Under the pieces are notes generated by a model. The model saw nothing but the letters and a program-made list of their open reading frames with translations. It was not told the origin of the DNA and ran no database searches. DNA of 53,418 nucleotides from Caldifarciminota bacterium (GTDB lineage: Bacteria; Hydrothermota; Tepidihabitantia; B3-TA06): assembly GCA_016934635.1 (NCBI GenBank), contig JAFGSK010000031.1, positions 1-53,418 on the forward strand. Direction: 5' to 3'. The position numbers and the translations under genes are program-made. Below are positions 1-53,418 of the stretch, piece after piece (within the stretch, counting starts at the first letter, position 1; the number at the start of each line of letters is the position of its first letter).

Positions 1-38
1 ACCCGTAACACCCGTAACACCCGTAACACCCGCAACAC
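1..38 (+). repeat. 9-bp tandem repeat, acccgtaac x4
   Basis: Four near-perfect copies of acccgtaac, the last with one change, fill the window edge and encode Pro-Val-Thr units in the frame of the MetE-fold gene. The same cccgtaacac decamer recurs at the start of the next gene (about 697-706) and in the intergenic space near 4650. The tract may continue left of the window. Confidence 0.7.
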
Positions 39-694
39 AACCCTCGTCTGGCATCGGACTTATCGATGAGGGTAAACTGGACGACTGGGTCGAGCGGTAT
101 TTCATGGCAGGGGGGATGTACTCTGCAGATTCCGCACTCGTTTTCACGATGCCGTTTCTGTACACGTTCAAGCGATATTCGCGCGGCATCGAGTACCCAC
201 AAATCGCCGCGATTTTGGATACGGTAGCCAGAAGGCTGATGAAGCTGCCGAATAAGATGATGATATTCTTCGAGCCTTCCATCGGATTTGCCGACCTTTC
301 CAAGGAGGAACGCAAGCTCGGCTCGGACTTCCTTGCGCAGATTTCCAGCTACTCCAATACCCCGGTGATACTTACCACCGCGTTCTTCGACATGTCCGCT
401 GAACTTGAATTCCTCTACTCGCTTTCGGTTTCAGGCTTCGGCATCGACTTCTACGCCAACTCAGTCGAGCGTATACTCTCAAGGTTTCCTGCGGGCAAGC
501 TCTTGATTGCAGGTGCAGTTGCCACCGACTCAACTCATATCGAGGAGAATGATAAACTCAGAGATTTCTTCAACTCGGTCTTCGGACACATCGACCCGGC
601 CCGGGTGTTCGCTTCGTTTGCAGGACCTGCTGAGCTTCTGCCTCGGGTGGCAGCAGATGCCAAACTCGACGCACTCAAGGAGGTGATGCAGTGA
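2..694 (+). CDS. MetE-fold protein, 5' truncated by window edge
   Basis: The frame is open from base 2, so the start lies left of the window; the first ATG is at 104 but coding-quality residues precede it (GIGLIDEGKLDDWVERYF). The product looks like a TIM-barrel of the cobalamin-independent methionine synthase (MetE) superfamily: it has the family pattern of a long barrel ending in a FASFAGPAELLPR segment, where MetE N-terminal barrels carry a related strand. No zinc-binding His-x-Cys is visible, so it is probably the non-catalytic half, with the next gene supplying the catalytic half. The next gene starts inside this stop codon, so the two are translationally coupled. The visible N-terminus is a (Pro-Val-Thr)n tract made by a 9-bp tandem repeat. 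The family call is by motif and context. Confidence 0.75.
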   Translation, partial: PVTPVTPVTPATQPSSGIGLIDEGKLDDWVERYFMAGGMYSADSALVFTMPFLYTFKRYSRGIEYPQIAAILDTVARRLMKLPNKMMIFFEPSIGFADLSKEERKLGSDFLAQISSYSNTPVILTTAFFDMSAELEFLYSLSVSGFGIDFYANSVERILSRFPAGKLLIAGAVATDSTHIEENDKLRDFFNSVFGHIDPARVFASFAGPAELLPRVAADAKLDALKEVMQ

Positions 695-1875
695 AACCCG
701 TAACACACCGATCCTTAACTCCACTAACAACCCACGAGGTAGGATCGATGGCAAAGCCCTCGTGGAGGGTGAAGCCTTTCCGCAATCTCGCATTGACCGA
801 TGCGGATATCGAGAAGGCGGAGGCGTGGGGGAGAAGGCTCGAAATAGAAGAGACGGCAGAACTGTTAGAGCTTCTCTCAAAGCGTAGGGATTTCTCGAAA
901 GAGGAAAAGGATCGCATCAGGCGGTTCTCGTCCCTTTACGGGATAAGGCTTCAGGAGAAGGCCGGGCTCGACCTTGTCTGGGACGGGGAGCAGCAGCGCG
1001 TGGAGATGTACGAGCATCCTGTCAAGCGGATGTCGGGCTTCCGCTTCCGCGGGCACGTGCGCAGCTTCGACAACAAGTACTACCGCAAGGCAAGTTGTGT
1101 CGGCGAGCCCGGACTAAAAGAAGACCTGCACACCGAGGAATACAAGATGATGGCCGGTATCGCCCGCAACCCCCTAAAAGTCCCTGTGACAGGCGCCTAC
1201 ACCATCGTGGACTGGTCATTCGACGAGAACTACGTTAAGGATTTGACGCCCGGAGCGGCTGACATTCACGAGCGGCGCAGAAAGGCGCGCTCTCAGTTCC
1301 TTGTCGACGTGTCGCAGGAAACCATCTACCCGACCCTGAAGTCCTTGCACGAGGCCGGTGCTAAATACCTTCAGATAGACGAACCTGCGGCAACCACCAA
1401 ACGCGACGAGATACCGGAGTTCATTGGCTCAGTTGCCGAAAGCATCGGTGACCTTGCAGGAAAGGCCTTTTTCACCATCCACATCTGCTTCTCTGATTAT
1501 ATGCTTCTGTTCCCGCACTTGAAAGAGCTGGAAGGAATCCTCGACGAGGTTCACCTGGAGTATGCCAACCGCGACTCCCAGGAACTCGGCACAACTGCGG
1601 ACAAACGCTTCGGCTACGAAATCCTGCACGATCTAAAAAACACATCCTTCGTCGTAGGACTGGGTGTTTTGCACATCCATACCGACTTCATCGAACCGCC
1701 GGAGCTAGTTCGCGACCGAATCCTATACGCGGTCGACGTCATCGGCGACCCTGCGCGAATCATGGTTTCGCCTGACTGCGGGCTCAGAACAAGAACGTGG
1801 GAGGTGACGTACGAGAAGCTCCGTAACATGATTGAGGGCGTTCAACTGGCTAGGAAAGTGTTGGGAATCAGTTAA
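691..1875 (+). CDS. Cobalamin-independent methionine synthase (MetE) catalytic-domain protein
   Basis: A 394-residue MetE C-terminal-type barrel that would transfer a methyl group to homocysteine using a catalytic zinc. The expected zinc ligands are visible in order: His and Cys in FTIHICFSDY, Glu in EVHLEYANR and Cys in SPDCGLRTRT. The conserved substrate-site segment YLQIDEPAAT precedes them. The start is GTG at 691, overlapping the TGA of the upstream gene; AAGGAGGTGA at 677-686 is a near-perfect Shine-Dalgarno sequence. Length and the split into two proteins resemble archaeal-type short MetE rather than the fused bacterial enzyme of about 750 residues. The methyl donor cannot be judged from sequence, so a methylcobalamin or methyl-folate role is open. 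Confidence 0.85.
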   Translation: MKPVTHRSLTPLTTHEVGSMAKPSWRVKPFRNLALTDADIEKAEAWGRRLEIEETAELLELLSKRRDFSKEEKDRIRRFSSLYGIRLQEKAGLDLVWDGEQQRVEMYEHPVKRMSGFRFRGHVRSFDNKYYRKASCVGEPGLKEDLHTEEYKMMAGIARNPLKVPVTGAYTIVDWSFDENYVKDLTPGAADIHERRRKARSQFLVDVSQETIYPTLKSLHEAGAKYLQIDEPAATTKRDEIPEFIGSVAESIGDLAGKAFFTIHICFSDYMLLFPHLKELEGILDEVHLEYANRDSQELGTTADKRFGYEILHDLKNTSFVVGLGVLHIHTDFIEPPELVRDRILYAVDVIGDPARIMVSPDCGLRTRTWEVTYEKLRNMIEGVQLARKVLGIS

Positions 1876-1908
1876 ACCTTTCCTTCCCCAGAGAAGAAGG
1901 AACGGGGC

Positions 1909-1958
1909 GCAGGCTTCAGCCTGCAGGAGTGTCAATAGTCGGCACCCTGAGAGGGTGC
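1909..1958. repeat. Paired palindromic elements downstream of the MetE gene
   Basis: Two hairpin-forming units stand side by side: gcaggc-ttca-gcctgc (1909-1924) and gcaccct-gag-agggtgc (1942-1958), followed by gcgctccg. Related units occur at 8966-8984, 9093-9109 and 9116-9130, all intergenic, so this is a dispersed palindromic repeat family (REP-like). No coding potential is seen in 1876-2100. Confidence 0.55.
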
Positions 1959-2101
1959 GCTCCGTGCGCGAGTTCTTCATACTATTTATACTTGCATGCA
2001 TTACTGAGAAGATGCGGAGAAAAGATGGTATCCATGAATAGAAAATGGTCAGTACCACACGACAAAGGAGTAATCCTTAATACGTGCATCGAGTCGGGGT
2101 T

Positions 2102-2139
2102 CCCAGGAAGTTACGTCGGTACTTCTTGGGGCATTTTTT
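2102..2139 (+). terminator. Rho-independent terminator
   Basis: The stem CCCAGGAAGT/ACTTCTTGGG (2102-2111 with 2121-2130, one G-U pair) has a 9-nt loop and is followed by a six-T run. It ends transcription from the MetE pair about 230 bp downstream of its stop and sits immediately before the promoter of the next operon. Confidence 0.8.
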
Positions 2140-2140
2140 C

Positions 2141-2168
2141 TTGACACCATCCGGTGAGAACGTATACT
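2141..2168 (+). promoter_or_regulatory. Promoter of thpR operon, probably leaderless
   Basis: TTGACA (2141-2146), 16-bp spacer and TATACT (2163-2168). The expected transcription start falls at about 2175, next to the ATG at 2176, and there is no Shine-Dalgarno sequence, so the mRNA is probably leaderless. It starts directly after the preceding terminator. Confidence 0.7.
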
Positions 2169-2172
2169 TCGG

Positions 2173-2718
2173 TTGATGCGGGCGTTTTTCGGCATCGGCC
2201 TGCCTGCGCAGATAAGAAGAGAAGTCAAGGGATTTACCGACAACATACGATCCAGTCTTCCGAGAATGAAGTGGGTCGAGGAAGAAAACCTGCATATCAC
2301 CTTGAGGTTTCTGAGTGAAGTGGACGAGAAAAGGATTCCTGAAATCTCCTCTGCTGCGAGTAAGGCGGCGAAAGCGGTCAAACAATTTTCAACTATTTTG
2401 GGACGGTTGGGGGCTTTCCCGAATTCCAGAAAGGCTCGCGTTTTCTGGTGGGGTCTTGCCAGGGGTGCAGAAGATGCCGGACAGATATTTAACAACCTCG
2501 AAAGGAATCTCGTAAATTCTGGTTTCGAACCGGAGCGAAAACCCTACCACCCGCATATTACACTTGCCAGGCTGCGCAATCCTGTCCCGCTCCCTGTCGA
2601 TGATTTCAAGCCGCCTGAACATCTGGGGTTTCCCGCATCCACCTTCACTCTTTATCAGAGCATCCTGACGCCCCAGGGTCCGATTTATAAAGTTATTGAG
2701 GAATTCAGGCTTGGCTAG
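2173..2718 (+). CDS. thpR: RNA 2',3'-cyclic phosphodiesterase
   Basis: A LigT/ThpR protein of the 2H phosphoesterase superfamily, which hydrolyses 2',3'-cyclic phosphodiester ends of RNA in the cytoplasm. The two signature HxTx motifs are clear: HITL near residue 45 and HITL near residue 128, in a protein of the normal length (about 180 residues). The N-terminus MRAFFGIGLP is typical of the family. The start could be TTG 2173 or ATG 2176; the promoter position favours ATG 2176 on a leaderless message. The gene overlaps the following transporter gene and probably shares its transcript, although no functional link to phosphate transport is obvious beyond co-transcription. Confidence 0.93.
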   Translation: MMRAFFGIGLPAQIRREVKGFTDNIRSSLPRMKWVEEENLHITLRFLSEVDEKRIPEISSAASKAAKAVKQFSTILGRLGAFPNSRKARVFWWGLARGAEDAGQIFNNLERNLVNSGFEPERKPYHPHITLARLRNPVPLPVDDFKPPEHLGFPASTFTLYQSILTPQGPIYKVIEEFRLG

Positions 2719-3880
2719 TAAGAATAGGATTCCTTCAAAGCCACTGCCTGCGCCTTTAAAGAGAACTCTCGATATCTTGATTTTCATAGTTGCTCTATAC
2801 GGATTCCTTTTAAGCATCCAGACCATTTCCTGTACACTGAAGAGCTTTCAGGATTTCGCGACGTTTCTCTTAAGCCTTACCGACAACCCGTTGATCGGAC
2901 TCTTTATCGGGATATTCGTAACCGCAATAATCCAAAGCTCTTCGGCCACGACTTCGCTGGTGGTTTGCCTCGTGGCCGCGGGAACACTTACCCCCGGGCA
3001 TGCCATACCCATAGTGATGGGAGCCAACATCGGGACAACCGTGACCAATCTTATGGTATCTCTATTTCACATATCCAGGAAAGAGGAATTTTTCAGGGCT
3101 TTTCCGGTGGCTACGGTGCACGACATGTTCAATCAGCTTTCAGTAATAATATTTCTGCCCATTGAGATTTTCTTCCATCCACTGGAAAAGGTTTCGGGTT
3201 TCATGGCTAAAGGGTTTTCAGGCATCGGCGGATTCAAGTTCCTCAGTCCTTTGAAGTTCATCGTCGACCCGGTGGCGAATCTCGTAAAGGAAGGCATAGG
3301 TGCGTTAACGAAACTAGCCATCTCCAATCCCGCTCACGCAAGAGCCGCCGATACCGTGTCCATCATCCTAACACTCCTCGTCGCCCTCGTGGTTCTCTTC
3401 TTCGGTCTCAAGTTCATGGTCGACGGGATGCGAAAGGTTGTCGGTTCGAAAACCGAAGTGTTCGTGGACAGGTACCTCTTCGGCGGGCCGATAAGGGCGT
3501 TCCTTTTGGCTTTGGTCATTACGTCGGTGATTCAGTCCTCATCGGTCACAACCTCTTTTGTCGTGCCCCTTGCCGGAGCAGGGCTGGTGACCCTGGAGCA
3601 GGTCTTTCCCTATACGCTTGGGGCAAATATCGGGACGACCGTTACTGCAATCCTCGCTTCGCTGGTGACAGGAGAGCCGATAGCCATTCAGGTCGCTTTT
3701 GCGCATATGCTTTTCAACATCTCGGGCACTATCCTCTGGTATCCATTGAGGATAGTACCCATTTCCCTTGCTCGCTGGCTCGGTAAGATGGTTGCATGGA
3801 AGCGCTGGACGGCTATAGTATACGTAGTTGTTATCTTCTTTTTGATCCCCCTGGGATTGATCCTTTTACTTAGGAGGTAA
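2711..3880 (+). CDS. Na/Pi cotransporter family protein
   Basis: A sodium-dependent phosphate transporter of the Na_Pi_cotrans (NptA/PNaS) family in the inner membrane. Two inverted-repeat halves each contain the diagnostic glutamine-serine motif: IIQSSSATTSLV near residue 80 and VIQSSSVTTSFV near residue 280, each followed by a GANIGTTVT segment. About eight to nine hydrophobic segments are visible. I prefer TTG 2711 (GAGG at 2698-2701, 9-nt spacing, 8-bp overlap with thpR) over the longer TTG 2696 frame. The PhoU-like gene follows after two bases, the usual pairing for this transporter family, and its Shine-Dalgarno AGGAGG lies across this gene's stop. Confidence 0.92.
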   Translation: MASKNRIPSKPLPAPLKRTLDILIFIVALYGFLLSIQTISCTLKSFQDFATFLLSLTDNPLIGLFIGIFVTAIIQSSSATTSLVVCLVAAGTLTPGHAIPIVMGANIGTTVTNLMVSLFHISRKEEFFRAFPVATVHDMFNQLSVIIFLPIEIFFHPLEKVSGFMAKGFSGIGGFKFLSPLKFIVDPVANLVKEGIGALTKLAISNPAHARAADTVSIILTLLVALVVLFFGLKFMVDGMRKVVGSKTEVFVDRYLFGGPIRAFLLALVITSVIQSSSVTTSFVVPLAGAGLVTLEQVFPYTLGANIGTTVTAILASLVTGEPIAIQVAFAHMLFNISGTILWYPLRIVPISLARWLGKMVAWKRWTAIVYVVVIFFLIPLGLILLLRR

Positions 3881-3882
3881 AC

Positions 3883-4539
3883 ATGGAGAATCTTTTAACA
3901 ATATGGAAGGGTTCAGGGCTTTTGAAGATGTGTATGGAAGATTTGTTCAAGATGTTCGATATCGCACAGAATATGTTCTCCACCGCATGGGAGATGGTCT
4001 CAGGCTCTGGCAAGGTCGAGGATTTGTATAAGATTGACCGCCAGCTTAATGAACTACAGATTGCTATCCGCAGGCGTATACTCGAGCATCTGGCAATCAA
4101 CCCGGCCCAGAACATCAATGCCTCATTCGTACTCTCGATTCTCGTTATAGATCTCGAACGCATCGGCGACTATGCCAAGAATCTGGATGAGATTGCAGAA
4201 CACTGCACTGGTGATCAATGCGGGCTGCAATTTAAGGCCTTGGAGCCCTTAGCAAGCCGTGTTCAGAAGATGTTTTCTGCAACCAAGAAGGCGCTTACTG
4301 AAAGTGATGCTGACAGGGCGAGGGAAATTATGCAGGATCAGGCCGACCTTGCCAAAGAGGCAGATACCTTTATGAACAAGCTCATTGAGAATACGAAGAT
4401 CTCATCAAAAGAGGGAATAGTTGCGGCTTTGATGTCCCGATATATAAAACGCGTAAGTGCTCATCTTAAGAACGTGGCGTCCAGCGTAGTGAATCCTTAT
4501 CACCGGATCGGTTACCGACCCAGTGAAATGGAAGATTAA
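3883..4539 (+). CDS. PhoU-domain protein, transporter partner
   Basis: A 218-residue, mostly helical protein with two PhoU-type three-helix repeats. The metal-binding type signature DLERIGDYAKNL near residue 90 matches the E(D)xxxxRxxDxAxxxxE pattern of PhoU, and a second, weaker copy lies around the RYIKRVSAHLKNVA segment at the C-terminus. In Na/Pi cotransporter operons PhoU proteins modulate uptake rather than the Pst system, which fits the direct neighbour here. AGGAGG across the preceding stop and 2-bp spacing indicate coupled translation. No pst or phoR/phoB gene is in the window. Confidence 0.85.
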   Translation: MENLLTIWKGSGLLKMCMEDLFKMFDIAQNMFSTAWEMVSGSGKVEDLYKIDRQLNELQIAIRRRILEHLAINPAQNINASFVLSILVIDLERIGDYAKNLDEIAEHCTGDQCGLQFKALEPLASRVQKMFSATKKALTESDADRAREIMQDQADLAKEADTFMNKLIENTKISSKEGIVAALMSRYIKRVSAHLKNVASSVVNPYHRIGYRPSEMED

Positions 4540-4554
4540 ATACCCTGAAAGGGC

Positions 4555-4582
4555 TTGACATCCACGAAAATATGACTATTAT
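4555..4582 (+). promoter_or_regulatory. Promoter of a short intergenic transcript
   Basis: TTGACA (4555-4560), 16-bp spacer and TATTAT (4577-4582). With the terminator at 4680-4718 it would give a transcript of about 130 nt. This contains a 15-codon ORF (ATG 4608 to TAA 4655) without a convincing ribosome binding site. It may be a small RNA or a leader; the sequence does not decide. Confidence 0.5.
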
Positions 4583-4679
4583 TAGGAAGTAAGCTAAAGG
4601 AATGGAGATGAAGGTATTGGTGAGCATACTTTGTATCCAAAGGAAATTCCCGTAACACACCTCCCTTCCCTCACCCCCT

Positions 4680-4718
4680 CCCCTGGAGAGTGCGTCCCTG
4701 CCTCTCCAGGGGTTTTTT
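4680..4718 (+). terminator. Strong Rho-independent terminator
   Basis: A perfect 11-bp stem CCCCTGGAGAG/CTCTCCAGGGG (4680-4690 with 4702-4712), 11-nt loop and a six-T tail. It separates the phosphate operon and the short intergenic transcript from the cyclase promoter. Confidence 0.9.
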
Positions 4719-4731
4719 AACCACAGCAATC

Positions 4732-4760
4732 TTGACATCAACGATTTAACCGGGTATAAT
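4732..4760 (+). promoter_or_regulatory. Consensus housekeeping promoter of the cyclase gene
   Basis: TTGACA (4732-4737), exactly 17 bp and TATAAT (4755-4760), a full match to the sigma-70 consensus. The start codon is about 76 nt below the expected transcription start, leaving a short untranslated leader. Confidence 0.85.
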
Positions 4761-4842
4761 CATTAGGATCAGAGAGGAGTACAGATGATTGGTGTGCCGC
4801 ATTGATAGACCAAGGAGCTGACTGGTCTGATAGGAAAATTAA

Positions 4843-7800
4843 ATGAAGAATCTCATACCCAGATTTATTCATAATCAGTACAGGAAAAATATCTATCACG
4901 GGGAATTCGATGCGGCAACTATGTTCGTAGATATATCAGGATTTACTTCCATTACCGAAAAATTAATGGGGTACGGGAAACGGGGTGCCGAAACCCTTTC
5001 CTTCGTGGTTAACCGGATCTTCAACGTAGTTATCGATAGCATATACGGGAAAGAGGGTTACATATCGAGTTTTGGCGGCGATTCCTTTACCGCAATCTTT
5101 CCTTCGGAGGCGGCCAAGGAGGTTTCTTCTGTGGCCCTTGACATCCAGAAGATATTCTCTTCTATCTTCCGAAGGCAGGGCCTTCAGAAGGAAAAGTACG
5201 AGGAGTTTCGACTCTCGGCTCGTATCGGGCTTTCTTTTGGGAAAGTTGAATGGGGTATTGTCGGTCACAAGCACCACCGGGCGTATTTCTTCAAAGGAGA
5301 AGCTGTGGAGAGTTGTATCGCTGCTGCCAAACTGGCAAAACCTGGAGAGATTATCATGAACAAGATGCTGCGTGAGATCATCTCTCCAAAGATTGAGGAA
5401 GTGGAAACGGGTTTTTTCAAGTTGGACGTAGCGCCTGCTAAAGCCAGAAGGAAAAATGAGGAGGCCGAAGAGGTTTCCGAAGAGATCGTTTCATACTTTA
5501 CACCTGAAGAGGTAATATCTTCAGGACTTAGCGGTGAGTTCCGAGACGTGGTTTCCATCTTTGTCTCTTTTAGACCACCACGCGATTTCGGAACCTTGGA
5601 TAAATTTATAACCAGCGTACTGGATAAGGCGGATAACTTTGGAGGATACTTCAACGGGTTGGATTTTGCAGATAAAGGTCCGACTGTATTTGTTCTGTTC
5701 GGCGCCCCTCAATCTTTTGAAAACAACATCGAGCGGGCTCTTGACTTTATGCTTGCCTTGAGGGAAGAGTCCGATTCCAACATTCGTGCCGGACTGTCTC
5801 TTGGATCGGTTTACGCAGGTATCGTAGGCTGTAATCTAAGATGCACCTATACCGTTCTGGGGGACACGGTTAATACCGCGGCAAGGTTTATGAGTCGTGC
5901 AGACTGGGGTAAGATTTGGGTTTCAGACAAGATTAAAGCAAGGGCAGGTCGCAGGTACAAGATAGATTCCAGGGGAGCATTAACCTTTAAGGGCAAATCC
6001 AAACCGGTAGAGGTATTCGAGCTTTTGGGACGGAGCAAGGCTAAGGAAGGGTTGGTTTTTGCAGACGAGATGGTCGGAAGGAAGGACGAGTTCTCGACCG
6101 TCAAAAAGGCAACAGCGCCAGCGCTTAAGGGAAAATTCGGCGGAGTTGTATATGTATACGGGGAAGCCGGGATCGGTAAGACCAGACTTCTATACGAGCT
6201 GTCACACAATCTGGGTCCGAAGTTTAAGACATTCTTCATGACCGCAGAAGGTGTTTTGCATAAAAGCATGGAGCCGTTCATCAACGTTCTGAGGAACTAC
6301 TTCGGACAGTCGGATTTAGCCACTGAGGATGAGAACAAGGGTTACTTTGAACGAACCTGGAAGCAGCTTTCCTCAAAGATCAAAGAGATGCGTGATGCTC
6401 GTGCTACTTCGGTTTTCAAGGAACTCACCCGGACCAAGACAGTACTTGGTGGGCTCCTGGGATTACAATGGCAAGGTTCGCTTTTCGAGGAGTTGGACGC
6501 CAAGGGAAGATACGAGAATACCCTTTTCGCTATTAAGGAGTTTTTTAAAGCGCTGAGTCTGCTTGATCCGGTGTGTTTCATCATCGAGGACATTCAATGG
6601 CTGGATGCAGATTCCCATAAGGTCGTAGCCACACTCACGAGGAAGATAGACGATTTCCCCATAATTATCTTCGCCTCGAGCCGTTTGACGGACGATGGCG
6701 CAAAGCCTGTCTTGACCGTTGATCCGGACGTATCATCCAAGGAAGTCTTGCTTGAGAAGCTCGATCCGGATCATGTGGCGGTGATCATTCAGAATCAAAT
6801 GGGCAAGCCGGTGAGTCAAACTCTTGCAGAGTTCGTTCTCTCGAGAACCGAAGGTAATCCTTTTTACATTCAACAGTTCTGTCGCTATCTGGAGGAAAAC
6901 AAGCTTATCGAATTGAAGGGGGAGAAATATGTCCTTGTAAGCAGGGAAGGTGAGATACCTGAAGGGATAAAATCCATACTCGTAGCCAGACTGGACAGGC
7001 TTTCGGTTGAACTCAAAGAAACCGTCCAGACCGCGTCGGTACTTGGCATGGAGTTCGACATAAACGTACTTTCCACTATTCTCAAAGAGAGGGACCTGAC
7101 GAGTCTTCTCCTGAAAGGTGAGACCGAGACATTGTGGTCCTCGGTTTCCGAAATCATGTATATCTTCAAGCATGCCCTTTTGCGGGACGCCGCATACAAC
7201 ATGCAACTGCGTTCCAGACTCCGCAGGCTGCACCTTTCAGCGGCCGAGGCAATCGAGCGTCTTTATGCCGGTAATGCGGTTCACTACGCAGATCTTGCCT
7301 TTCACTACGAGAATGCCGAGACCACTGAAAAGGCTAGTGAATACTTGAGGAAAGCCGGCGACTGGGCCAGAGAGAACTGCAGCAACGAAGACGCGATTCA
7401 CCTTTACGACAGGTTACTCAAATACATCGTAAACGAAGACGAAGAGATAGTGATACGCAACCGCAAGGGCGAGATACTTCAACTCGTAGGCAGATGGGAC
7501 GAGGCCGCTGACGTATTCCGCGAGAACCTGCAGTCGGCGAACGAACTCGGTAACAAGGTTCTTATCGCCGAAAGCGAGAACAATCTTGCAGAGCTTTTAC
7601 GCGACCAGGGCGCCTACAGCGAGGCCTTTGCACTCTTTGAAACCTCCTACGAGCTTTACATTCAGTTGGGCGACCAGCGCGGAATGAGTAGGACATTGGA
7701 TAACATGGGAAGCGTCAGCTTTTACAGGGGCAACTACGAGGAAGCGATGAAGTACTACGAAGGCAAACTCGCGATTGTGAACGAGCTCGGAGATGCGTTG

Positions 7801-8775
7801 GAGATATGCAAAACAGAAAGCAGCATGGGAACGTTGTACGCCAACCAGGGTGATTACGTCAAGGCAAGGGATTGTTTTGAAAAGTATCTCGAGTCGGCAA
7901 CGGAAAGAGGGGACAAGAGGGCCCAGGCCGACGCCCTGGGCAATATGGGCGGGGTGTACTTCTATCAGGCCGATTACGAGCGCGCGTTCGACTACTATCA
8001 GAAGAAGAGGGATATCGCGGAAGCCCTGGGGGATAAACATGCGGTGGGTGAGGCAATAGGTAATATCGGTTTCGTGTTCGACGAGATCGGGGACTACGAC
8101 AAGGCGTTGAAGTGTTACCAGGAACAATTGAGGATCGCCGAGGAACTGGGCGATAAGAGAGGAATGAGTGTAGCGGTGGGCAACATGGGAAACATCTACT
8201 ACTATCAGGGGGCATATGACCGTGCCTTGGAATTCTATAAGACTCAGCTCAAGATTGCCAACGAATTGAACGACCGGTACGGGATGAGCATCATCGCGAG
8301 CAACGTCGGGGTTATCTGTAAGGACCGCGGGGAGTACAAGAAGGCCGAAAAGTACTTTGACAAGGCCATAGAGATCGCCAAGGAGCTTCAACTGAAATAC
8401 GAGTTGAGCGGCTATTTCTTTAACAAGGCGGATTTGTATTACATGATGGGGGACATGAAGGACGCGGTCGAGACTAATAACGAGGCCCTGAACCTCGCTA
8501 ACGAGGTGAAGCGGGACGACATTATCTTCCGCGGAAGGGTACTCGGGGCAAAGGTGCTTGCCGGAAGCGACAAGAAAGGCGGGGTGGCGATACTCGAGAA
8601 CATGATGATGAATACCGAGGAGGATTCCCAGGTTGCCGAGCTTTACTACGAATTGTTCAAGGCCACCGACAATAACGCCTACAGGATGAACGCGCTGGAT
8701 CTTTACCGCGAGATTTACCGCAAGACCCCGAACGTCGAGTACAAGCGCAGGGTGGACGAGTTGGAGCGGGGGTAG
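4843..8775 (+). CDS. Soluble adenylyl cyclase-like protein: two cyclase domains, AAA-type ATPase, TPRs
   Basis: A 1310-residue cytosolic signalling protein. Residues about 25-200 form a class III cyclase domain with both metal-binding aspartates (FVDISGFT and FGGDSF). Residues about 235-400 form a second cyclase domain with a FADKG lysine and TVLGDTVNTAARF, which carries the Asn-x3-Arg transition-state pair. The split of catalytic residues between C1 and C2 is that of mammalian soluble adenylyl cyclase, so one heterodimeric active site making cAMP is likely. An ATPase follows: Walker A GEAGIGKT near 445 and Walker B-like IIEDIQWLD near 585. From about 820 to the end there are at least nine TPR units, including repeated GNMG/GNIG and YYQ motifs. 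No membrane segment is seen. Architecture and residues are seen; cAMP as product is inferred. Confidence 0.92.
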   Translation: MKNLIPRFIHNQYRKNIYHGEFDAATMFVDISGFTSITEKLMGYGKRGAETLSFVVNRIFNVVIDSIYGKEGYISSFGGDSFTAIFPSEAAKEVSSVALDIQKIFSSIFRRQGLQKEKYEEFRLSARIGLSFGKVEWGIVGHKHHRAYFFKGEAVESCIAAAKLAKPGEIIMNKMLREIISPKIEEVETGFFKLDVAPAKARRKNEEAEEVSEEIVSYFTPEEVISSGLSGEFRDVVSIFVSFRPPRDFGTLDKFITSVLDKADNFGGYFNGLDFADKGPTVFVLFGAPQSFENNIERALDFMLALREESDSNIRAGLSLGSVYAGIVGCNLRCTYTVLGDTVNTAARFMSRADWGKIWVSDKIKARAGRRYKIDSRGALTFKGKSKPVEVFELLGRSKAKEGLVFADEMVGRKDEFSTVKKATAPALKGKFGGVVYVYGEAGIGKTRLLYELSHNLGPKFKTFFMTAEGVLHKSMEPFINVLRNYFGQSDLATEDENKGYFERTWKQLSSKIKEMRDARATSVFKELTRTKTVLGGLLGLQWQGSLFEELDAKGRYENTLFAIKEFFKALSLLDPVCFIIEDIQWLDADSHKVVATLTRKIDDFPIIIFASSRLTDDGAKPVLTVDPDVSSKEVLLEKLDPDHVAVIIQNQMGKPVSQTLAEFVLSRTEGNPFYIQQFCRYLEENKLIELKGEKYVLVSREGEIPEGIKSILVARLDRLSVELKETVQTASVLGMEFDINVLSTILKERDLTSLLLKGETETLWSSVSEIMYIFKHALLRDAAYNMQLRSRLRRLHLSAAEAIERLYAGNAVHYADLAFHYENAETTEKASEYLRKAGDWARENCSNEDAIHLYDRLLKYIVNEDEEIVIRNRKGEILQLVGRWDEAADVFRENLQSANELGNKVLIAESENNLAELLRDQGAYSEAFALFETSYELYIQLGDQRGMSRTLDNMGSVSFYRGNYEEAMKYYEGKLAIVNELGDALEICKTESSMGTLYANQGDYVKARDCFEKYLESATERGDKRAQADALGNMGGVYFYQADYERAFDYYQKKRDIAEALGDKHAVGEAIGNIGFVFDEIGDYDKALKCYQEQLRIAEELGDKRGMSVAVGNMGNIYYYQGAYDRALEFYKTQLKIANELNDRYGMSIIASNVGVICKDRGEYKKAEKYFDKAIEIAKELQLKYELSGYFFNKADLYYMMGDMKDAVETNNEALNLANEVKRDDIIFRGRVLGAKVLAGSDKKGGVAILENMMMNTEEDSQVAELYYELFKATDNNAYRMNALDLYREIYRKTPNVEYKRRVDELERG

Positions 8776-8965
8776 CGGAACCCTGGCCTTGCTATAATCG
8801 ACCTCACCTTTTTTTCTCTACCCAAGTTGAGGGGGAAAACCACGAAGACCTTGAGATTGCTTCGTCGTGACGACTCCTAGAGTCGCACTTCTAGCAATGA
8901 CACTTGCGGAATAATCTCAGTGTCCGGACAAGCGTCTTCGACCGTCGGGGGAAGGTCTTATGGAG

Positions 8966-9130
8966 GACACCCTCTCAGGGTGTCATGACAGGTCATGACC
9001 TTGAGTCGAAAGACTATCATCATCGAGGAAGTATTCGGGGCGGGCCGAGAGCCTTCGCTCCGCTGTTTTTCTATAAAGAAAACGCACGGAGAACACCCTC
9101 TCAGGGTATTCGGTACAGGCTGAGAGCCTG
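8966..9130. repeat. Palindromic repeat cluster in intergenic region
   Basis: The 428-bp space 8776-9203 has no convincing gene. It contains gacaccct-ctc-agggtgtc (8966-8984), acaccctctcagggtatt (9093-9109) and caggc-tgaga-gcctg (9116-9130) with a following gcgctccg, the same family as at 1909-1958. The 84-codon frame over it is an accident of the repeats. Confidence 0.5.
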
Positions 9131-9154
9131 CGCTCCGTTCGCTGTGATGAAATC

Positions 9155-9182
9155 TTGACAAATCAATATGACCGGATAAGAT
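9155..9182 (+). promoter_or_regulatory. Promoter of the CHAT gene
   Basis: TTGACA (9155-9160), 16-bp spacer and TAAGAT (9177-9182), followed by AGAAGGAG at 9191-9198 and ATG at 9204. Confidence 0.65.
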
Positions 9183-9203
9183 TTTCCACTAGAAGGAGAA
9201 GTA

Positions 9204-11591
9204 ATGAATAAGCGACTTTTAATAATTATCGCAGTTCTTTCAATCGTACCTTCTGTGATCACTGCACGGACCGGCAGGTTGGGTCTCAGGACGTACGCTT
9301 CTGCCGAAACGGACTCCACGCTCAAGGAAGCAGAAAGGTTCATGAAGTGGGGGAGATATGCCGAAGCAGCGGAGATTTTCGAAGGCAAGATCGAGGATGC
9401 AAAGCGATCCTGCGACTCCGTCGAATGGTGCCTGATGCTTAACAGGGCATCGGAAGCCTACCTGCGTGCAGGCGATGCCCGGGAAGCCAAGGAGCGGGCC
9501 GAAGCAGCTCTCGAACTGTGCAAAGAGCTTCCCAAAGGCCAGGCAAGGCTTGCAGCCTTGAGCCTTGCGAGTCTCGGAAATGCGCACGCGCTTGCCGAGG
9601 CCTACGACGAAGCTCTCCAAGCATACGAACAGGCCTTAAAGATTGGGGTGAATTCGCTCGGGCCTGATGATCCTGCGGTCGCGGAAGCCCACATGAAGAT
9701 AGGCTTCATTTACGTAGAACAGGGTTCCTACAGGGAAGGATTGAACCATTTTCGCAAGGCACTCGAAATACGCCGCATCAGCCTGGGACCGCGGCATCCG
9801 GAGATAGCGCTCACCCACATACGTATAGGCGCGCTCTGCGACAAGCACGGATTCTACGAGCAGGCGATAGGCAACTTTCACAAGGCACTCGAGATTCAGC
9901 AGGAAAGACTCGCTCCTGATCACCCTGCGCTGGCAGTAACATACAACCTTATCGGGCGCACATACAAGAACATGGAAGAGCGGGATTCGGCCCTATTCTA
10001 CCTGGAAAAATCTGTTGAGTTGCTCGAGGCTTCGTTATCGCGGATCCAAACCGCAGAACAGCTGGAGATAGCCTTGCGCAAGGTGTCCGAGCAATATCAG
10101 CCGTTGATATCGCTCCTTTTAGAGGAAGGAAGGACCGAGGAGGCGTTCGGGTATATTGAACGATCAAAGCTCAAGGAACTCAAGGAGGCGTTCGAGGAGC
10201 GCTACGATGTTGACCTGGGTACGGGCCAGATGAAGGAGAACCTTGACGAGAGCCAGAGGCTTGCCACCGAGGTCGAAGATATCGAAGAGAAGCTGGCTGA
10301 TGAGCAGGCAAAACCCGACTCCTTGCGCGACGAGGAAGTCATAGCCGACCTTTCCGAGAGCCTGGCCCGTACAAAGGAGGAGTACTTCACCGTAGCCGCA
10401 CAGATACAGTCCGATCCCGACTACGCCTTTGCAGTACGAGTGAATCCTACGGACATCGGTGTACTTCGGAGCGAGTTGCCCGAAGGGCAGAAGCTTCTCA
10501 TGATCTACTCGGGCGAGAAAGAGCTTTACCTGTTTCTCGTATCGCAAGAAGGATACGAGATCAGGACGGTCCCGGTAACCCAAGATTCGCTGAACTTTCT
10601 GGTATCCAAATGTCGGGAACTGTGCAGCGACACAAAGGCTCAAGAGCTTTACGAGAAGGGTATGCTTCTTGGCTGGAGTTGGATTGACGACGGTAGCAAG
10701 GAATATACCGAAGAAGTTCTACCTTTGGCATCGGTGCTTTCAACGTTATACGATTACATTATAGAACCGTTCGAGACCGAACTCGAAGGAGCAGAGATCG
10801 TAACATTCATTCCATCAGGCCAGTTCTACTATCTTCCGTGGGGCGCGCTGCTCGATAACGAGGAAGGTGGCGAAGAAAGCAGCGAAAAAAGCAGCGAAAA
10901 AGGCGTCTTCCTTACCGAGCGCTTCAACTGGAACCTTTTGACATCGACCGAGCTTCTACAGTGCATCCTGCGCCGCAAGGAGGATACCAGAACCGGACCT
11001 TCGTCCGTTCTCCTCGTGGGTAACCCGATGGGTGCAAATCTTCCTTTTGCAGAGGGTGAGGTTTCATCCATCGAGCAGTTTTACCCCAACTCGACCATAC
11101 TAAAAGGGTCTGAAGCCACCGAAACCGAACTCGAAGCGTCTACTCCGAAGAACGAGGCTCTGCATCTAGCCACCCACTGCATCCTGGATACGGAAAGCCC
11201 TTGGGAATCCTACATCATGCTTGCCCGGACAGCCGAGACAGACGGCCACTGGACAGCTGCGGAGATCTCGGGCCAGTCGTGGACAGACATGAAGCTCGTT
11301 ACACTTTCCGCTTGCGAGACCGCCCTCGGTTCGGACAGACCGGGTCTCGAGTTCGAGAGCATGGCCAAGGCCTTCTCCCTTGCCATGGAAGGCCCGCCTT
11401 CAATCGTTGCCACCCTGTGGCCTGTTGCGGACGAGTCCACCAAGGAGTTCATGGTTGCCTTCTACGAGGCACTCAAGGCTAATCCGAAATCCGAAGCACT
11501 GCGTAAGGCTCAGCAGAAGCTAATACATAGCGAGAAGTATAGTCACCCATTCTTCTGGGGGCCTTTTGTATTAATCGGGGAATGGAGATAA
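9204..11591 (+). CDS. Exported TPR-CHAT domain protein
   Basis: A 795-residue protein with an N-terminal signal sequence (MNKRLLIIIAVLSIVPSVITA), TPR units of the 42-residue TPR_12 type at about 40-290 (repeated FRKALEI, FHKALEI motifs), a charged coiled-coil stretch around 310-400, and a C-terminal CHAT domain from about 540. The CHAT protease dyad is present: His in ALHLATHC and Cys in TLSACETALG, followed by the typical SIVATLWPV and HPFFWGPFVLIG segments. CHAT is a caspase-clan (separase/gingipain-like) fold, so a protease or a protease-derived scaffold is expected; TPRs probably recruit partners. Its own promoter and ribosome binding site suggest a single-gene unit after the cyclase. Substrate unknown. 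Confidence 0.9.
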   Translation: MNKRLLIIIAVLSIVPSVITARTGRLGLRTYASAETDSTLKEAERFMKWGRYAEAAEIFEGKIEDAKRSCDSVEWCLMLNRASEAYLRAGDAREAKERAEAALELCKELPKGQARLAALSLASLGNAHALAEAYDEALQAYEQALKIGVNSLGPDDPAVAEAHMKIGFIYVEQGSYREGLNHFRKALEIRRISLGPRHPEIALTHIRIGALCDKHGFYEQAIGNFHKALEIQQERLAPDHPALAVTYNLIGRTYKNMEERDSALFYLEKSVELLEASLSRIQTAEQLEIALRKVSEQYQPLISLLLEEGRTEEAFGYIERSKLKELKEAFEERYDVDLGTGQMKENLDESQRLATEVEDIEEKLADEQAKPDSLRDEEVIADLSESLARTKEEYFTVAAQIQSDPDYAFAVRVNPTDIGVLRSELPEGQKLLMIYSGEKELYLFLVSQEGYEIRTVPVTQDSLNFLVSKCRELCSDTKAQELYEKGMLLGWSWIDDGSKEYTEEVLPLASVLSTLYDYIIEPFETELEGAEIVTFIPSGQFYYLPWGALLDNEEGGEESSEKSSEKGVFLTERFNWNLLTSTELLQCILRRKEDTRTGPSSVLLVGNPMGANLPFAEGEVSSIEQFYPNSTILKGSEATETELEASTPKNEALHLATHCILDTESPWESYIMLARTAETDGHWTAAEISGQSWTDMKLVTLSACETALGSDRPGLEFESMAKAFSLAMEGPPSIVATLWPVADESTKEFMVAFYEALKANPKSEALRKAQQKLIHSEKYSHPFFWGPFVLIGEWR

Positions 11592-11816
11592 AACTCGAGA
11601 ACCATTCTCGTGCAGTTCCCGCATATTCTCCGTGGGAATGTGAATTCCCATCAAGGAGATTTTGATACATAGAGCGCACAGAGGACAAAGAGCATACAAA
11701 GACCACAAGGTGAATCTGATGTTCGCAATAGTAGCTTATGGTCCAAAGCCTAGCCAGGATAAAGAAGAAGCAAGTTCAATGGTTGACTTTTCTTTCACCA
11801 GAGATAAACTTAATGC

Positions 11817-11845
11817 TTGACTTAAATCGGACAGAACTAATATTA
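11817..11845 (+). promoter_or_regulatory. Probable rpmB promoter
   Basis: TTGACT (11817-11822) and an AT-rich -10 candidate ATATTA (11840-11845) at 17 bp. The region 11592-11816 between the CHAT gene and this site holds no recognisable gene. The long frame from 11738 runs through the promoter and is not the real start of L28. Confidence 0.45.
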
Positions 11846-11893
11846 CACGTTGTCTGGAGAAATGGTTACTCCATGCAGCCTCAAGGAGGATTG

Positions 11894-12082
11894 ATGCCTA
11901 GAGTTTGTGAGATTTGCGGTAAAGGAGCCCAGAAAGGACACAAGGTTTCACATTCCCACAAGGTCTCCAACCGCCGTTTTGAACCCAACTTGCAGAGGGT
12001 AAAGGTACGCCAAAGCGGTAAAGTCCGCAGGATACTCGTTTGCACCAAGTGCATCAAGGCTGGCAAGGTCGAGCGAGCCTAG
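11894..12082 (+). CDS. rpmB: 50S ribosomal protein L28
   Basis: A 62-residue L28 with the expected N-terminus MPRVCEICGKGAQKGHKVSH, followed by the NRRFEPNLQRV segment. It carries the zinc-ribbon form: CEIC near the N-terminus and CTKC near residue 53. The start is ATG 11894, preceded by AAGGAGGA at 11883-11890; the upstream extension of the frame is not conserved sequence. The gene stands alone, as rpmB often does, before an unrelated hydrolase gene. Confidence 0.96.
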   Translation: MPRVCEICGKGAQKGHKVSHSHKVSNRRFEPNLQRVKVRQSGKVRRILVCTKCIKAGKVERA

Positions 12083-12313
12083 TTGAATTAGAAGTGCAGG
12101 TGATATTTGGATTTCCACTATTAAATAGTGAATAGAATTCATATGATGTTATTAAGAAGTAGAATCTTGGATACTGTAAGATTCGGTGACCAGAATAGTC
12201 GATTAGAAGAAAGAAATCGTTTATATGGGTGTGAACTTAAATATAACACTACGGATGTGTAAGTAATGAAATTGATAAACATCTGATATGAATAAAACAA
12301 AGGAAGGCGTATT

Positions 12314-13267
12314 ATGAAGCTTCACTCTTTCGGAGCACGAGGGAGTCTACCTTCTCCCTCAACCAGAGATTTCAATACATCGATTTACGGAGGTAATACA
12401 ACTTGTTATTATCTGGAGGCAGGACCGTTCCGTATCATTATTGATATGGGTTCGGGAGCACGCCCATTAGGCAATTATCTTATGAAGGAAGGAGAGATTG
12501 GGAAATCTTTTATCTTCCTTTTAACACATTATCATTCCGATCACATCCAGGGGATTGGATTCTGCGTTCCCTTTTATATCAAGGAGAACACTTTTTACAT
12601 TCACGGGTTTACTCCAGAAGGCAGGGAAAACGTTGATCCTCTGAAGAACGTTGTTCTGCAGGCTCTCGAAGAGCAGCAGGCCAGTCCTTACTTCCCGGTA
12701 CCACACGGATTGTTGCCTGCAAATAAAAAATACCGTGCCCATAACCGGATGTTTTCTGAGGTTTTTTATTACGTAGTGAACGGTGAAGATTACGTATACA
12801 AGCCTCTGGCAGATATTGAAGATCCGGAGAACTATGCTTTAAAAGAAATAATCAAGATTACAACTGTCCCTCTTCATCATCCTAACGGTTGCCTTGGCTA
12901 TAGAGTGGATTACATGGGTTCTTCTATCGCCTTTTGTACTGACAACGAACCATTTGCATTTACGAATAACAAGATTAACACCCTGTGCAAAGATGTTGAT
13001 TTAATTGTGCTGGATGGTCAGTACACGGCCGAACAGCTAGCTGGGCTTACACAAACCTTTGGTCATGGTAACCCTGAACTATGCGTTGATCAGGCAGTTG
13101 CATGTGGAGCCAAGAGCTTGCTTATAACTCATATGGATCCCGGACACGACGATGTAAAGGTAGCAGAAATGGAGAAGAAGTGTATAGAATATTTCACAAA
13201 GAAGAAGGCGAAAATTCTCAATAATGTTGAATTTGTTAAGGAAGGCGATTCCTGGCAGATTTCCTAG
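12314..13267 (+). CDS. MBL-fold metallohydrolase
   Basis: A 317-residue cytosolic metallo-beta-lactamase fold hydrolase. The metal-binding motif THYHSDHIQG (HxHxDH), a later His in PLHHPNGC, the Asp in LIVLDGQYT and His in LITHMDPGHDD give a complete two-metal site. The N-terminus MKLHSFGARGSLPSPS with YGGNTTCYYLE resembles the group of phosphodiesterase/ribonuclease Z-like MBL proteins that open with a GTRGS motif. The substrate cannot be named. AAAGGAAGG lies about 8 bp before ATG 12314. The 231 bp upstream has only a small cactatt/aatagtg palindrome (12117-12131) and no other gene. The next gene follows closely. Confidence 0.88.
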   Translation: MKLHSFGARGSLPSPSTRDFNTSIYGGNTTCYYLEAGPFRIIIDMGSGARPLGNYLMKEGEIGKSFIFLLTHYHSDHIQGIGFCVPFYIKENTFYIHGFTPEGRENVDPLKNVVLQALEEQQASPYFPVPHGLLPANKKYRAHNRMFSEVFYYVVNGEDYVYKPLADIEDPENYALKEIIKITTVPLHHPNGCLGYRVDYMGSSIAFCTDNEPFAFTNNKINTLCKDVDLIVLDGQYTAEQLAGLTQTFGHGNPELCVDQAVACGAKSLLITHMDPGHDDVKVAEMEKKCIEYFTKKKAKILNNVEFVKEGDSWQIS

Positions 13268-13281
13268 ATTATTTGAAGGGA

Positions 13282-14442
13282 ATGTCCGAAACAAATCTAG
13301 GAATACAAATGAATCAGGACCGAAAGCTGAAGATACTTGCCATCAACTGGCAGGATTGGCAGGCTCCGCAGAAAGGTGGAGCTGAGTTCTATCTCAAAGA
13401 AATTCTTGTGCGTTTAGTTGAATGGGGGCATGATATAACGCTCCTAGGACATGGTTATCCCGGTGCACCTCACAAGGAGGTACTTGACGGCATTAAGGTT
13501 ATAAGGACAGGCTCCAGGAACACTTTCAATTATCATCTTTATGGGATGCCCATAAGGAATTTCATAAGAAACAACGATTTTGACGTTATTCTGGATGACT
13601 TGAACAAAATTCCCTTTTACACCCCCTTGTGGTCAGGTTCCACACCCGTGGTTGGCATAGTAATGCATGTTTTCCGTAAGGATATTTTTAAGGAGACCAA
13701 TATCCTTGCCGGATCATACGTTTACTGGACCGAAAGGCTTATTCCCAGGATTTACGGGAAAGGGTTGTTCGGATGCGTTGGTGATTCCGGTCGAGAGGAG
13801 TTAATTGAAATGGGTATGAAAAGGGAGCGTATAGAGGTTTTACAAGTAGGTGTTCTTCCTGTTTTTCAGCCCGGGTTCAGAAAAAGGGAAAGACTTATAG
13901 TATCGGTCGGGCGTCTCATGCGCTACAAGTGTATTGACCACGTTCTTTACGGGATGAAGGAACTTAAGGAGAGAGGAGTTGATTGTAGTTGTGAGATAAC
14001 GGGTACGGGTGAAGAAGAAGATAATCTCAAGAGATTAATAAATAAATTGGGTATAGAGAATAGAGTAAAGATGTTAGGTTGGGTTCCGTTACACGAGATA
14101 GTGAAATTATATCAACGAGCGGCTGTTGCAGTTCAACCTTCGGTCAAAGAAGGTTGGGGGCTTTTAGCTACCGATGCAGGCGCTTGCGCAACCCCTGTGG
14201 TTGCTGCCCGTGTGCCCGGACTCTCAGATTCCGTAATCGATGGCAAGACCGGGTTCCTGTATGAACACGGGAACATTTCCCAGATGGCCGACTACCTCCA
14301 GAAACTTCTGACAGATGAGAAGCTGCGTAGGAAGATGGGGCAGGCGAATCTTGAATGGGCCAGGACGTTGACCTGGGATAAGGTTGCCGGAAGGGTTGAG
14401 AGAATGCTTCTGACCGCAGTTGAGCAGGAAAGGTCCAGTTGA
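13282..14442 (+). CDS. Glycosyltransferase, GT4 family
   Basis: A GT-B fold retaining glycosyltransferase. The N-terminal Rossmann half begins ILAINWQDWQAPQKGGAE, with the glycine-rich acceptor loop typical of GT4. The C-terminal half has VSVGRLMRYKCIDHVL near residue 215, the GWVPLHEIVKLYQRA segment and the donor-site EGWGLLATDAGACATPVVA with the conserved Glu. ATG 13282 is my choice; TTG 13273 and ATG 13312 (AGGA before it) are possible. Its stop overlaps the start of the flippase-like gene, so both are made together, probably for assembling or exporting a glycan or glycolipid. The sugar and acceptor are unknown. Confidence 0.9.
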   Translation: MSETNLGIQMNQDRKLKILAINWQDWQAPQKGGAEFYLKEILVRLVEWGHDITLLGHGYPGAPHKEVLDGIKVIRTGSRNTFNYHLYGMPIRNFIRNNDFDVILDDLNKIPFYTPLWSGSTPVVGIVMHVFRKDIFKETNILAGSYVYWTERLIPRIYGKGLFGCVGDSGREELIEMGMKRERIEVLQVGVLPVFQPGFRKRERLIVSVGRLMRYKCIDHVLYGMKELKERGVDCSCEITGTGEEEDNLKRLINKLGIENRVKMLGWVPLHEIVKLYQRAAVAVQPSVKEGWGLLATDAGACATPVVAARVPGLSDSVIDGKTGFLYEHGNISQMADYLQKLLTDEKLRRKMGQANLEWARTLTWDKVAGRVERMLLTAVEQERSS

Positions 14443-15638
14443 AGGAAAAGACCCGTAAGCGCTTATTCCTCTGGATAAGGATTGTAATAGCTATAGCCGC
14501 CATAATCTACGTCATAGTTATGTTCGATTTGCCTAAAGCATGGGAAGTGATGACCAATCCATATCCCAATCTGTTCTGGGTTGCAATGGCTTTTGTTGCC
14601 TTTCTTGCCTTCATGGGTTTTATTACCCTGCGCTGGTACATACTTTCGCGTGCCAGAAAACATCCTTACGGCTTCCTCTACCTTTATCGCAGCGTGCTTA
14701 TCCATATGCTTTTCAACAACGTCCTGCCTACGACCATCGGCGGGGATGTTTACCGTGTCATGGATACCGGAGGACACGAGGGAAAGGGTGTGGCTTTCTC
14801 GATAGTCTGGACCGACCGTATGATAGGTTTCATAGCCGTATTCGGTTTTGGGTTCATTGTCAGTATCCCGTATACTATTATGAGCGGTGTTTTCACTTAT
14901 TTTATCATCTTTGCCGGGATGTTTGCAGTTTCAATAACCTTGACCCTTGCGTTTCTATCAGAAAGGTTAAACAAATGGATCTCACCCTGGTTATCAAAGA
15001 TAAGAATATTCAAATATCCCCTGGGCGAAAAGATTGCCGGTGCGTTCATGTCGATAACTCATTACCGTAAGCACAAAGGCGCTCTTTTTACTGCGTTGCC
15101 TGTTTCATTCTGCGTGCAGTTGAGTATCGTATGTATATGGTTTTTCCTGTTCTTGTCCTTACCCAGGATCGCGAAAAAGGATTTAGTCGAGGAAGAAAAA
15201 CATGCAGAAGAGATAGCCCAAGCCGACTTTCTGAGGGTTGCCGGGATTGATTCTCTGATTGGCGGACGAACTGACAGTGACCAAGCAATGGATGAAAATA
15301 AGATTAGCAACGGAGCTACCTTGACCGATACTTCAGTGGTTTACAAACCCAAAGTCATACATTTTGCGGTGGCGATGCCTGTCGTTAATACCACTTCGAT
15401 GATCTCCGTGGGAGGATGGGGACTCAGGGAGGTTACATTCGTTAAGGTCTTGTCCTCGTTTCCTTTAAAAGTAGAGTTATCAAACGTTGAGAGAGAGAAC
15501 CTAAAGAAGAGACTCGAAGATAAATTCCTTGCCACTGCCCTTCTTTTCGATGCGTTAAATCTCTTTTTTAGCTTGCTTGGTGGATTGTTCCTGATTTTGC
15601 GTGCCGATTCCAGGAAAAAGAAGAAAACTGACAGCTAA
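14439..15638 (+). CDS. Lysylphosphatidylglycerol synthase-like/flippase-like membrane protein
   Basis: A polytopic inner-membrane protein of the LPG_synthase_TM (AglD2/UPF0104) family, often paired with glycosyltransferases and proposed to act as lipid-linked substrate flippases. About seven to eight hydrophobic segments are visible, as are the family motifs LFNNVLPTTIGGDVYR near residue 92 and TTSMISVGGWGLREV near residue 318. An unusual hydrophilic insert of about 70 residues (roughly 240-310, EEEKHAEEIAQADF onwards) separates the fifth and sixth membrane blocks. Start TTG 14439 overlaps the preceding TGA, so it is coupled to the glycosyltransferase. The function on a given lipid is inference. 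Confidence 0.85.
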   Translation: MKEKTRKRLFLWIRIVIAIAAIIYVIVMFDLPKAWEVMTNPYPNLFWVAMAFVAFLAFMGFITLRWYILSRARKHPYGFLYLYRSVLIHMLFNNVLPTTIGGDVYRVMDTGGHEGKGVAFSIVWTDRMIGFIAVFGFGFIVSIPYTIMSGVFTYFIIFAGMFAVSITLTLAFLSERLNKWISPWLSKIRIFKYPLGEKIAGAFMSITHYRKHKGALFTALPVSFCVQLSIVCIWFFLFLSLPRIAKKDLVEEEKHAEEIAQADFLRVAGIDSLIGGRTDSDQAMDENKISNGATLTDTSVVYKPKVIHFAVAMPVVNTTSMISVGGWGLREVTFVKVLSSFPLKVELSNVERENLKKRLEDKFLATALLFDALNLFFSLLGGLFLILRADSRKKKKTDS

Positions 15639-15950
15639 TTATCATCCCCTGATTTCATTTGTTTCTGGGATATGAAATGGGTCCTATCCTGACGCCTTCT
15701 TTCTGAATGCCCTGCCGCAGGTGAATGCCGTGTTTTTTTAAACAGAAGGTTGTACCTTTATCCAAGAGAGATAAGAGACGTAGGTACTTTGCCTTACCCT
15801 GAGGCTTAAGGTAAATTAGGTATTGATCTCCGTTAGTAGCACAGTAAAGTCTACAAATCAAGAACAGGGGATAGGCATATTTCATCTGCTACGAGGAGCG
15901 GAAAATTCATATGGTCGGGGGGTACGAATGTTTTTTGAAAAAGGAGCGTT
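15639..15950. other. Intergenic region, no supported gene
   Basis: This holds a small tttcat/atgaaa hairpin near 15656-15679 and a weak 76-codon frame on the minus strand (15655-15885). That frame's middle (KAKYLRLLSLLDKG) faintly resembles RelE/HigB-type toxins but is not convincing. No terminator with a T-run is seen. Confidence 0.4.
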
Positions 15951-16208
15951 ATGCAGCAGTCGGAACAGGAAGTAGCCAGCGTGAGACCCGTAAAAAAGCG
16001 CGAGAAGTGCAGTGAGAAAGCAGTTACAAAGAGAAGGGAAAGACACGACAAGATAGCCGTAATAGGTGCAGGACCGATAGCTCGGATTATATTTAAAGCT
16101 ATTCTGGGTGCGGTGGGTAAGTTGCATCTCACTCGTTTTTTCGAGACAGAAGAGGAAGCGTTTGTCTGGGTTAAGACAAAGGATGTTGTCAAAACCACTC
16201 AGGTTTAA
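15951..16208 (+). pseudogene. Orphan C-terminal half of a SpoIIAA-like array protein
   Basis: The 85-residue frame has a basic, unrelated-looking first 30 residues and then a clear array-family C-terminal half: KIAVIGAGPIARIIFKAI, then TRFFETEEEAFVWVK. The N-terminal strand block (MK-H/Y-x-x-x-F-D-E) and the D-L-S strand are missing. It lies upstream of the array's promoter region and is separated from it by 450 bp, so it is probably the decayed edge of an older, longer array. AAGGAGCGTT precedes the ATG, so a short protein could still be made. Confidence 0.7.
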
Positions 16209-16437
16209 AACAGATTTGGCGGCAGGCTAAGAGTTAGTTCCTTATAGTACCAGGTATAATTACCAGATTTACAACTCAAATTAAAATATCAAAAGAGACC
16301 GAAGTTGTGTAGGTTATTGCGGGTGTGGCGATTTCTAATTATACGAAAAGGTGTACGGATTCAGGACATCGTCGCGAGAGACTGATTGTACCGAAACCTT
16401 AATCGGTTGATATACAACAATAAAGAGAAGATGAAGT

Positions 16438-16453
16438 TGGCATGAAAATTGCT
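16438..16453 (+). promoter_or_regulatory. Sigma-54-type promoter upstream of the array
   Basis: TGGCATG-N4-TTGCT fits the -24/-12 consensus (TGGCAYR-N4-TTGCW) at every constrained position, with the GG and GC 12 bp apart. It points toward the array, with an expected start near 16465. No enhancer-binding activator gene is in the window. The rest of 16209-16603 has no gene other than the hairpin and leader listed separately. Confidence 0.6.
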
Positions 16454-16555
16454 ATATTAAGATTGAGTGTAATAGGGTACGATTCATAGCAAGGATAAGC
16501 TAGTGTATTAAGTGGGAAGAGAGGCCAGAAAGTAAAAAATCGTATAGATGAGTCA

Positions 16556-16586
16556 CGCCTATACTTGAATTAGGTAGGCGATTTTT
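16556..16586 (+). terminator. Terminator-like hairpin in the array leader
   Basis: The stem CGCCTA/TAGGCG (16556-16561 with 16575-16580) is followed by ATTTTT and then immediately by AAGGAGGA, the leader ORF's ribosome binding site. Lying between the promoter and the first genes, it may act as an attenuator or as the terminator of the upstream transcript. The stem is short. Confidence 0.45.
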
Positions 16587-16603
16587 AAGGAGGATTAGTT
16601 TTG

Positions 16604-16678
16604 ATGAAATACGCAACACCAACGAGGCATGATAGGAATAAGATCGAATCCTGGGTGATATGGAGACGAGAAGCGTGA
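16604..16678 (+). CDS. 24-residue leader ORF coupled to the first array gene
   Basis: ATG 16604 follows AAGGAGGA (16587-16594) at ideal spacing, the strongest ribosome binding site in the region. The frame encodes 24 residues (MKYATPTRHDRNKIESWVIW then RREA) and its TGA overlaps the GTG of the first array gene. The start MKY and the late tryptophans faintly recall the two ends of an array protein, so it may be a collapsed copy; otherwise it is a leader peptide that loads ribosomes onto the array. No homologue is recognised. Confidence 0.55.
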   Translation: MKYATPTRHDRNKIESWVIWRREA

Positions 16679-17043
16679 AACACGAACTGTATTTTGATGA
16701 GGAAAATGATCTCATTGTCCTAAGGATAAAAGGTCCGTTCAACCTCCAGGACGCGATGGAAACTACCGATAAAATGGATGAGCTTGGAAAGAACAAAAGA
16801 ACTATCTTGGTTATGGCGGATCTTAGAGAAGCACCGCCCTATCTGGATAAGGATGTACGTAAGCTGATGAAGGATCTTTCGATGAGAATGAAGATGGAAA
16901 AATTCGCAATGATAGTTACCAATCCTGCAGTCAGGATAATAGGAAAGATCGTTATTGCTACCATGGGAAACGCCAAGGGTTCAGCTTTTTTCAAGACCGA
17001 ATCCGAAGCTTTAGCCTGGTTAAAGGGAGGAAACTCTCGGTGA
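16675..17043 (+). CDS. SpoIIAA-like array protein 1
   Basis: 122 residues. It opens the array and shows the family plan: an N-terminal beta strand block (MKHELYFDEEN), a middle MADLRE strand where STAS antagonists carry their phospho-site loop, then FAMIVTNPAVRIIGKIV and a C-terminal FFKTESEALAWLKGG. That order is what I read as the SpoIIAA-like (STAS/SEC14) fold, a cytosolic protein-protein interaction module. No canonical D-S-S phospho-serine motif is present. Start GTG 16675 is chosen because MKHE is the conserved beginning and GGAGA sits 8 bp before it; the ATG at 16660 is upstream of the conserved region. The closest copy in the array is number 19. Confidence 0.85.
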   Translation: MKHELYFDEENDLIVLRIKGPFNLQDAMETTDKMDELGKNKRTILVMADLREAPPYLDKDVRKLMKDLSMRMKMEKFAMIVTNPAVRIIGKIVIATMGNAKGSAFFKTESEALAWLKGGNSR

Positions 17044-17102
17044 TGTTGAATTGTCTGGTTTGAGGATGAAAAACCCCTGATCCGTATGTAAGGAGAAAAT
17101 GA

Positions 17103-17483
17103 ATGGAAAAGTACATATTATCCTACGATGACAAGGACAACATCCTGTATCTGAAGATATTGGGTGTAATGGAAATCGAAAATATTCGTGAACTAATGCC
17201 ACGTTTCAATAAGATGTTCGAGGGGAAACCGCGTAGGTATGCGCTTGTAGATATGTCTGAAAGTGTTCAGATGGATACGAGCGTAATGACTAAAGAGATG
17301 CGTGACGCTTACAAGGAATTGGGCAATATGATGGATGCGGATAAAGCGGCTATAGTTGGGGCCACACCCGTACTTCGGATGATTGCCAAGATCGTCATTG
17401 CCATAACGAGGAGGGCAAAGACTACACAATTTTTCAAGACTAAGGAAGATGCAGTTTCCTGGATGAAAGGAGATAAAAATTGA
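17103..17483 (+). CDS. SpoIIAA-like array protein 2
   Basis: 126 residues, ATG with AGGAG 8-12 bp upstream after a 59-bp gap, the widest gap in the array. It belongs to the SYDDKD sub-group with numbers 6 and 10: VDMSESVQ strand, GATPVLRMIAKI and FFKTKEDAVSWMKGD. The D-M-S-E-S segment is the nearest thing in the family to a phosphorylatable STAS loop, but phosphorylation is only a possibility. The final AAAGGAGA codons serve as the ribosome binding site of the next gene. Confidence 0.85.
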   Translation: MEKYILSYDDKDNILYLKILGVMEIENIRELMPRFNKMFEGKPRRYALVDMSESVQMDTSVMTKEMRDAYKELGNMMDADKAAIVGATPVLRMIAKIVIAITRRAKTTQFFKTKEDAVSWMKGDKN

Positions 17484-17866
17484 AATATGAGATAAGGCTC
17501 GACAAGGAACATGGATTACTTCGTCTGATAATCTTTGAATCAATAGATAAGGAGAACGTAGACGAGATGATGCCCGCTATGGCGCGAGAACTTGACACAA
17601 TGACACGCCGATTAGTTCTCGTAGATATGAGTAACGATAAAAACTCAACCTCAATGACCAAGCGGGCGCGCAAGGCATACAAGGAACACGCGGCAGCTAT
17701 AAATACCGACAAGGTGGCCATGGTTGGTGCGAGTCCAATCACCCGCATGTTTGCAAAGATAGCCTTAGGTGTTATGGGAAAGTCGGAGCAAACGAGGTTT
17801 TTCAAGACCGAGGAAGACGCTCTTGCATGGCTGAAAGGAGATTATAAAGATGTGGAAAGTGGATAA
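17480..17866 (+). CDS. SpoIIAA-like array protein 3
   Basis: 128 residues, TTG start overlapping the preceding TGA (TTGA). Signature blocks: VDMSNDKNSTSMTKRARKAY, VGASPITRMFAKIA and FFKTEEDALAWLKGD. The tail DYKDVESG continues beyond the usual end and overlaps the next gene by 17 bp. There is no near-identical sibling in the window. Confidence 0.83.
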   Translation: MKYEIRLDKEHGLLRLIIFESIDKENVDEMMPAMARELDTMTRRLVLVDMSNDKNSTSMTKRARKAYKEHAAAINTDKVAMVGASPITRMFAKIALGVMGKSEQTRFFKTEEDALAWLKGDYKDVESG

Positions 17867-18245
17867 AAAAAGGAACGAGGCGACGCTCGATGAACATAAA
17901 CTTATCTATGATCCGCAAGAGAAGATAATGACTGTAAAGATGGTTAGTTCGATGAGTCTTGAGGAGCTTCTTGACGGTTGGAAGTTTATCGATGAAATGA
18001 CCAAGGATCTAGACAAGTATTGTTTCCTTGTTGATCTTACCGAGACAAAACCGGTATTCGATAAGGATTTTAGAGACTACCTACAAGGTAAGAACTCAGA
18101 TGAAAGGATATTAAAGATGGCAGTCGTCTTTTCCAATCCGGTGGTAAGGATGTTTGCCAGGGTTATGGCCAGTAAGAGGAAGAAAACCCCCACTGGATAT
18201 TTTAAAACCCGTGATGAAGCCCTGGCCTGGCTAAAAGAGAGGTAA
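17850..18245 (+). CDS. SpoIIAA-like array protein 4, N-terminally extended
   Basis: 131 residues with an extra basic N-terminus of about 16 residues (MWKVDKKRNEATLDEHK) before the first strand. ATG 17850 has GGAG 9 bp upstream within the preceding gene. The C-terminal half keeps SNPVVRMFARVM and YFKTRDEALAWLKER. The final Gly-Asp of the usual end is replaced by Glu-Arg, and the next gene begins one base after the stop. A VDLTETKP strand replaces VDMSES. Confidence 0.8.
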   Translation: MWKVDKKRNEATLDEHKLIYDPQEKIMTVKMVSSMSLEELLDGWKFIDEMTKDLDKYCFLVDLTETKPVFDKDFRDYLQGKNSDERILKMAVVFSNPVVRMFARVMASKRKKTPTGYFKTRDEALAWLKER

Positions 18246-18246
18246 A

Positions 18247-18627
18247 ATGAGGCACCATGTTTATTACGATGAAGAAAACGAGGTGGGCGTGGTCGAAGTG
18301 ATTGAGGAGTATACGGTTCAGGATGCAGATCAGACCTTCGATATCCTCGATGATTTATTCAAGAGTAAACCAGAAGATTACTATTACCTGCTTGTGGATC
18401 TTACCCGGGCTATCCAGACATTGAGTGGAACGGTTCGCAAGCAGATACAGAGGCGAAGCGAAAACCTTGATCTGAAAAGAATCGCGATGGTCGTTACCCA
18501 TCCTGCACCGAGGATGATCGGTAAGATGGTTGTTGCCGTAATGGGAAAGTCCGACAGCACTTCGTTCTTCAAGAAAAAGGAAGAGGCCCTTGAATGGCTT
18601 AAGGGAGATATAGAGAGGGATAAGTAA
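18247..18627 (+). CDS. SpoIIAA-like array protein 5
   Basis: 126 residues starting MRHHVYYDEENEV, close in its first 40 residues to numbers 22 and 31. Middle strand LVDLTRAIQ, then MVVTHPAPRMIGKMV and FFKKKEEALEWLKGD. ATG 18247 uses AGAGGTAA across the previous stop. A 30-bp gap with its own AAGGAG follows, one of only three real gaps in the array. Confidence 0.83.
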   Translation: MRHHVYYDEENEVGVVEVIEEYTVQDADQTFDILDDLFKSKPEDYYYLLVDLTRAIQTLSGTVRKQIQRRSENLDLKRIAMVVTHPAPRMIGKMVVAVMGKSDSTSFFKKKEEALEWLKGDIERDK

Positions 18628-18657
18628 ATTATACCTTGAAAGATAAGGAGCTATATC

Positions 18658-19035
18658 ATGAAATCGTACAATTTAACTTACGACGATAAAAGCGAAATCC
18701 TTAGCCTCAAGGTTCTGAGACCACTCGATAGAGAGGGACTGATCGATTTGGAGTTAGGTATTCAGAAACTTCTTAAAGGCAAACCTCTGCGTAATGTTCT
18801 TGTCGATATGACGGAAAGCGTTCAGTTCAGTACAGATTTTATGAACAAAGAGGTACGTAATTCATACAAGGTATTAATGGAACAGATGAACGTTGAAAAA
18901 TCTGCAATAGTTGGAGCTTCTCCTGTTATTCGTATGATTGCAAAGATTGCTATTTCAGTAAGCGGGAAATCGGATGTGAATAAATTTTTCGAAACCAGGG
19001 AAGAAGCCATGGCCTGGCTGAAAGGAGATAAGTGA
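18658..19035 (+). CDS. SpoIIAA-like array protein 6
   Basis: 125 residues of the SYDDK sub-group (with 2 and 10): LTYDDKSEILSLKVL, VDMTESVQFSTDFM, GASPVIRMIAKIA and KFFETREEAMAWLKGD. AAGGAG precedes ATG 18658 at normal spacing, so translation can restart here independently of gene 5. The final codons AAAGGAGATAA provide the ribosome binding site of gene 7. Confidence 0.84.
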   Translation: MKSYNLTYDDKSEILSLKVLRPLDREGLIDLELGIQKLLKGKPLRNVLVDMTESVQFSTDFMNKEVRNSYKVLMEQMNVEKSAIVGASPVIRMIAKIAISVSGKSDVNKFFETREEAMAWLKGDK

Positions 19036-19391
19036 GGTACAAGGTGTGGTTCGATAAGGAGAATCATATTGCCAGGACACAGATTATCAAATCTCTTACC
19101 GGGGAGGAGGCTAGAGGACTTATGACGGAGAAGGAAGAGCAACTCATTAATAACACCCGAACGGGGATTATGGATCTGTCGAATGCCGACAGCATCAGGA
19201 AGCTGAGTAAGGAAACGTACAGGAAGCACACTAATGAGCTTCCTCTCGACAAAGCGGCGGTAATAGTCGATTCATCCGTAATGAGGATGATTGCAAAGAT
19301 TTTTATCGCGGGTTTAGGTATGTCGAGTAAAACGAGGTCCGTAAAGTTGAATTACGAAGCATTGTCGAGATTTCAAGGAGGCAATGAATGA
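19032..19391 (+). CDS. SpoIIAA-like array protein 7, degenerate C-terminus
   Basis: 119 residues, GTG overlapping the previous TGA. The central DSSVMRMIAKIF signature is intact, but the usual FFKT-x4-AxxWLKG end is eroded to SVKLNYEALSRFQGG: both phenylalanines and the tryptophan are gone. The C-terminal GGAGGC codons still give the next gene a ribosome binding site, suggesting selection on translation coupling even when the protein end has drifted. Confidence 0.78.
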   Translation: MRYKVWFDKENHIARTQIIKSLTGEEARGLMTEKEEQLINNTRTGIMDLSNADSIRKLSKETYRKHTNELPLDKAAVIVDSSVMRMIAKIFIAGLGMSSKTRSVKLNYEALSRFQGGNE

Positions 19392-19762
19392 ACTACGAGT
19401 TACGCTTCGATAAAGAATGCAGTGCCGTGTATCTCAAGGTAATCACGATGCTAACCGATAAGGACGTACACGAGATGATGCCGGAAGCAGAAAAGATGTT
19501 CGACAATATGCTTGAAGGGAAAAAGCATGTTCTGGTTGACACGTCGCCTGATCCGCCGGGTATTCTGGACAAACCGGCACGCAAGGCTTTCAGAAAGTAT
19601 GTGCAGATGATGAAGGTCATAGATAAGATTGCCATATACGGGGCAAAGCCGATCGTACGCATGATGGCTCGAGCCGCAGCTGCAGCCCTGGGCAAGCTGA
19701 ATGCAACGAAATTCTTCGCAGGCAAAGAAGATGCGGTTCGCTGGCTGAAAGGAGACGCGTAG
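19388..19762 (+). CDS. SpoIIAA-like array protein 8
   Basis: 124 residues, ATG inside the preceding stop (ATGA). It belongs to the NYE-x-x-FD group that shares an ML-x-D-x-DV-x-x-MMP first helix with numbers 12, 17, 23, 28, 30 and 34. VDTSPDPPGILDKPARKAF is followed by YGAKPIVRMMARAA and KFFAGKEDAVRWLKGD. The Asp-x-Ser and PPG-x-L-x-K-x-AR run is the sub-group hallmark. Confidence 0.84.
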   Translation: MNYELRFDKECSAVYLKVITMLTDKDVHEMMPEAEKMFDNMLEGKKHVLVDTSPDPPGILDKPARKAFRKYVQMMKVIDKIAIYGAKPIVRMMARAAAAALGKLNATKFFAGKEDAVRWLKGDA

Positions 19763-19763
19763 C

Positions 19764-20126
19764 GTGAAGCACAATATCTACTACGATTCCGATTCACAAG
19801 TAGTCGTTATGCAGGTGATCGGGGAAGTGAATGCCGATGATGCAGCAATGATGATGGAGAAACTCTCCGGATTGTTGGCTAATAATTCAGGAACCAACAT
19901 CCTCGCCGACTTCAGACAAAGCCCGAATCTCAACCTGGACAGACAAAGCCGAGGCATCATTCAAAATGCAGCAAAGAAGTTCAAGTTCGGCAAAGCCGCT
20001 CTTGTCGGAGTCTCGCCGGTCACTCGAATGATTGCCAAGGTCATTCTGGCCGTTCTGGGCAAGATTGAGGAATCACGCTTCTTCAATGCTGAGGATGAAG
20101 CTCTTGCCTGGTTGAAAGGGGAATAA
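19764..20126 (+). CDS. SpoIIAA-like array protein 9
   Basis: 120 residues, GTG 19764 with GGAGACG 10 bp upstream inside gene 8. The hallmark is FRQSPNLNLDRQSRGIIQ, shared only with number 15, followed by VGVSPVTRMIAKVIL and RFFNAEDEALAWLKGE. The Asp-Leu-Ser of other copies is replaced by ADFRQSP. Confidence 0.84.
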   Translation: MKHNIYYDSDSQVVVMQVIGEVNADDAAMMMEKLSGLLANNSGTNILADFRQSPNLNLDRQSRGIIQNAAKKFKFGKAALVGVSPVTRMIAKVILAVLGKIEESRFFNAEDEALAWLKGE

Positions 20127-20130
20127 AACC

Positions 20131-20502
20131 ATGGACAAGTTCATTTTGTCTTATGACGATAAGGACCAAGTCCTTTACCTGAAAATACTGGGTTTGATGG
20201 ATAGTGAAGGACTGCGCGAGTTGTTACCTCGTTTTCAAAAACTGCTCGAAGGTAAGCCGCGCCGCTATGTCCTGGTCGACATGTCGGAAAGCGTCCAGCT
20301 CGATGCAAGTTTCATGACCAAAGAGCTGCGGAACTCATACAAGGAATTAATGAATCAGATGGATTCCGATAAAGGAGCTATAATAGGGGCCTCGCCTGCA
20401 TTGCGTATGATTGCCAAGATTGCCCTTGCCGTAAGTGGGAGGTCTGACACCACAAAATTTTTTAAAACAAAAGAGGAGGCACTTTGCTGGCTGAAGGAGT
20501 AA
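20131..20502 (+). CDS. SpoIIAA-like array protein 10
   Basis: 123 residues, ATG four bases after the previous stop, with GGGGA upstream. It is the closest sibling of number 2: LSYDDKDQVLYLKILG, VDMSESVQLDASFMTKELR, GASPALRMIAKIAL and KFFKTKEEALCWLKE. Separation of two near-copies by seven other family members shows that duplication was not simply one unit at a time. Confidence 0.84.
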   Translation: MDKFILSYDDKDQVLYLKILGLMDSEGLRELLPRFQKLLEGKPRRYVLVDMSESVQLDASFMTKELRNSYKELMNQMDSDKGAIIGASPALRMIAKIALAVSGRSDTTKFFKTKEEALCWLKE

Positions 20503-20504
20503 AG

Positions 20505-20885
20505 ATGGATCATAGATTGTATCTCGATGAAGAACAGGATGTTTTTCACATCCACATTGTGGGGGATATCACACCTGAGGGATACATCGCAATAAACAGG
20601 ACATACAATACATGGGAGGGCGGAAAACCAAAAAAAGTTATCATAGATCTTACCGAGACCAATATGTCGACCATGGTTCCGTGGGACCGTGAAACACGCC
20701 AGAGGGTAACCAAGTCAACCGAGCCATTTACATCGGATACCAAAGTTGCGGTGATCGGTGTGACCGGGATCTCTCGAATGGTTATGAAGATAGCGTTCAA
20801 CGTACTGGGAGTCGTGAAAACCGGACGCTTCTTCAAAACCGAAGCTGAGGCGCTGGCTTGGCTGAAAGAAGAAACGAAGCGATGA
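20505..20885 (+). CDS. SpoIIAA-like array protein 11
   Basis: 126 residues, ATG 20505 chosen over the in-frame TTG at 20484 because MDHRLYLDEEQ is the conserved beginning and AAGGAG lies 8 bp before it. IDLTETNMS strand, then VIGVTGISRMVMKIA, in which the usual proline of the P-x-x-R-M motif is isoleucine-preceded glycine, and RFFKTEAEALAWLKEE. Distant sibling of number 24. Confidence 0.82.
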   Translation: MDHRLYLDEEQDVFHIHIVGDITPEGYIAINRTYNTWEGGKPKKVIIDLTETNMSTMVPWDRETRQRVTKSTEPFTSDTKVAVIGVTGISRMVMKIAFNVLGVVKTGRFFKTEAEALAWLKEETKR

Positions 20886-21250
20886 ATTACACGATGCACT
20901 TCGATGAAGAGTACTGTGTACTTTACGTCAAAACCCTTGCGATGCTTACTGCTTCTGACGTACACCAACTCATGCCCGAGATGGACAAGGTTTTTGCGGA
21001 TAAACCTTGCAGATACGTAATCGGCGATTTATCCAGTAACCCACCCGGCCTATTAACAAAGGAGGCGCGTCAGGCGTTCAAGGAGCATGCAAAAGATTTC
21101 AAGATCGACAAGGGTGCAATCGTAGGTACGAATCACGCAACAAGGATGATTGCCAAGATAGCCATATCAATAATGGGTCTGTCGGAGATCGTGAAATTCT
21201 TCAAAACTGAGGGTGAAGCACTGAGTTGGTTTAAAGAAGGTGAACGATGA
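20882..21250 (+). CDS. SpoIIAA-like array protein 12
   Basis: 122 residues, ATG overlapping the previous TGA. It is in the MNY-x-x-x-FDEE sub-group with 17, 30 and 34: VLYVKTLAMLTASDVHQLM, GDLSSNPPGLLTKEARQAF, then GTNHATRMIAKIA, where the proline is replaced by Ala after His, and KFFKTEGEALSWFKEG. Confidence 0.83.
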   Translation: MNYTMHFDEEYCVLYVKTLAMLTASDVHQLMPEMDKVFADKPCRYVIGDLSSNPPGLLTKEARQAFKEHAKDFKIDKGAIVGTNHATRMIAKIAISIMGLSEIVKFFKTEGEALSWFKEGER

Positions 21251-21612
21251 AGCACGAGGTATGGCTTAACGAAGAAGAGGGAGTTCTCTTTGTCCGGTAT
21301 ATGGGCGACACAACGGTCGCTGATTACAGCGAAGTCAGTGATCGTGTTCTTAAGTTTACACCCGAACAAAGACTTATGACACTCGTTGATATGTTGGAGG
21401 CGAAGGTTCCGATGCTTGACCGTAAAAGCCGCAAAGCCATTGACGAAAGGGTTCAATCTCTCCTCCATGATAACGCAAGAGCCGCTATTGTGATAACTTC
21501 CCCGGTGATACGCATGATGACCAAGATTTTTCTTGGTACGGTCAAACAGAAAGTCGAGACGCGTATTTTTGCTGACCAAAGAGAAGCTTTGGTCTGGCTG
21601 AAAGGAGATTAG
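21247..21612 (+). CDS. SpoIIAA-like array protein 13
   Basis: 121 residues, ATG overlapping the previous TGA. It is near-identical over most of its length to number 33 at 29164: MKHEVWLNEEEGVLFVRY, RKAIDERVQSLLHDNARA, VITSPVIRMMTKIFLG and RIFADQREALVWLKGD. IFAD replaces the FFKT block. The pair is the clearest recent duplication in the locus, 8 kb apart. Confidence 0.84.
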   Translation: MKHEVWLNEEEGVLFVRYMGDTTVADYSEVSDRVLKFTPEQRLMTLVDMLEAKVPMLDRKSRKAIDERVQSLLHDNARAAIVITSPVIRMMTKIFLGTVKQKVETRIFADQREALVWLKGD

Positions 21613-21614
21613 CA

Positions 21615-22010
21615 ATGAAATATGAAATACTTACACCTGATGGGACACTACGGCATGAGATCTTCTACAATACTGAGTTTGAAGCGGCCTATATTGTACA
21701 CTACGATCGAGTGAATGCCGATGATGCACGTCAAATCATCGATTCCGTGGCTGAGCTTCTTGAAGGAAAGAAGCATCGGTACATGGTGGACGATATATCG
21801 AGGGTATCCATGACGAAGCTCGACAAGGAAACACGAGCGGTATTCGCAAAAGCTGGTGAAAAGATCCAGCTTGAAAAGATAGCTATGATCGGTGCTGATC
21901 CTATGACCAGAATGATGTCTAAGGTTGTGGTAGCACTTACGGGCGAAGCGAAAAGGACCAAATTCTTCAGAACCGAACAAGAAGCCCTTGCCTGGCTAAA
22001 AGGAGTATAG
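21615..22010 (+). CDS. SpoIIAA-like array protein 14
   Basis: 131 residues with about ten extra residues (MKYEILTPDGTLRH) before the first strand, which may itself be a fused second family start since RHEIFYN also looks like one. VDDISRVSMTKLDKETRAVF, IGADPMTRMMSKVVV and KFFRTEQEALAWLKGV. AAAGGAGATTAGCA before ATG 21615 comes from the end of gene 13. Confidence 0.82.
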   Translation: MKYEILTPDGTLRHEIFYNTEFEAAYIVHYDRVNADDARQIIDSVAELLEGKKHRYMVDDISRVSMTKLDKETRAVFAKAGEKIQLEKIAMIGADPMTRMMSKVVVALTGEAKRTKFFRTEQEALAWLKGV

Positions 22011-22012
22011 AA

Positions 22013-22384
22013 ATTAAGCACAGTATCCATTTCGATTCCGACTTAAGAGCTATGGTTCTAAAGATCGTCGGTAATTTTACGTGTGAAGATGCAACAGAGA
22101 CCCTGAAGAAAGCCGAGGGATTATTAGGGACTAATCCAGGAATGAATGTACTTGCCAATTTTTCACGGAGTCCTAATCTTATCCTTGATCGAGAAACCAG
22201 GCGAATCATCCAGAAGGGAGCACCGAAGTTTGAGTTTCAAAAGGTGGCTTTAATAGGTGTTTCGCCTGTAACGCGGATGATTGCCAAGGTTATCTTGGTA
22301 ATCCTGGGCAAGGTAAAGGAATCACATTTCTTCGAAACCGAGGAAGAAGCCATTACCTGGTTGAAAGGAACCATTGAAAAATGA
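22013..22384 (+). CDS. SpoIIAA-like array protein 15, apparent ATT start
   Basis: 123 residues if translation begins at ATT 22013. The frame then reads (I/M)KHSIHFDSDLRAMVLKIVG, aligning from the first residue with number 9 (MKHNIYYDSDSQ). GGAG at 22001-22004 is 8 nt before the ATT, the usual array spacing. The first ATG (22052) would remove the whole first strand. ATT is a rare but real bacterial start, known from infC; the alternative is a mutated start with poor expression. Later blocks: FSRSPNLILDRETRRIIQ, IGVSPVTRMIAKVIL and HFFETEEEAITWLKG. Confidence 0.75.
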   Translation: MKHSIHFDSDLRAMVLKIVGNFTCEDATETLKKAEGLLGTNPGMNVLANFSRSPNLILDRETRRIIQKGAPKFEFQKVALIGVSPVTRMIAKVILVILGKVKESHFFETEEEAITWLKGTIEK

Positions 22385-22746
22385 AACACAAAGTACACTA
22401 CGACGAAAAGAATACGACAGCGGAGGTAAAATACGTAGGGGATATTTCCGTCGACGATGTAGATCGGATCACAGAGCGTTTGAATGAAGTCCTCGAAGGA
22501 AAGACCGAACGGAGCGCCATTTCCGACATCTCAGAAAGCCCCTTTATGCAAATCGGCAAGGAAGCGAAAATGAAAATGGCGGAAATTGGAAAGACCCTTA
22601 ACCTGGATCGAGTCGCAGTCGTTGGAGCTAACCCGATGAATCGGATGATGGGTAAAATCGTATTGGCGTTGTTCGGTAAGTCGCAGGAGTCCAAGTTTTT
22701 CAAGACCAAGGTGGAAGCCCTTGGATGGTTGAAAGGAGAGAAGTGA
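22381..22746 (+). CDS. SpoIIAA-like array protein 16
   Basis: 121 residues, ATG overlapping the previous TGA. Sub-group with number 27: MKHKVHYDEKNTTAEVKYVG, SDISESPFMQIGKEAKMKM, VGANPMNRMMGKIV and KFFKTKVEALGWLKGE. The DISES segment has a serine in the loop after the third strand, as in partner-switching antagonists, but the surrounding sequence differs. Confidence 0.84.
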   Translation: MKHKVHYDEKNTTAEVKYVGDISVDDVDRITERLNEVLEGKTERSAISDISESPFMQIGKEAKMKMAEIGKTLNLDRVAVVGANPMNRMMGKIVLALFGKSQESKFFKTKVEALGWLKGEK

Positions 22747-23123
22747 ATACCGACGCTTATAAAACGTGGTTCGACGAAGAACAAGGTGTACTTTACGTTA
22801 AAACCTTCAAGACCATTGACGCCGAGGATATCCATCGACTCATGCCCGAGGTGGAAAAGGCACTCGAAGGAAAGACCAATCGACTTATAATCGGTGATTT
22901 GTCACAGAATCCGTCCGATCTCCTGACCAAGGAGGCAAGGCAGGCGTTCAAGCGCTACACCGATAAAGTGAATTTCGACCGGATCGCCGTGATTGGGGTC
23001 AATCCCATTACCCGCATGATTGTGAAGATTGCCGTAACCATCATCGGGCAATCCAAAAAGACGCAGTTTTTCAAAACGGAAACTCAGGCCTTGGCCTGGT
23101 TGAAAGAAGGAGAGAAAAAATGA
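22743..23123 (+). CDS. SpoIIAA-like array protein 17
   Basis: 126 residues from GTG 22743, overlapping the previous TGA; the longer TTG frame from 22725 lies in gene 16. MNTDAYKTWFDEEQGVLYVK, then GDLSQNPSDLLTKEARQAF, IGVNPITRMIVKIAV and QFFKTETQALAWLKEG. It is a close copy of number 34, and even the junction with its upstream neighbour (GGAGAGAAGTGAATACCGAC) is repeated exactly there. Confidence 0.84.
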   Translation: MNTDAYKTWFDEEQGVLYVKTFKTIDAEDIHRLMPEVEKALEGKTNRLIIGDLSQNPSDLLTKEARQAFKRYTDKVNFDRIAVIGVNPITRMIVKIAVTIIGQSKKTQFFKTETQALAWLKEGEKK

Positions 23124-23491
23124 AACACGAACTCAACTATGATGAGAATATTGGCGCTGTGCGCCTGAACTTCGTAGGTTTGTTTCTTCCTCAGGACGAG
23201 GATAAGTTTCTTGCCCGTCTTGATGAAATTACCAAGGACAAGGATATTCCCTTTATGTTGTGTGATTTTAAGAATGGAGATATGAATCTTCCCAAAGACA
23301 GGAGCTACAGAAAATGGCTTGCTGAAATGAGTAAGAAGACCCATTTCCTTAAAACCGCAATCATCAATACATCGCCTGCCGCACGAATGATAGCGAAGGT
23401 TGCGTTGGTGGCTACGGGAAAGTCTCATACGGTAAGATTTTGTAAGGGTGAAAAGGACGCGGTCGATTGGTTTAACGAAAAGGGCAAGTAA
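23120..23491 (+). CDS. SpoIIAA-like array protein 18, divergent
   Basis: 123 residues, ATG overlapping the previous TGA. The first half is unusual: MKHELNYDENIGAVRLNFVG, then CDFKNGDMNLPKD in place of the DLS strand. NTSPAARMIAKVAL is intact; the end RFCKGEKDAVDWFNEKG has lost FF and LKG, and this gene lacks the built-in GGAG. The following gene accordingly sits after a 35-bp gap. Confidence 0.8.
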   Translation: MKHELNYDENIGAVRLNFVGLFLPQDEDKFLARLDEITKDKDIPFMLCDFKNGDMNLPKDRSYRKWLAEMSKKTHFLKTAIINTSPAARMIAKVALVATGKSHTVRFCKGEKDAVDWFNEKGK

Positions 23492-23526
23492 GAATGCCAT
23501 GTACTTGTTGAATAGGGATATGTAGC

Positions 23527-23892
23527 GTGAAACACGAACTATACTTCGATGCGGAAAATCGAATAGTGGTTTTTCGAACAAAGGGAGTGTTTAATTACGA
23601 AGAGGGGGTCGAAGCCGTCGAAATGTTGGCAAAAATAGTCAAGGGTAAGGAGAATGTTCTGGTTTTATGCGATGTGAGTGATTTCCCTGGTAAACTCGAT
23701 AGGGACGTGCGCAGGCTCCAGAAGGATCTACCGAAGAGATTTAATATCTCAAAAATGGCCATGGTTGTAACAAATCCTGCGATCCGGATGATCTGCAAGA
23801 TAGTGGTTGCCACAATGGGAACCGATTTCAGCGCCGGCTTTTTCAAGACCGAACAAGAGGCGGTTGGATGGTTGAGAGGAGAAGAAAATTGA
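23527..23892 (+). CDS. SpoIIAA-like array protein 19
   Basis: 121 residues, GTG after TAGGGATATGTAGC, a weak ribosome binding site in a 35-bp gap. Closest to number 1: MKHELYFDAENRIVVFRTKG, CDVSDFPGKLDRDVRRLQK, MVVTNPAIRMICKIVVATMG and GFFKTEQEAVGWLRGE. Numbers 1 and 19 each start a segment after a gap, so 1-18 and 19-31 may be two older blocks. Confidence 0.84.
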   Translation: MKHELYFDAENRIVVFRTKGVFNYEEGVEAVEMLAKIVKGKENVLVLCDVSDFPGKLDRDVRRLQKDLPKRFNISKMAMVVTNPAIRMICKIVVATMGTDFSAGFFKTEQEAVGWLRGEEN

Positions 23893-24251
23893 GTTACAGT
23901 ATGTTGTATAACGAGGAAGTGGTAGTTTACTTCAAAACATGTGAAATTTTGAAGAAACCGGATGTTGAGCAGGCTATTGCTCAGATAGAAACTCTTGTGA
24001 CTCATGCAAAGGATCGACATCTGATTGCCGATTTGTCCGAAGCAAGTGGTAAAATAATCGAAAAGGAAGCACGTAAGGTTATCAAGTCTTGTGCGGATGA
24101 TGTAACTTTGGATAAGTTTGCCGTAATAGGGGCGAGTCTTTCCGTAAGGATGATAGATAAAGTCGTTCTGTTTTTACTCGGCAGGTCGGATTCTTCCAAG
24201 TTCTTCAAAACCGAAGCCGAGGTACTCACTTGGCTTAAAGGAGGAATCTAA
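23889..24251 (+). CDS. SpoIIAA-like array protein 20
   Basis: 120 residues from TTG 23889, overlapping the previous TGA; the longer TTG at 23868 lies within gene 19. ADLSEASGKIIEKEARKVI, IGASLSVRMIDKVV (proline lost) and KFFKTEAEVLTWLKGG. The first strand is short (MSYSMLYNEEVVVYFK). Confidence 0.8.
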   Translation: MSYSMLYNEEVVVYFKTCEILKKPDVEQAIAQIETLVTHAKDRHLIADLSEASGKIIEKEARKVIKSCADDVTLDKFAVIGASLSVRMIDKVVLFLLGRSDSSKFFKTEAEVLTWLKGGI

Positions 24252-24646
24252 TGAGTGATACAATCTCCATTGAACCGTTTGAAGTCAGATACGACGAGGT
24301 TTCAGATATTCTTAACGTTGATATTATGTATCTGGACTCGGCAGTCGAAGTTCATGCTATGTGGGCAAAGAAAAAACTCACGATCGAGGACAAGAGTCAT
24401 CGCAGAATTCTTGTGAATCTTTCGAAGAACAGACAGATAAGTATGAGCGGTTCCGCCCGAAAGGCATTCCGCGAATACGAGGAGTATCTCGTAACCCTGG
24501 ACAGGACCGCCTTTGTTATAGCCAATTCGGTGGTAAGAATGCTGGTTAAGGCTACTCTTGCAGGGTTGAACAGGAAGGAAGAGGGTGTATTGATTTTTAA
24601 GACCCACAAAGAAGCCCTTGACTGGCTGAAAGAAGGTGAACGATGA
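24251..24646 (+). CDS. SpoIIAA-like array protein 21, N-terminally extended
   Basis: 131 residues, ATG sharing one base with the previous TAA (TAATG) and with AAAGGAGG 8 bp upstream. About ten residues precede the first strand (MSDTISIEPFEVRYDEVSD). VNLSKNRQISMSGSARKAF, VIANSVVRMLVKATL and LIFKTHKEALDWLKEG. LIF replaces the FF. Confidence 0.81.
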   Translation: MSDTISIEPFEVRYDEVSDILNVDIMYLDSAVEVHAMWAKKKLTIEDKSHRRILVNLSKNRQISMSGSARKAFREYEEYLVTLDRTAFVIANSVVRMLVKATLAGLNRKEEGVLIFKTHKEALDWLKEGER

Positions 24647-25005
24647 AACACAAGGTTTACTACGAAGAGGAAAACGAGGTTGTGGTGATGGACGTAATCG
24701 GAGAATTCTCTTTTGAAGAGGCGCAGGAGACCATGAAGCTAATGCGAGAGTCCTTCGCGGACAAGGCGCCTTATCCGTTTCTGCTGGATCTGGAGAAAAT
24801 GGTCGACGATCTCGACAGGGATACAAGAAAGGTTCTTCAGGAAGAGGCCGGAAACGTAGGGATCGCGCGGATGGCAATGGTAGTCTCGAATCCAATGATG
24901 AGGATGACGGCAAAGATCGTTTCGTCGGTAATAGGCAAGAAAAACGAGACCGGGTTCTTCAAGACGAGAACCGAAGCCCTGGCCTGGCTTAAAGGTAAAA
25001 AATGA
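24643..25005 (+). CDS. SpoIIAA-like array protein 22
   Basis: 120 residues, ATG overlapping the previous TGA. Near-identical to number 31: MKHKVYYEEENEVVVMDVIG, KLMRESFADKAPYPFLLDLE, VVSNPMMRMTAKIVSSVIG and GFFKTRTEALAWLKGK. Here the DLS serine is Glu (DLEKM). The two copies are 3.3 kb apart, differ mainly around residues 48-62, and share long DNA identity. Confidence 0.85.
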   Translation: MKHKVYYEEENEVVVMDVIGEFSFEEAQETMKLMRESFADKAPYPFLLDLEKMVDDLDRDTRKVLQEEAGNVGIARMAMVVSNPMMRMTAKIVSSVIGKKNETGFFKTRTEALAWLKGKK

Positions 25006-25367
25006 ACTACAAGATCTGGTTCGACAAGGAGTTGGGCGTTGCTCGTTTCAAGGTTTTAGCCATGCTGACCGAAGAGGATGTAAATGAGTATATCCCAGGT
25101 TTGAACAAGCTGCTTCGGGGCAAGGAATACCGTTGTGTGCTGGGTGATCTGTCGGAGAACCCGCCTGGGATGCTGGACGGCTCGGCCCGTAAGGCTTTTA
25201 AGTCTCAAGCCAAAGAGCTGGATTGGGATAAGATAGCCTTTTTCGGTGCTGCGCCTGCTTCACGGATGCTGGCCAAGGCGGCGGTTTTCGCTTTAGGTAT
25301 GTCGAAAATCACAAGGTTCTTTAAAACCGAGGAGGAAGCCATCAGTTGGCTGAAAGGCGAAAAATGA
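25002..25367 (+). CDS. SpoIIAA-like array protein 23
   Basis: 121 residues, ATG overlapping the previous TGA. MNYKIWFDKELGVARFKVLA, GDLSENPPGMLDGSARKAF, FGAAPASRMLAKAAVFALG and RFFKTEEEAISWLKGE. Closest to number 28, which shares the distinctive KAAVFALGM segment. Confidence 0.84.
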   Translation: MNYKIWFDKELGVARFKVLAMLTEEDVNEYIPGLNKLLRGKEYRCVLGDLSENPPGMLDGSARKAFKSQAKELDWDKIAFFGAAPASRMLAKAAVFALGMSKITRFFKTEEEAISWLKGEK

Positions 25368-25732
25368 AGCACCGTATCGACTTTGACGAAAAGCAAGGCG
25401 TGCTTTTCATCCGAATCGTGAAGGACGTTTCCCCTGAGGAGTTTCTTGAAGTCAACAAGCTTATAGCGTCCATGCCTCAAGAAAAGAGAAAGCGAATTCT
25501 GATTGACGCTTCGGATGCCGTGATTCCCAAGTGGAATAGAGAGATGAGAGAGGCGATATTTCGAGGAACTTCCGCTACTCCTCCCAATACCCTCACCGCT
25601 GTAACAGGTCTTTCTCCTGCTTTACGCGTGTTTTCAAAAACGATCATCAACATAGCCGGGAAGCATTCCGAAACCAAGTTCTTTAAATCCGAGGAGGAAG
25701 CCCTTTCTTGGTTGAAAGGAGACGCGAAGTGA
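25364..25732 (+). CDS. SpoIIAA-like array protein 24
   Basis: 122 residues from ATG 25364, overlapping the previous TGA. MKHRIDFDEKQGVLFIRIV, then DVSPEEFLEVN, IDASDAVIPKWNREMREAI, TGLSPALRVFSKTII and KFFKSEEEALSWLKGD. The R-M pair has become R-V. The PKWNREMRE stretch resembles number 11 (PWDRETRQ). Confidence 0.82.
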   Translation: MKHRIDFDEKQGVLFIRIVKDVSPEEFLEVNKLIASMPQEKRKRILIDASDAVIPKWNREMREAIFRGTSATPPNTLTAVTGLSPALRVFSKTIINIAGKHSETKFFKSEEEALSWLKGDAK

Positions 25733-26112
25733 TGAAATATCAATTCAGCTATAATCCGGTGAATAAGATTGTGAAGGTTGAGTTCTACCACAATCTCGAG
25801 GATGAAGATGTTGAAGCGTTCGCAAAAGACATGCATAAGACTTTAAAGGGAAGAGATGCAATTGGTGCTATTTTGGACCACGGTACGCTTCTTGATAGGA
25901 GAATGCCAAATCTGACTCGAAAAGGACGCAAAGCATTCGGAGAGGTGGCAAGAGAAAGTGGAATTAAGAAATTCGCAATGGTCGCGGTACCAGCGATAGT
26001 AAAAACAATTTCTCAAACAATCGGATTCCTGGCTAAAGGTATCGATGCTGAAACCAGGTTCTTCAAGACCGAGGAGGAGGCGCTTAGCTGGTTGAAAGGA
26101 GACGCGAAATGA
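25732..26112 (+). CDS. SpoIIAA-like array protein 25, signature changed
   Basis: 126 residues, ATG sharing one base with the previous TGA. The P-x-x-R-M-x-x-K signature is replaced by VPAIVKTISQTIGF, losing Arg and Met, and the middle strand reads LDHGTLLDRRMPNLTRKGR. The end RFFKTEEEALSWLKGD is perfect. Either a relaxed binding surface or a specialised member. Confidence 0.8.
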   Translation: MKYQFSYNPVNKIVKVEFYHNLEDEDVEAFAKDMHKTLKGRDAIGAILDHGTLLDRRMPNLTRKGRKAFGEVARESGIKKFAMVAVPAIVKTISQTIGFLAKGIDAETRFFKTEEEALSWLKGDAK

Positions 26113-26513
26113 TGAAGTACAAGGTAGAATATAACGAAAAAAAAGAGGTGATTGATCTTAAGGTCTATGACTCGTTGACAAAAGAAGAAGCTTACGAGTT
26201 GGTCGATCTACTTGAGGAATTGCTTCAAGGGAAAGCCTATTACGGTATGCTGGTTGATTTATCAGAAGATAAGGCCAAAAAAGGAATGAGCAAGGAGGTT
26301 CGACAGGTATTTAAGGAATCAACAGACAAAGTCGATCTAAAAAAAGTCTGCGTGATTGGAGCCAGATCCGTTACGCGGATGACCGCCAAGATTATGCTTG
26401 GTCTCATGGGTAATACCTCGACCACTTTTTGTAAAAACAGGACCGAAGCTCTTAACTGGCTGAAAGGAGACAAAAAGAATGAACCACAAAGTACACTACA
26501 ACGAAAAGGATAA
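26109..26513 (+). CDS. SpoIIAA-like array protein 26
   Basis: 134 residues from ATG 26109, or ATG 26112 by analogy with gene 25, overlapping the previous TGA. MKYKVEYNEKKEVIDLKVYD, VDLSEDKAKKGMSKEVRQVF, IGARSVTRMTAKIMLG and FCKNRTEALNWLKGD. The frame runs 12 residues past the usual end (tail NEPQSTLQRKG), giving the longest overlap in the array, 35 bp. A lost stop is the likely cause. Confidence 0.82.
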   Translation: MMKYKVEYNEKKEVIDLKVYDSLTKEEAYELVDLLEELLQGKAYYGMLVDLSEDKAKKGMSKEVRQVFKESTDKVDLKKVCVIGARSVTRMTAKIMLGLMGNTSTTFCKNRTEALNWLKGDKKNEPQSTLQRKG

Positions 26514-26850
26514 GGTAGCGGTGATAGAGTACGTCGGGAACATTTCTGTTAGCTACGTGGATCAGGTCACCAAACAGTTGGATGAAATTCTGGAAGGAAA
26601 AAACGGTCGTAGTGTCATTGCCGACATTTCCGAAAGCCCACTCCTGCAGATTGGCAGGGATGCGAGAATGAAAATGGCAGAAATTGCACAGACCCTTAAC
26701 CTGGATCGAATCGCAATAGTTGGAGCTACCTCAATGAATCGGATGATGGCTAAAGTCACATCGGCACCGTTCGGTAAGTCGAAGGAAGCCGATTTTTTCA
26801 AGACCAAAGAGGAGGCGATTTCCTGGCTTACAGGAGGTTCCAGGGAATGA
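26479..26850 (+). CDS. SpoIIAA-like array protein 27
   Basis: 123 residues, ATG 26479 with AAAGGAGA 11 bp upstream inside gene 26. Sibling of number 16: MNHKVHYNEKDKVAVIEYVG, ADISESPLLQIGRDARMKM, VGATSMNRMMAKVT and DFFKTKEEAISWLTGG. Proline of the signature is Ser. Confidence 0.84.
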   Translation: MNHKVHYNEKDKVAVIEYVGNISVSYVDQVTKQLDEILEGKNGRSVIADISESPLLQIGRDARMKMAEIAQTLNLDRIAIVGATSMNRMMAKVTSAPFGKSKEADFFKTKEEAISWLTGGSRE

Positions 26851-27215
26851 ATTACAAGATATGGTTTGATGAGGAAAGCGAGACGGCGTATTTGAAGATA
26901 ATAAATATGCTGAATGAGGACGATGTCAACGGATTGATACCTGGACTAGATAAGGCTCTGCAAGACAAAGAACCTCGTCATGTTCTTGTTGACCTTTCGA
27001 CAAATCCCCCCGGATTCCTGGACAAGCCTGCACGAAAAGCTTTCAAGACATTTGCTCAACAGATTGATTTCGACAAGATAGCAATGTTCGGCGCCGAACC
27101 CCGCATTCGCATGATGGCCAAGGCAGCCGTCTTTGCGCTAGGGATGTTCAATATCACCAGGTTTTTCAAAAACAAGAAGGATGCTCTTCGCTGGCTGAAA
27201 GGAGACGATAAGTGA
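26847..27215 (+). CDS. SpoIIAA-like array protein 28
   Basis: 122 residues, ATG overlapping the previous TGA. MNYKIWFDEESETAYLKIIN, VDLSTNPPGFLDKPARKAF, FGAEPRIRMMAKAAVFALG and RFFKNKKDALRWLKGD. Closest to 23, with the PPG-x-LDKPARKAF run also seen in 8. Confidence 0.84.
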   Translation: MNYKIWFDEESETAYLKIINMLNEDDVNGLIPGLDKALQDKEPRHVLVDLSTNPPGFLDKPARKAFKTFAQQIDFDKIAMFGAEPRIRMMAKAAVFALGMFNITRFFKNKKDALRWLKGDDK

Positions 27216-27589
27216 AGTACAAGCTTACTTACGACAACGGAAAAGAGATACTGAGGGTTTCCGTGTTGGCTTCCCTGGAGCCTGAGGATATACGAGAGGT
27301 AATGGAAGGGATAGAAACGACCTTCGAAGGGAAACCTCATAGATACATACTGGCCGATCTCTCGGCAGACAGCGCGATTGACGGAAAGGTTCCAAAGGAA
27401 TCGCGAGAAGTATACAAGGAGTATCTGGATAATAACCTTTTTGACAAACCAGCAGCACTCGGAGCCAACAGCATCGTGCGAATGGTTGCCAAGATAATCC
27501 TGGCCACGATGAAGAAAAGGTACGATGCCAATTTTTTCAAGATTAAAGAAGAGGCGGAGATCTGGTTGACAGGAGACATGACAGAATGA
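27212..27589 (+). CDS. SpoIIAA-like array protein 29
   Basis: 125 residues, GTG overlapping the previous TGA. MKYKLTYDNGKEILRVSVL, ADLSADSAIDGKVPKESRE, LGANSIVRMVAKIILATM and NFFKIKEEAEIWLTGD. Loosely in the SYDDK sub-group (2, 6, 10). Proline is Ser, and the Gly-Lys before the FF block is lost. Confidence 0.82.
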   Translation: MKYKLTYDNGKEILRVSVLASLEPEDIREVMEGIETTFEGKPHRYILADLSADSAIDGKVPKESREVYKEYLDNNLFDKPAALGANSIVRMVAKIILATMKKRYDANFFKIKEEAEIWLTGDMTE

Positions 27590-27963
27590 ACTATGAGATG
27601 TGGTACAATGAGGAGCATGAGGTTCTCTACGTGAAAACCCTGGCCATGTTGAAGGAGGAAGACGTAAACGAGATAATGCCCAAAGTTGGTCAGATATTGG
27701 AGGATAAGACTCGCCGCTTGATCATAGGCGATCTCTCTGATAATCCGACAGGTCTTCTATCCAAAGGTGCACGAGAAGCTTTTAGAAAAAACGCCGATAA
27801 GATTAAGGTCGACAAGATAGCCGTAATCGGAGCTAACCCATCCATACGTATGATTGCTAAGATAGCTCTTGTGGTCATGGGTAAATCTCAAATAGCGAAG
27901 TTCTTTTCGGAAGAAGATGATGCACTTCGCTGGCTGAAAGGAGACGCGAAGCGTGAAACATAA
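27586..27963 (+). CDS. SpoIIAA-like array protein 30
   Basis: 125 residues, ATG overlapping the previous TGA. MNYEMWYNEEHEVLYVKTLA, GDLSDNPTGLLSKGAREAF, IGANPSIRMIAKIALVVMG and KFFSEEDDALRWLKGD, then a six-residue tail that overlaps gene 31 by 11 bp. Group of 12, 17 and 34. Confidence 0.84.
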   Translation: MNYEMWYNEEHEVLYVKTLAMLKEEDVNEIMPKVGQILEDKTRRLIIGDLSDNPTGLLSKGAREAFRKNADKIKVDKIAVIGANPSIRMIAKIALVVMGKSQIAKFFSEEDDALRWLKGDAKRET

Positions 27964-28321
27964 GGTATACTACGACGAGGAAAACGAGGTTGTGGCGATG
28001 GACGTATTAGGGGAGTTCTCGTTTGAAGAGGCGCAGGAGACCATGAAGCTAATGCGTGAATCCTTCGCGGACAAGGCGCCTTATCCGTTTCTTCTGGATC
28101 TGGAGGCATTAAACTCGGACCTCGACAGGAATACGAGAAAGCATCTTCAGACCGAGGCCGGAAACGTCGGGATCGCGCGGATGGCCATGGTAGTCTCGAA
28201 TCCAATGATGCGGATGACTGCAAAGATAGTATCGTCCGTTATCGGCAAGAAAAACGAGACCGGGTTCTTTAAGACGAGAGAAGAAGCTCTTCACTGGTTG
28301 AAGGGAAACACAAGAAGATGA
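27953..28321 (+). CDS. SpoIIAA-like array protein 31
   Basis: 122 residues, GTG 27953 with GGAGACGCGAAGC upstream, the same junction sequence as before gene 1. Near-copy of number 22, with DLEALNSDLDRNTRKHLQ in the variable middle, VVSNPMMRMTAKIVSSVIG and GFFKTREEALHWLKGN. It is the last uninterrupted copy; a 12-codon remnant then bridges to the first RsbR-like gene. Confidence 0.85.
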   Translation: MKHKVYYDEENEVVAMDVLGEFSFEEAQETMKLMRESFADKAPYPFLLDLEALNSDLDRNTRKHLQTEAGNVGIARMAMVVSNPMMRMTAKIVSSVIGKKNETGFFKTREEALHWLKGNTRR

Positions 28322-28356
28322 GGCACGAAATACCGAACTATGAGAAGGTTAACTAA
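28318..28356 (+). pseudogene. 12-codon N-terminal remnant of an array gene
   Basis: ATG 28318 overlaps the preceding TGA and the frame reads MRHEIPNYEKVN then TAA, an array-type beginning (compare MRHHVYYDEENEV) cut short. It ends 2 bp before the RsbR-like ATG, so ribosomes ending on gene 31 would be carried to the regulator. Best read as the stump of a deleted copy kept or tolerated as a bridge. Confidence 0.6.
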
Positions 28357-28358
28357 TA

Positions 28359-29006
28359 ATGACAAAAGAAATGGAAAAAGGGATCAAGAAAATTGACAGG
28401 CGTGTCGAGGCGGTCGAGGAGGTTCTTGCCGCGGCCGCAGGCGGCGACTTCGATGTCCAGATAGAGACTGATGCCGGATCGCCCGACATCTTCTCTTCGG
28501 TGGAGAAGGGCATAAACCTTTTGATCTCCGATCTTGGGGAAGAGATGCGTAACAGTCAGCAGCGTGCCTCGGAGCTCCAGGAGAAACTCGATCTAATTGA
28601 GAGGCAGCGTCAAGCTATAGAAGAACTCTCTACGCCCATCATCAAGATATGGGACCAGGTCCTAGTTCTTCCTCTTATCGGTACCCTCGACACGCGACGT
28701 TCACAGAAGCTGACCGAAAGCCTTTTAACGGATATTGCCGTAAATCAGACCAAGGTTGCCATCCTGGATATAACCGGTGTTCCGGCGGTGGACTCGGCGG
28801 TTGCCAACCACCTTTTAAAAACCGTGGCTTCCATCAAACTCCTGGGCGCCGAGTGCGTGGTTACAGGAATACGGCCCGATGTAGCACAGACCATAGTCCA
28901 TCTCGGGGTGGATCTGAGTGATGTTGAAACGCTCGCAAACCTTTCAGAAGGTCTCAAGCTGGCGTTTAGTCGTTTTCATCTTGAGATGAAAAAGGCGGAG
29001 TCATGA
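28359..29006 (+). CDS. RsbR-like STAS co-antagonist 1
   Basis: 215 residues. Residues about 15-70 look like a HAMP-type linker (VLAAAAGGDFDVQIE, EKGINLLISDLGEE), followed by a coiled coil (about 70-95) and a RsbR-type STAS domain (about 98-205). That domain has PLIGTLDTRRSQKL, LDITGVPAVDSAVANHLL and GAECVVTGIRPDVAQTIVHLGVDL, the classic stressosome core signature. The residues where RsbT phosphorylates RsbR are Thr in LDT and Ser in VDS. The N-terminus lacks the globin or PAS sensor often found in RsbR. Its ATG is 2 bp after a remnant ORF, GAGAAGG upstream. RsbR proteins form the stressosome scaffold with RsbS and bind RsbT. Confidence 0.9.
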   Translation: MTKEMEKGIKKIDRRVEAVEEVLAAAAGGDFDVQIETDAGSPDIFSSVEKGINLLISDLGEEMRNSQQRASELQEKLDLIERQRQAIEELSTPIIKIWDQVLVLPLIGTLDTRRSQKLTESLLTDIAVNQTKVAILDITGVPAVDSAVANHLLKTVASIKLLGAECVVTGIRPDVAQTIVHLGVDLSDVETLANLSEGLKLAFSRFHLEMKKAES

Positions 29007-29167
29007 AAAACATGAGTCCTAAGGTTTCGAGGAGTCCAGAGATTGGAGCAGATCCTTCCATACGCATGATTACCAAGACAGCACTTACAATCGTGTTCTG
29101 CGACCATATTGCAAATCTCTTCTCATCCGAAGCGGATGGACTTAACTGGTTGAAAGGTGAACAATGA
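29003..29167 (+). pseudogene. 54-residue C-terminal half of an array protein
   Basis: ATG 29003 overlaps the RsbR-like stop, and TGA 29165-29167 overlaps the next ATG. The frame reads IGADPSIRMITKTALTI and then NLFSSEADGLNWLKGE, so it is the back half of an array protein with the signature kept and the first two strands deleted. Coupling on both sides is intact. Confidence 0.75.
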
Positions 29168-29532
29168 AGCACGAGGTTTGGCTTAATGAAGACGAGGGTG
29201 TTCTCTTTGTCCGGTATAAGGGCGACATAACGGTTGCCGATTACGGCGAGGTTAGTGATCGAGTTCTCGAGTTTTCTCCCGAACAAAGACTTCTGACACT
29301 CGTGGACATGTCGGAAGCAAAGGTTTCTGCTCTTGATCGTAAAAGCCGTGCAGCCATAGATGAAAGGGTTCAGTCTCTCCTCCATGATAATGCAAGAGCC
29401 GCTATTGTGATTACTTCTCCAGTGATACGCATGATGACCAAGATATTTTTGGGCACAGTCAAGCAGAAGGTCGAGACTCGTATATTCGCCGACACGAATG
29501 AGGCTCTTGCATGGCTGAAAGGAGAGAAGTGA
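29164..29532 (+). CDS. SpoIIAA-like array protein 33
   Basis: 122 residues, ATG overlapping the previous TGA. A near-copy of number 13: MKHEVWLNEDEGVLFVRYKG, VDMSEAKVSALDRKSRAAI, VITSPVIRMMTKIFLG and RIFADTNEALAWLKGE. Here the middle strand is VDMSEAK where number 13 has VDMLEAK, so this copy keeps the serine. It stands between the two RsbR-like genes. Confidence 0.85.
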   Translation: MKHEVWLNEDEGVLFVRYKGDITVADYGEVSDRVLEFSPEQRLLTLVDMSEAKVSALDRKSRAAIDERVQSLLHDNARAAIVITSPVIRMMTKIFLGTVKQKVETRIFADTNEALAWLKGEK

Positions 29533-29906
29533 ATACCGACGCTTTTAAGATGTGGTTCAACGAGGAGCATGGGATTCTTTACGTTAAGACTTACAAGACC
29601 ATTGATGCCGAGGACATCCACCAACTTATACATCAGGTTGAGAAGGCATTTGAGGGGAGACCACGGCGTTACATACTCGGTGACCTTTCCGAAAATCCCT
29701 CCGACCCCCTGACCAAAGAAGCCAGACAAGCCTTCAAAGAATACTCAGATTCCATTACCTATGACCGAATCGCCGTCATCGGTGTGAACCCGTTCACGAG
29801 GATGGTTGTAAAGATAGCGATAAAGATAATCGGGCAATCAGAGAAGACCCGATTTTTTAAATCTGAGGAAGAGGCTTTAAATTGGTTTAAGGAGGATAGA
29901 TCATGA
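29529..29906 (+). CDS. SpoIIAA-like array protein 34
   Basis: 125 residues from GTG 29529, overlapping the previous TGA. A near-copy of number 17: MNTDAFKMWFNEEHGILYVK, GDLSENPSDPLTKEARQAF, IGVNPFTRMVVKIAI and RFFKSEEEALNWFKED. The 33-34 junction reproduces the 16-17 junction although 33 derives from a different sub-group, which implies recombination at gene borders. Confidence 0.85.
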   Translation: MNTDAFKMWFNEEHGILYVKTYKTIDAEDIHQLIHQVEKAFEGRPRRYILGDLSENPSDPLTKEARQAFKEYSDSITYDRIAVIGVNPFTRMVVKIAIKIIGQSEKTRFFKSEEEALNWFKEDRS

Positions 29907-30139
29907 ACCAGGTAAAGAGTATTAAGAATTTGGGCAGGCGTCTGGAGATGATGGAAAGGGTTATTTCGGACGCAGCTGGGGGTAACCTTTATGCCCGGAT
30001 ACCTTTGGATCGAACGAATTTCGATCGGCTTACTGTTGTAGAAATTGGTATCAATCTAATCATTTCTGATCTTGAAACTGAGACTTCAAGCATGCTGAAT
30101 ATGGCTGAACAACTTATGGAGTTGAGTAAGGAAAAATGA
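29903..30139 (+). pseudogene. RsbR-like N-terminal domain without STAS
   Basis: 78 residues matching only the first part of the two RsbR-like proteins: MERVISDAAGGNLYARIPLD, VVEIGINLIISDLETE and a short coiled-coil start, then TGA. The whole STAS domain is missing. ATG overlaps the stop of array protein 34, with AAGGAGG upstream. Either a truncated third RsbR or a deliberate stand-alone HAMP/coiled-coil protein that could mix with the full ones. Confidence 0.7.
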
Positions 30140-30234
30140 ACCTTAGAAAAGAACAAGGAAGTACCGGAAGCTTTTTTAGATACCGGTATTTTAGACAGAG
30201 GAAGAAACACTGGATGAAAGGAGTAACCAATTGA
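30136..30234 (+). pseudogene. 32-residue remnant resembling an array C-terminus
   Basis: ATG 30136 overlaps the preceding TGA and the TGA 30232-30234 overlaps the next TTG. The product ends FFRYRYFRQRKKHWMKGVTN, a worn version of TRFFKTKEEALAWLKGV. Its AAAGGAG codons still provide the next gene's ribosome binding site. Confidence 0.45.
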
Positions 30235-30631
30235 AGAATCAGGTTTATCTTGATGAAGCCAACCTAGACATGCGTCAGAAGCTGATTGACGAGGACATCC
30301 ATAAAGAAGCCGCGGAATTTTTTCCCGAGAAGCTCAAGTGGCTCGATCTACTTCCTCATCGACATACCGTTCTTGATCAAGAAGAGGCAACGAATGCGAT
30401 CTTGAGCCGTGAGACTCGTGAAAAGATGGTTGATTATAATTTACTTTTAGGTTTCGAGAGACTGGTCTATGTAGGTGACGCATCCGCTGTAAAATTAACG
30501 ACTAATATTTTAAGTGAAATCGCCTTAAGAAGATATGAAGATGATAGTGACGTTGAATTTTTTTAAAATCTGTAGAGGATGCAGTCTCTTGGATAAATAC
30601 CGGAGAAAAAGAAACTGATGGGGTTGCATAA
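30231..30631 (+). pseudogene. Array-family gene with frame break at a T7A4 run
   Basis: TTG 30231 begins MKNQVYLDEANLDM, and the zero frame stops at 30566 after 111 residues, right at the FF of the family end. In the -1 frame the missing end continues exactly: KSVEDAVSWINTGEKE to TAA 30629-30631. The break lies in TTTTTTTAAAA (30558-30568). The VGDASAVKLTTNILSEI signature is also divergent. Either a pseudogene by indel, or a site of polymerase or ribosome slippage. 30632-30759 has only the ribosome binding site of the next gene. Confidence 0.7.
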
Positions 30632-30759
30632 AATCAACGGAGAGTATAATTACTGCAGGTATACTTTCCTGACAAGTATTCCGACTCATCCTTTTTGGGA
30701 AGGAAACATAACGGAGATCGGGTTAATCGTCCGATTTCTGAATAATAAAGGAGAAAAAC

Positions 30760-31428
30760 ATGGCAGAAGCCAAAAAAGGTAAGGATAAAGAAGTGGGCGT
30801 TAAGAACATGGAGAAGCGTATCGAGACCATCGAGGAGGTCCTTGCCGCAGCGGCTGGCGGTGATTTCTCGGCCGAGATCCCTATTGCGATGGAAGACGCT
30901 GATGTACTCACATCGGTGGAAACAGGGATTAATTTACTCATCTCCGATCTGGGTGACGAGGTACGACAAAGCCAGGCAAGGGCTGACGAACTACAGGAAA
31001 AATTAGATTTGATCGAGAAACAGCGTGAAGCCATTGAAGAGCTTTCCACCCCAATCATCAAGATTTGGGATCAGGTATTGGTTCTACCTTTGATAGGAGC
31101 CTTGGATACCCGACGTTCACAGAAGCTAACCGAAAACCTTTTGACAGAGATTTCCGGAACTCAAAGCAAGGTTGCTATCATGGATATTACCGGTGTGCCT
31201 ACTGTGGATTCCGCAGTTGCTAATCATATACTTAAAACCGTAGCCTCAGTTAAACTCTTGGGTGCCGAGTGTATCATTACCGGGATTCGCCCTGATGTGG
31301 CTCAAACCATTGTTCATTTAGGCGTGGACCTTACTGATGTGGAAACTCTGTCTAACCTGTCAGAAGGATTGAAATGGGCATTTAATAACCTTCGCCTTAG
31401 CTTTGGGGAAGGAGAAAAGGGAAAATGA
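30760..31428 (+). CDS. RsbR-like STAS co-antagonist 2
   Basis: 222 residues, paralogue of the gene at 28359 with the same order: a HAMP-like linker (VLAAAAGGDFSAEIPIA, TGINLLISDLGDE), a coiled coil to about 95 and a STAS domain with PLIGALDTRRSQKLTENLL, MDITGVPTVDSAVANHIL and GAECIITGIRPDVAQTIVH. AAAGGAG precedes ATG 30760 by 8 bp. Its TGA overlaps the RsbS-like ATG, giving the order RsbR-RsbS-RsbT seen in classical stressosome operons. The N-terminus is again too short for a ligand-binding sensor, so input must come from partners. Confidence 0.92.
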   Translation: MAEAKKGKDKEVGVKNMEKRIETIEEVLAAAAGGDFSAEIPIAMEDADVLTSVETGINLLISDLGDEVRQSQARADELQEKLDLIEKQREAIEELSTPIIKIWDQVLVLPLIGALDTRRSQKLTENLLTEISGTQSKVAIMDITGVPTVDSAVANHILKTVASVKLLGAECIITGIRPDVAQTIVHLGVDLTDVETLSNLSEGLKWAFNNLRLSFGEGEKGK

Positions 31429-31865
31429 TTAACCCTAATTCCATACCGATCCTTAAACTCAAAGAGTTTCTCATCGTCTCTATCCAAACCGATCTACACG
31501 ATCGGATGGCTGAACAACTACAACACGATATCCTGAGACGTGTATCCGAAACCAGCGCTAAGGGGGTCCTTATCGATATTTCAGCCTTAGAGATGGTGGA
31601 TTCATTCATAGGTCGAACCCTAGCGGATACGGCTCGAATGGCTTCCATTCTTGATGCTGAGATAGTGATTGTCGGTATGAAACCCGCAGTGGCTATCACC
31701 CTAGTTGAGTTGGGTTTATCGCTTGGGGAAGTGAGAACTGCTTTGAACCTTGACGAAGGATACGAGATGCTTCAGAAAAGCCTTGCTCTGACGGATATGG
31801 AAGGTGAAGAGACCTCTGAGGAAGCTCTCGCGGAAGAGGCTTCTGATGACGATAGTAGAGATTAA
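31425..31865 (+). CDS. rsbS: RsbS-like STAS antagonist 1
   Basis: 146 residues: a single STAS domain beginning SIPILKLKEFLIVSIQTDLHD, as in RsbS, with the phospho-acceptor segment DISALEMVDSFIGRTLAD (Ser in VDS), then VIVGMKPAVAITLVELGL. RsbS holds RsbT in the stressosome until RsbT phosphorylates it. After about residue 122 there is an acidic tail (EGEETSEEALAEEASDDDS) that its paralogue at 32599 lacks. The 3' end overlaps the RsbT-like gene by 20 bp. Confidence 0.92.
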   Translation: MINPNSIPILKLKEFLIVSIQTDLHDRMAEQLQHDILRRVSETSAKGVLIDISALEMVDSFIGRTLADTARMASILDAEIVIVGMKPAVAITLVELGLSLGEVRTALNLDEGYEMLQKSLALTDMEGEETSEEALAEEASDDDSRD

Positions 31866-32238
31866 GGAAGAATCTGATATAGTTCGTGCACGCGCCGCAG
31901 CTAAAGAGGTAGCCGCGGTAGTGGGTTTTGGTCTAGTAGATCAAACCAGAATCAGCACTGCAGTTTCGGAACTGGCTCGCAATATTTTTATGTATGCAGG
32001 AGAAGGCGAGGTCCGAATAGAGGAGATAAACGTTCCTCAACGGGGGATTCGTGTTTATTTCCTGGACCAGGGACCTGGTATACAGGATGTGGATTTGGCG
32101 TTAATGGATGGATGGTCAACTTCCAACAGCATGGGTAAGGGTCTACCTGGAGTGAAAAGATTGATGGACCGTTTGGAGATTCAAACTGAATTAGGATCAG
32201 GAACCACTGTCGTTATCGAGAAGTGGGTTAGAGATTAA
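31846..32238 (+). CDS. rsbT: RsbT-like serine kinase 1
   Basis: 130 residues, GHKL ATPase fold kinase that would phosphorylate RsbR and RsbS and then activate a downstream phosphatase. N-box SELARNIFMYA, G1 box LDQGPGI and G2 box SMGKGLPGVKRLM are complete. Start ATG 31846 fits the family beginning (VEIKEESDIVRAR) and a GAAGAGG about 8 bp upstream; the longer frame to 31804 lies in rsbS. 32239-32598 downstream has no gene I can support. Confidence 0.93.
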   Translation: MTIVEIKEESDIVRARAAAKEVAAVVGFGLVDQTRISTAVSELARNIFMYAGEGEVRIEEINVPQRGIRVYFLDQGPGIQDVDLALMDGWSTSNSMGKGLPGVKRLMDRLEIQTELGSGTTVVIEKWVRD

Positions 32239-32598
32239 TGGGGAGTGGTTTTAGCATATCGGTTATACTGTTTTTAAATAGTAGAACGAAGGCTATAAAC
32301 TAACGACAAGGAACAGATATGAAGCAGAGATTTGAATTTTATGAAAAGCCGTGGGATATTAGTAACAGGATTGGATTCCTAATGGATTGAAGGATATTCT
32401 TGAGACGGTGGAAGACGATTAAAGTGAAGGTTATTGACTCTACGACACTAAGCCATATACTAAGCCCAATGACTCCAATGAAGTTTCTAGAGGAGGAGTG
32501 GTTGAATTACTTATTAGCTTGCGAGCTTACGAGTAGGAATTTATCTGAAGCGCATAAAGCAGAATCTAGAAGAAAAAAGCCGATTCAGGGAGTCCAAA
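32239..32598. other. Gap between the two RsbS/RsbT pairs, nothing recognised
   Basis: A 24-codon frame (ATG 32320, MKQRFEFYEKPWDISNRIGF) and a 70-codon frame from 32400 exist but show no family features. The gap may be the scar of a lost RsbR gene, because an RsbR precedes the other RsbS/RsbT pair. It supplies GGGAG before the next TTG. Confidence 0.4.
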
Positions 32599-32991
32599 TT
32601 GCTTCAAAGTAGTGCAATCCCGATACTCAAGATCGGTGATTTTTTGCTTGTTTCGATTCAGTACGATATTCATGATAAAATAGCGGAGTTGCTTCAGCAG
32701 GATATTTTGAAGCGTATCTCTGAAACTCAAGCAAAGGGTGTTCTGGTCGATATCTCTGCACTCGAGACTGTGGATTCATTCATCGCTCGTTCTCTTGCTG
32801 ATACGGCTGCGATGGCTTCCATTCTTGATGCGGAGCTTATAATTGTTGGGATGTCACCTACGGTAGCAACCACCTTGACAGAGCTCGGACTAACCATGGC
32901 AGGCGTAAGGGCGGCAGTGAATCTTGATGAAGGCTACGATCTTCTTAAGGCAAGTTTGGGACAAAGGGTAGTAGATCGAAGGAATCGGTAA
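32599..32991 (+). CDS. rsbS: RsbS-like STAS antagonist 2
   Basis: 130 residues, paralogue of the gene at 31425: SAIPILKIGDFLLVSIQYD, DISALETVDSFIARSLAD with the phospho-acceptor Ser, and IIVGMSPTVATTLTELGL. TTG 32599 with GGGAG 6 bp upstream. It lacks the acidic tail of the first copy and ends in a basic VVDRRNR. A second RsbS/RsbT pair implies two parallel or mixed signalling complexes. Confidence 0.92.
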   Translation: MLQSSAIPILKIGDFLLVSIQYDIHDKIAELLQQDILKRISETQAKGVLVDISALETVDSFIARSLADTAAMASILDAELIIVGMSPTVATTLTELGLTMAGVRAAVNLDEGYDLLKASLGQRVVDRRNR

Positions 32992-33016
32992 AATATGCTG
33001 AAGAAAGGGCCATTCG

Positions 33017-33406
33017 ATGGAAGTTATTCCGATTAAGGAAGAATCTGATATTGTCAGAGCACGAGTTGCCGCGAAAGATATGGCGCAAAAGATGGGTTTT
33101 GGGTTAGTGGATCAGACGCGTATAAGCACAGCGGTTTCGGAACTTGCCAGAAACGTGTTTGTGTATGCTAGGGAAGGTCAGGTTCATCTCGAAGTGTTAA
33201 ACAATCCCCATAATGGGATTCGTATAACATTCATAGATCAGGGACCCGGTATTCCGGATATAGATTTGGCGATGAAGGATGGTTGGTCCTCATCAGGGAG
33301 TATGGGTAAAGGACTGCCCGGGGCAAAACGATTAATGAATAGGCTGGAGGTAAAGTCTGAAGCAGGGAAAGGAACAACCGTAATAATCGAGAAATGGCTG
33401 TCATGA
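33017..33406 (+). CDS. rsbT: RsbT-like serine kinase 2
   Basis: 129 residues: IPIKEESDIVRARVAAKDM, N-box SELARNVFVYA, G1 IDQGPGI and G2 SMGKGLPGAKRLMN. All ATP-binding boxes are intact. AAGGGCC upstream of ATG 33017 is a weak ribosome binding site in a 25-bp gap. Its TGA overlaps the start of the fused HATPase-phosphatase gene. Confidence 0.93.
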   Translation: MEVIPIKEESDIVRARVAAKDMAQKMGFGLVDQTRISTAVSELARNVFVYAREGQVHLEVLNNPHNGIRITFIDQGPGIPDIDLAMKDGWSSSGSMGKGLPGAKRLMNRLEVKSEAGKGTTVIIEKWLS

Positions 33407-34410
33407 ACAAGGATAGTGGAGAGCTTCATATAGAGGTGGATGCCCATGTTCTTTGGGCGAGAGGTGTAGTGAGACGTTTTGCAGAAAAGCTCGGATTTCC
33501 GGAACAGATACTTTCCGAGATTGAACTCTGCATATCCGAATTAGCAACCAATCTGGTTGTCCACAACGCGAAGAATGGGAAGATAAGCTTCCGCGAGGTA
33601 AACGAGAACGGGCTGCGAGGTATTGAAATCATTGTAAAAGATGAGGGTCCCGGAATCAAGGATTTACAAGGAGCCCTTCAGGGCGGGGCAAGTACTTCGG
33701 GTTCGCTGGGACAGGGATTGGCGTCGGTACAGCGATTTGCGGATGAATTCGAGATTCACTCCAACGCGGAGGGAACGAGGGTCAGATTAAGAAGGTATCT
33801 GCCAGCCGAAGCGGACGCCGCAGATGCCGAACATACCGATCTGGTTGTAAGCGTTTCGGTGCGTACCCATCCAGAGGCAAATGTCTGCGGTGACGGACAC
33901 GTGATCCGTCACGACGGAGCGCGCACGCTCCTGGCAGTCGTCGACGGTCTTGGACACGGCGAAAGGGCGCGTAAAGCGGCTGGAATAGTCGAGGCCTATC
34001 TGCATGCCAATTACCGCAAGTCCCTTGACCAGCTGCCCCAGGAACTGCACAACTTCCTCAGGCACACTCGCGGCGCAGTAGTCGGGATTGCACGGATAGA
34101 TGAATCAGCAAAACAAATTAATTTTGTAGGCCTGGGTAATATAAGCGCCCGACTCTGGTTACCTGAAGAAAAGTCTTGGGTTCGGGCTGTATCCATGAGT
34201 GGAACCCTGGGGGTAAGTTTTCGTCCTCCCCGGATATTCTCTTATCCCTGGAAAAAAGGGAGTATGCTCATTATGCACTCAGACGGCATTACCGAGCGCT
34301 GGGAACTTACAACCGACCAACGTAGACAGCATCCAACAGAAATAGCACGAAATCTGATGAAGTCCTATTGGCGTAAGTCCGATGATGCAACTATAATGGT
34401 CGCCAGGTGA
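33403..34410 (+). CDS. Fused RsbT/SpoIIAB-type ATPase and SpoIIE/RsbX-type phosphatase
   Basis: 335 residues. Residues 1-135 are a GHKL ATPase: N-box CISELATNLVVHNA, G1 VKDEGPGI and G2 SLGQGLASVQRFAD. Residues about 150-335 are a PP2C-type SpoIIE phosphatase: LAVVDGLGHGERA (metal Asp and DGxGHG), LIMHSDGITERW and SDDATIMVA. In stressosome systems RsbX removes the phosphates RsbT puts on RsbR/RsbS, and here the reset phosphatase is joined to an ATPase domain. I start at ATG 33403, which overlaps the rsbT stop, rather than 33394. Its own stop overlaps the next GTG. Confidence 0.9.
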   Translation: MNKDSGELHIEVDAHVLWARGVVRRFAEKLGFPEQILSEIELCISELATNLVVHNAKNGKISFREVNENGLRGIEIIVKDEGPGIKDLQGALQGGASTSGSLGQGLASVQRFADEFEIHSNAEGTRVRLRRYLPAEADAADAEHTDLVVSVSVRTHPEANVCGDGHVIRHDGARTLLAVVDGLGHGERARKAAGIVEAYLHANYRKSLDQLPQELHNFLRHTRGAVVGIARIDESAKQINFVGLGNISARLWLPEEKSWVRAVSMSGTLGVSFRPPRIFSYPWKKGSMLIMHSDGITERWELTTDQRRQHPTEIARNLMKSYWRKSDDATIMVAR

Positions 34411-34805
34411 TAGAATTAACATTCTCTCGAACCGGGATTTGCAAGATATCGCTCGAAGGGTTACCTAAACCTTCCGAGATAGAAGGTTTGATTGAATCGT
34501 ACGTGAGAGAAGTTGAACTTTTACCCTATCCCTTGCGCGTGATCTTGTTAGATATATCCAAACTCGTTCACATGCAGGTTCGTTCACGCAAGACCTTTGC
34601 CGAGCTTTTAATTGAGGCTTCCCGGCATTATTCAGAAAATCTCGTGGTAGTAATCGCCGGAGGACCTCCAATGATCCGCAAGTTCACCGAGATTATGTGT
34701 AAGGCGAGTAAGTTTGCCGATAACATCTACTCTTTCTCCTCGTTAAATGAAGCCAAGGACTGGGCAAGGGATTGGTTGAGTAAAGAGGTTTCCTCGTCTG
34801 CGTGA
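34407..34805 (+). CDS. Array-family outlier closing the stressosome operon
   Basis: 132 residues, GTG overlapping the phosphatase stop. It has the family layout without the close sequence: IELTFSRTGICKISLEG strand, LLDISKLVHMQVRSRKTFAE (Asp-Ile-Ser), VVVIAGGPPMIRKFTEIM where the array has GA-x-P-x-x-R-M-x-x-K, and a NIYSFSSLNEAKDWARDWL end matching FFKT-x-EEA-x-x-WL. This looks more like the canonical SpoIIAA-like STAS/SEC14 protein and may be the ancestor-type member. Gene order after the phosphatase suggests it is part of the core module. Confidence 0.75.
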   Translation: MIELTFSRTGICKISLEGLPKPSEIEGLIESYVREVELLPYPLRVILLDISKLVHMQVRSRKTFAELLIEASRHYSENLVVVIAGGPPMIRKFTEIMCKASKFADNIYSFSSLNEAKDWARDWLSKEVSSSA

Positions 34806-34905
34806 TAAGATTACTTATAGTATACCTTAAGCTAGCTCGAAAAAACAATTAGGGTCAGGATCGACAGGATGTACACGCAAAGTGCATGATAAATCGATTG
34901 CTTTT

Positions 34906-34933
34906 TTGAGTAATAATTATTTAATACTATAAA
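34906..34933 (+). promoter_or_regulatory. Probable promoter of the lipoate ligase gene
   Basis: TTGAGT (34906-34911), 16-bp spacer and TATAAA (34928-34933), about 22 bp before the GTG start. The 150 bp between the array operon and this gene show no clear terminator. Confidence 0.5.
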
Positions 34934-34955
34934 CATCAATAACTAAGTAGGAGTT

Positions 34956-36011
34956 GTGTTTAAACTTTTTGAATTCGATACCCTTCCTGGTCAGGGTTCG
35001 ATGAGTGTGTTTCACACCCTGGCAAGGGAAGGAATCGAATGTCTATGCCTTGTATCACCCGAGACACCGATCGTCAGCTTGGGTTACTTCCAGGATGCGT
35101 CCCAAGAGATCGATCTTGATTTTTGCGCTCGAGCGAACCTTGCGGTGATGCGCAGGGAGGTAGGCGGCGGAGCCACTTTTCTTGATTCCAACCAGGTCTT
35201 CTACCAGGTGATTTTTCTCAAAGGCAATCTTTTAGTTTCCCGCAACATATCGGAGCTTTACCGAACTCTGTCCGCCCCTGTGATCGAGACCTACCGTGAG
35301 TTCGGAATCCAGACCCGGTTCCGCCCTGTAAACGACATCGTAACCGTAGAAGGCGAGCGCAAGATAGCGGGCGAGGGGGCGGGTAACATAGGCTCCTGCT
35401 TGGCGTTCGTGGGCGGGGTACTTATTGATTTCGACTACGAGAAGATGGCCAGGGTGTTGAAGGTGCCTGATGAGAAGTTCCGTGATAAGATCCATAAGTC
35501 CATGAAGGAGCATGTAACCAGCATCTACAGGGAACGAGGTTCGAGGCCGTCTCGGGACGATATACGCAAGGTGCTCATCGAGAAGTTCACGCCTCTCCTG
35601 GGTACTCTTGAACCAGCAGATTACACCGAAGCACTTCGACAAAAGAACGAGGAGACCGCCTCACAAATGACCCTCGATTCCTTCCTTTACAAGCGGACAA
35701 TGAAGCAACCCGGCAATGTTCGGATCCGCTCCGGAGTCGAGTTCATTATGGGCATGCACAAAGCTCAGGGCGGACTCATAAGAACTGCTTCCGTTCTGAA
35801 GGAAAACATCCTTGAGGACGTAACCATCTCAGGTGATTTCACCCTCCTGCCGATTCAGGGTCTGCCGTTAATCGAGGATAGCCTGAAAGGCGCTTGCAGA
35901 ACAAGGGGCGAGGTCGGTACCAGGATCGAACGGGTAGTATCTGAGGAGAGACTCCAGCTTCCCGGTATCTCAATAGAAGACATTCTGTTGGCCCTTAGGA
36001 TATCCGATTAA
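34956..36011 (+). CDS. Lipoate-protein ligase A family protein
   Basis: 351 residues of the LplA/LipM type, which activates or transfers lipoate or octanoate to lipoyl domains in the cytosol. RREVGGGATFLDSNQVFYQV near 65-85 is the RRxxGGG lipoyl-AMP-binding loop, PVNDIVTVEGERKIAGEG contains the catalytic-site Lys, and HVTSI follows. From about residue 245 a second domain (FIMGMHKAQGGLIRTASVLK) matches the small LplA accessory domain, so this is a complete two-domain ligase. The start is GTG 34956 because FKLFEFDTLPG is a typical beginning; the GGAG is unusually close. No lipoyl-dependent enzyme is in the window. Confidence 0.88.
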   Translation: MFKLFEFDTLPGQGSMSVFHTLAREGIECLCLVSPETPIVSLGYFQDASQEIDLDFCARANLAVMRREVGGGATFLDSNQVFYQVIFLKGNLLVSRNISELYRTLSAPVIETYREFGIQTRFRPVNDIVTVEGERKIAGEGAGNIGSCLAFVGGVLIDFDYEKMARVLKVPDEKFRDKIHKSMKEHVTSIYRERGSRPSRDDIRKVLIEKFTPLLGTLEPADYTEALRQKNEETASQMTLDSFLYKRTMKQPGNVRIRSGVEFIMGMHKAQGGLIRTASVLKENILEDVTISGDFTLLPIQGLPLIEDSLKGACRTRGEVGTRIERVVSEERLQLPGISIEDILLALRISD

Positions 36012-36127
36012 AGTCCTGACCAACCGATTTCTCTGTGCTTACTAAGAGGATTACGCGAACTATGACTAAGGTTGAATCGATCCTGCCTAAGGACTACTCT
36101 CAGGGCCCTTTAGAAACTGAAGACTAT

Positions 36128-37669
36128 TTAAGGGTTCCAGTCTTCTCTTCCGGTATGGCAGTAGTCGTGGCGGAACATGGGCCAGGGGCCGTCGTAGTAG
36201 CTCGATGCCTGGATTGCATACAGGTAGGAGTCTTCCGAACCGACGTAAATCACCCCGTCGTAGAGGACAGCAGACGATCTTACCGGACCATTCGTAGCGT
36301 ATCTCCACTCACGTTCACCCGAGGAGTTAACGGCGTAAAGATAGCCGTCGTAAGCTCCTACGTATACCGTTCCGTCAGCGGCTACCAATGGCGTGGACAT
36401 ATTGACGCCTCCGATCGAGGTGAAGTATCGCCATTTCAGGATACCTGAGGGATTGACCGCGTAAAGATAGCCGTCCCAGCCGCCAATGTATATCGTACCG
36501 TCAGCGCCCACAACCGCCGATGAAGCGGTCAGGGAATCCATGGTGTAGCTCCATTTGAGTGCGCCATTCTCAGGATAGAGTGCGTAAAGCTCGTTGTTTG
36601 TCGAAGCTATGTATACAGTTCCGTCTTCACCGATGGCAGGAGAGGAGTTTATCTGTCCTTCTGTCTTATGACTCCATTTGGGTTTGCCGTCCGAGGCGTC
36701 AACTGCATATACAGAACTGTCTCTTGACCCGAAGTAGATTACCCCATCCGCATCGATGGCCGGAGAGGAGAATACAACACCGTTGGTTGGATACGCCCAC
36801 TTGAGGGTGTTGTTGGGGTTGATGGCTAAAAGTGCGGTTCCCGAACCCACGTAGATTGTTCCGTCGGAACCGATCGCAGGAGAGGAAAGTACCGGCGCAG
36901 TGGTATTATATCTCCACAAGACCGAGCCGTCGTCCGGATCGATGCAATACAGATAGCCGTCCATTGAACCGACGTAGACTATCCCGCTAGGGTCAATGGC
37001 AGGGGATGAGGTAACCTCACCGTCGGTCTGAGTGCGCCACAGAGGTGAACCATCTGCGCGGTCGATTGCGTAAAGATAGTTATCCGAGGAACCGACGTAA
37101 ACGGCACCGTCGCCGATAGCCGGAGAGGATGAAACCGAGGCTTCGGTCTCGTAGCACCAGACCAGGGAACTGTCGGGTAAACTCAGGGTCGCGTTTACGG
37201 TTGTGGTTTGTCCTTCCTTGACTGTTACGGTCGTGTCCCAGTCCTGGTAACCTGCAAGTGTGAGTTTGACGGTGCGGCTTCCGCCTGCAACACCTGTCAG
37301 TTCATGGTTCGTTATAAAACCTGTATTCGCGCCGTCCAGGGCTATTGCGGCGCCGGTCGGCGTGGAGTTCACCTGGATGCTGCCTGAGGATTTTGAGAGA
37401 ACTGCATCGACAGTAGACACTTCATTCTTTTCGACTGTGACGGTGGTGTCCCAGTCTGCATAGCCTTGAAGGGTGAGCTTGATGGTATGTTCACCTTCAT
37501 CTACGTCTTCGAGAACGCAGTCGGTCTGGTTGTCGGTTGTGGTGTCGTCCAGAAAGACCTCGGCACCTTTGGGGGTGGAGCTGACTTCGATGGTTCCGAC
37601 AGGACCCGTGCACGATGCAAGGGCCAGCAACCCGACCATTGCCACAATAAGCTTACACGCGTACTTCAT
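36128..37669 (-). CDS. Lipoprotein with two PEGA domains and a PQQ-type beta-propeller
   Basis: 513 residues. Signal peptide with lipobox LALASC (Cys at about 20). Two PEGA domains follow at about 24-95 and 95-165 (GTIEVSSTPKGAEVFLDD, GSIQVNSTPTGAAIALDG, each ending DWDTTVTV). Then comes a seven- to eight-bladed propeller of about 40-residue repeats with SSPAIG-x-DGT-VY-VGS and YLYAI, like BamB/PQQ-repeat proteins. Probably anchored at an outer surface for cell-wall or substrate binding. No ligand-binding residues for PQQ are evident. AAAGGAGGC lies before ATG 37669. The repeats explain the long antisense frames. Confidence 0.9.
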   Translation of the reverse strand: MKYACKLIVAMVGLLALASCTGPVGTIEVSSTPKGAEVFLDDTTTDNQTDCVLEDVDEGEHTIKLTLQGYADWDTTVTVEKNEVSTVDAVLSKSSGSIQVNSTPTGAAIALDGANTGFITNHELTGVAGGSRTVKLTLAGYQDWDTTVTVKEGQTTTVNATLSLPDSSLVWCYETEASVSSSPAIGDGAVYVGSSDNYLYAIDRADGSPLWRTQTDGEVTSSPAIDPSGIVYVGSMDGYLYCIDPDDGSVLWRYNTTAPVLSSPAIGSDGTIYVGSGTALLAINPNNTLKWAYPTNGVVFSSPAIDADGVIYFGSRDSSVYAVDASDGKPKWSHKTEGQINSSPAIGEDGTVYIASTNNELYALYPENGALKWSYTMDSLTASSAVVGADGTIYIGGWDGYLYAVNPSGILKWRYFTSIGGVNMSTPLVAADGTVYVGAYDGYLYAVNSSGEREWRYATNGPVRSSAVLYDGVIYVGSEDSYLYAIQASSYYDGPWPMFRHDYCHTGREDWNP

Positions 37670-37712
37670 TAGCCTGCCTCCTTTAGATTTTAAGTAAGTT
37701 TCTTACTACTAA

Positions 37713-37740
37713 ACCTTACACGCGACCAAGGATTTGTCAA
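37713..37740 (-). promoter_or_regulatory. Promoter of the PEGA lipoprotein gene
   Basis: Read on the minus strand: TTGACA (37735-37740), 16-bp spacer and TAAGGT (37713-37718), about 44 bp before the ATG. Confidence 0.6.
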
Positions 37741-37833
37741 GCTAAAAACACAGCTACCGGTCAGACCTGGACCTGGTTTTTTTTAAAAAGGGATAATTTA
37801 CATTGAAGATGGATAAATGAAACACGTTCCGAG

Positions 37834-38508
37834 TCAAAGCGTTATCATGAACGGTTGATCCCTTAGACTTCGTAAAGACCCTGTTTCGTAGAGAAACTCC
37901 TTTATGCGCTTGCAATCATCTTCATCTGAATTTTGTAAAAGGTAAACAATATAATCGTGGAGCCACAAGTTGCTGATTACTCCTGAGTTGAATATCCTGT
38001 ATACATCACTGACGTAATTATCTTTCTTGAAGTCAGTCAAGAGAGGGTCTAGCTGTTTTGGTGGTTTTATTTCATAGCCATCTGGATATGGAAAGTCGTT
38101 ATTGTAAGGACGAATAAAAGAAGGCGGAACCTTATAAGTAACAACATAGATCATCCGCAGGTCTTCATAGTAGGACTCCCTTCGGCTGACATAATCGAGC
38201 TTGACCTTTACCGCAACTGCGTCGGTTGAGAATATGCTGTCCGAGAATATCTCGCAGATTACGTAGCTTACAAGAGATTCTTCGTAGCGCTCAATATCGG
38301 GCGGCCCGAAAAGGATGCCTTCTTTCAAGGCTTCCTTGATTTCCATGACTGTATCTGAGTCATCCAAAGAAACGTTTTTAAGAGGTTCCCAGGCTAATGT
38401 GACGAAGTTACCAAACAAGATGCAGTCACACGTAGGGTACATATGGACAAACCGTATCCACCCTTTTTGTCGTGTCCCTGTGCCGTCGTAGATTAAAAAG
38501 GACTGCAT
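37834..38508 (-). CDS. Hypothetical protein, probably 3' part of a frameshifted gene
   Basis: 224 residues, unrecognised, without signal peptide or membrane segment; aromatic-rich (SFIRPYNNDFPYPDGYEIKP). The ATG at 38508 has no ribosome binding site and lies inside the end of the gene at 38426-38911, 83 bp of overlap in another frame. Its beginning IYDGTGTRQKGWIRFVHMYP looks like continuing domain sequence, so one protein of about 360 residues broken by a frameshift near the CCTTTTTAATC or ACAAAAAGGG runs is likely. Two overlapping genes remain possible. Confidence 0.5.
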   Translation of the reverse strand: MQSFLIYDGTGTRQKGWIRFVHMYPTCDCILFGNFVTLAWEPLKNVSLDDSDTVMEIKEALKEGILFGPPDIERYEESLVSYVICEIFSDSIFSTDAVAVKVKLDYVSRRESYYEDLRMIYVVTYKVPPSFIRPYNNDFPYPDGYEIKPPKQLDPLLTDFKKDNYVSDVYRIFNSGVISNLWLHDYIVYLLQNSDEDDCKRIKEFLYETGSLRSLRDQPFMITL

Positions 38509-38911
38509 CTATCTGGTTTCTTTCTACCTTCCACGCCTTTTCCAGTGATGCTAGCTGATTTACGTACGAGTTGTAAATGATCTGGCGTCGCGAAGAATCC
38601 GGCAAAGAGGAGATAAGCTCAGGCCGCAAGGAATCAAGCGCCCAGCCAAGGGGTTTCTGTTCCTTCATGGACAAGGCAACCAGGCTGTCCAGGATATTTG
38701 CAGCTTCCCTGTTTTCAACGATTGCAGGTATCGGGATTGGTTTCTTTACGGGCAAATAGTTGCCAGGTATGTAATTCCCAAGTGAATCGCCGTTTTCCCT
38801 GATCTCCCAGCGCAGGTTCAACCATTCGTATGTCCATTTATAGAATTCGCCTTCGGTCATCCCGGCCCACAAACACCCGCAAAGCCCGGTAAGGAAGAAG
38901 ATCCTTTTCAT
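38426..38911 (-). CDS. Hypothetical exported protein, probably 5' part of a frameshifted gene
   Basis: 161 residues beginning MKRIFFLTGLCGCLWAG, a signal sequence with a possible Cys at 11-13. The body has a conserved-looking PGNYLPVKKPIPIPAIVENR stretch and a helical SLVALSMKEQKPLGWALDSL region; no family is recognised. The last 30 residues (RRHRDTTKRVDTVCPYVPYV) look out of frame. A promoter with its -10 only 10 bp before the ATG precedes it. Confidence 0.6.
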   Translation of the reverse strand: MKRIFFLTGLCGCLWAGMTEGEFYKWTYEWLNLRWEIRENGDSLGNYIPGNYLPVKKPIPIPAIVENREAANILDSLVALSMKEQKPLGWALDSLRPELISSLPDSSRRQIIYNSYVNQLASLEKAWKVERNQIDAVLFNLRRHRDTTKRVDTVCPYVPYV

Positions 38912-38921
38912 ACCTTTCCCT

Positions 38922-38949
38922 AGGATACATTGGAAACAGATTTTGTCAA
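38922..38949 (-). promoter_or_regulatory. Promoter with very short leader
   Basis: On the minus strand: TTGACA (38944-38949), 16 bp and TATCCT (38922-38927), then ten bases AGGGAAAGGT before ATG 38911. The message would have a leader of only about 4 nt. Confidence 0.55.
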
Positions 38950-38961
38950 TACGCCGGTGTC

Positions 38962-39729
38962 TTATTGCATATCAAGGCTGAGCGGCTGGTTTCCGGTGAA
39001 GGCCTGCCACACGGTATCCAGTCTTTCCTCGCTTACGAGTCCGGCAAGCATCTGCCTGGTTACGAGCGTGAATTCCCTTGTAGCCTGTAGAGCCCCATCC
39101 TGTGCAATCCGGAACGCCTCCTCGCCTTCAGGACAGTGCGGGAAGTCCTTGTGATGATCTGCGTGTCCGTAAGCGTACTCATCCCTGGAATCCGGGCCTG
39201 AACCGACAATCTTGTAGCCTTGGGGCGGTTCGGAATCCGGGTACACCACCGCATTCAAGAAGCTCACTTTATCCTCCTCAGTCATTTCCCAGTAGTTGGA
39301 ATGGGCGAAGGCGTCCTGGGTGGTGTGCAGGCACCATCCGAACACCTTGCGCGCTTTGAAAAAGTCAGGCACAGGTTCGCAGAGAATCCCGATTACCTTT
39401 GCACGTTCGGACTCAAGGTAAGCCTTGTTGCGTGCAAATGCTTCTTCATGGGATTGGTTCAGGTCCCTGCCGAAATGACGCTTGTGATCAAGGATCCTTA
39501 CAGGGATCAAGTCCCAGTCCTGCATCTTGTTCGCCTTGCGGATCTGTCTGGCTGCTTTATCTGAAAATCCGAGCTCCTCCAAAGCCTGGCAGGTAATTTT
39601 TCCGTGCCATCCGTAAGTTAAAGGCCCGACGCCGGATGTGAACGCTTTTAGAGTAACGGGTAGAAGAGGAGCAAGGGAAATAATGAAAAGGACGAAAAGA
39701 TACCAGGACTTTTTTTTGGAAGTACTCAT
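38962..39729 (-). CDS. Zinc-dependent phospholipase C-type exported protein
   Basis: 255 residues from ATG 39729 (GGAG 9 bp upstream; the longer frame to 39747 covers that site). The N-terminal signal segment (SWYLFVLFIISLAPLLPVTL) is followed by a helical zinc-hydrolase fold of the PLC/P1-nuclease type. Histidine and Asp ligands are in GWHGKITC, LDHKRHF, WCLHTTQDAFAHSNYW and DEYAYGHADHHKDFPHC. The LHTTQDAFAHSN block is the clearest signature. Expected to hydrolyse phospholipids or phosphodiesters outside the cytoplasm; the substrate is unproven. A TATAAT-like -10 is visible near 39750-39755. Confidence 0.78.
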   Translation of the reverse strand: MSTSKKKSWYLFVLFIISLAPLLPVTLKAFTSGVGPLTYGWHGKITCQALEELGFSDKAARQIRKANKMQDWDLIPVRILDHKRHFGRDLNQSHEEAFARNKAYLESERAKVIGILCEPVPDFFKARKVFGWCLHTTQDAFAHSNYWEMTEEDKVSFLNAVVYPDSEPPQGYKIVGSGPDSRDEYAYGHADHHKDFPHCPEGEEAFRIAQDGALQATREFTLVTRQMLAGLVSEERLDTVWQAFTGNQPLSLDMQ

Positions 39730-39800
39730 CAGTCTTTCTCCTTTCATAAATTATACTCACGTTGATTGAAAATAAAAGCACGAGACCAAGGACCTGGGGC

Positions 39801-39828
39801 TTGACAAGTGGTAAGTGGGGAGTATATT
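39801..39828 (+). promoter_or_regulatory. Promoter of the small exported protein gene
   Basis: TTGACA (39801-39806), 16-bp spacer and TATATT (39823-39828), about 58 bp before AGGAGG and ATG 39893. Confidence 0.7.
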
Positions 39829-39892
39829 TTGACTGATAAACTCGAATGAATAAACATCTCAAAACAGGGTCTTGGTACCCTAGGAGGAACAA

Positions 39893-40339
39893 ATGGTCAA
39901 GAAAACAGCGATGATTGTGGTCTGCACAATGCTTGCGCTCGGGTTTTTTATTGCCTCTGACTGCAAGAAGGAAGAACCGCTTGCTGAAGGTGATCTGGTT
40001 TACGCGCAGTACTGGGAAGGAGAAGGCGAAGGTTGGGAAGAAGCCAAGGTTGTTTCCCTGGAAGGCGAAGAAGCAACCATCGAGTGGAAGAGATTGGGAA
40101 TCAAGAGCGAACCTCAGGCAACCAAACACATAAACAAGATAGTGAAGATGGTTCCCCTGGAAGCCAAGAAGGTAAAAGAAGGCACGAAGGTAATCGTTCA
40201 GGCCGACGATCTTCTCTACCAGTATGTCGGAAAGGTAACCAAGAAAGATAAAGATATATTCACCGTAGATTTCCTGTACGGCGATACCACCTACACAAGA
40301 GAGGTCGGAATACAGTATCTTTGGAAAGCACCTGAATAG
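39893..40339 (+). CDS. Hypothetical exported small beta-rich protein
   Basis: 148 residues: MVKKTAMIVVCTMLALGFFIASDC is a signal peptide with an atypical lipobox (ASDC). The mature part begins EGDLVYAQYWEGEGEGWEEAKVV, a Tudor/agenet-like beta-barrel motif, and repeats a similar pattern at VKEGTKVIVQADDLLYQYVGKV. So it probably has two small SH3-like barrels. No enzymatic motif is seen. AGGAGG before ATG 39893, with its own promoter and terminator, so it is a monocistronic unit. Confidence 0.75.
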   Translation: MVKKTAMIVVCTMLALGFFIASDCKKEEPLAEGDLVYAQYWEGEGEGWEEAKVVSLEGEEATIEWKRLGIKSEPQATKHINKIVKMVPLEAKKVKEGTKVIVQADDLLYQYVGKVTKKDKDIFTVDFLYGDTTYTREVGIQYLWKAPE

Positions 40340-40358
40340 AAAGGTAAGTTTATCAAAG

Positions 40359-40388
40359 AGGCCAGCCTTGATCAGGTTGGCCTTATTC
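40359..40388 (+). terminator. Rho-independent terminator
   Basis: The stem AGGCCAGCC/GGTTGGCCT (40359-40367 with 40375-40383, one G-U) has a 7-nt loop and an ATTCTTTAT tail with few uninterrupted Ts. The rest of 40389-40628 has no recognised gene. Confidence 0.65.
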
Positions 40389-40628
40389 TTTATCAGGTAT
40401 TCGCAAGAGGTTTCAGCGTCTCAGAACCAGGATTATCGATATAACAGATGATCAGGCTGGCGTGCGGTTTCAGATTGCCTGCCTGACGTCCCAGGATATA
40501 ATGTGAATCTACGAACGCAGTCCGTACTTACGATAAGCCCAAAAGAGTTGGAAGGTGGCAGGGTTTAAAAGGGCGGGCTATGAGCAAGCTGTACCAAATA
40601 AAGCAAGACTCATGCAAGGTCTTTTTCC

Positions 40629-40656
40629 TTGACTCGAGGGGTTTAATCAATAGAAT
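40629..40656 (+). promoter_or_regulatory. Promoter of the aminotransferase gene
   Basis: TTGACT (40629-40634), 16-bp spacer and TAGAAT (40651-40656). The leader holds a perfect 8-bp hairpin TTCTCCGG/CCGGAGAA (40682-40689 with 40698-40705), which ends about 20 bp before the ribosome binding site and may affect expression. Confidence 0.6.
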
Positions 40657-40736
40657 CCGGGTAAACATAAATCGAACCGTCTTCTCCGGAATGATTGCCG
40701 GAGAACAGCCTGAGTTCAGAAATAATGGAGGCTTTT

Positions 40737-42068
40737 ATGGCGAAACCTGAAATAAAGAAGCTACCCGGGAAGGCCTTCGAGGCCCTGGTAAAGAAGAGCA
40801 ACAAGTACCTTTCACCTTCCTATACACGTGACGGGATGTATTCGGTGGCCGCCGATCACGGCCAGGGGGTGAATATCTGGGATGTTGACGGGAACAAGTT
40901 TCTGGATTTTGCCGCAGGTATCGCCGTATGTGCAACTGGGCATTGCCATCCCAATGTTGTTAAGACTATTTCCGATCAGGCAGGAAAGCTCCTGCATATG
41001 TCCGGTACCGACTTCTACTATCCCCCCCAGTCGGCACTCGCAGAAAAACTGGCCGAGATAACCCCAGGTTCACCTAACAAGAAGGTTTTTCTTTCCAACT
41101 CCGGAGCCGAATCGGTTGAAGCTGCGATGAAGCTTTCCCGGTATCATACGAAACGACCCTACTGGATTGCATTCCACGGGGCTTTCCACGGACGCACCTT
41201 CGGTGCACTCTCTCTGACTTCATCCAAGTACGTGCAGAGACAGCGTTTTGCCCCGCTTGTTCCCCAGGTAATCCACGTACCTTATCCCAATTGCTATCGC
41301 TGTGTATTTAATGAAACCTATCCGGGCTGCGACCTTAGGTGTCTAAAATACATCGAAGATGTAGTATTCAAGGGAGAGGTTCCTGCCGAGGAAGTGGCTG
41401 GTTTCTTCGTGGAGCCCATCCAAGGGGAGGGCGGTTACAACGTTCCGCCTCAGGGTTACATGAAGGCGCTCAATGCGCTCATCTCCAAGTACGGAATCCT
41501 GTTTATAGACGATGAGATTCAGGCAGGGATGGGACGCACAGGCAAGATGTTTGCCATCGAGCACGATGAAGTTCTGCCCGACATCGTGACGATCGCCAAG
41601 GGGATTGCATCAGGGATGCCTTTGGGGGCAACGGTTGCCTCCTCGGCAATAATGGACTGGAAGCCGGGCGCTCACGCATCCACCTTTGGCGGCAACCCAG
41701 TATCTTGCAGGGCGGCGCTAGCGACCATCGAGCTTCTGGAGCAAGAACTGGTCGAGAACGCAGCCAAGGTTGGCGACTACTTCCTGCCCCAGCTCGAAGA
41801 ACTCGTCAAGAAGTGGCCCAACCTCGATCACGCAAGAGGACGCGGCTTGATGCTCGGGATAGAGGTCGTTAAATCAAAAGAGACCCGCGAAGGCTTGCCT
41901 GAAAAGCGCCTTGCCGTGGTTCGTCAGGCGTTCATGCGCGGTTTGATCATCCTTCCTTGCGGCGCATCCGGCATCAGGTTCATCCCGCCCCTGGTTGTGA
42001 CCAGGGAGGATGTCGATACAGCGCTTTCTATCCTTGCCGATACACTCAAAGAGGTATTCAAGCGCTGA
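40737..42068 (+). CDS. Class III PLP aminotransferase (acetylornithine aminotransferase family)
   Basis: 443 residues, fold-type I pyridoxal-phosphate enzyme. The PLP lysine is in IAKGIASGMPLGA, preceded by FIDDEIQAGMGRTG (PLP Asp and ring-stacking region), SNSGAESVEAAMKL and FHGAFHGRTFGAL. A cysteine-rich insertion PNCYRCVFNETYPGCDLRC is typical of the archaeal/thermophile branch that contains ornithine delta- or 4-aminobutyrate aminotransferases and broad amino-acid racemases, so the substrate is uncertain. Start ATG 40737 has GGAGG 7-11 bp upstream; the longer frame to 40695 covers the leader hairpin. Two TetR regulators follow on the opposite strand and could regulate it. Confidence 0.92.
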   Translation: MAKPEIKKLPGKAFEALVKKSNKYLSPSYTRDGMYSVAADHGQGVNIWDVDGNKFLDFAAGIAVCATGHCHPNVVKTISDQAGKLLHMSGTDFYYPPQSALAEKLAEITPGSPNKKVFLSNSGAESVEAAMKLSRYHTKRPYWIAFHGAFHGRTFGALSLTSSKYVQRQRFAPLVPQVIHVPYPNCYRCVFNETYPGCDLRCLKYIEDVVFKGEVPAEEVAGFFVEPIQGEGGYNVPPQGYMKALNALISKYGILFIDDEIQAGMGRTGKMFAIEHDEVLPDIVTIAKGIASGMPLGATVASSAIMDWKPGAHASTFGGNPVSCRAALATIELLEQELVENAAKVGDYFLPQLEELVKKWPNLDHARGRGLMLGIEVVKSKETREGLPEKRLAVVRQAFMRGLIILPCGASGIRFIPPLVVTREDVDTALSILADTLKEVFKR

Positions 42069-42148
42069 TACAAGAACCAGGTGCAGATGAAGCCCCGAGA
42101 TAGCCCGCAAGCCCGGGTTGCGGGCTATTGCGAACTCGAGACTCAACG

Positions 42149-42784
42149 CTAAGGCAGAAGTATCGACGCAGGCTGGTGGTTTTTTATTCCGTTAATGAAA
42201 AGGTCGGTTACGAACTCGTGAATGGGTTCAGGAAACAAGCCAGGTTTTGTCCGATTGACCGCTCTCAATCTGTGAATAGCCCCGGTGTACATAACGAGTG
42301 TTTGAGCGATAGCCTTGGGGTTACCGGCACGGAACTCGTCTTGAGCAATTCCTTCAAGCACGAACCTTTCCAAAAGTTCCAGCTGGAAAAGCTGTAACTC
42401 CTGGTGAAGCGGGTGAATTAACCAGTTCAACCTGAGTTGGGTGTTGGTATCGTATTCCCTGCCGTATACGTCCGAAGGCGGGGGGAGTTCCTCCAGGTAT
42501 CGGAAGAAGAGTCCGATCTTGTCACGGGCTGTATCAAAGTTTTCGAGTTCTCTATAGAAATCCTCGAACGCCTTTTCCAGGGAATAGATGCTCGTAGCGA
42601 AGAACAACTCCTCTTTCGTCTGAAAAACCTTGTAGAAGGTTGGTTTTGAGATGCCTGCATCGGAGCAGATATCGTCTACTGCGGATCTTCTGAAGCCGTG
42701 TTCGGCAAAGTTCTTGTGGGCTGCATCGAGGATTCTTTCAACCTTCTTGTCGGCAGGATGGGCAATCTCGGTCAGGGTCAGCAA
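42149..42784 (-). CDS. TetR/AcrR family regulator 1
   Basis: 211 residues. N-terminal helix-turn-helix ILDAAHKNFAEHGFRRSAVDDICSDAGISKPTFYKVF, with the TetR hallmark F-x-x-x-G-F-x-x-x-x-x-x-x-I and KPTFYKVF recognition helix; the C-terminal ligand and dimer domain is helical. I choose TTG 42784 because MLTLTEIAHPADKKVERIL aligns from residue 1 with the paralogue at 43725 and GGAGG lies 4 bp before it. Homologous frames extend to 42823 without a ribosome binding site. Orientation converges on the aminotransferase gene. Confidence 0.9.
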   Translation of the reverse strand: MLTLTEIAHPADKKVERILDAAHKNFAEHGFRRSAVDDICSDAGISKPTFYKVFQTKEELFFATSIYSLEKAFEDFYRELENFDTARDKIGLFFRYLEELPPPSDVYGREYDTNTQLRLNWLIHPLHQELQLFQLELLERFVLEGIAQDEFRAGNPKAIAQTLVMYTGAIHRLRAVNRTKPGLFPEPIHEFVTDLFINGIKNHQPASILLP

Positions 42785-43119
42785 TTTTCCTCCAAATAGG
42801 TATAGTTTATTAAGCCCTGCCATTCAATCCATACCATTCATAGTTTAGACAGACGTGACCTTAAAAATCATTCGATCTTGGAAGCGAGGAGCTTGTTCGT
42901 TAATACGAATTTGAACCACAGAGAGCGCCGAGAGGAGACAGCGATCTATGAAAAGATCAGCATTTACTGATCTAGCAAAGGTCGTTAATGCATTCAAATA
43001 TCGAGATGTTAACGACAAATTCAATCTGTCTCATCGGAGAAAGAATCATTTGGCTAGAATAACCTTGGATTAATGCGCCGACACAGAAATCGTCAGGTTA
43101 TCGAATCTGACTGTACTCT

Positions 43120-43725
43120 TTACTTATGCTTCAGGATTCCGTGCTGAAGCAGATCAAACAGGAACCTTGCGTCCGAATCCTTGGCTATGCCAGGTATCTC
43201 GGGTTCGAAGATGACGAACAGAAGTGAAGACAGAACGATTATGTGTGCGGTGCGTCTGGGGTCCTTGGTGCGAAATTCATCCGAGGCAATACCTTCAAGG
43301 ATTATCTTTTCCACGAAATCAACCGAGGCAAGATAGTTTTCCTGGTTCAGAGGATGCCCGGCCCAGCTTCGGGAAAGATCCGGCGCTTGTCTGAAGGTTT
43401 CGGTAAGCAGGGGAGAGGAGCGCAAGTATTCCTCGGTGACCGCAAGAAATATAGAGAGCTTATCTGTGGCGGTTTTGATGTCTTTGATGCGTTCATAATA
43501 ACTGGAGTACCACTCCCGTGAAAGATAGATCATTACGGCAAAGAATAGGGATTCTTTCCTGTCGAAGAATTTGTAAAAGGTCGGCTTTGATATGCCGGCA
43601 TCCATGCAGATGTCTCCGATTGAGGATTTGCGAAATCCGTATTTGGTAAAGTGCTTTACTCCTGCCTTGAGTATCTTTTCAACGCGAGGATCCGTAGGAT
43701 TGAATAGTTCGGTATAGCTAAGCAC
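43120..43725 (-). CDS. TetR/AcrR family regulator 2
   Basis: 201 residues, paralogue of the neighbouring regulator: MLSYTELFNPTDPRVEKIL, ILKAGVKHFTKYGFRKSSIGDICMDAGISKPTFYKFF and an effector domain that diverges more (SYYERIKDIKTATDKL). GTG 43725 with GGAGGG about 4 bp upstream. A palindrome at 43792-43809 in its promoter region is a candidate operator. The 278 bp separating the two regulators hold no gene. Confidence 0.9.
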   Translation of the reverse strand: MLSYTELFNPTDPRVEKILKAGVKHFTKYGFRKSSIGDICMDAGISKPTFYKFFDRKESLFFAVMIYLSREWYSSYYERIKDIKTATDKLSIFLAVTEEYLRSSPLLTETFRQAPDLSRSWAGHPLNQENYLASVDFVEKIILEGIASDEFRTKDPRRTAHIIVLSSLLFVIFEPEIPGIAKDSDARFLFDLLQHGILKHK

Positions 43726-43791
43726 TAACCCTCCACTTACCGTAATTTGAATTATTCATATTCATTATGTACTCCAGTTGTTTACGATTTT

Positions 43792-43809
43792 ACGAAAAAC
43801 GTTTTCCGT
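43792..43809. promoter_or_regulatory. Candidate TetR operator palindrome
   Basis: ACGAAAAAC-GTTTTCCGT, an 18-bp inverted repeat with one mismatched pair, 67 bp before the second TetR start and touching a TATAAT (43809-43814) on the plus strand. Autoregulation is common for TetR proteins; no experimental support is visible. Confidence 0.4.
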
Positions 43810-44005
43810 ATAATTAGACGTACTCAGTAGGGAAATGTTGCCTGGGTTTATGTACATAGACAAACACAAGGGCACAAAGCTATGCGGAGTTCCTTAATCC
43901 GGTGCATTCGCGACCAGCTAAGCACGAAACTGTGTACCGACGATTGTTACCGAAGGAGGATTAGAGGGAATTCTTATCTGTGGTTATTGAGTTCTGGGCA
44001 TCCCT

Positions 44006-44302
44006 TTAATTTTCCTTGAAAGGCAGGAACAGCAGGAGAAGGGCCGTGGCTGTCATGAATATAGCTGAAAGAAAGGTGAAGCGAAGGTTGAACCCGAAAC
44101 TGAACTCAAAGAAACCCAGGGAGGTGGAGAATTGGTCTATCCCGAATTTTACACCGTCAACGAGTAGTTCTTTCAACCATTCTGCTTTGATTACAGGCCT
44201 GAGGGCGGAAGAGGCAGCGGTTCCAACCAGGATTCCCAGGAATGAACCCCACACGCTGCTCCAAATTCGCCTTGGCCAGTTCTTCTTGGGTTTCTCGTTC
44301 AT
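44006..44302 (-). CDS. Small membrane protein, possibly DUF4321-like
   Basis: 98 residues with two hydrophobic segments (SVWGSFLGILVGTAASSALR and FTFLSAIFMTATALLLLFLP) around a short polar loop. The size, topology and N-terminal GSFLGILVG pattern are like DUF4321 proteins, which sit in similar clusters, but the assignment is tentative. ATG 44302 overlaps the stop of the Gx transporter gene by 4 bp, so it is the last gene of the ApbE operon. Confidence 0.65.
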   Translation of the reverse strand: MNEKPKKNWPRRIWSSVWGSFLGILVGTAASSALRPVIKAEWLKELLVDGVKFGIDQFSTSLGFFEFSFGFNLRFTFLSAIFMTATALLLLFLPFKEN

Positions 44303-44874
44303 CCAGGCATCCTACTCGATATGGGCTTGCTGTCAATCCCAAGATAGGGGAGTATTGCCCTTGTGATTATCCCTATAAGCGCCCCGGCCACGGTTCCCAC
44401 AACAACCATGACCGGTGCAAGCAGGAATAAGTTGACGCTCTGAACGATCAATAAATAGGCAATACCGAGCTGAAATAGATTGTGGGTTACAGCTCCAATA
44501 ACACTTACCCCAACCGGACCTAACCAGCGACCCGCGAGTTTCCTGGCCCCTGCCATTATCCAGTAGGAAGGGATGCCCGCACCTAAAGCAAAGATTACGA
44601 GTGGAAAGAAACGACCTGAGAAGAGTGAACCGAGCAGTGCCTTGATCAACAATACAAAGAAACCGTCGACAGGGGAGAGCGTGTACAAGGCCAGGAGTAC
44701 GCCGATGTTGCCTGCCCCGATTCGCAGCCAGGGTATGGGCAGAGGGATAAGGTTTTCAACAACGTATAGGGAAAGGGAAAGCCCGGCAAGCAGGGCGAGG
44801 TTTCGCAGCCTGGGAGAAAGCCGGGAACGGTCTTTACTTCTATCAGGTTTATTCCTAGTAGGTGACGGCGTCAA
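44299..44874 (-). CDS. Gx transporter family membrane protein
   Basis: 191 residues with five to six membrane segments; the ENLIPLPIPWLRIGAGNIGVLL stretch and the ALLGSLFSGRFFPL motif identify the family annotated as Gx transporter or heptaprenyl diphosphate synthase component I. These proteins are relatives of ECF/RnfD-type membrane components and travel with NusG-II and ApbE genes. Start TTG 44874 overlaps the NusG-II gene by 20 bp with AAGGA upstream. A basic 25-residue N-terminus precedes the first segment. Confidence 0.85.
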   Translation of the reverse strand: MTPSPTRNKPDRSKDRSRLSPRLRNLALLAGLSLSLYVVENLIPLPIPWLRIGAGNIGVLLALYTLSPVDGFFVLLIKALLGSLFSGRFFPLVIFALGAGIPSYWIMAGARKLAGRWLGPVGVSVIGAVTHNLFQLGIAYLLIVQSVNLFLLAPVMVVVGTVAGALIGIITRAILPYLGIDSKPISSRMPG

Positions 44875-45223
44875 CTGCGCTTTGTCCTTCTATGGTAATA
44901 ACGATCCGGTTGGGCAGACAGACCAAGCTCTCACCCGGCCTTTTTATCTTTCCCTGCTTCATACATAGCTTGTTAGGGCAAGGTGCATCGATAATCCATA
45001 CATGTTTGTCATCGATCCTTAGTTTTGTCTCGCCTAGAGGACCGGTAAGGGTGAGGGTTGTATCTCGCAGAGGGATGCGGAACTCCTCCATGCTGGTCTT
45101 TACGTGTAACTTAGTTGGGTGTGATTGTGATCTTGCAAGATGAATAAAGAGCCATGCGCTGCCTGCCGCTGCAACAAGGATTATTACGAGTATGACATCG
45201 CCGCGTTTGAAGAAGCCTCTCAC
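44855..45223 (-). CDS. NusG domain II-containing membrane-anchored protein
   Basis: 122 residues: one N-terminal transmembrane segment (GDVILVIILVAAAGSAWLF) and an extracytoplasmic NusG-II beta domain with IIDAPCPNKLCMKQGKIKRPGESLVCLPNRIVITI. The C-P-N-x-x-C-x-x-x-G and final VCLPN cysteines are the family hallmark. Known to accompany ApbE/Rnf-related clusters; its exact role is unknown. The start overlaps the AmrS stop by 4 bp. Confidence 0.88.
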   Translation of the reverse strand: MRGFFKRGDVILVIILVAAAGSAWLFIHLARSQSHPTKLHVKTSMEEFRIPLRDTTLTLTGPLGETKLRIDDKHVWIIDAPCPNKLCMKQGKIKRPGESLVCLPNRIVITIEGQSAVDAVTY

Positions 45224-46206
45224 AGGATAAAGTCAACCTCGCGACCGCATCCTGCGCAGCGGCAGTCCTTTATCCCTGTTATATCTGTGTGGTACGCAAC
45301 CCTTTCCACGAGTACTTTCCCGCACGAAGGACACAGGGTGTTCTGCCCTTCGGCAAGCATCACGTTCCCAAGGTATACGTAAGCGAGGCGGGCACTGGCC
45401 TTTCTATATGCCCTTAACATGGTGTCTATCGGGGTTGAAGGGGCAGTGTACCTTCCGTGAGGGTAGTAGCGTGATAGATGAAAAGGGATTGTGGGATCAA
45501 GTTTTTCAATAAAAGAGATAACCTCGTCGATTTGCCTGTCTGAGTCGTTCGCCTCCGGGACCAACAACAAGGTTACCTCAACGAATACGCCTGTCTGGTA
45601 AAGCAACCTGATAGTTCTGAGCGTACTTTCCAGATCGCCCTTGAGGGTCTTGCGGTAGAAATCCTCGTCCCCTTTAAGGTCTATGTTTGCCGCGTCAAGA
45701 TAGGGCAGAAGTTCTTCCAAAGGCTCCTGGTTTATCGTGCCGTTGGATACGATGATGTTGTAAAGCCCTGCTTTCTGGGCTGCCTTGCACGCATCGAGCA
45801 CGTACTCAAACCAGACAAGGGGCTCGGTATAGGTATAGGCAATTCCTTTGGAACGGCTCCTCCGTGCGCTTTGGACGAGCGCTTCGGGTTCAACGTACTG
45901 GTCAGGGCGAAGCGGCCTGCGTGAGATTTCCGTATTCTGACAGAATGGGCATGCAAGGTTGCATCCTGCCGCTGCAACCGAAAGGATGTCTTGGCCAGGA
46001 AAGAAATGATAAAGGGGTTTCTTTTCGATAGGGTCAAGGTGTGCGGCAACCAGGCTTCCATATGTTTCAGCAATCAGCTTCCCATCAATGTTTCGACGGG
46101 CAAGACAAAAACCCAATTCCCCTTCCCCAAGAACGCATTCGTGGAAACAGAGCCTGCACTTGACCTTTCCATCTGCTAGCTTATCGTAATAAAGCGCTTC
46201 CTTCAC
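45220..46206 (-). CDS. amrS: AmmeMemoRadiSam-type radical SAM enzyme
   Basis: 328 residues. AAGCNLACPFCQNTEIS carries the CxxxCxxC that binds the radical-SAM [4Fe-4S] cluster, preceded by CRLCFHECVLGEGELGFC and followed by the typical IAYTYTEPLVWFEY and NIDLKGDEDFY segments. A C-terminal cysteine set, CPSCGKVL and CRCAGCGREV, could bind a second metal. The family's reaction is undetermined; partners MEMO1 and AMMECR1 are not in the window. Overlap of 4 bp with apbE on one side and NusG-II on the other places it inside the flavin-transfer operon. Confidence 0.9.
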   Translation of the reverse strand: MKEALYYDKLADGKVKCRLCFHECVLGEGELGFCLARRNIDGKLIAETYGSLVAAHLDPIEKKPLYHFFPGQDILSVAAAGCNLACPFCQNTEISRRPLRPDQYVEPEALVQSARRSRSKGIAYTYTEPLVWFEYVLDACKAAQKAGLYNIIVSNGTINQEPLEELLPYLDAANIDLKGDEDFYRKTLKGDLESTLRTIRLLYQTGVFVEVTLLLVPEANDSDRQIDEVISFIEKLDPTIPFHLSRYYPHGRYTAPSTPIDTMLRAYRKASARLAYVYLGNVMLAEGQNTLCPSCGKVLVERVAYHTDITGIKDCRCAGCGREVDFIL

Positions 46207-47165
46207 TTATTCTGCCTTATTCTGGGGAAACCATCGGTCATTACCATTGAGCCGTCTGCAAGTATTACAAGTCCTTCCAGTTCGGCAAGGGTGTTCAAGG
46301 TATCGATTCCTGCCTTGCCCATAACGAAAAGTGCAGTTGCCCATGCGTCGGCCTGGAGCGCGGTTTGAGCGATTACGGTCGCGGATACTGCCTTGCGGGC
46401 AGGTTCACCCGTGGAGGGGTCAATAAGATGATGGTATCTTATCCCATCTTCTATATAAAAGTTCTCGTAATCCCCTGAAGTGGCAATCGCACCCCGAGGT
46501 ATCTTTACGATTCCGATGAGACCTTGCTTCCTTGGATGGCGGATTCCTATTCTCCAGCCCGGGGACCTTGTCCCGAGGCAGAAGATGTCTCCACCTGCAT
46601 CTATAAGCGCCTTCTTTATACCCATGTTTTGAAGTACTTCAACGGCTTTGTCAACTGCATAACCCTTGGCTATCCCGGACAGATCAACTTTTACACCTTC
46701 TGTAGTTACCGTATCGCCTTTCACGCGAACCTTTTGCCAGGCTACATATTCCAAAACACTATCGATTTCCTCTGAGGCAGGAACTGTTTGATCTCCTGTG
46801 GTGTCGTAAAAGCCCCACAGTTCGAGTAAAGGATAGACCGTCGGGTCGAATGCTCCGCCTGAAAGTCTGCTTACCTCAAGGCCATCACAGACAACAAGGG
46901 ATAATTCAGAAGAAACGATTCGATTTTGCGTATTTAACACCTTAACTTCGCTCTTTTCGTTAAAATGGCTGGTGAGAGCTTCAACCCTTTCCACTTCACG
47001 GAATGCGGCATCAAGGGCTTGATTTAAGTTCTCTTGCGAGGTTCCCCATATCTTTATCCTTACGTAGGTGTTCATCTGAAACCGGGTTTCCTCGATTGTA
47101 TTTACATTACATCCCAGCCAACTGACTGCGAGGAATAGTGCCATACAAAGGTTTGTATACCGCAT
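46203..47165 (-). CDS. apbE: FAD:protein FMN transferase lipoprotein
   Basis: 320 residues. Signal peptide with lipobox SWLGC, so it acts outside the cytoplasmic membrane, attaching FMN to Ser/Thr of target flavoproteins. Motifs: MNTYVRIKIWG, VDLSGIAKGYAVDKAV, ALIDAGGDIFCLG, the metal/FAD loop HHLIDPSTGEPAR and ALQADAWATALFVMG. It heads the operon with AmrS, NusG-II, Gx transporter and the small membrane protein, consistent with flavinylation of an extracytoplasmic electron-transfer chain; no FMN-binding target protein is in view. Start ATG 47165. Confidence 0.94.
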   Translation of the reverse strand: MRYTNLCMALFLAVSWLGCNVNTIEETRFQMNTYVRIKIWGTSQENLNQALDAAFREVERVEALTSHFNEKSEVKVLNTQNRIVSSELSLVVCDGLEVSRLSGGAFDPTVYPLLELWGFYDTTGDQTVPASEEIDSVLEYVAWQKVRVKGDTVTTEGVKVDLSGIAKGYAVDKAVEVLQNMGIKKALIDAGGDIFCLGTRSPGWRIGIRHPRKQGLIGIVKIPRGAIATSGDYENFYIEDGIRYHHLIDPSTGEPARKAVSATVIAQTALQADAWATALFVMGKAGIDTLNTLAELEGLVILADGSMVMTDGFPRIRQNK

Positions 47166-47170
47166 ATCTC

Positions 47171-47198
47171 ATAATACTCCTCTGTCCGTTCGTGTCAA
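47171..47198 (-). promoter_or_regulatory. Promoter of the apbE operon
   Basis: Minus strand: TTGACA (47193-47198), 16-bp spacer and TATTAT (47171-47176), only five bases before ATG 47165. A GAGGAG in the spacer is 11 nt from the ATG and may serve if transcription starts earlier; otherwise the message is leaderless. Confidence 0.65.
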
Positions 47199-47202
47199 TG
47201 AG

Positions 47203-47230
47203 TTGACTTTGTTGCCAGCACACTTATACT
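47203..47230 (+). promoter_or_regulatory. Promoter of lipoprotein gene, leaderless geometry
   Basis: TTGACT (47203-47208), 16-bp spacer and TATACT (47225-47230), five bases before ATG 47236 and with no Shine-Dalgarno sequence. It diverges from the apbE promoter; the two -35 boxes are 4 bp apart. Confidence 0.7.
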
Positions 47231-47235
47231 GAGTA

Positions 47236-47793
47236 ATGAAAAAAAGATGGGTTCTTTTTATCCTCGCAGTCTTCTTGATCATCGGGACTGCCTGCGACAA
47301 CCAGCGTCAGCTGCGTGAGATACTAGCCGCGCGTACGTTCGAGTTGGGTTATATCGAAGGAGAGATATTCACCCTTACATTGGCTATCCGTGGTCTTATC
47401 GATACGTCCTCTTTTAAGCATACGGATCTTGACGAAGAGGTAAGACATAAGTGGGATGACATAGATAAGCATACTATGATCGAGGTTTGCGATTCGTTAG
47501 GTATTGTTTTTGACGATGTACTCTCAAATAGCCTTCTCTTGATCTACCGAGAAGCTTACCTTTTAGGAATCACCGAGGGTGTTAATGTAGCAGAAGTCGA
47601 ACTTTTTGGTAAGCCTGATACATTGACTAAGATTGATGTAGATTCTACTTTAGTAGATCATCACGATAACTTGAGTTTTGAGGAGGCCGGCGAGTTGGCC
47701 AAGGCCAAGGCTGCTTATGAGGAGGTAAAGTCAGATATGTTGTTGATGATTGAAAGTGTGGAGCTTACTGAAGTAGGTAGTGTTAAGCCCTGA
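47236..47793 (+). CDS. Hypothetical lipoprotein
   Basis: 185 residues. MKKRWVLFILAVFLIIGTAC is a lipoprotein signal with lipobox IGTAC, the Cys at 20 being the anchor. The body is acidic and mostly helical (AARTFELGYIEGEIFTLTLA, FEEAGELAKAKAAYEEVK), with no recognised domain. It is transcribed divergently from the apbE operon from a leaderless-type promoter. No downstream gene follows in the same direction within the window; 47794-48056 is without a gene. Confidence 0.7.
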   Translation: MKKRWVLFILAVFLIIGTACDNQRQLREILAARTFELGYIEGEIFTLTLAIRGLIDTSSFKHTDLDEEVRHKWDDIDKHTMIEVCDSLGIVFDDVLSNSLLLIYREAYLLGITEGVNVAEVELFGKPDTLTKIDVDSTLVDHHDNLSFEEAGELAKAKAAYEEVKSDMLLMIESVELTEVGSVKP

Positions 47794-48056
47794 AACCTCA
47801 GATTGAACTTCCCCCGGTCGTCTTCTAATTATCCTACTTCAGATATAATAATGGAAACGTGTACAGGTTAGAATTCCGTACGAGCACTTTACTTCGATTA
47901 ATCAGACTCTTTACGATGCATCCGTTCTTGCTAAAAAAACCCGTATCCACCTGAGAAGGAAACGGTATTTGCTTGTTTTTGAGTTCAATGCTAAGATCCT
48001 GTACCCTATGTAATTTACTCCCTGAAGAAAAGTTCATCTCCAGATTAGGTTACGGA

Positions 48057-48788
48057 TCAGTACTTATGCCGAATTGCGTCTATTTTTCCAAGTTCCCCTA
48101 GGATCTTGAAGAAAAGGGGTTGGTTTTCGCTTTCCGGATAGTCTTTAAGCATTTGTTCAAATAAGGCCTCAGCTTCGTCGAGTCGGTCTGAAAAAATCAT
48201 ACACCGCCCGGCACTTAAAAGGGCAAAAGGTATAAAGGAAGACTCCGGGTATTTCTCAGGCAATTCGAGGTAGAGCCTTATAGCCTCTGGGAAGCTCTGT
48301 TCCTCCTCAAGGCAATTTCCCTGAGCGTAGAATGCTGCGGCCTTTAGGAAGGATTCCTTAACCGGATAGATTTCTTCAAACCGGGCATACTCCTGTCGGG
48401 CTTCGGCAAATTGTTGTTTTCGATAGAGTACCTCGCCCAAATAGTAGTAGGCCTTTTGTCCGGGCAGGCTGCGTGGTTGGGTTTGAATCAAATTACGTAG
48501 TGTATCTTCCGCTGCTTGTAACTGGTTTTGCTGCATAAGTTGCTGTACGTTCATCAACGCGATGCTTGCCTCCATTGGAGGAGCGGCCTTACCCTTGCTT
48601 ATGAATCTGGAAATGACTATAGGAGCTAGGACGATAATCCCTATGACGGCCAGGGTTGTTATGGTTGCCTGTACAGGGCTTTTTACGTAGTACTGAGTAA
48701 TCTTCTGTACCGAATTTGTGAATGCGTCTTCCCGATGTATGTGCTTGTGTCCAGAACGGCTGTAAGCCGATGATGATCTTTTTGCCAT
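48057..48788 (-). CDS. Membrane-anchored TPR protein (BamD/YfgM-like)
   Basis: 243 residues. Basic N-terminus, a single transmembrane helix at about 40-62 (ATITTLAVIGIIVLAPIVIS), then TPR/Sel1-type helical repeats: EASIALMNVQQLMQQNQLQA, KAYYYLGEVLYRKQQFAEAR, AAFYAQGNCLEEEQSFPEAI and LLSAGRCMIFSDRLDEAEAL. It resembles ancillary periplasmic TPR proteins such as YfgM, though no specific role is shown. AAAAGGAGT precedes ATG 48788. A hairpin AAAAGCG/CGCTTTT (48810-48828) stands upstream. Confidence 0.8.
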   Translation of the reverse strand: MAKRSSSAYSRSGHKHIHREDAFTNSVQKITQYYVKSPVQATITTLAVIGIIVLAPIVISRFISKGKAAPPMEASIALMNVQQLMQQNQLQAAEDTLRNLIQTQPRSLPGQKAYYYLGEVLYRKQQFAEARQEYARFEEIYPVKESFLKAAAFYAQGNCLEEEQSFPEAIRLYLELPEKYPESSFIPFALLSAGRCMIFSDRLDEAEALFEQMLKDYPESENQPLFFKILGELGKIDAIRHKY

Positions 48789-48940
48789 ATGACTCCTTTT
48801 TTACCCCATAAAAGCGCTGCTCGCTTTTGTGAAGATCCCAATTTCTTGCCCAACAATAATTGCAGAGTTCTTACGAACAGAGCGTGCTTTGAAGGAAATC
48901 CCAAGAATTACTGGGATATCTAATCCTTTCCTAGTTTTCA

Positions 48941-49014
48941 TACCCCCGGAGGGATTCGAACCCACGGCCTATGGTTTAGGAAACCATCGCTCTATCCTTC
49001 TGAGCTACGGGGGC
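48941..49014 (-). tRNA. tRNA-Arg, anticodon CCU
   Basis: Cloverleaf on the minus strand: acceptor GCCCCCG paired with CGGGGGT (G1-U72 wobble) and A73 at 48941, D arm GCTC-AGAAGGATA-GAGC, anticodon arm ATGGT-TTCCTAA-ACCAT with anticodon CCT (reads AGG, Arg), and T arm GTGGG-TTCGAAT-CCC. CCA is not encoded. The integrase gene's last seven codons and stop run into its 5' end. Confidence 0.95.
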
Positions 49015-50062
49015 AAACGTAATTCCGTAACTTATGCGAGACTTCGACGGTTGAGTCTTTTAACTGTGCCAGGTTTGTGCCAACTTTATTCACGGCATCC
49101 AGTAGGTGTTCCTTCGAAAGGTGTGAATAACGCATAGTCATCTTGATGTCTTTGTGGCCCATGAGTTCTTGTACCGTTCTGATTTTAACATCAGACACTA
49201 CCAGGTAAGAAGCGAACGTGTGCCGTAAATCGTGGAACCTGAAATCTTCAATCCCTGCACGCTTGCATGCGTTGTCGAATGCTTTACGCCAACTTCCGTA
49301 AGGTTCTCCGCCAGGTTTCGTAAAGACATACTCACTTCTGCGTTCGATGTAGAGCCTTTGAAGAACTGGCAACAGGTTATCGCTAATCGGTATTGTGCGT
49401 GGTTCCTTATTCTTAGTGCGTTCGAGCCAGATCGATCTTCTCTCAAAGTAAACGTTCTTCCAGGTCAGGTTTTCGAGTTCACCTTTTCGCATTCCGGTTT
49501 CTAAAGCAGTGAACACGATTGCATGTAGCATTCCGGAACATTCGTCAAGCAGTCGTTCTCGTTCTTCTAGTTGAAGATATCTGGTTCGTCCAAAAGGTTC
49601 TTCGAGTTTCTTCACCGGCTGAGCAGGATTGATTTTAACGTATCCACGCTCTTGGGCTTTACGGAACATGTGCTTGAGTGCCTGGACTTCTCTGTTAATC
49701 GTAGCATGGCCTACAGTCTCTAACCGTCTTTCCTGATAACGTTCGATGTCCGCAGTTTTGATGTCTGAGAGTTTGCATTCCGCAAACGCTTCCATCAGTC
49801 GTTTGATAGATACCGTATCCCGTTGATAAGAAGAAGGTCTCTTGTGAGTTTTCGAGTATTCAAGATATTCGTTAGCATATTCTGCAAACGAGCGTGGGGC
49901 AGAGGCCGAGGTTCCATCCTGATCTTCTTGCTCAATCCGCTTTCTGATCTCGCCAAGTTTTAAAAGAGCCTCCCGCTTAGTCCGACCTGCGGACCTGCGG
50001 AATCTTTTCCCACGGTATGAGAAGTCGACATACCAGCATTTTCCTCGCTGATATACGTTCAT
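48992..50062 (-). CDS. Tyrosine recombinase/integrase
   Basis: 356 residues: N-terminal Arm-DNA domain (MNVYQRGKCWYVDFSYRG), core-binding SAM-like domain (SFAEYANEYLEYSKTHKR) and catalytic domain with Arg in TALETGMRKGELENL, Lys in LERTKNKEPRT, HDLRHTFAS, GHKDIKMTMRYSHLS with His and the nucleophile Tyr. The RKHRHY set is complete, so it is probably active. The last residues PRSSEG and TAG are encoded by the 5' end of the tRNA-Arg gene (48992-49014), so the element's right end lies in the tRNA. It overlaps the excisionase gene by 4 bp. Confidence 0.94.
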   Translation of the reverse strand: MNVYQRGKCWYVDFSYRGKRFRRSAGRTKREALLKLGEIRKRIEQEDQDGTSASAPRSFAEYANEYLEYSKTHKRPSSYQRDTVSIKRLMEAFAECKLSDIKTADIERYQERRLETVGHATINREVQALKHMFRKAQERGYVKINPAQPVKKLEEPFGRTRYLQLEERERLLDECSGMLHAIVFTALETGMRKGELENLTWKNVYFERRSIWLERTKNKEPRTIPISDNLLPVLQRLYIERRSEYVFTKPGGEPYGSWRKAFDNACKRAGIEDFRFHDLRHTFASYLVVSDVKIRTVQELMGHKDIKMTMRYSHLSKEHLLDAVNKVGTNLAQLKDSTVEVSHKLRNYVCPRSSEG

Positions 50063-50361
50063 ACCTTAGTACCAATTCTAGTTGACATGAGCAACTTGTC
50101 AATATCTACTTCTACTCTTGGTTGATCTGGTTGCTTTTCAGGTTGGAATTTATAAGCTAACCACCTTTCAATCACAGGTTGGGAGAATCGTATTGTTTTG
50201 TCGATTCTGTAATGAGGTATCTTCTGTTCCTTTACCCATTGGTAGATAGTCGACTCCGATACCGAGAGGTATTCCGCCAGGTTTTTAACGGTAATGATTG
50301 GAGCTACATCTTCGAGCGATTCGGTTTTGAGTGGCTGTTCTTGTTCTTTTTTCTGGATCAT
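50059..50361 (-). CDS. Excisionase/MerR-like helix-turn-helix protein
   Basis: 100 residues. TVKNLAEYLSVSESTIYQWVKEQKIPHYRIDKTIRFSQPVIERWL is the excisionase-type winged HTH (HTH_17) with the S-x-x-TIYxWV recognition helix and R-F-S wing. Position directly upstream of and overlapping the integrase supports a directionality or regulatory role. ATG 50361 has AAGGAAGG upstream at about 12 bp. Confidence 0.88.
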   Translation of the reverse strand: MIQKKEQEQPLKTESLEDVAPIITVKNLAEYLSVSESTIYQWVKEQKIPHYRIDKTIRFSQPVIERWLAYKFQPEKQPDQPRVEVDIDKLLMSTRIGTKV

Positions 50362-50457
50362 GTAGTTACCTTCCTAACTGTTGAAAAACGCCTCAGAGAG
50401 AGCGAGAGAGGTCTTAATGGGCATTTTTTTTGTCCTATGTAGAAAAAAGATTCAAAA

Positions 50458-51054
50458 TCAGTTCTGGTGTGTCAGTTCAGGGTAGCCAAAAGCATGAGAT
50501 TTAATCTTAAAGGCTTCGGAGTGGGGGTAGATGTCAGCAGGAAACTCTGGACTCGTGAACTTTAGGGTGTACCGAATAACCGCAGGTGCACCTTTTCTGA
50601 AAGGGGCATGTTGAACGTCTATAGGATTAGGTGGCAACTCTCTTTTTATAACTTTCTGCCAGACATCAGTAACAAGTTCTTGTGTAATAGAGGGGTTTTC
50701 TTCGCAAATATAATGAAGGTGTGGGTTTGCTATTGTACCATCTTCGTTCAGAGACTCAATTGAAAAGACCGAGAATAGAGAGGTATCACGTCTAGCGTAA
50801 TGATTGCCAAAAAGCTCAGTCTTCAGTTTGTGGCTGAAGAGCTTTGCCTTTGGTCTTAACCATTCATCTCCTGCTTGACAATAGTGAATGATTTCAAATA
50901 CGTCTGTTCTAGAGCCTCCGGAAGAAATCGCGGATAATTGAAGATCCTTAATTTCTTCCGGAGGAATACATTTGCAGGTGATGAACGTTTGGATTTTGTC
51001 TTGGTAGTCTTTGGAAAGAATCTTGAAGAAACGGTCTTGGTAGTTATACTCCAT
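50458..51054 (-). CDS. HUH-like replication or relaxase protein of the element
   Basis: 198 residues from ATG 51054 (GGGAGG 8 bp upstream; the longer TTG frame is not needed). NPHLHYICEE is a His-x-His hydrophobic-flanked metal motif like motif II of rolling-circle Rep proteins, and VIRYTLKFTSP has a Tyr-x-x-Lys, like Rep motif III. FHAKL-type flanks (LFSHKLKTELFGNHY) are compatible. So a replication initiator of an integrative plasmid or phage is a reasonable reading. CKCIPPEE has Cys residues of unknown use. Confidence 0.55.
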   Translation of the reverse strand: MEYNYQDRFFKILSKDYQDKIQTFITCKCIPPEEIKDLQLSAISSGGSRTDVFEIIHYCQAGDEWLRPKAKLFSHKLKTELFGNHYARRDTSLFSVFSIESLNEDGTIANPHLHYICEENPSITQELVTDVWQKVIKRELPPNPIDVQHAPFRKGAPAVIRYTLKFTSPEFPADIYPHSEAFKIKSHAFGYPELTHQN

Positions 51055-51169
51055 CCTTACAACCTCCCAATCCCATGTTTCCCCTAAGAATAATACTATT
51101 CCTTTCCTTGCTATATGAAGGAAAAGTTGAAGCACTTGAAGTGGAACCGTAATTACGTTTTAAGGTCAT
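51044..51169 (-). CDS. 41-residue ORF coupled to the Rep-like gene
   Basis: ATG 51169 follows AAAGGAGATAG, a strong ribosome binding site. The product is 41 residues (starts MTLKRNYGSTSSASTF, ends GGCKDGV), serine-rich and unrecognised. It contains the GGGAGG used by the Rep-like gene and overlaps its start by 11 bp, so its translation could control Rep. Too short to judge further. Confidence 0.55.
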   Translation of the reverse strand: MTLKRNYGSTSSASTFPSYSKERNSIILRGNMGLGGCKDGV

Positions 51170-51443
51170 TCTATCTCCTTTAACACTAACCTACCTAATT
51201 GTTGCGCTTAGTAGTAATATTCATACAACTTCAGTAGGTTTTATATTCCATTCCTACCTGAGCGTGTTGTGTAATTTTCAACCCTTGCGAAACTATCCAG
51301 CAGGGTAAAGTTTACACAAACGAAATGCTATTTTGCTCTATCTCAATTGTATATTATCGTATGCCCGGTATCTTTTAGGTCGGGTTTGTTTAATTCCACT
51401 ACCTCTCATACTTGAATTATTAGATCTTTATTAGGCATAATTA

Positions 51444-51472
51444 ATTATAGTAGTAATTCAATTTCGTGTCAA
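51444..51472 (-). promoter_or_regulatory. Consensus promoter of the integrative element operon
   Basis: Minus strand: TTGACA (51467-51472), exactly 17 bp and TATAAT (51444-51449). About 270 nt of AT-rich leader precede the 41-codon ORF; I see no gene in it. Confidence 0.85.
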
Positions 51473-52034
51473 GAGAATTAAATTAATCTCAACTCCTAAA
51501 TATCATTGGACTTAGAATTTGCCTGTGTTTGTACCCAGAACATACTTCCTAAGCGTACAATGAATATGATAGCTGAATTTCAAAAACCTGCTAGAATTTC
51601 TGAGCAGCCCTGGTACTCGATACCCCCCGGTAATTCCCCTAAAAAAGCCCTTGAAACATGGCTGTAAGTGTCTAAATGGAATACTTGACTTTGTCTCTCA
51701 CTAGATGATAGCCATGTTACGGTGCCCCAGATCGCTCGTTTGTCTTCTCACCTGTTCAGTCGTCACCCGCCTGCATTTTACTAACTCTCTTCAGACCGGG
51801 CGTGGTTGCTGGGGTATTATTGAGGAATTAACCTGGAAAAGGAAAGAATTCGTTAAAAAACTCAAGAGGCATAATCGTATAATCTACTATTTATCTGAGG
51901 TATACACGAATAGTCCCTTTCAAAAGAGGTTTATAGAATTACATAGGAATTATTGAAGCTCCATTGAAAAATTCCACTTATTTGCACCAAAACATGGCAG
52001 AATCTGCACGTTCCTGGTCAGTTCTTGAGTCTTC
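51473..52034. other. Element region without a supported gene
   Basis: AT-rich, with one 83-codon plus-strand frame (51705-51956) that lacks a ribosome binding site and family features. A C-rich stretch at about 51620-51645 (ccccccgg followed by ttcccct) could be part of a replication origin, but nothing proves it. Confidence 0.35.
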
Positions 52035-52379
52035 CTAGCGAACGTGAGTTATAATTCGTTCTATTGCCTTTGTAAGCTTGGGTTCTAAAAAAGCCTTCGG
52101 TTTCTTCTTGACCGGATTATCGAGCTTGATCTGTTTAACAGGTTCTGTATTAACTACTAATGAATCTTCAGGGCTCATATTGACTTGACTAGAAATGTTA
52201 GGAGATGCGATTACAGGGCTTCTGAAACGGGTAGCAGTTTTCACTGTACGACTTCTCCGCCGTAGACGACTTACTAACTCCTGTACCTTGAAGAAAACAC
52301 TGGAACCTATCCAGACAAGAATCCAGACTATAAAAATGATCGATAATATTAAATCCCATTTTATCGAAGACAAATCCAT
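52035..52379 (-). CDS. Hypothetical single-pass membrane protein
   Basis: 114 residues from ATG 52379 (AAAGGAGG 5 bp upstream). An N-terminal transmembrane segment (WDLILSIIFIVWILVWIGSS) is followed by a basic, low-complexity cytoplasmic tail with RRRSRTVKTATRFR and PVKKKPKAFLEPKL. No domain is recognised. It reads in the same direction as the integrative element and may belong to it. No homologous neighbour helps. Confidence 0.6.
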   Translation of the reverse strand: MDLSSIKWDLILSIIFIVWILVWIGSSVFFKVQELVSRLRRRSRTVKTATRFRSPVIASPNISSQVNMSPEDSLVVNTEPVKQIKLDNPVKKKPKAFLEPKLTKAIERIITHVR

Positions 52380-52582
52380 GAAGCCTCCTTTCATTTGTTT
52401 ACATATTGATTATAGGATAGGAGAATGCCCTGTCAAGCTGGATTAATTGAAAACATGGCGAATTCACGGTTGCCAACTACCTGCGGTGTACTTGACTGAC
52501 GTACTCCTCGACGTTGCCTCATATTTGATTTTACTTCCACCCGCTGAGCCGATCCGGAACGCGAACCGACCTTGTTAAGTCC

Positions 52583-52608
52583 AGCCTGGCCGCTCCAGCC
52601 AGGCTTTT
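52583..52608 (+). terminator. Possible terminator before the CRISPR array
   Basis: Perfect 8-bp stem AGCCTGGC/GCCAGGCT (52583-52590 with 52598-52605), 7-nt loop and a short TTTT. A second inverted repeat TAGTTGCGT/ACGCAACTA (52638-52646 with 52664-52672) follows. The region 52395-52737 has no gene. Confidence 0.5.
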
Positions 52609-52737
52609 ACATAATTGCCGTTATCCTCAACCGTCATTAGTTGCGTGTTGTATGTTGCCGATAACGCAACTATGTAAACTTACAAGTCAGCCGCTTCCAG
52701 TCTCGGCTGAACCCCCACCCGACCACCCTTGATAGAA

Positions 52738-53418
52738 TCGAGCAACGCCTTACGGCATCAGAGGGATGAGCACAGGCTCAGGCAGATTGATTACTTCAAT
52801 TTCATCCAGGTGCTCAACGCCTTACGGCATCAGAGGGATGAGCACTGACTAAGACTGCCTGAATCTTCGACTCTTCTTGGTGCTCAACGCCTTACGGCAT
52901 CAGAGGGATGAGCACGCTCGTTCGGCTCCTGGGGATTGCGACTCAAATCCAGTGCTCAACGCCTTACGGCATCAGAGGGATGAGCACTCTCCCATGCCGC
53001 CTGAAGGTTTACTTTTTCATTGTGCTCAACGCCTTACGGCATCAGAGGGATGAGCACCAGCCGCGTAACGCTCTTTATAGCTTGCGCCTAATCGTGCTCA
53101 ACGCCTTACGGCATCAGAGGGATGAGCACGTCCCGCCATAGACTGTTATTTCTTCATCGTACCAAGTGCTCAACGCCTTACGGCATCAGAGGGATGAGCA
53201 CTCTCTAAGGCTAACCCAACGATTCTATTCCTACTGTGCTCAACGCCTTACGGCATCAGAGGGATGAGCACCCGGTATCCAAATCTCAGGTTTATACACG
53301 TAACCTCCTGTGCTCAACGCCTTACGGCATCAGAGGGATGAGCACGAAATTAGCGGATAATAGAACTATAGGAGCAAGCCGAGTGCTCAACGCCTTACGG
53401 CATCAGAGGGATGAGCAC
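52738..53418. CRISPR. CRISPR array, ten 36-bp repeats, continuing past the window
   Basis: Repeats GTGCTCAACGCC-to-TGAGCAC of 36 bp at 52738 (degenerate), 52810, 52880, 52952, 53022, 53094, 53166, 53236, 53310 and 53383; nine spacers of 34-38 bp. The repeat ends are complementary (GTGCTCA/TGAGCAC). All copies are identical except the first, whose first five to six bases are changed, so the left end is probably the trailer and the leader lies right of the window. No cas genes are visible, so the type cannot be assigned. Confidence 0.98.

Follow-up and report, generated by a model that had tools for sequence, protein, structure and literature searches.

Within the window, a stretch of 53,418 nucleotides, a copy-profile search found 33 near-full-length SpoIIAA-like genes at 16660-29906 on the + strand, as well as three partial copies. 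Of these, 31 are consecutive (16660-28321), and the set is placed before and among two rsbR genes, two rsbS genes, two rsbT genes and one gene for a HATPase-SpoIIE fusion. An earlier note on this DNA had described at least 31 consecutive intact copies with two more interleaved and several remnants, which agrees with our counts of 31, 2 and 3. It had also begun the array at 15951; the copies are real, but this position sits in a remnant open reading frame (15951-16208) in which just the C-terminal half of the domain survives (15999-16178, profile positions 61-119 of 122). The other partial copies, also on the + strand, are a remnant at 29021-29161 (positions 74-120 of 122) and a degenerate copy at 30237-30521 (30.4 bits, positions 3-97 of 122).

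The consecutive copies, all identified by the array profile, were numbered from 1 to 31 and lie at 16660-17043, 17103-17483, 17480-17866, 17850-18245, 18247-18627, 18658-19035, 19032-19391, 19388-19762, 19764-20126, 20131-20502 (copy 10), 20484-20885, 20858-21250, 21247-21612, 21615-22010, 22013-22384, 22381-22746, 22725-23123, 23120-23491, 23527-23892, 23868-24251 (copy 20), 24251-24646, 24643-25005, 25002-25367, 25346-25732, 25708-26112, 26109-26513, 26479-26850, 26847-27215, 27212-27589, 27586-27963 (copy 30) and 27953-28321. Two further copies, also found by this profile, follow at 29164-29532 (copy 32, a close paralog of copy 13) and 29511-29906 (copy 33). The start of copy 15 is uncertain: at the expected position, 22013, it has ATT in place of the ATG, GTG or TTG of its neighbours, and its first ATG is at 22052. 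Four copies (2, 10, 26 and 30) were scanned against the Pfam SpoIIAA-like family PF11964 and all exceeded the cut-off of 25 bits (30.5-37.7 bits), while the other 29 were identified by their match to the array profile. Exact direct repeats in 15900-30200 do not exceed 35 nt and pairs of copies have a median protein identity of 29%, so repetition introduced by assembly does not account for the array. Ribosome-binding sites, overlooked by the earlier note, are encoded within the C-terminal LKG codons of the copies.

The rsb module which the earlier note had described was located at 28359-34410. Its gene order is RsbR, two SpoIIAA-like copies, RsbR, RsbS, RsbT, RsbS, RsbT and HATPase-SpoIIE, and a gene for a 132-aa protein follows it, all on the + strand. 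The first RsbR-like protein (28359-29006; STAS 57.4 bits, and identified by its place in the tree) has a HAMP-like N-terminus, a linker helix and a STAS domain. The second (30760-31428), also with HAMP-like and STAS regions, has as its best fold match 7b0u, the Listeria innocua stressosome complex; its model (mean pLDDT 75.8, pTM 0.49) predicts a helix at 17-32, a connector and a helix at 49-95, with low confidence at 95-100, between this helix and the STAS domain. These are followed by RsbS with a STAS domain (31425-31865), an RsbT-like serine kinase with a HATPase_c_2 domain (31846-32238, start set by similarity, the longest open reading frame running from 31804), a second RsbS identified from the RsbS alignment (32599-32991), a second RsbT that shares 70% identity with the first (33017-33406) and the HATPase-SpoIIE fusion, assigned from its Pfam domains (33394-34410), which is the sole match to the SpoIIE domain in a genome assembly estimated as 90.7% complete. 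The 132-aa protein (34407-34805) had no Pfam match, occupies the same place in relatives and is a possible distant SpoIIAA-like relative. Pfam domains thus place RsbR, RsbS and RsbT-type HATPase genes side by side in a stressosome gene module. Ser151 is invariant and Thr174 is present in at least 90% of the 43 rows of the RsbR alignment (A5), and Asp59-Ser60 is invariant in the 17 rows of the RsbS alignment (A3); we take these to be the equivalents of B. subtilis T171/T205 in RsbR and S59 in RsbS. On this sequence evidence, the locus is predicted to encode an RsbR-RsbS-RsbT stressosome.

The earlier note also overlooked intact genes which adjoin the copies and encode lone HAMP-like proteins of 76-79 residues; that of the window (29903-30136, 78 aa, identified by profile comparisons) has no STAS domain. 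None of six lone proteins reached the Pfam HAMP cut-off and one of the six gave a sub-threshold match; among 23 segments from lone proteins and RsbR N-termini, two matched Pfam HAMP at E up to 1, the best at 8.1e-4. Our profile of these segments (A4) matches G000 C43:54646-54840 at 4.9e-10, and Pfam HAMP matches that same segment (protein E 5.3e-15). Through this transitive link, both the lone proteins and the RsbR N-termini can be considered HAMP-like.

The window's genome contains approximately 80 copies, including fragments, on six contigs, and every RsbT found in it is downstream of some SpoIIAA-like copies. We found that 18 of 18 HAMP-type RsbRs, counted as those with an intact N-terminus in eight genomes of WOR-3 family f1, are preceded on the same strand, at a distance of 41-474 bp, by a SpoIIAA-like gene or remnant; the nearest such piece is partial in three of the 18, and on contig C18 a lone HAMP-like gene lies between it and the RsbR. 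In the window's genome, copies are linked to 6/6 HAMP-type RsbRs versus 0/4 assessable RsbRs without a HAMP match (Fisher P = 0.002 with a fifth, contig-edge RsbR included; 1/210 with that gene excluded). A copy lies upstream of 13 of the 16 RsbT loci in the eight genomes and is absent upstream at the loci G005 C143 and G006 C60. That the arrays lie beside partner-switching genes, as was noted for the window, extends to these genomes: rsb genes are present at 4 of 6 loci in the window's genome, and of the 156 near-full copies examined across the eight genomes, 110 belong to rsb loci. Given also the predicted fold described below, neither outcome that would have told against the earlier note, an unrelated fold or arrays mostly away from partner-switching genes, was obtained. 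The sister genus g3 has the same module with one or two copies. Three RsbRs, one of them on a long branch flagged by the program, form a separate, fully supported clade, and 16 SpoIIAA-like copies which likewise make up a clade of their own occur at their three loci alone. Both the linkage and this pairing of clades may be due to inheritance of the locus as a unit.

Many of the window copies are paired across genera, with 21 and 22 reciprocal-best pairs in two other genomes. Copy 1 has its reciprocal-best partner in G002 (78% identity), as have copies 19 (64%), 21 (68%), 22 (79%) and 32 (86%), and the partner of copy 4 is in G001 (83%). Fifteen of 43 cross-genome pairs, those with unsaturated dS, gave dN/dS values of 0.06-0.30, and selection on the copies, judged by these ratios, is purifying where measurable. 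Arg63, Arg88, Lys92, Asp49 and Trp116 (numbering of the modelled copy) are almost constant among copies. Of the thirty positions best kept between genomes that nevertheless differ between copies, 13 are in helices alpha-1 to alpha-3, 8 in strands and 9 in loops; 12 of the 13 helix positions are on single faces, and the variable positions could reflect core packing instead of a ligand pocket.

We propose that the copies are a repertoire of separate, interchangeable input proteins, variable in their interiors but with basic residues in common, which would act on RsbR by docking at its HAMP-like domain and would bring many signals to one RsbT output, a reading to which we give a probability of a little under one half (about 0.47). 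Each copy would bind its own small, probably hydrophobic ligand, by analogy in the cavity seen in solved relatives, and the near-constant residues, including Arg63, Arg88 and Lys92, may form a common docking face. Docking would shift both the HAMP helices and the linker helices in RsbR, much as sensor and linker helices move in the Listeria stressosome, and this may alter RsbT activity or release. The lone HAMP-like proteins might mix with the HAMP domain of RsbR as adaptors or dampers, and the HATPase-SpoIIE protein could reset or relay phosphorylation. A fuller version, which we hold more tentatively and put at well short of even odds, is a plug-in stressosome with approximately 80 small receptors per genome, an old repertoire in which each member has another ligand and all share one docking face, acting via HAMP-type RsbR and lone HAMP adaptors. 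The earlier note had offered either a repertoire of partners or sensors or a decoy/titration system; the former fits better. The copies have diverged from one another, partners for many of them exist in other genera, and selection is purifying wherever it could be measured, which makes decoy or decay unlikely.

The most probable alternative, although we consider it unlikely, is that the copies serve as effectors, or as carriers for hydrophobic ligands, and that their genes are simply transcribed together with those of the stressosome, making them output or cargo of the stressosome and not its input. The solved PF11964 members (2OOK, 2Q3L and 3BL4) were described as of unknown function and possibly carriers; between alpha-2 and alpha-3 they enclose a cavity that is large and hydrophobic, with MPD molecules inside in one crystal, and they were proposed to carry nonpolar molecules at the membrane (PMC2954212). 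The CRAL-TRIO/SEC14-type resemblance and the cavity are reported there for relatives only. The array on contig C1, with 19 full copies and two lone HAMP-like genes and no rsb gene found on the contig, also favours this explanation. Together with contig C83, where we found two copies and no rsb gene, it tells against the input reading. However, the link is specific to HAMP-type RsbR and is absent from the remaining assessable RsbRs in this genome. Among the copies that other families of the phylum carry, some also belong to operon-like clusters which include response regulators and kinases, although those at L065-L067 do not.

Slightly less likely still is that the copies work as antagonists switched by phosphorylation, or as decoys, and bind RsbT or HATPase-SpoIIE, with copy number setting a threshold, as for RsbV/SpoIIAA with RsbW/SpoIIAB. 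The AlphaFold2 model of copy 30 (mean pLDDT 90.9) matches the structures of SpoIIAA, of RsbS and of SpoIIAA-like proteins already solved, so the copies are predicted to have the SpoIIAA-type alpha/beta fold, for which the earlier note had suggested a check, and the best Foldseek E-values for this model, which are to SpoIIAA in complex with the kinase SpoIIAB, favour an antagonist. Against this, the putative phospho-switch position, a place equivalent within a few residues, has Ser/Thr in just 12 of the 33 window copies (Asp/Glu in 16, other residues in 5) and in 48 of all 156 copies (Asp/Glu 68, other or gap 40), and most members of the solved relatives' family have Glu/Asp instead of the SpoIIAA-type serine (PMC2954212). 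What a decoy needs is dose; it would not call for 33 versions, of which many are matched by a partner in another genome. Two of the 33 copies were scanned against NCBIfam spore_II_AA; one scored 17.4 bits versus a cut-off of 114.75 and the other had no match.

That the copies are additional STAS-type subunits of the stressosome core, in a mosaic scaffold, we consider improbable: the array and RsbS profiles align weakly (hhalign probability 10%, E 0.0032) and the genome has far more copies than RsbR and RsbS genes. That the array arose neutrally, as a by-product of repeated tandem duplication, could be argued from the turnover seen in the three window remnants and in partial copies at other loci, but this is largely refuted by the dN/dS values and reciprocal-best pairs.

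Like the stressosomes of Bacillus, Listeria and Vibrio, the locus has RsbR with a STAS domain, RsbS with an invariant Asp-Ser and an RsbT-like kinase in the same order; unlike them, up to 33 intact SpoIIAA-like genes and lone HAMP-like genes adjoin RsbR, and its N-terminus is HAMP-like, whereas known stressosomes have a globin, haem-globin or LOV domain. No SpoIIAA-like gene was found at seven stressosome loci of other phyla (L055-L061), a small sample, nor did we find a report of SpoIIAA-like arrays at stressosome genes in the portion of the open-access literature covered. The copies resemble RsbV/SpoIIAA anti-sigma antagonists in fold, but a minority have the putative phosphoacceptor. Compared to the solved PF11964 proteins, the repertoire here is expanded and tied to rsb genes. 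Several sensors would serve one complex, as with B. subtilis RsbRA-RD and YtvA (PMC9765535, PMC9237128); in the B. subtilis RsbR paralogues the variety is in fused sensor domains, whereas here it would be in separate small proteins. Signal reception by Bacillus-type stressosomes has been called an open question (PMC4976288, PMC9237128). As the proposed inputs would be separate soluble proteins encoded beside the complex, with many natural versions, input specificity could be tested copy by copy. If the plug-in version is true, sensing would be encoded by gene arrays instead of fused sensor domains, and an input role would suggest a function for a domain family whose solved members lack a known one.

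In favour of the input reading, a set of four tandem copies in a different family of the phylum leads up to a histidine kinase whose match to HAMP is weak. Against it, related single copies adjoin NarL-type regulators and long PAS proteins at two loci examined, and thus the SpoIIAA-like family also serves other systems.

On one strand of the window, profile searches identified 33 intact SpoIIAA-like (PF11964) genes at 16660-29906 in addition to three remnants; after and among them lie two RsbR-like genes, two RsbS genes, two RsbT genes and one HATPase-SpoIIE gene. The genes are packed, with an overlap or a gap of a few bases at most junctions in the window. Across the loci examined, the preceding gene was found to carry a ribosome-binding core in its final codons at 58 of 77 tight junctions; among copies with no gene close by, the figure was 39 of 91. 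At tight junctions the Lys codon of the LKG motif was AAA in 34/37 cases (vs 636/1592 Lys codons elsewhere) and the Gly codon was GGA in 29/37 cases (vs 260/884 Gly codons elsewhere). This codon bias and the ribosome-binding core indicate that the C-terminal WLKG, which the earlier note described as part of the plan shared by these proteins, is partly a translation signal. The sequence of the junctions suggests that translation of the array may be coupled. The WLKGD codons with the ribosome-binding site and start (e.g. junctions 19737, 27186 and 27925) are among the longest DNA stretches common to distant copies, and this shared junction DNA may also favour recombination between copies. Scans for promoter-like (23 vs 28.9 in shuffles) and terminator-like sequences (24 vs 18.8 in shuffles, sd 3.9) gave nothing clear. 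In copy 15, ATT at 22013 takes the place of the ATG, GTG or TTG starts of other copies, and use of the next ATG, at 22052, would remove 13 residues. An assembly artefact was ruled out, as the longest exact direct repeat was 35 nt and the best copy pair had 88% protein identity.

In the genome to which the window belongs (G000) we found 81 matches to the array profile, fragments counted, on six contigs. RsbR, RsbS and RsbT lie directly downstream at four of these six loci (the window, which is contig C52, and contigs C18, C4 and C74), and every RsbT match of the genome falls at these four. The array on contig C1 comprises 19 full copies, accompanied by two lone HAMP-like genes, and no rsb gene was found on this contig when G000 was searched; C83 carries two copies without rsb genes. 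The HATPase-SpoIIE fusion of the window was the single SpoIIE-domain match in G000, a genome which is 90.7% complete.

In the eight genomes of the family, every RsbR gene whose HAMP-like N-terminus is intact (18 of 18) was preceded on its own strand, at a distance of 41-474 bp, by a SpoIIAA-like gene or a remnant of one. The nearest upstream piece was partial for three of these 18; on C18, RsbR and the nearest SpoIIAA-like piece are separated by a lone HAMP-like gene. The same 18 genes were used for the RsbR tree, including one on C15 of G001 (a genome of the same genus) which is cut at its 3′ end; the RsbR that lies at the G001 C137 contig edge was left out, its upstream side falling outside the sequence. 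None of the G000 RsbRs without a match to the HAMP-like N-terminus (three on C13 and one on C49) was linked to a SpoIIAA-like gene, and a fourth C13 RsbR is cut by the contig edge. The three on C13 are long RsbR-like genes in a row (locus L069, 272-5132), and the one which was scanned is TPR-rich, with the repeats before its STAS domain. Five RsbR-like proteins (P0076, P0078, P0090, P0144 and P0145) come from contigs of the same length, 125,824 bases, probably one contig, and are possibly another multi-RsbR locus.

The RsbR tree contained two classes, separated by a fully supported split, with one row of the small class on a long branch flagged by the program. The class from C4, G001 C307 and C28 of G002 (a genome of another genus) formed its own clade in both the RsbR tree and the SpoIIAA-like tree, and RsbR classes thus go with separate SpoIIAA-like classes. 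On G001 C307 both classes are adjacent, each RsbR lying behind copies of its own class. This pairing supports a cassette and is not proof of contact, as a locus inherited as a unit could also explain it.

The arrays also contain or adjoin six intact ORFs of 76-79 codons: C1 and C18 have two each, and the window and G001 have one each. These ORFs encode lone HAMP-like proteins whose match to RsbR covers approximately its first 84 residues, at which point the proteins end, and a database search (E ≤ 0.001) identified 13 such proteins, including four from G000 and one from G001. We rejected the explanation that they are fragments of RsbR pseudogenes on the basis of the six intact ORFs, the common place at which they end and the 13 database proteins. 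Between the lone genes dS was saturated or > 1.3 in 15/15 pairs. None of the six proteins passed the Pfam HAMP cut-off; their profile also matches a segment of C43 which Pfam HAMP recognises. The RsbR model (mean pLDDT 75.8, pTM 0.49) comprises a helix at 17-32, a connector, a long helix at 49-95, a low-confidence stretch and the STAS domain. These small proteins may be able to mix with RsbR at its HAMP domain.

We compared the eight genomes of the family (f1). There were 36 matches in G001, 38 in G002 and 2-4 in each of the five genomes of the sister genus g3, and in a search of 147 genomes of the phylum 13 had matches, 8 of which belong to f1. The g3 loci are of two types: one or two SpoIIAA-like genes with RsbR, RsbS and RsbT; and RsbS, RsbT, the HATPase-SpoIIE fusion and a 132-aa gene, after which comes a lipoate-ligase-like gene (named by eye) where the stretch extends that far. 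The complete order, from SpoIIAA-like genes through the 132-aa gene, was found at a single locus on G007 C72, as well as on G002 C95 (3 full copies) and in the window (33 full copies; 132-aa gene at 34407-34805), the latter two both running on into the lipoate-ligase-like gene. In our reading, the array arose by expansion of a module which elsewhere has one or two copies. The eight genomes have 16 RsbT loci: a SpoIIAA-like gene lies upstream at 13 of these, 1 is at a contig edge and 2 have no such gene upstream (G005 C143 and G006 C60). The majority of the near-full copies examined (110/156) sit in loci with rsb genes, and two short G001 contigs holding little else account for 16 of the remaining 46. 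Scanning genome contigs for RsbR gave 11 loci, 4 from WOR-3/Stahlbacteria and 7 from other stressosomes; in these 7 no SpoIIAA-like gene was found within the stretch fetched.

The median identity among the window copies was 29%, and recent tandem duplication was ruled out for most copies, which are interleaved in the tree with those of other genomes. This tree was built from 164 rows (156 copies together with 8 sequences related to the 132-aa gene), each spanning the greater part of the domain, with partial copies left out; 77 of 161 inner branches were well supported, the weak support elsewhere being due to the shortness of the protein. Reciprocal-best pairs numbered 21 (G000 vs G001) and 22 (G000 vs G002), of which some at low identity may not be true orthologs; a 50% identity cut gave 34 pairs among the three genomes. 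Using a simple counting method, dN/dS was 0.06-0.30 in the 15 of 43 pairs with unsaturated dS. The 30 positions which were most conserved within pairs while differing between copies fell in helices (n = 13), strands (n = 8) and loops (n = 9). Numbered by the AlphaFold2-modelled copy 30 (27586), the helix positions are 27, 30, 31 and 34 in alpha-1, 62, 66, 69, 70 and 72 in alpha-2 and 87, 90, 94 and 97 in alpha-3, mostly on a single face per helix. Arg63, Arg88, Met89, Lys92, Asp49 and Trp116 are common to most copies. These patterns may reflect a variable interior combined with shared docking residues. Placing the phospho-site residue with hhalign was ambiguous owing to a gap in the loop, and VIA-align structural matches also include CtpA/CtpB proteases and SLC26 STAS domains.

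Beyond genomic linkage, we infer a mechanism in which the SpoIIAA-like proteins would serve as separate input modules, every copy having a ligand of its own. With a docking face common to the copies, they would act on RsbR at its HAMP domain, and the linker helix would relay the signal from there to the STAS core and to RsbT. Movement of the linker helix is among the features described for the Listeria innocua complex (PMC9237128). Signalling neighbours other than rsb genes are consistent with such input modules. In f34, a family of the same phylum (L062 6146-9902, genome G138), four tandem SpoIIAA-like genes lie between CheY-like regulators, and the last of the four runs into a histidine kinase gene, overlapping its start; this kinase has a weak match to HAMP. 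At the two f1 loci examined (L041 7921-9310 and L032 2356-3568; domains by eye), a single copy lies beside a response regulator of NarL type and a PAS-type protein of great length, which represents a second, non-stressosome setting; these copies have tree-mates in L044, L046, L048 and L050. The copies at L065-L067 had no evident signalling neighbour. The constituent families are known; we did not find in the literature searched their combination here, in which a large SpoIIAA-like repertoire, diverged and under selection, is tied to HAMP-type stressosome operons and accompanied by lone HAMP-like genes.

Upstream of the array, the window encodes a 1310-aa nucleotide-cyclase/ATPase/TPR regulator-like protein (4843-8775) and a 795-aa TPR protein with a CHAT-like C-terminus (9204-11591), both identified by eye. 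The tRNA-Arg (cct) gene at 48940-49015 shares bases with a tyrosine-recombinase-like integrase ORF (48992-50062, minus strand; by eye), an arrangement typical of the boundary of an integrated element.
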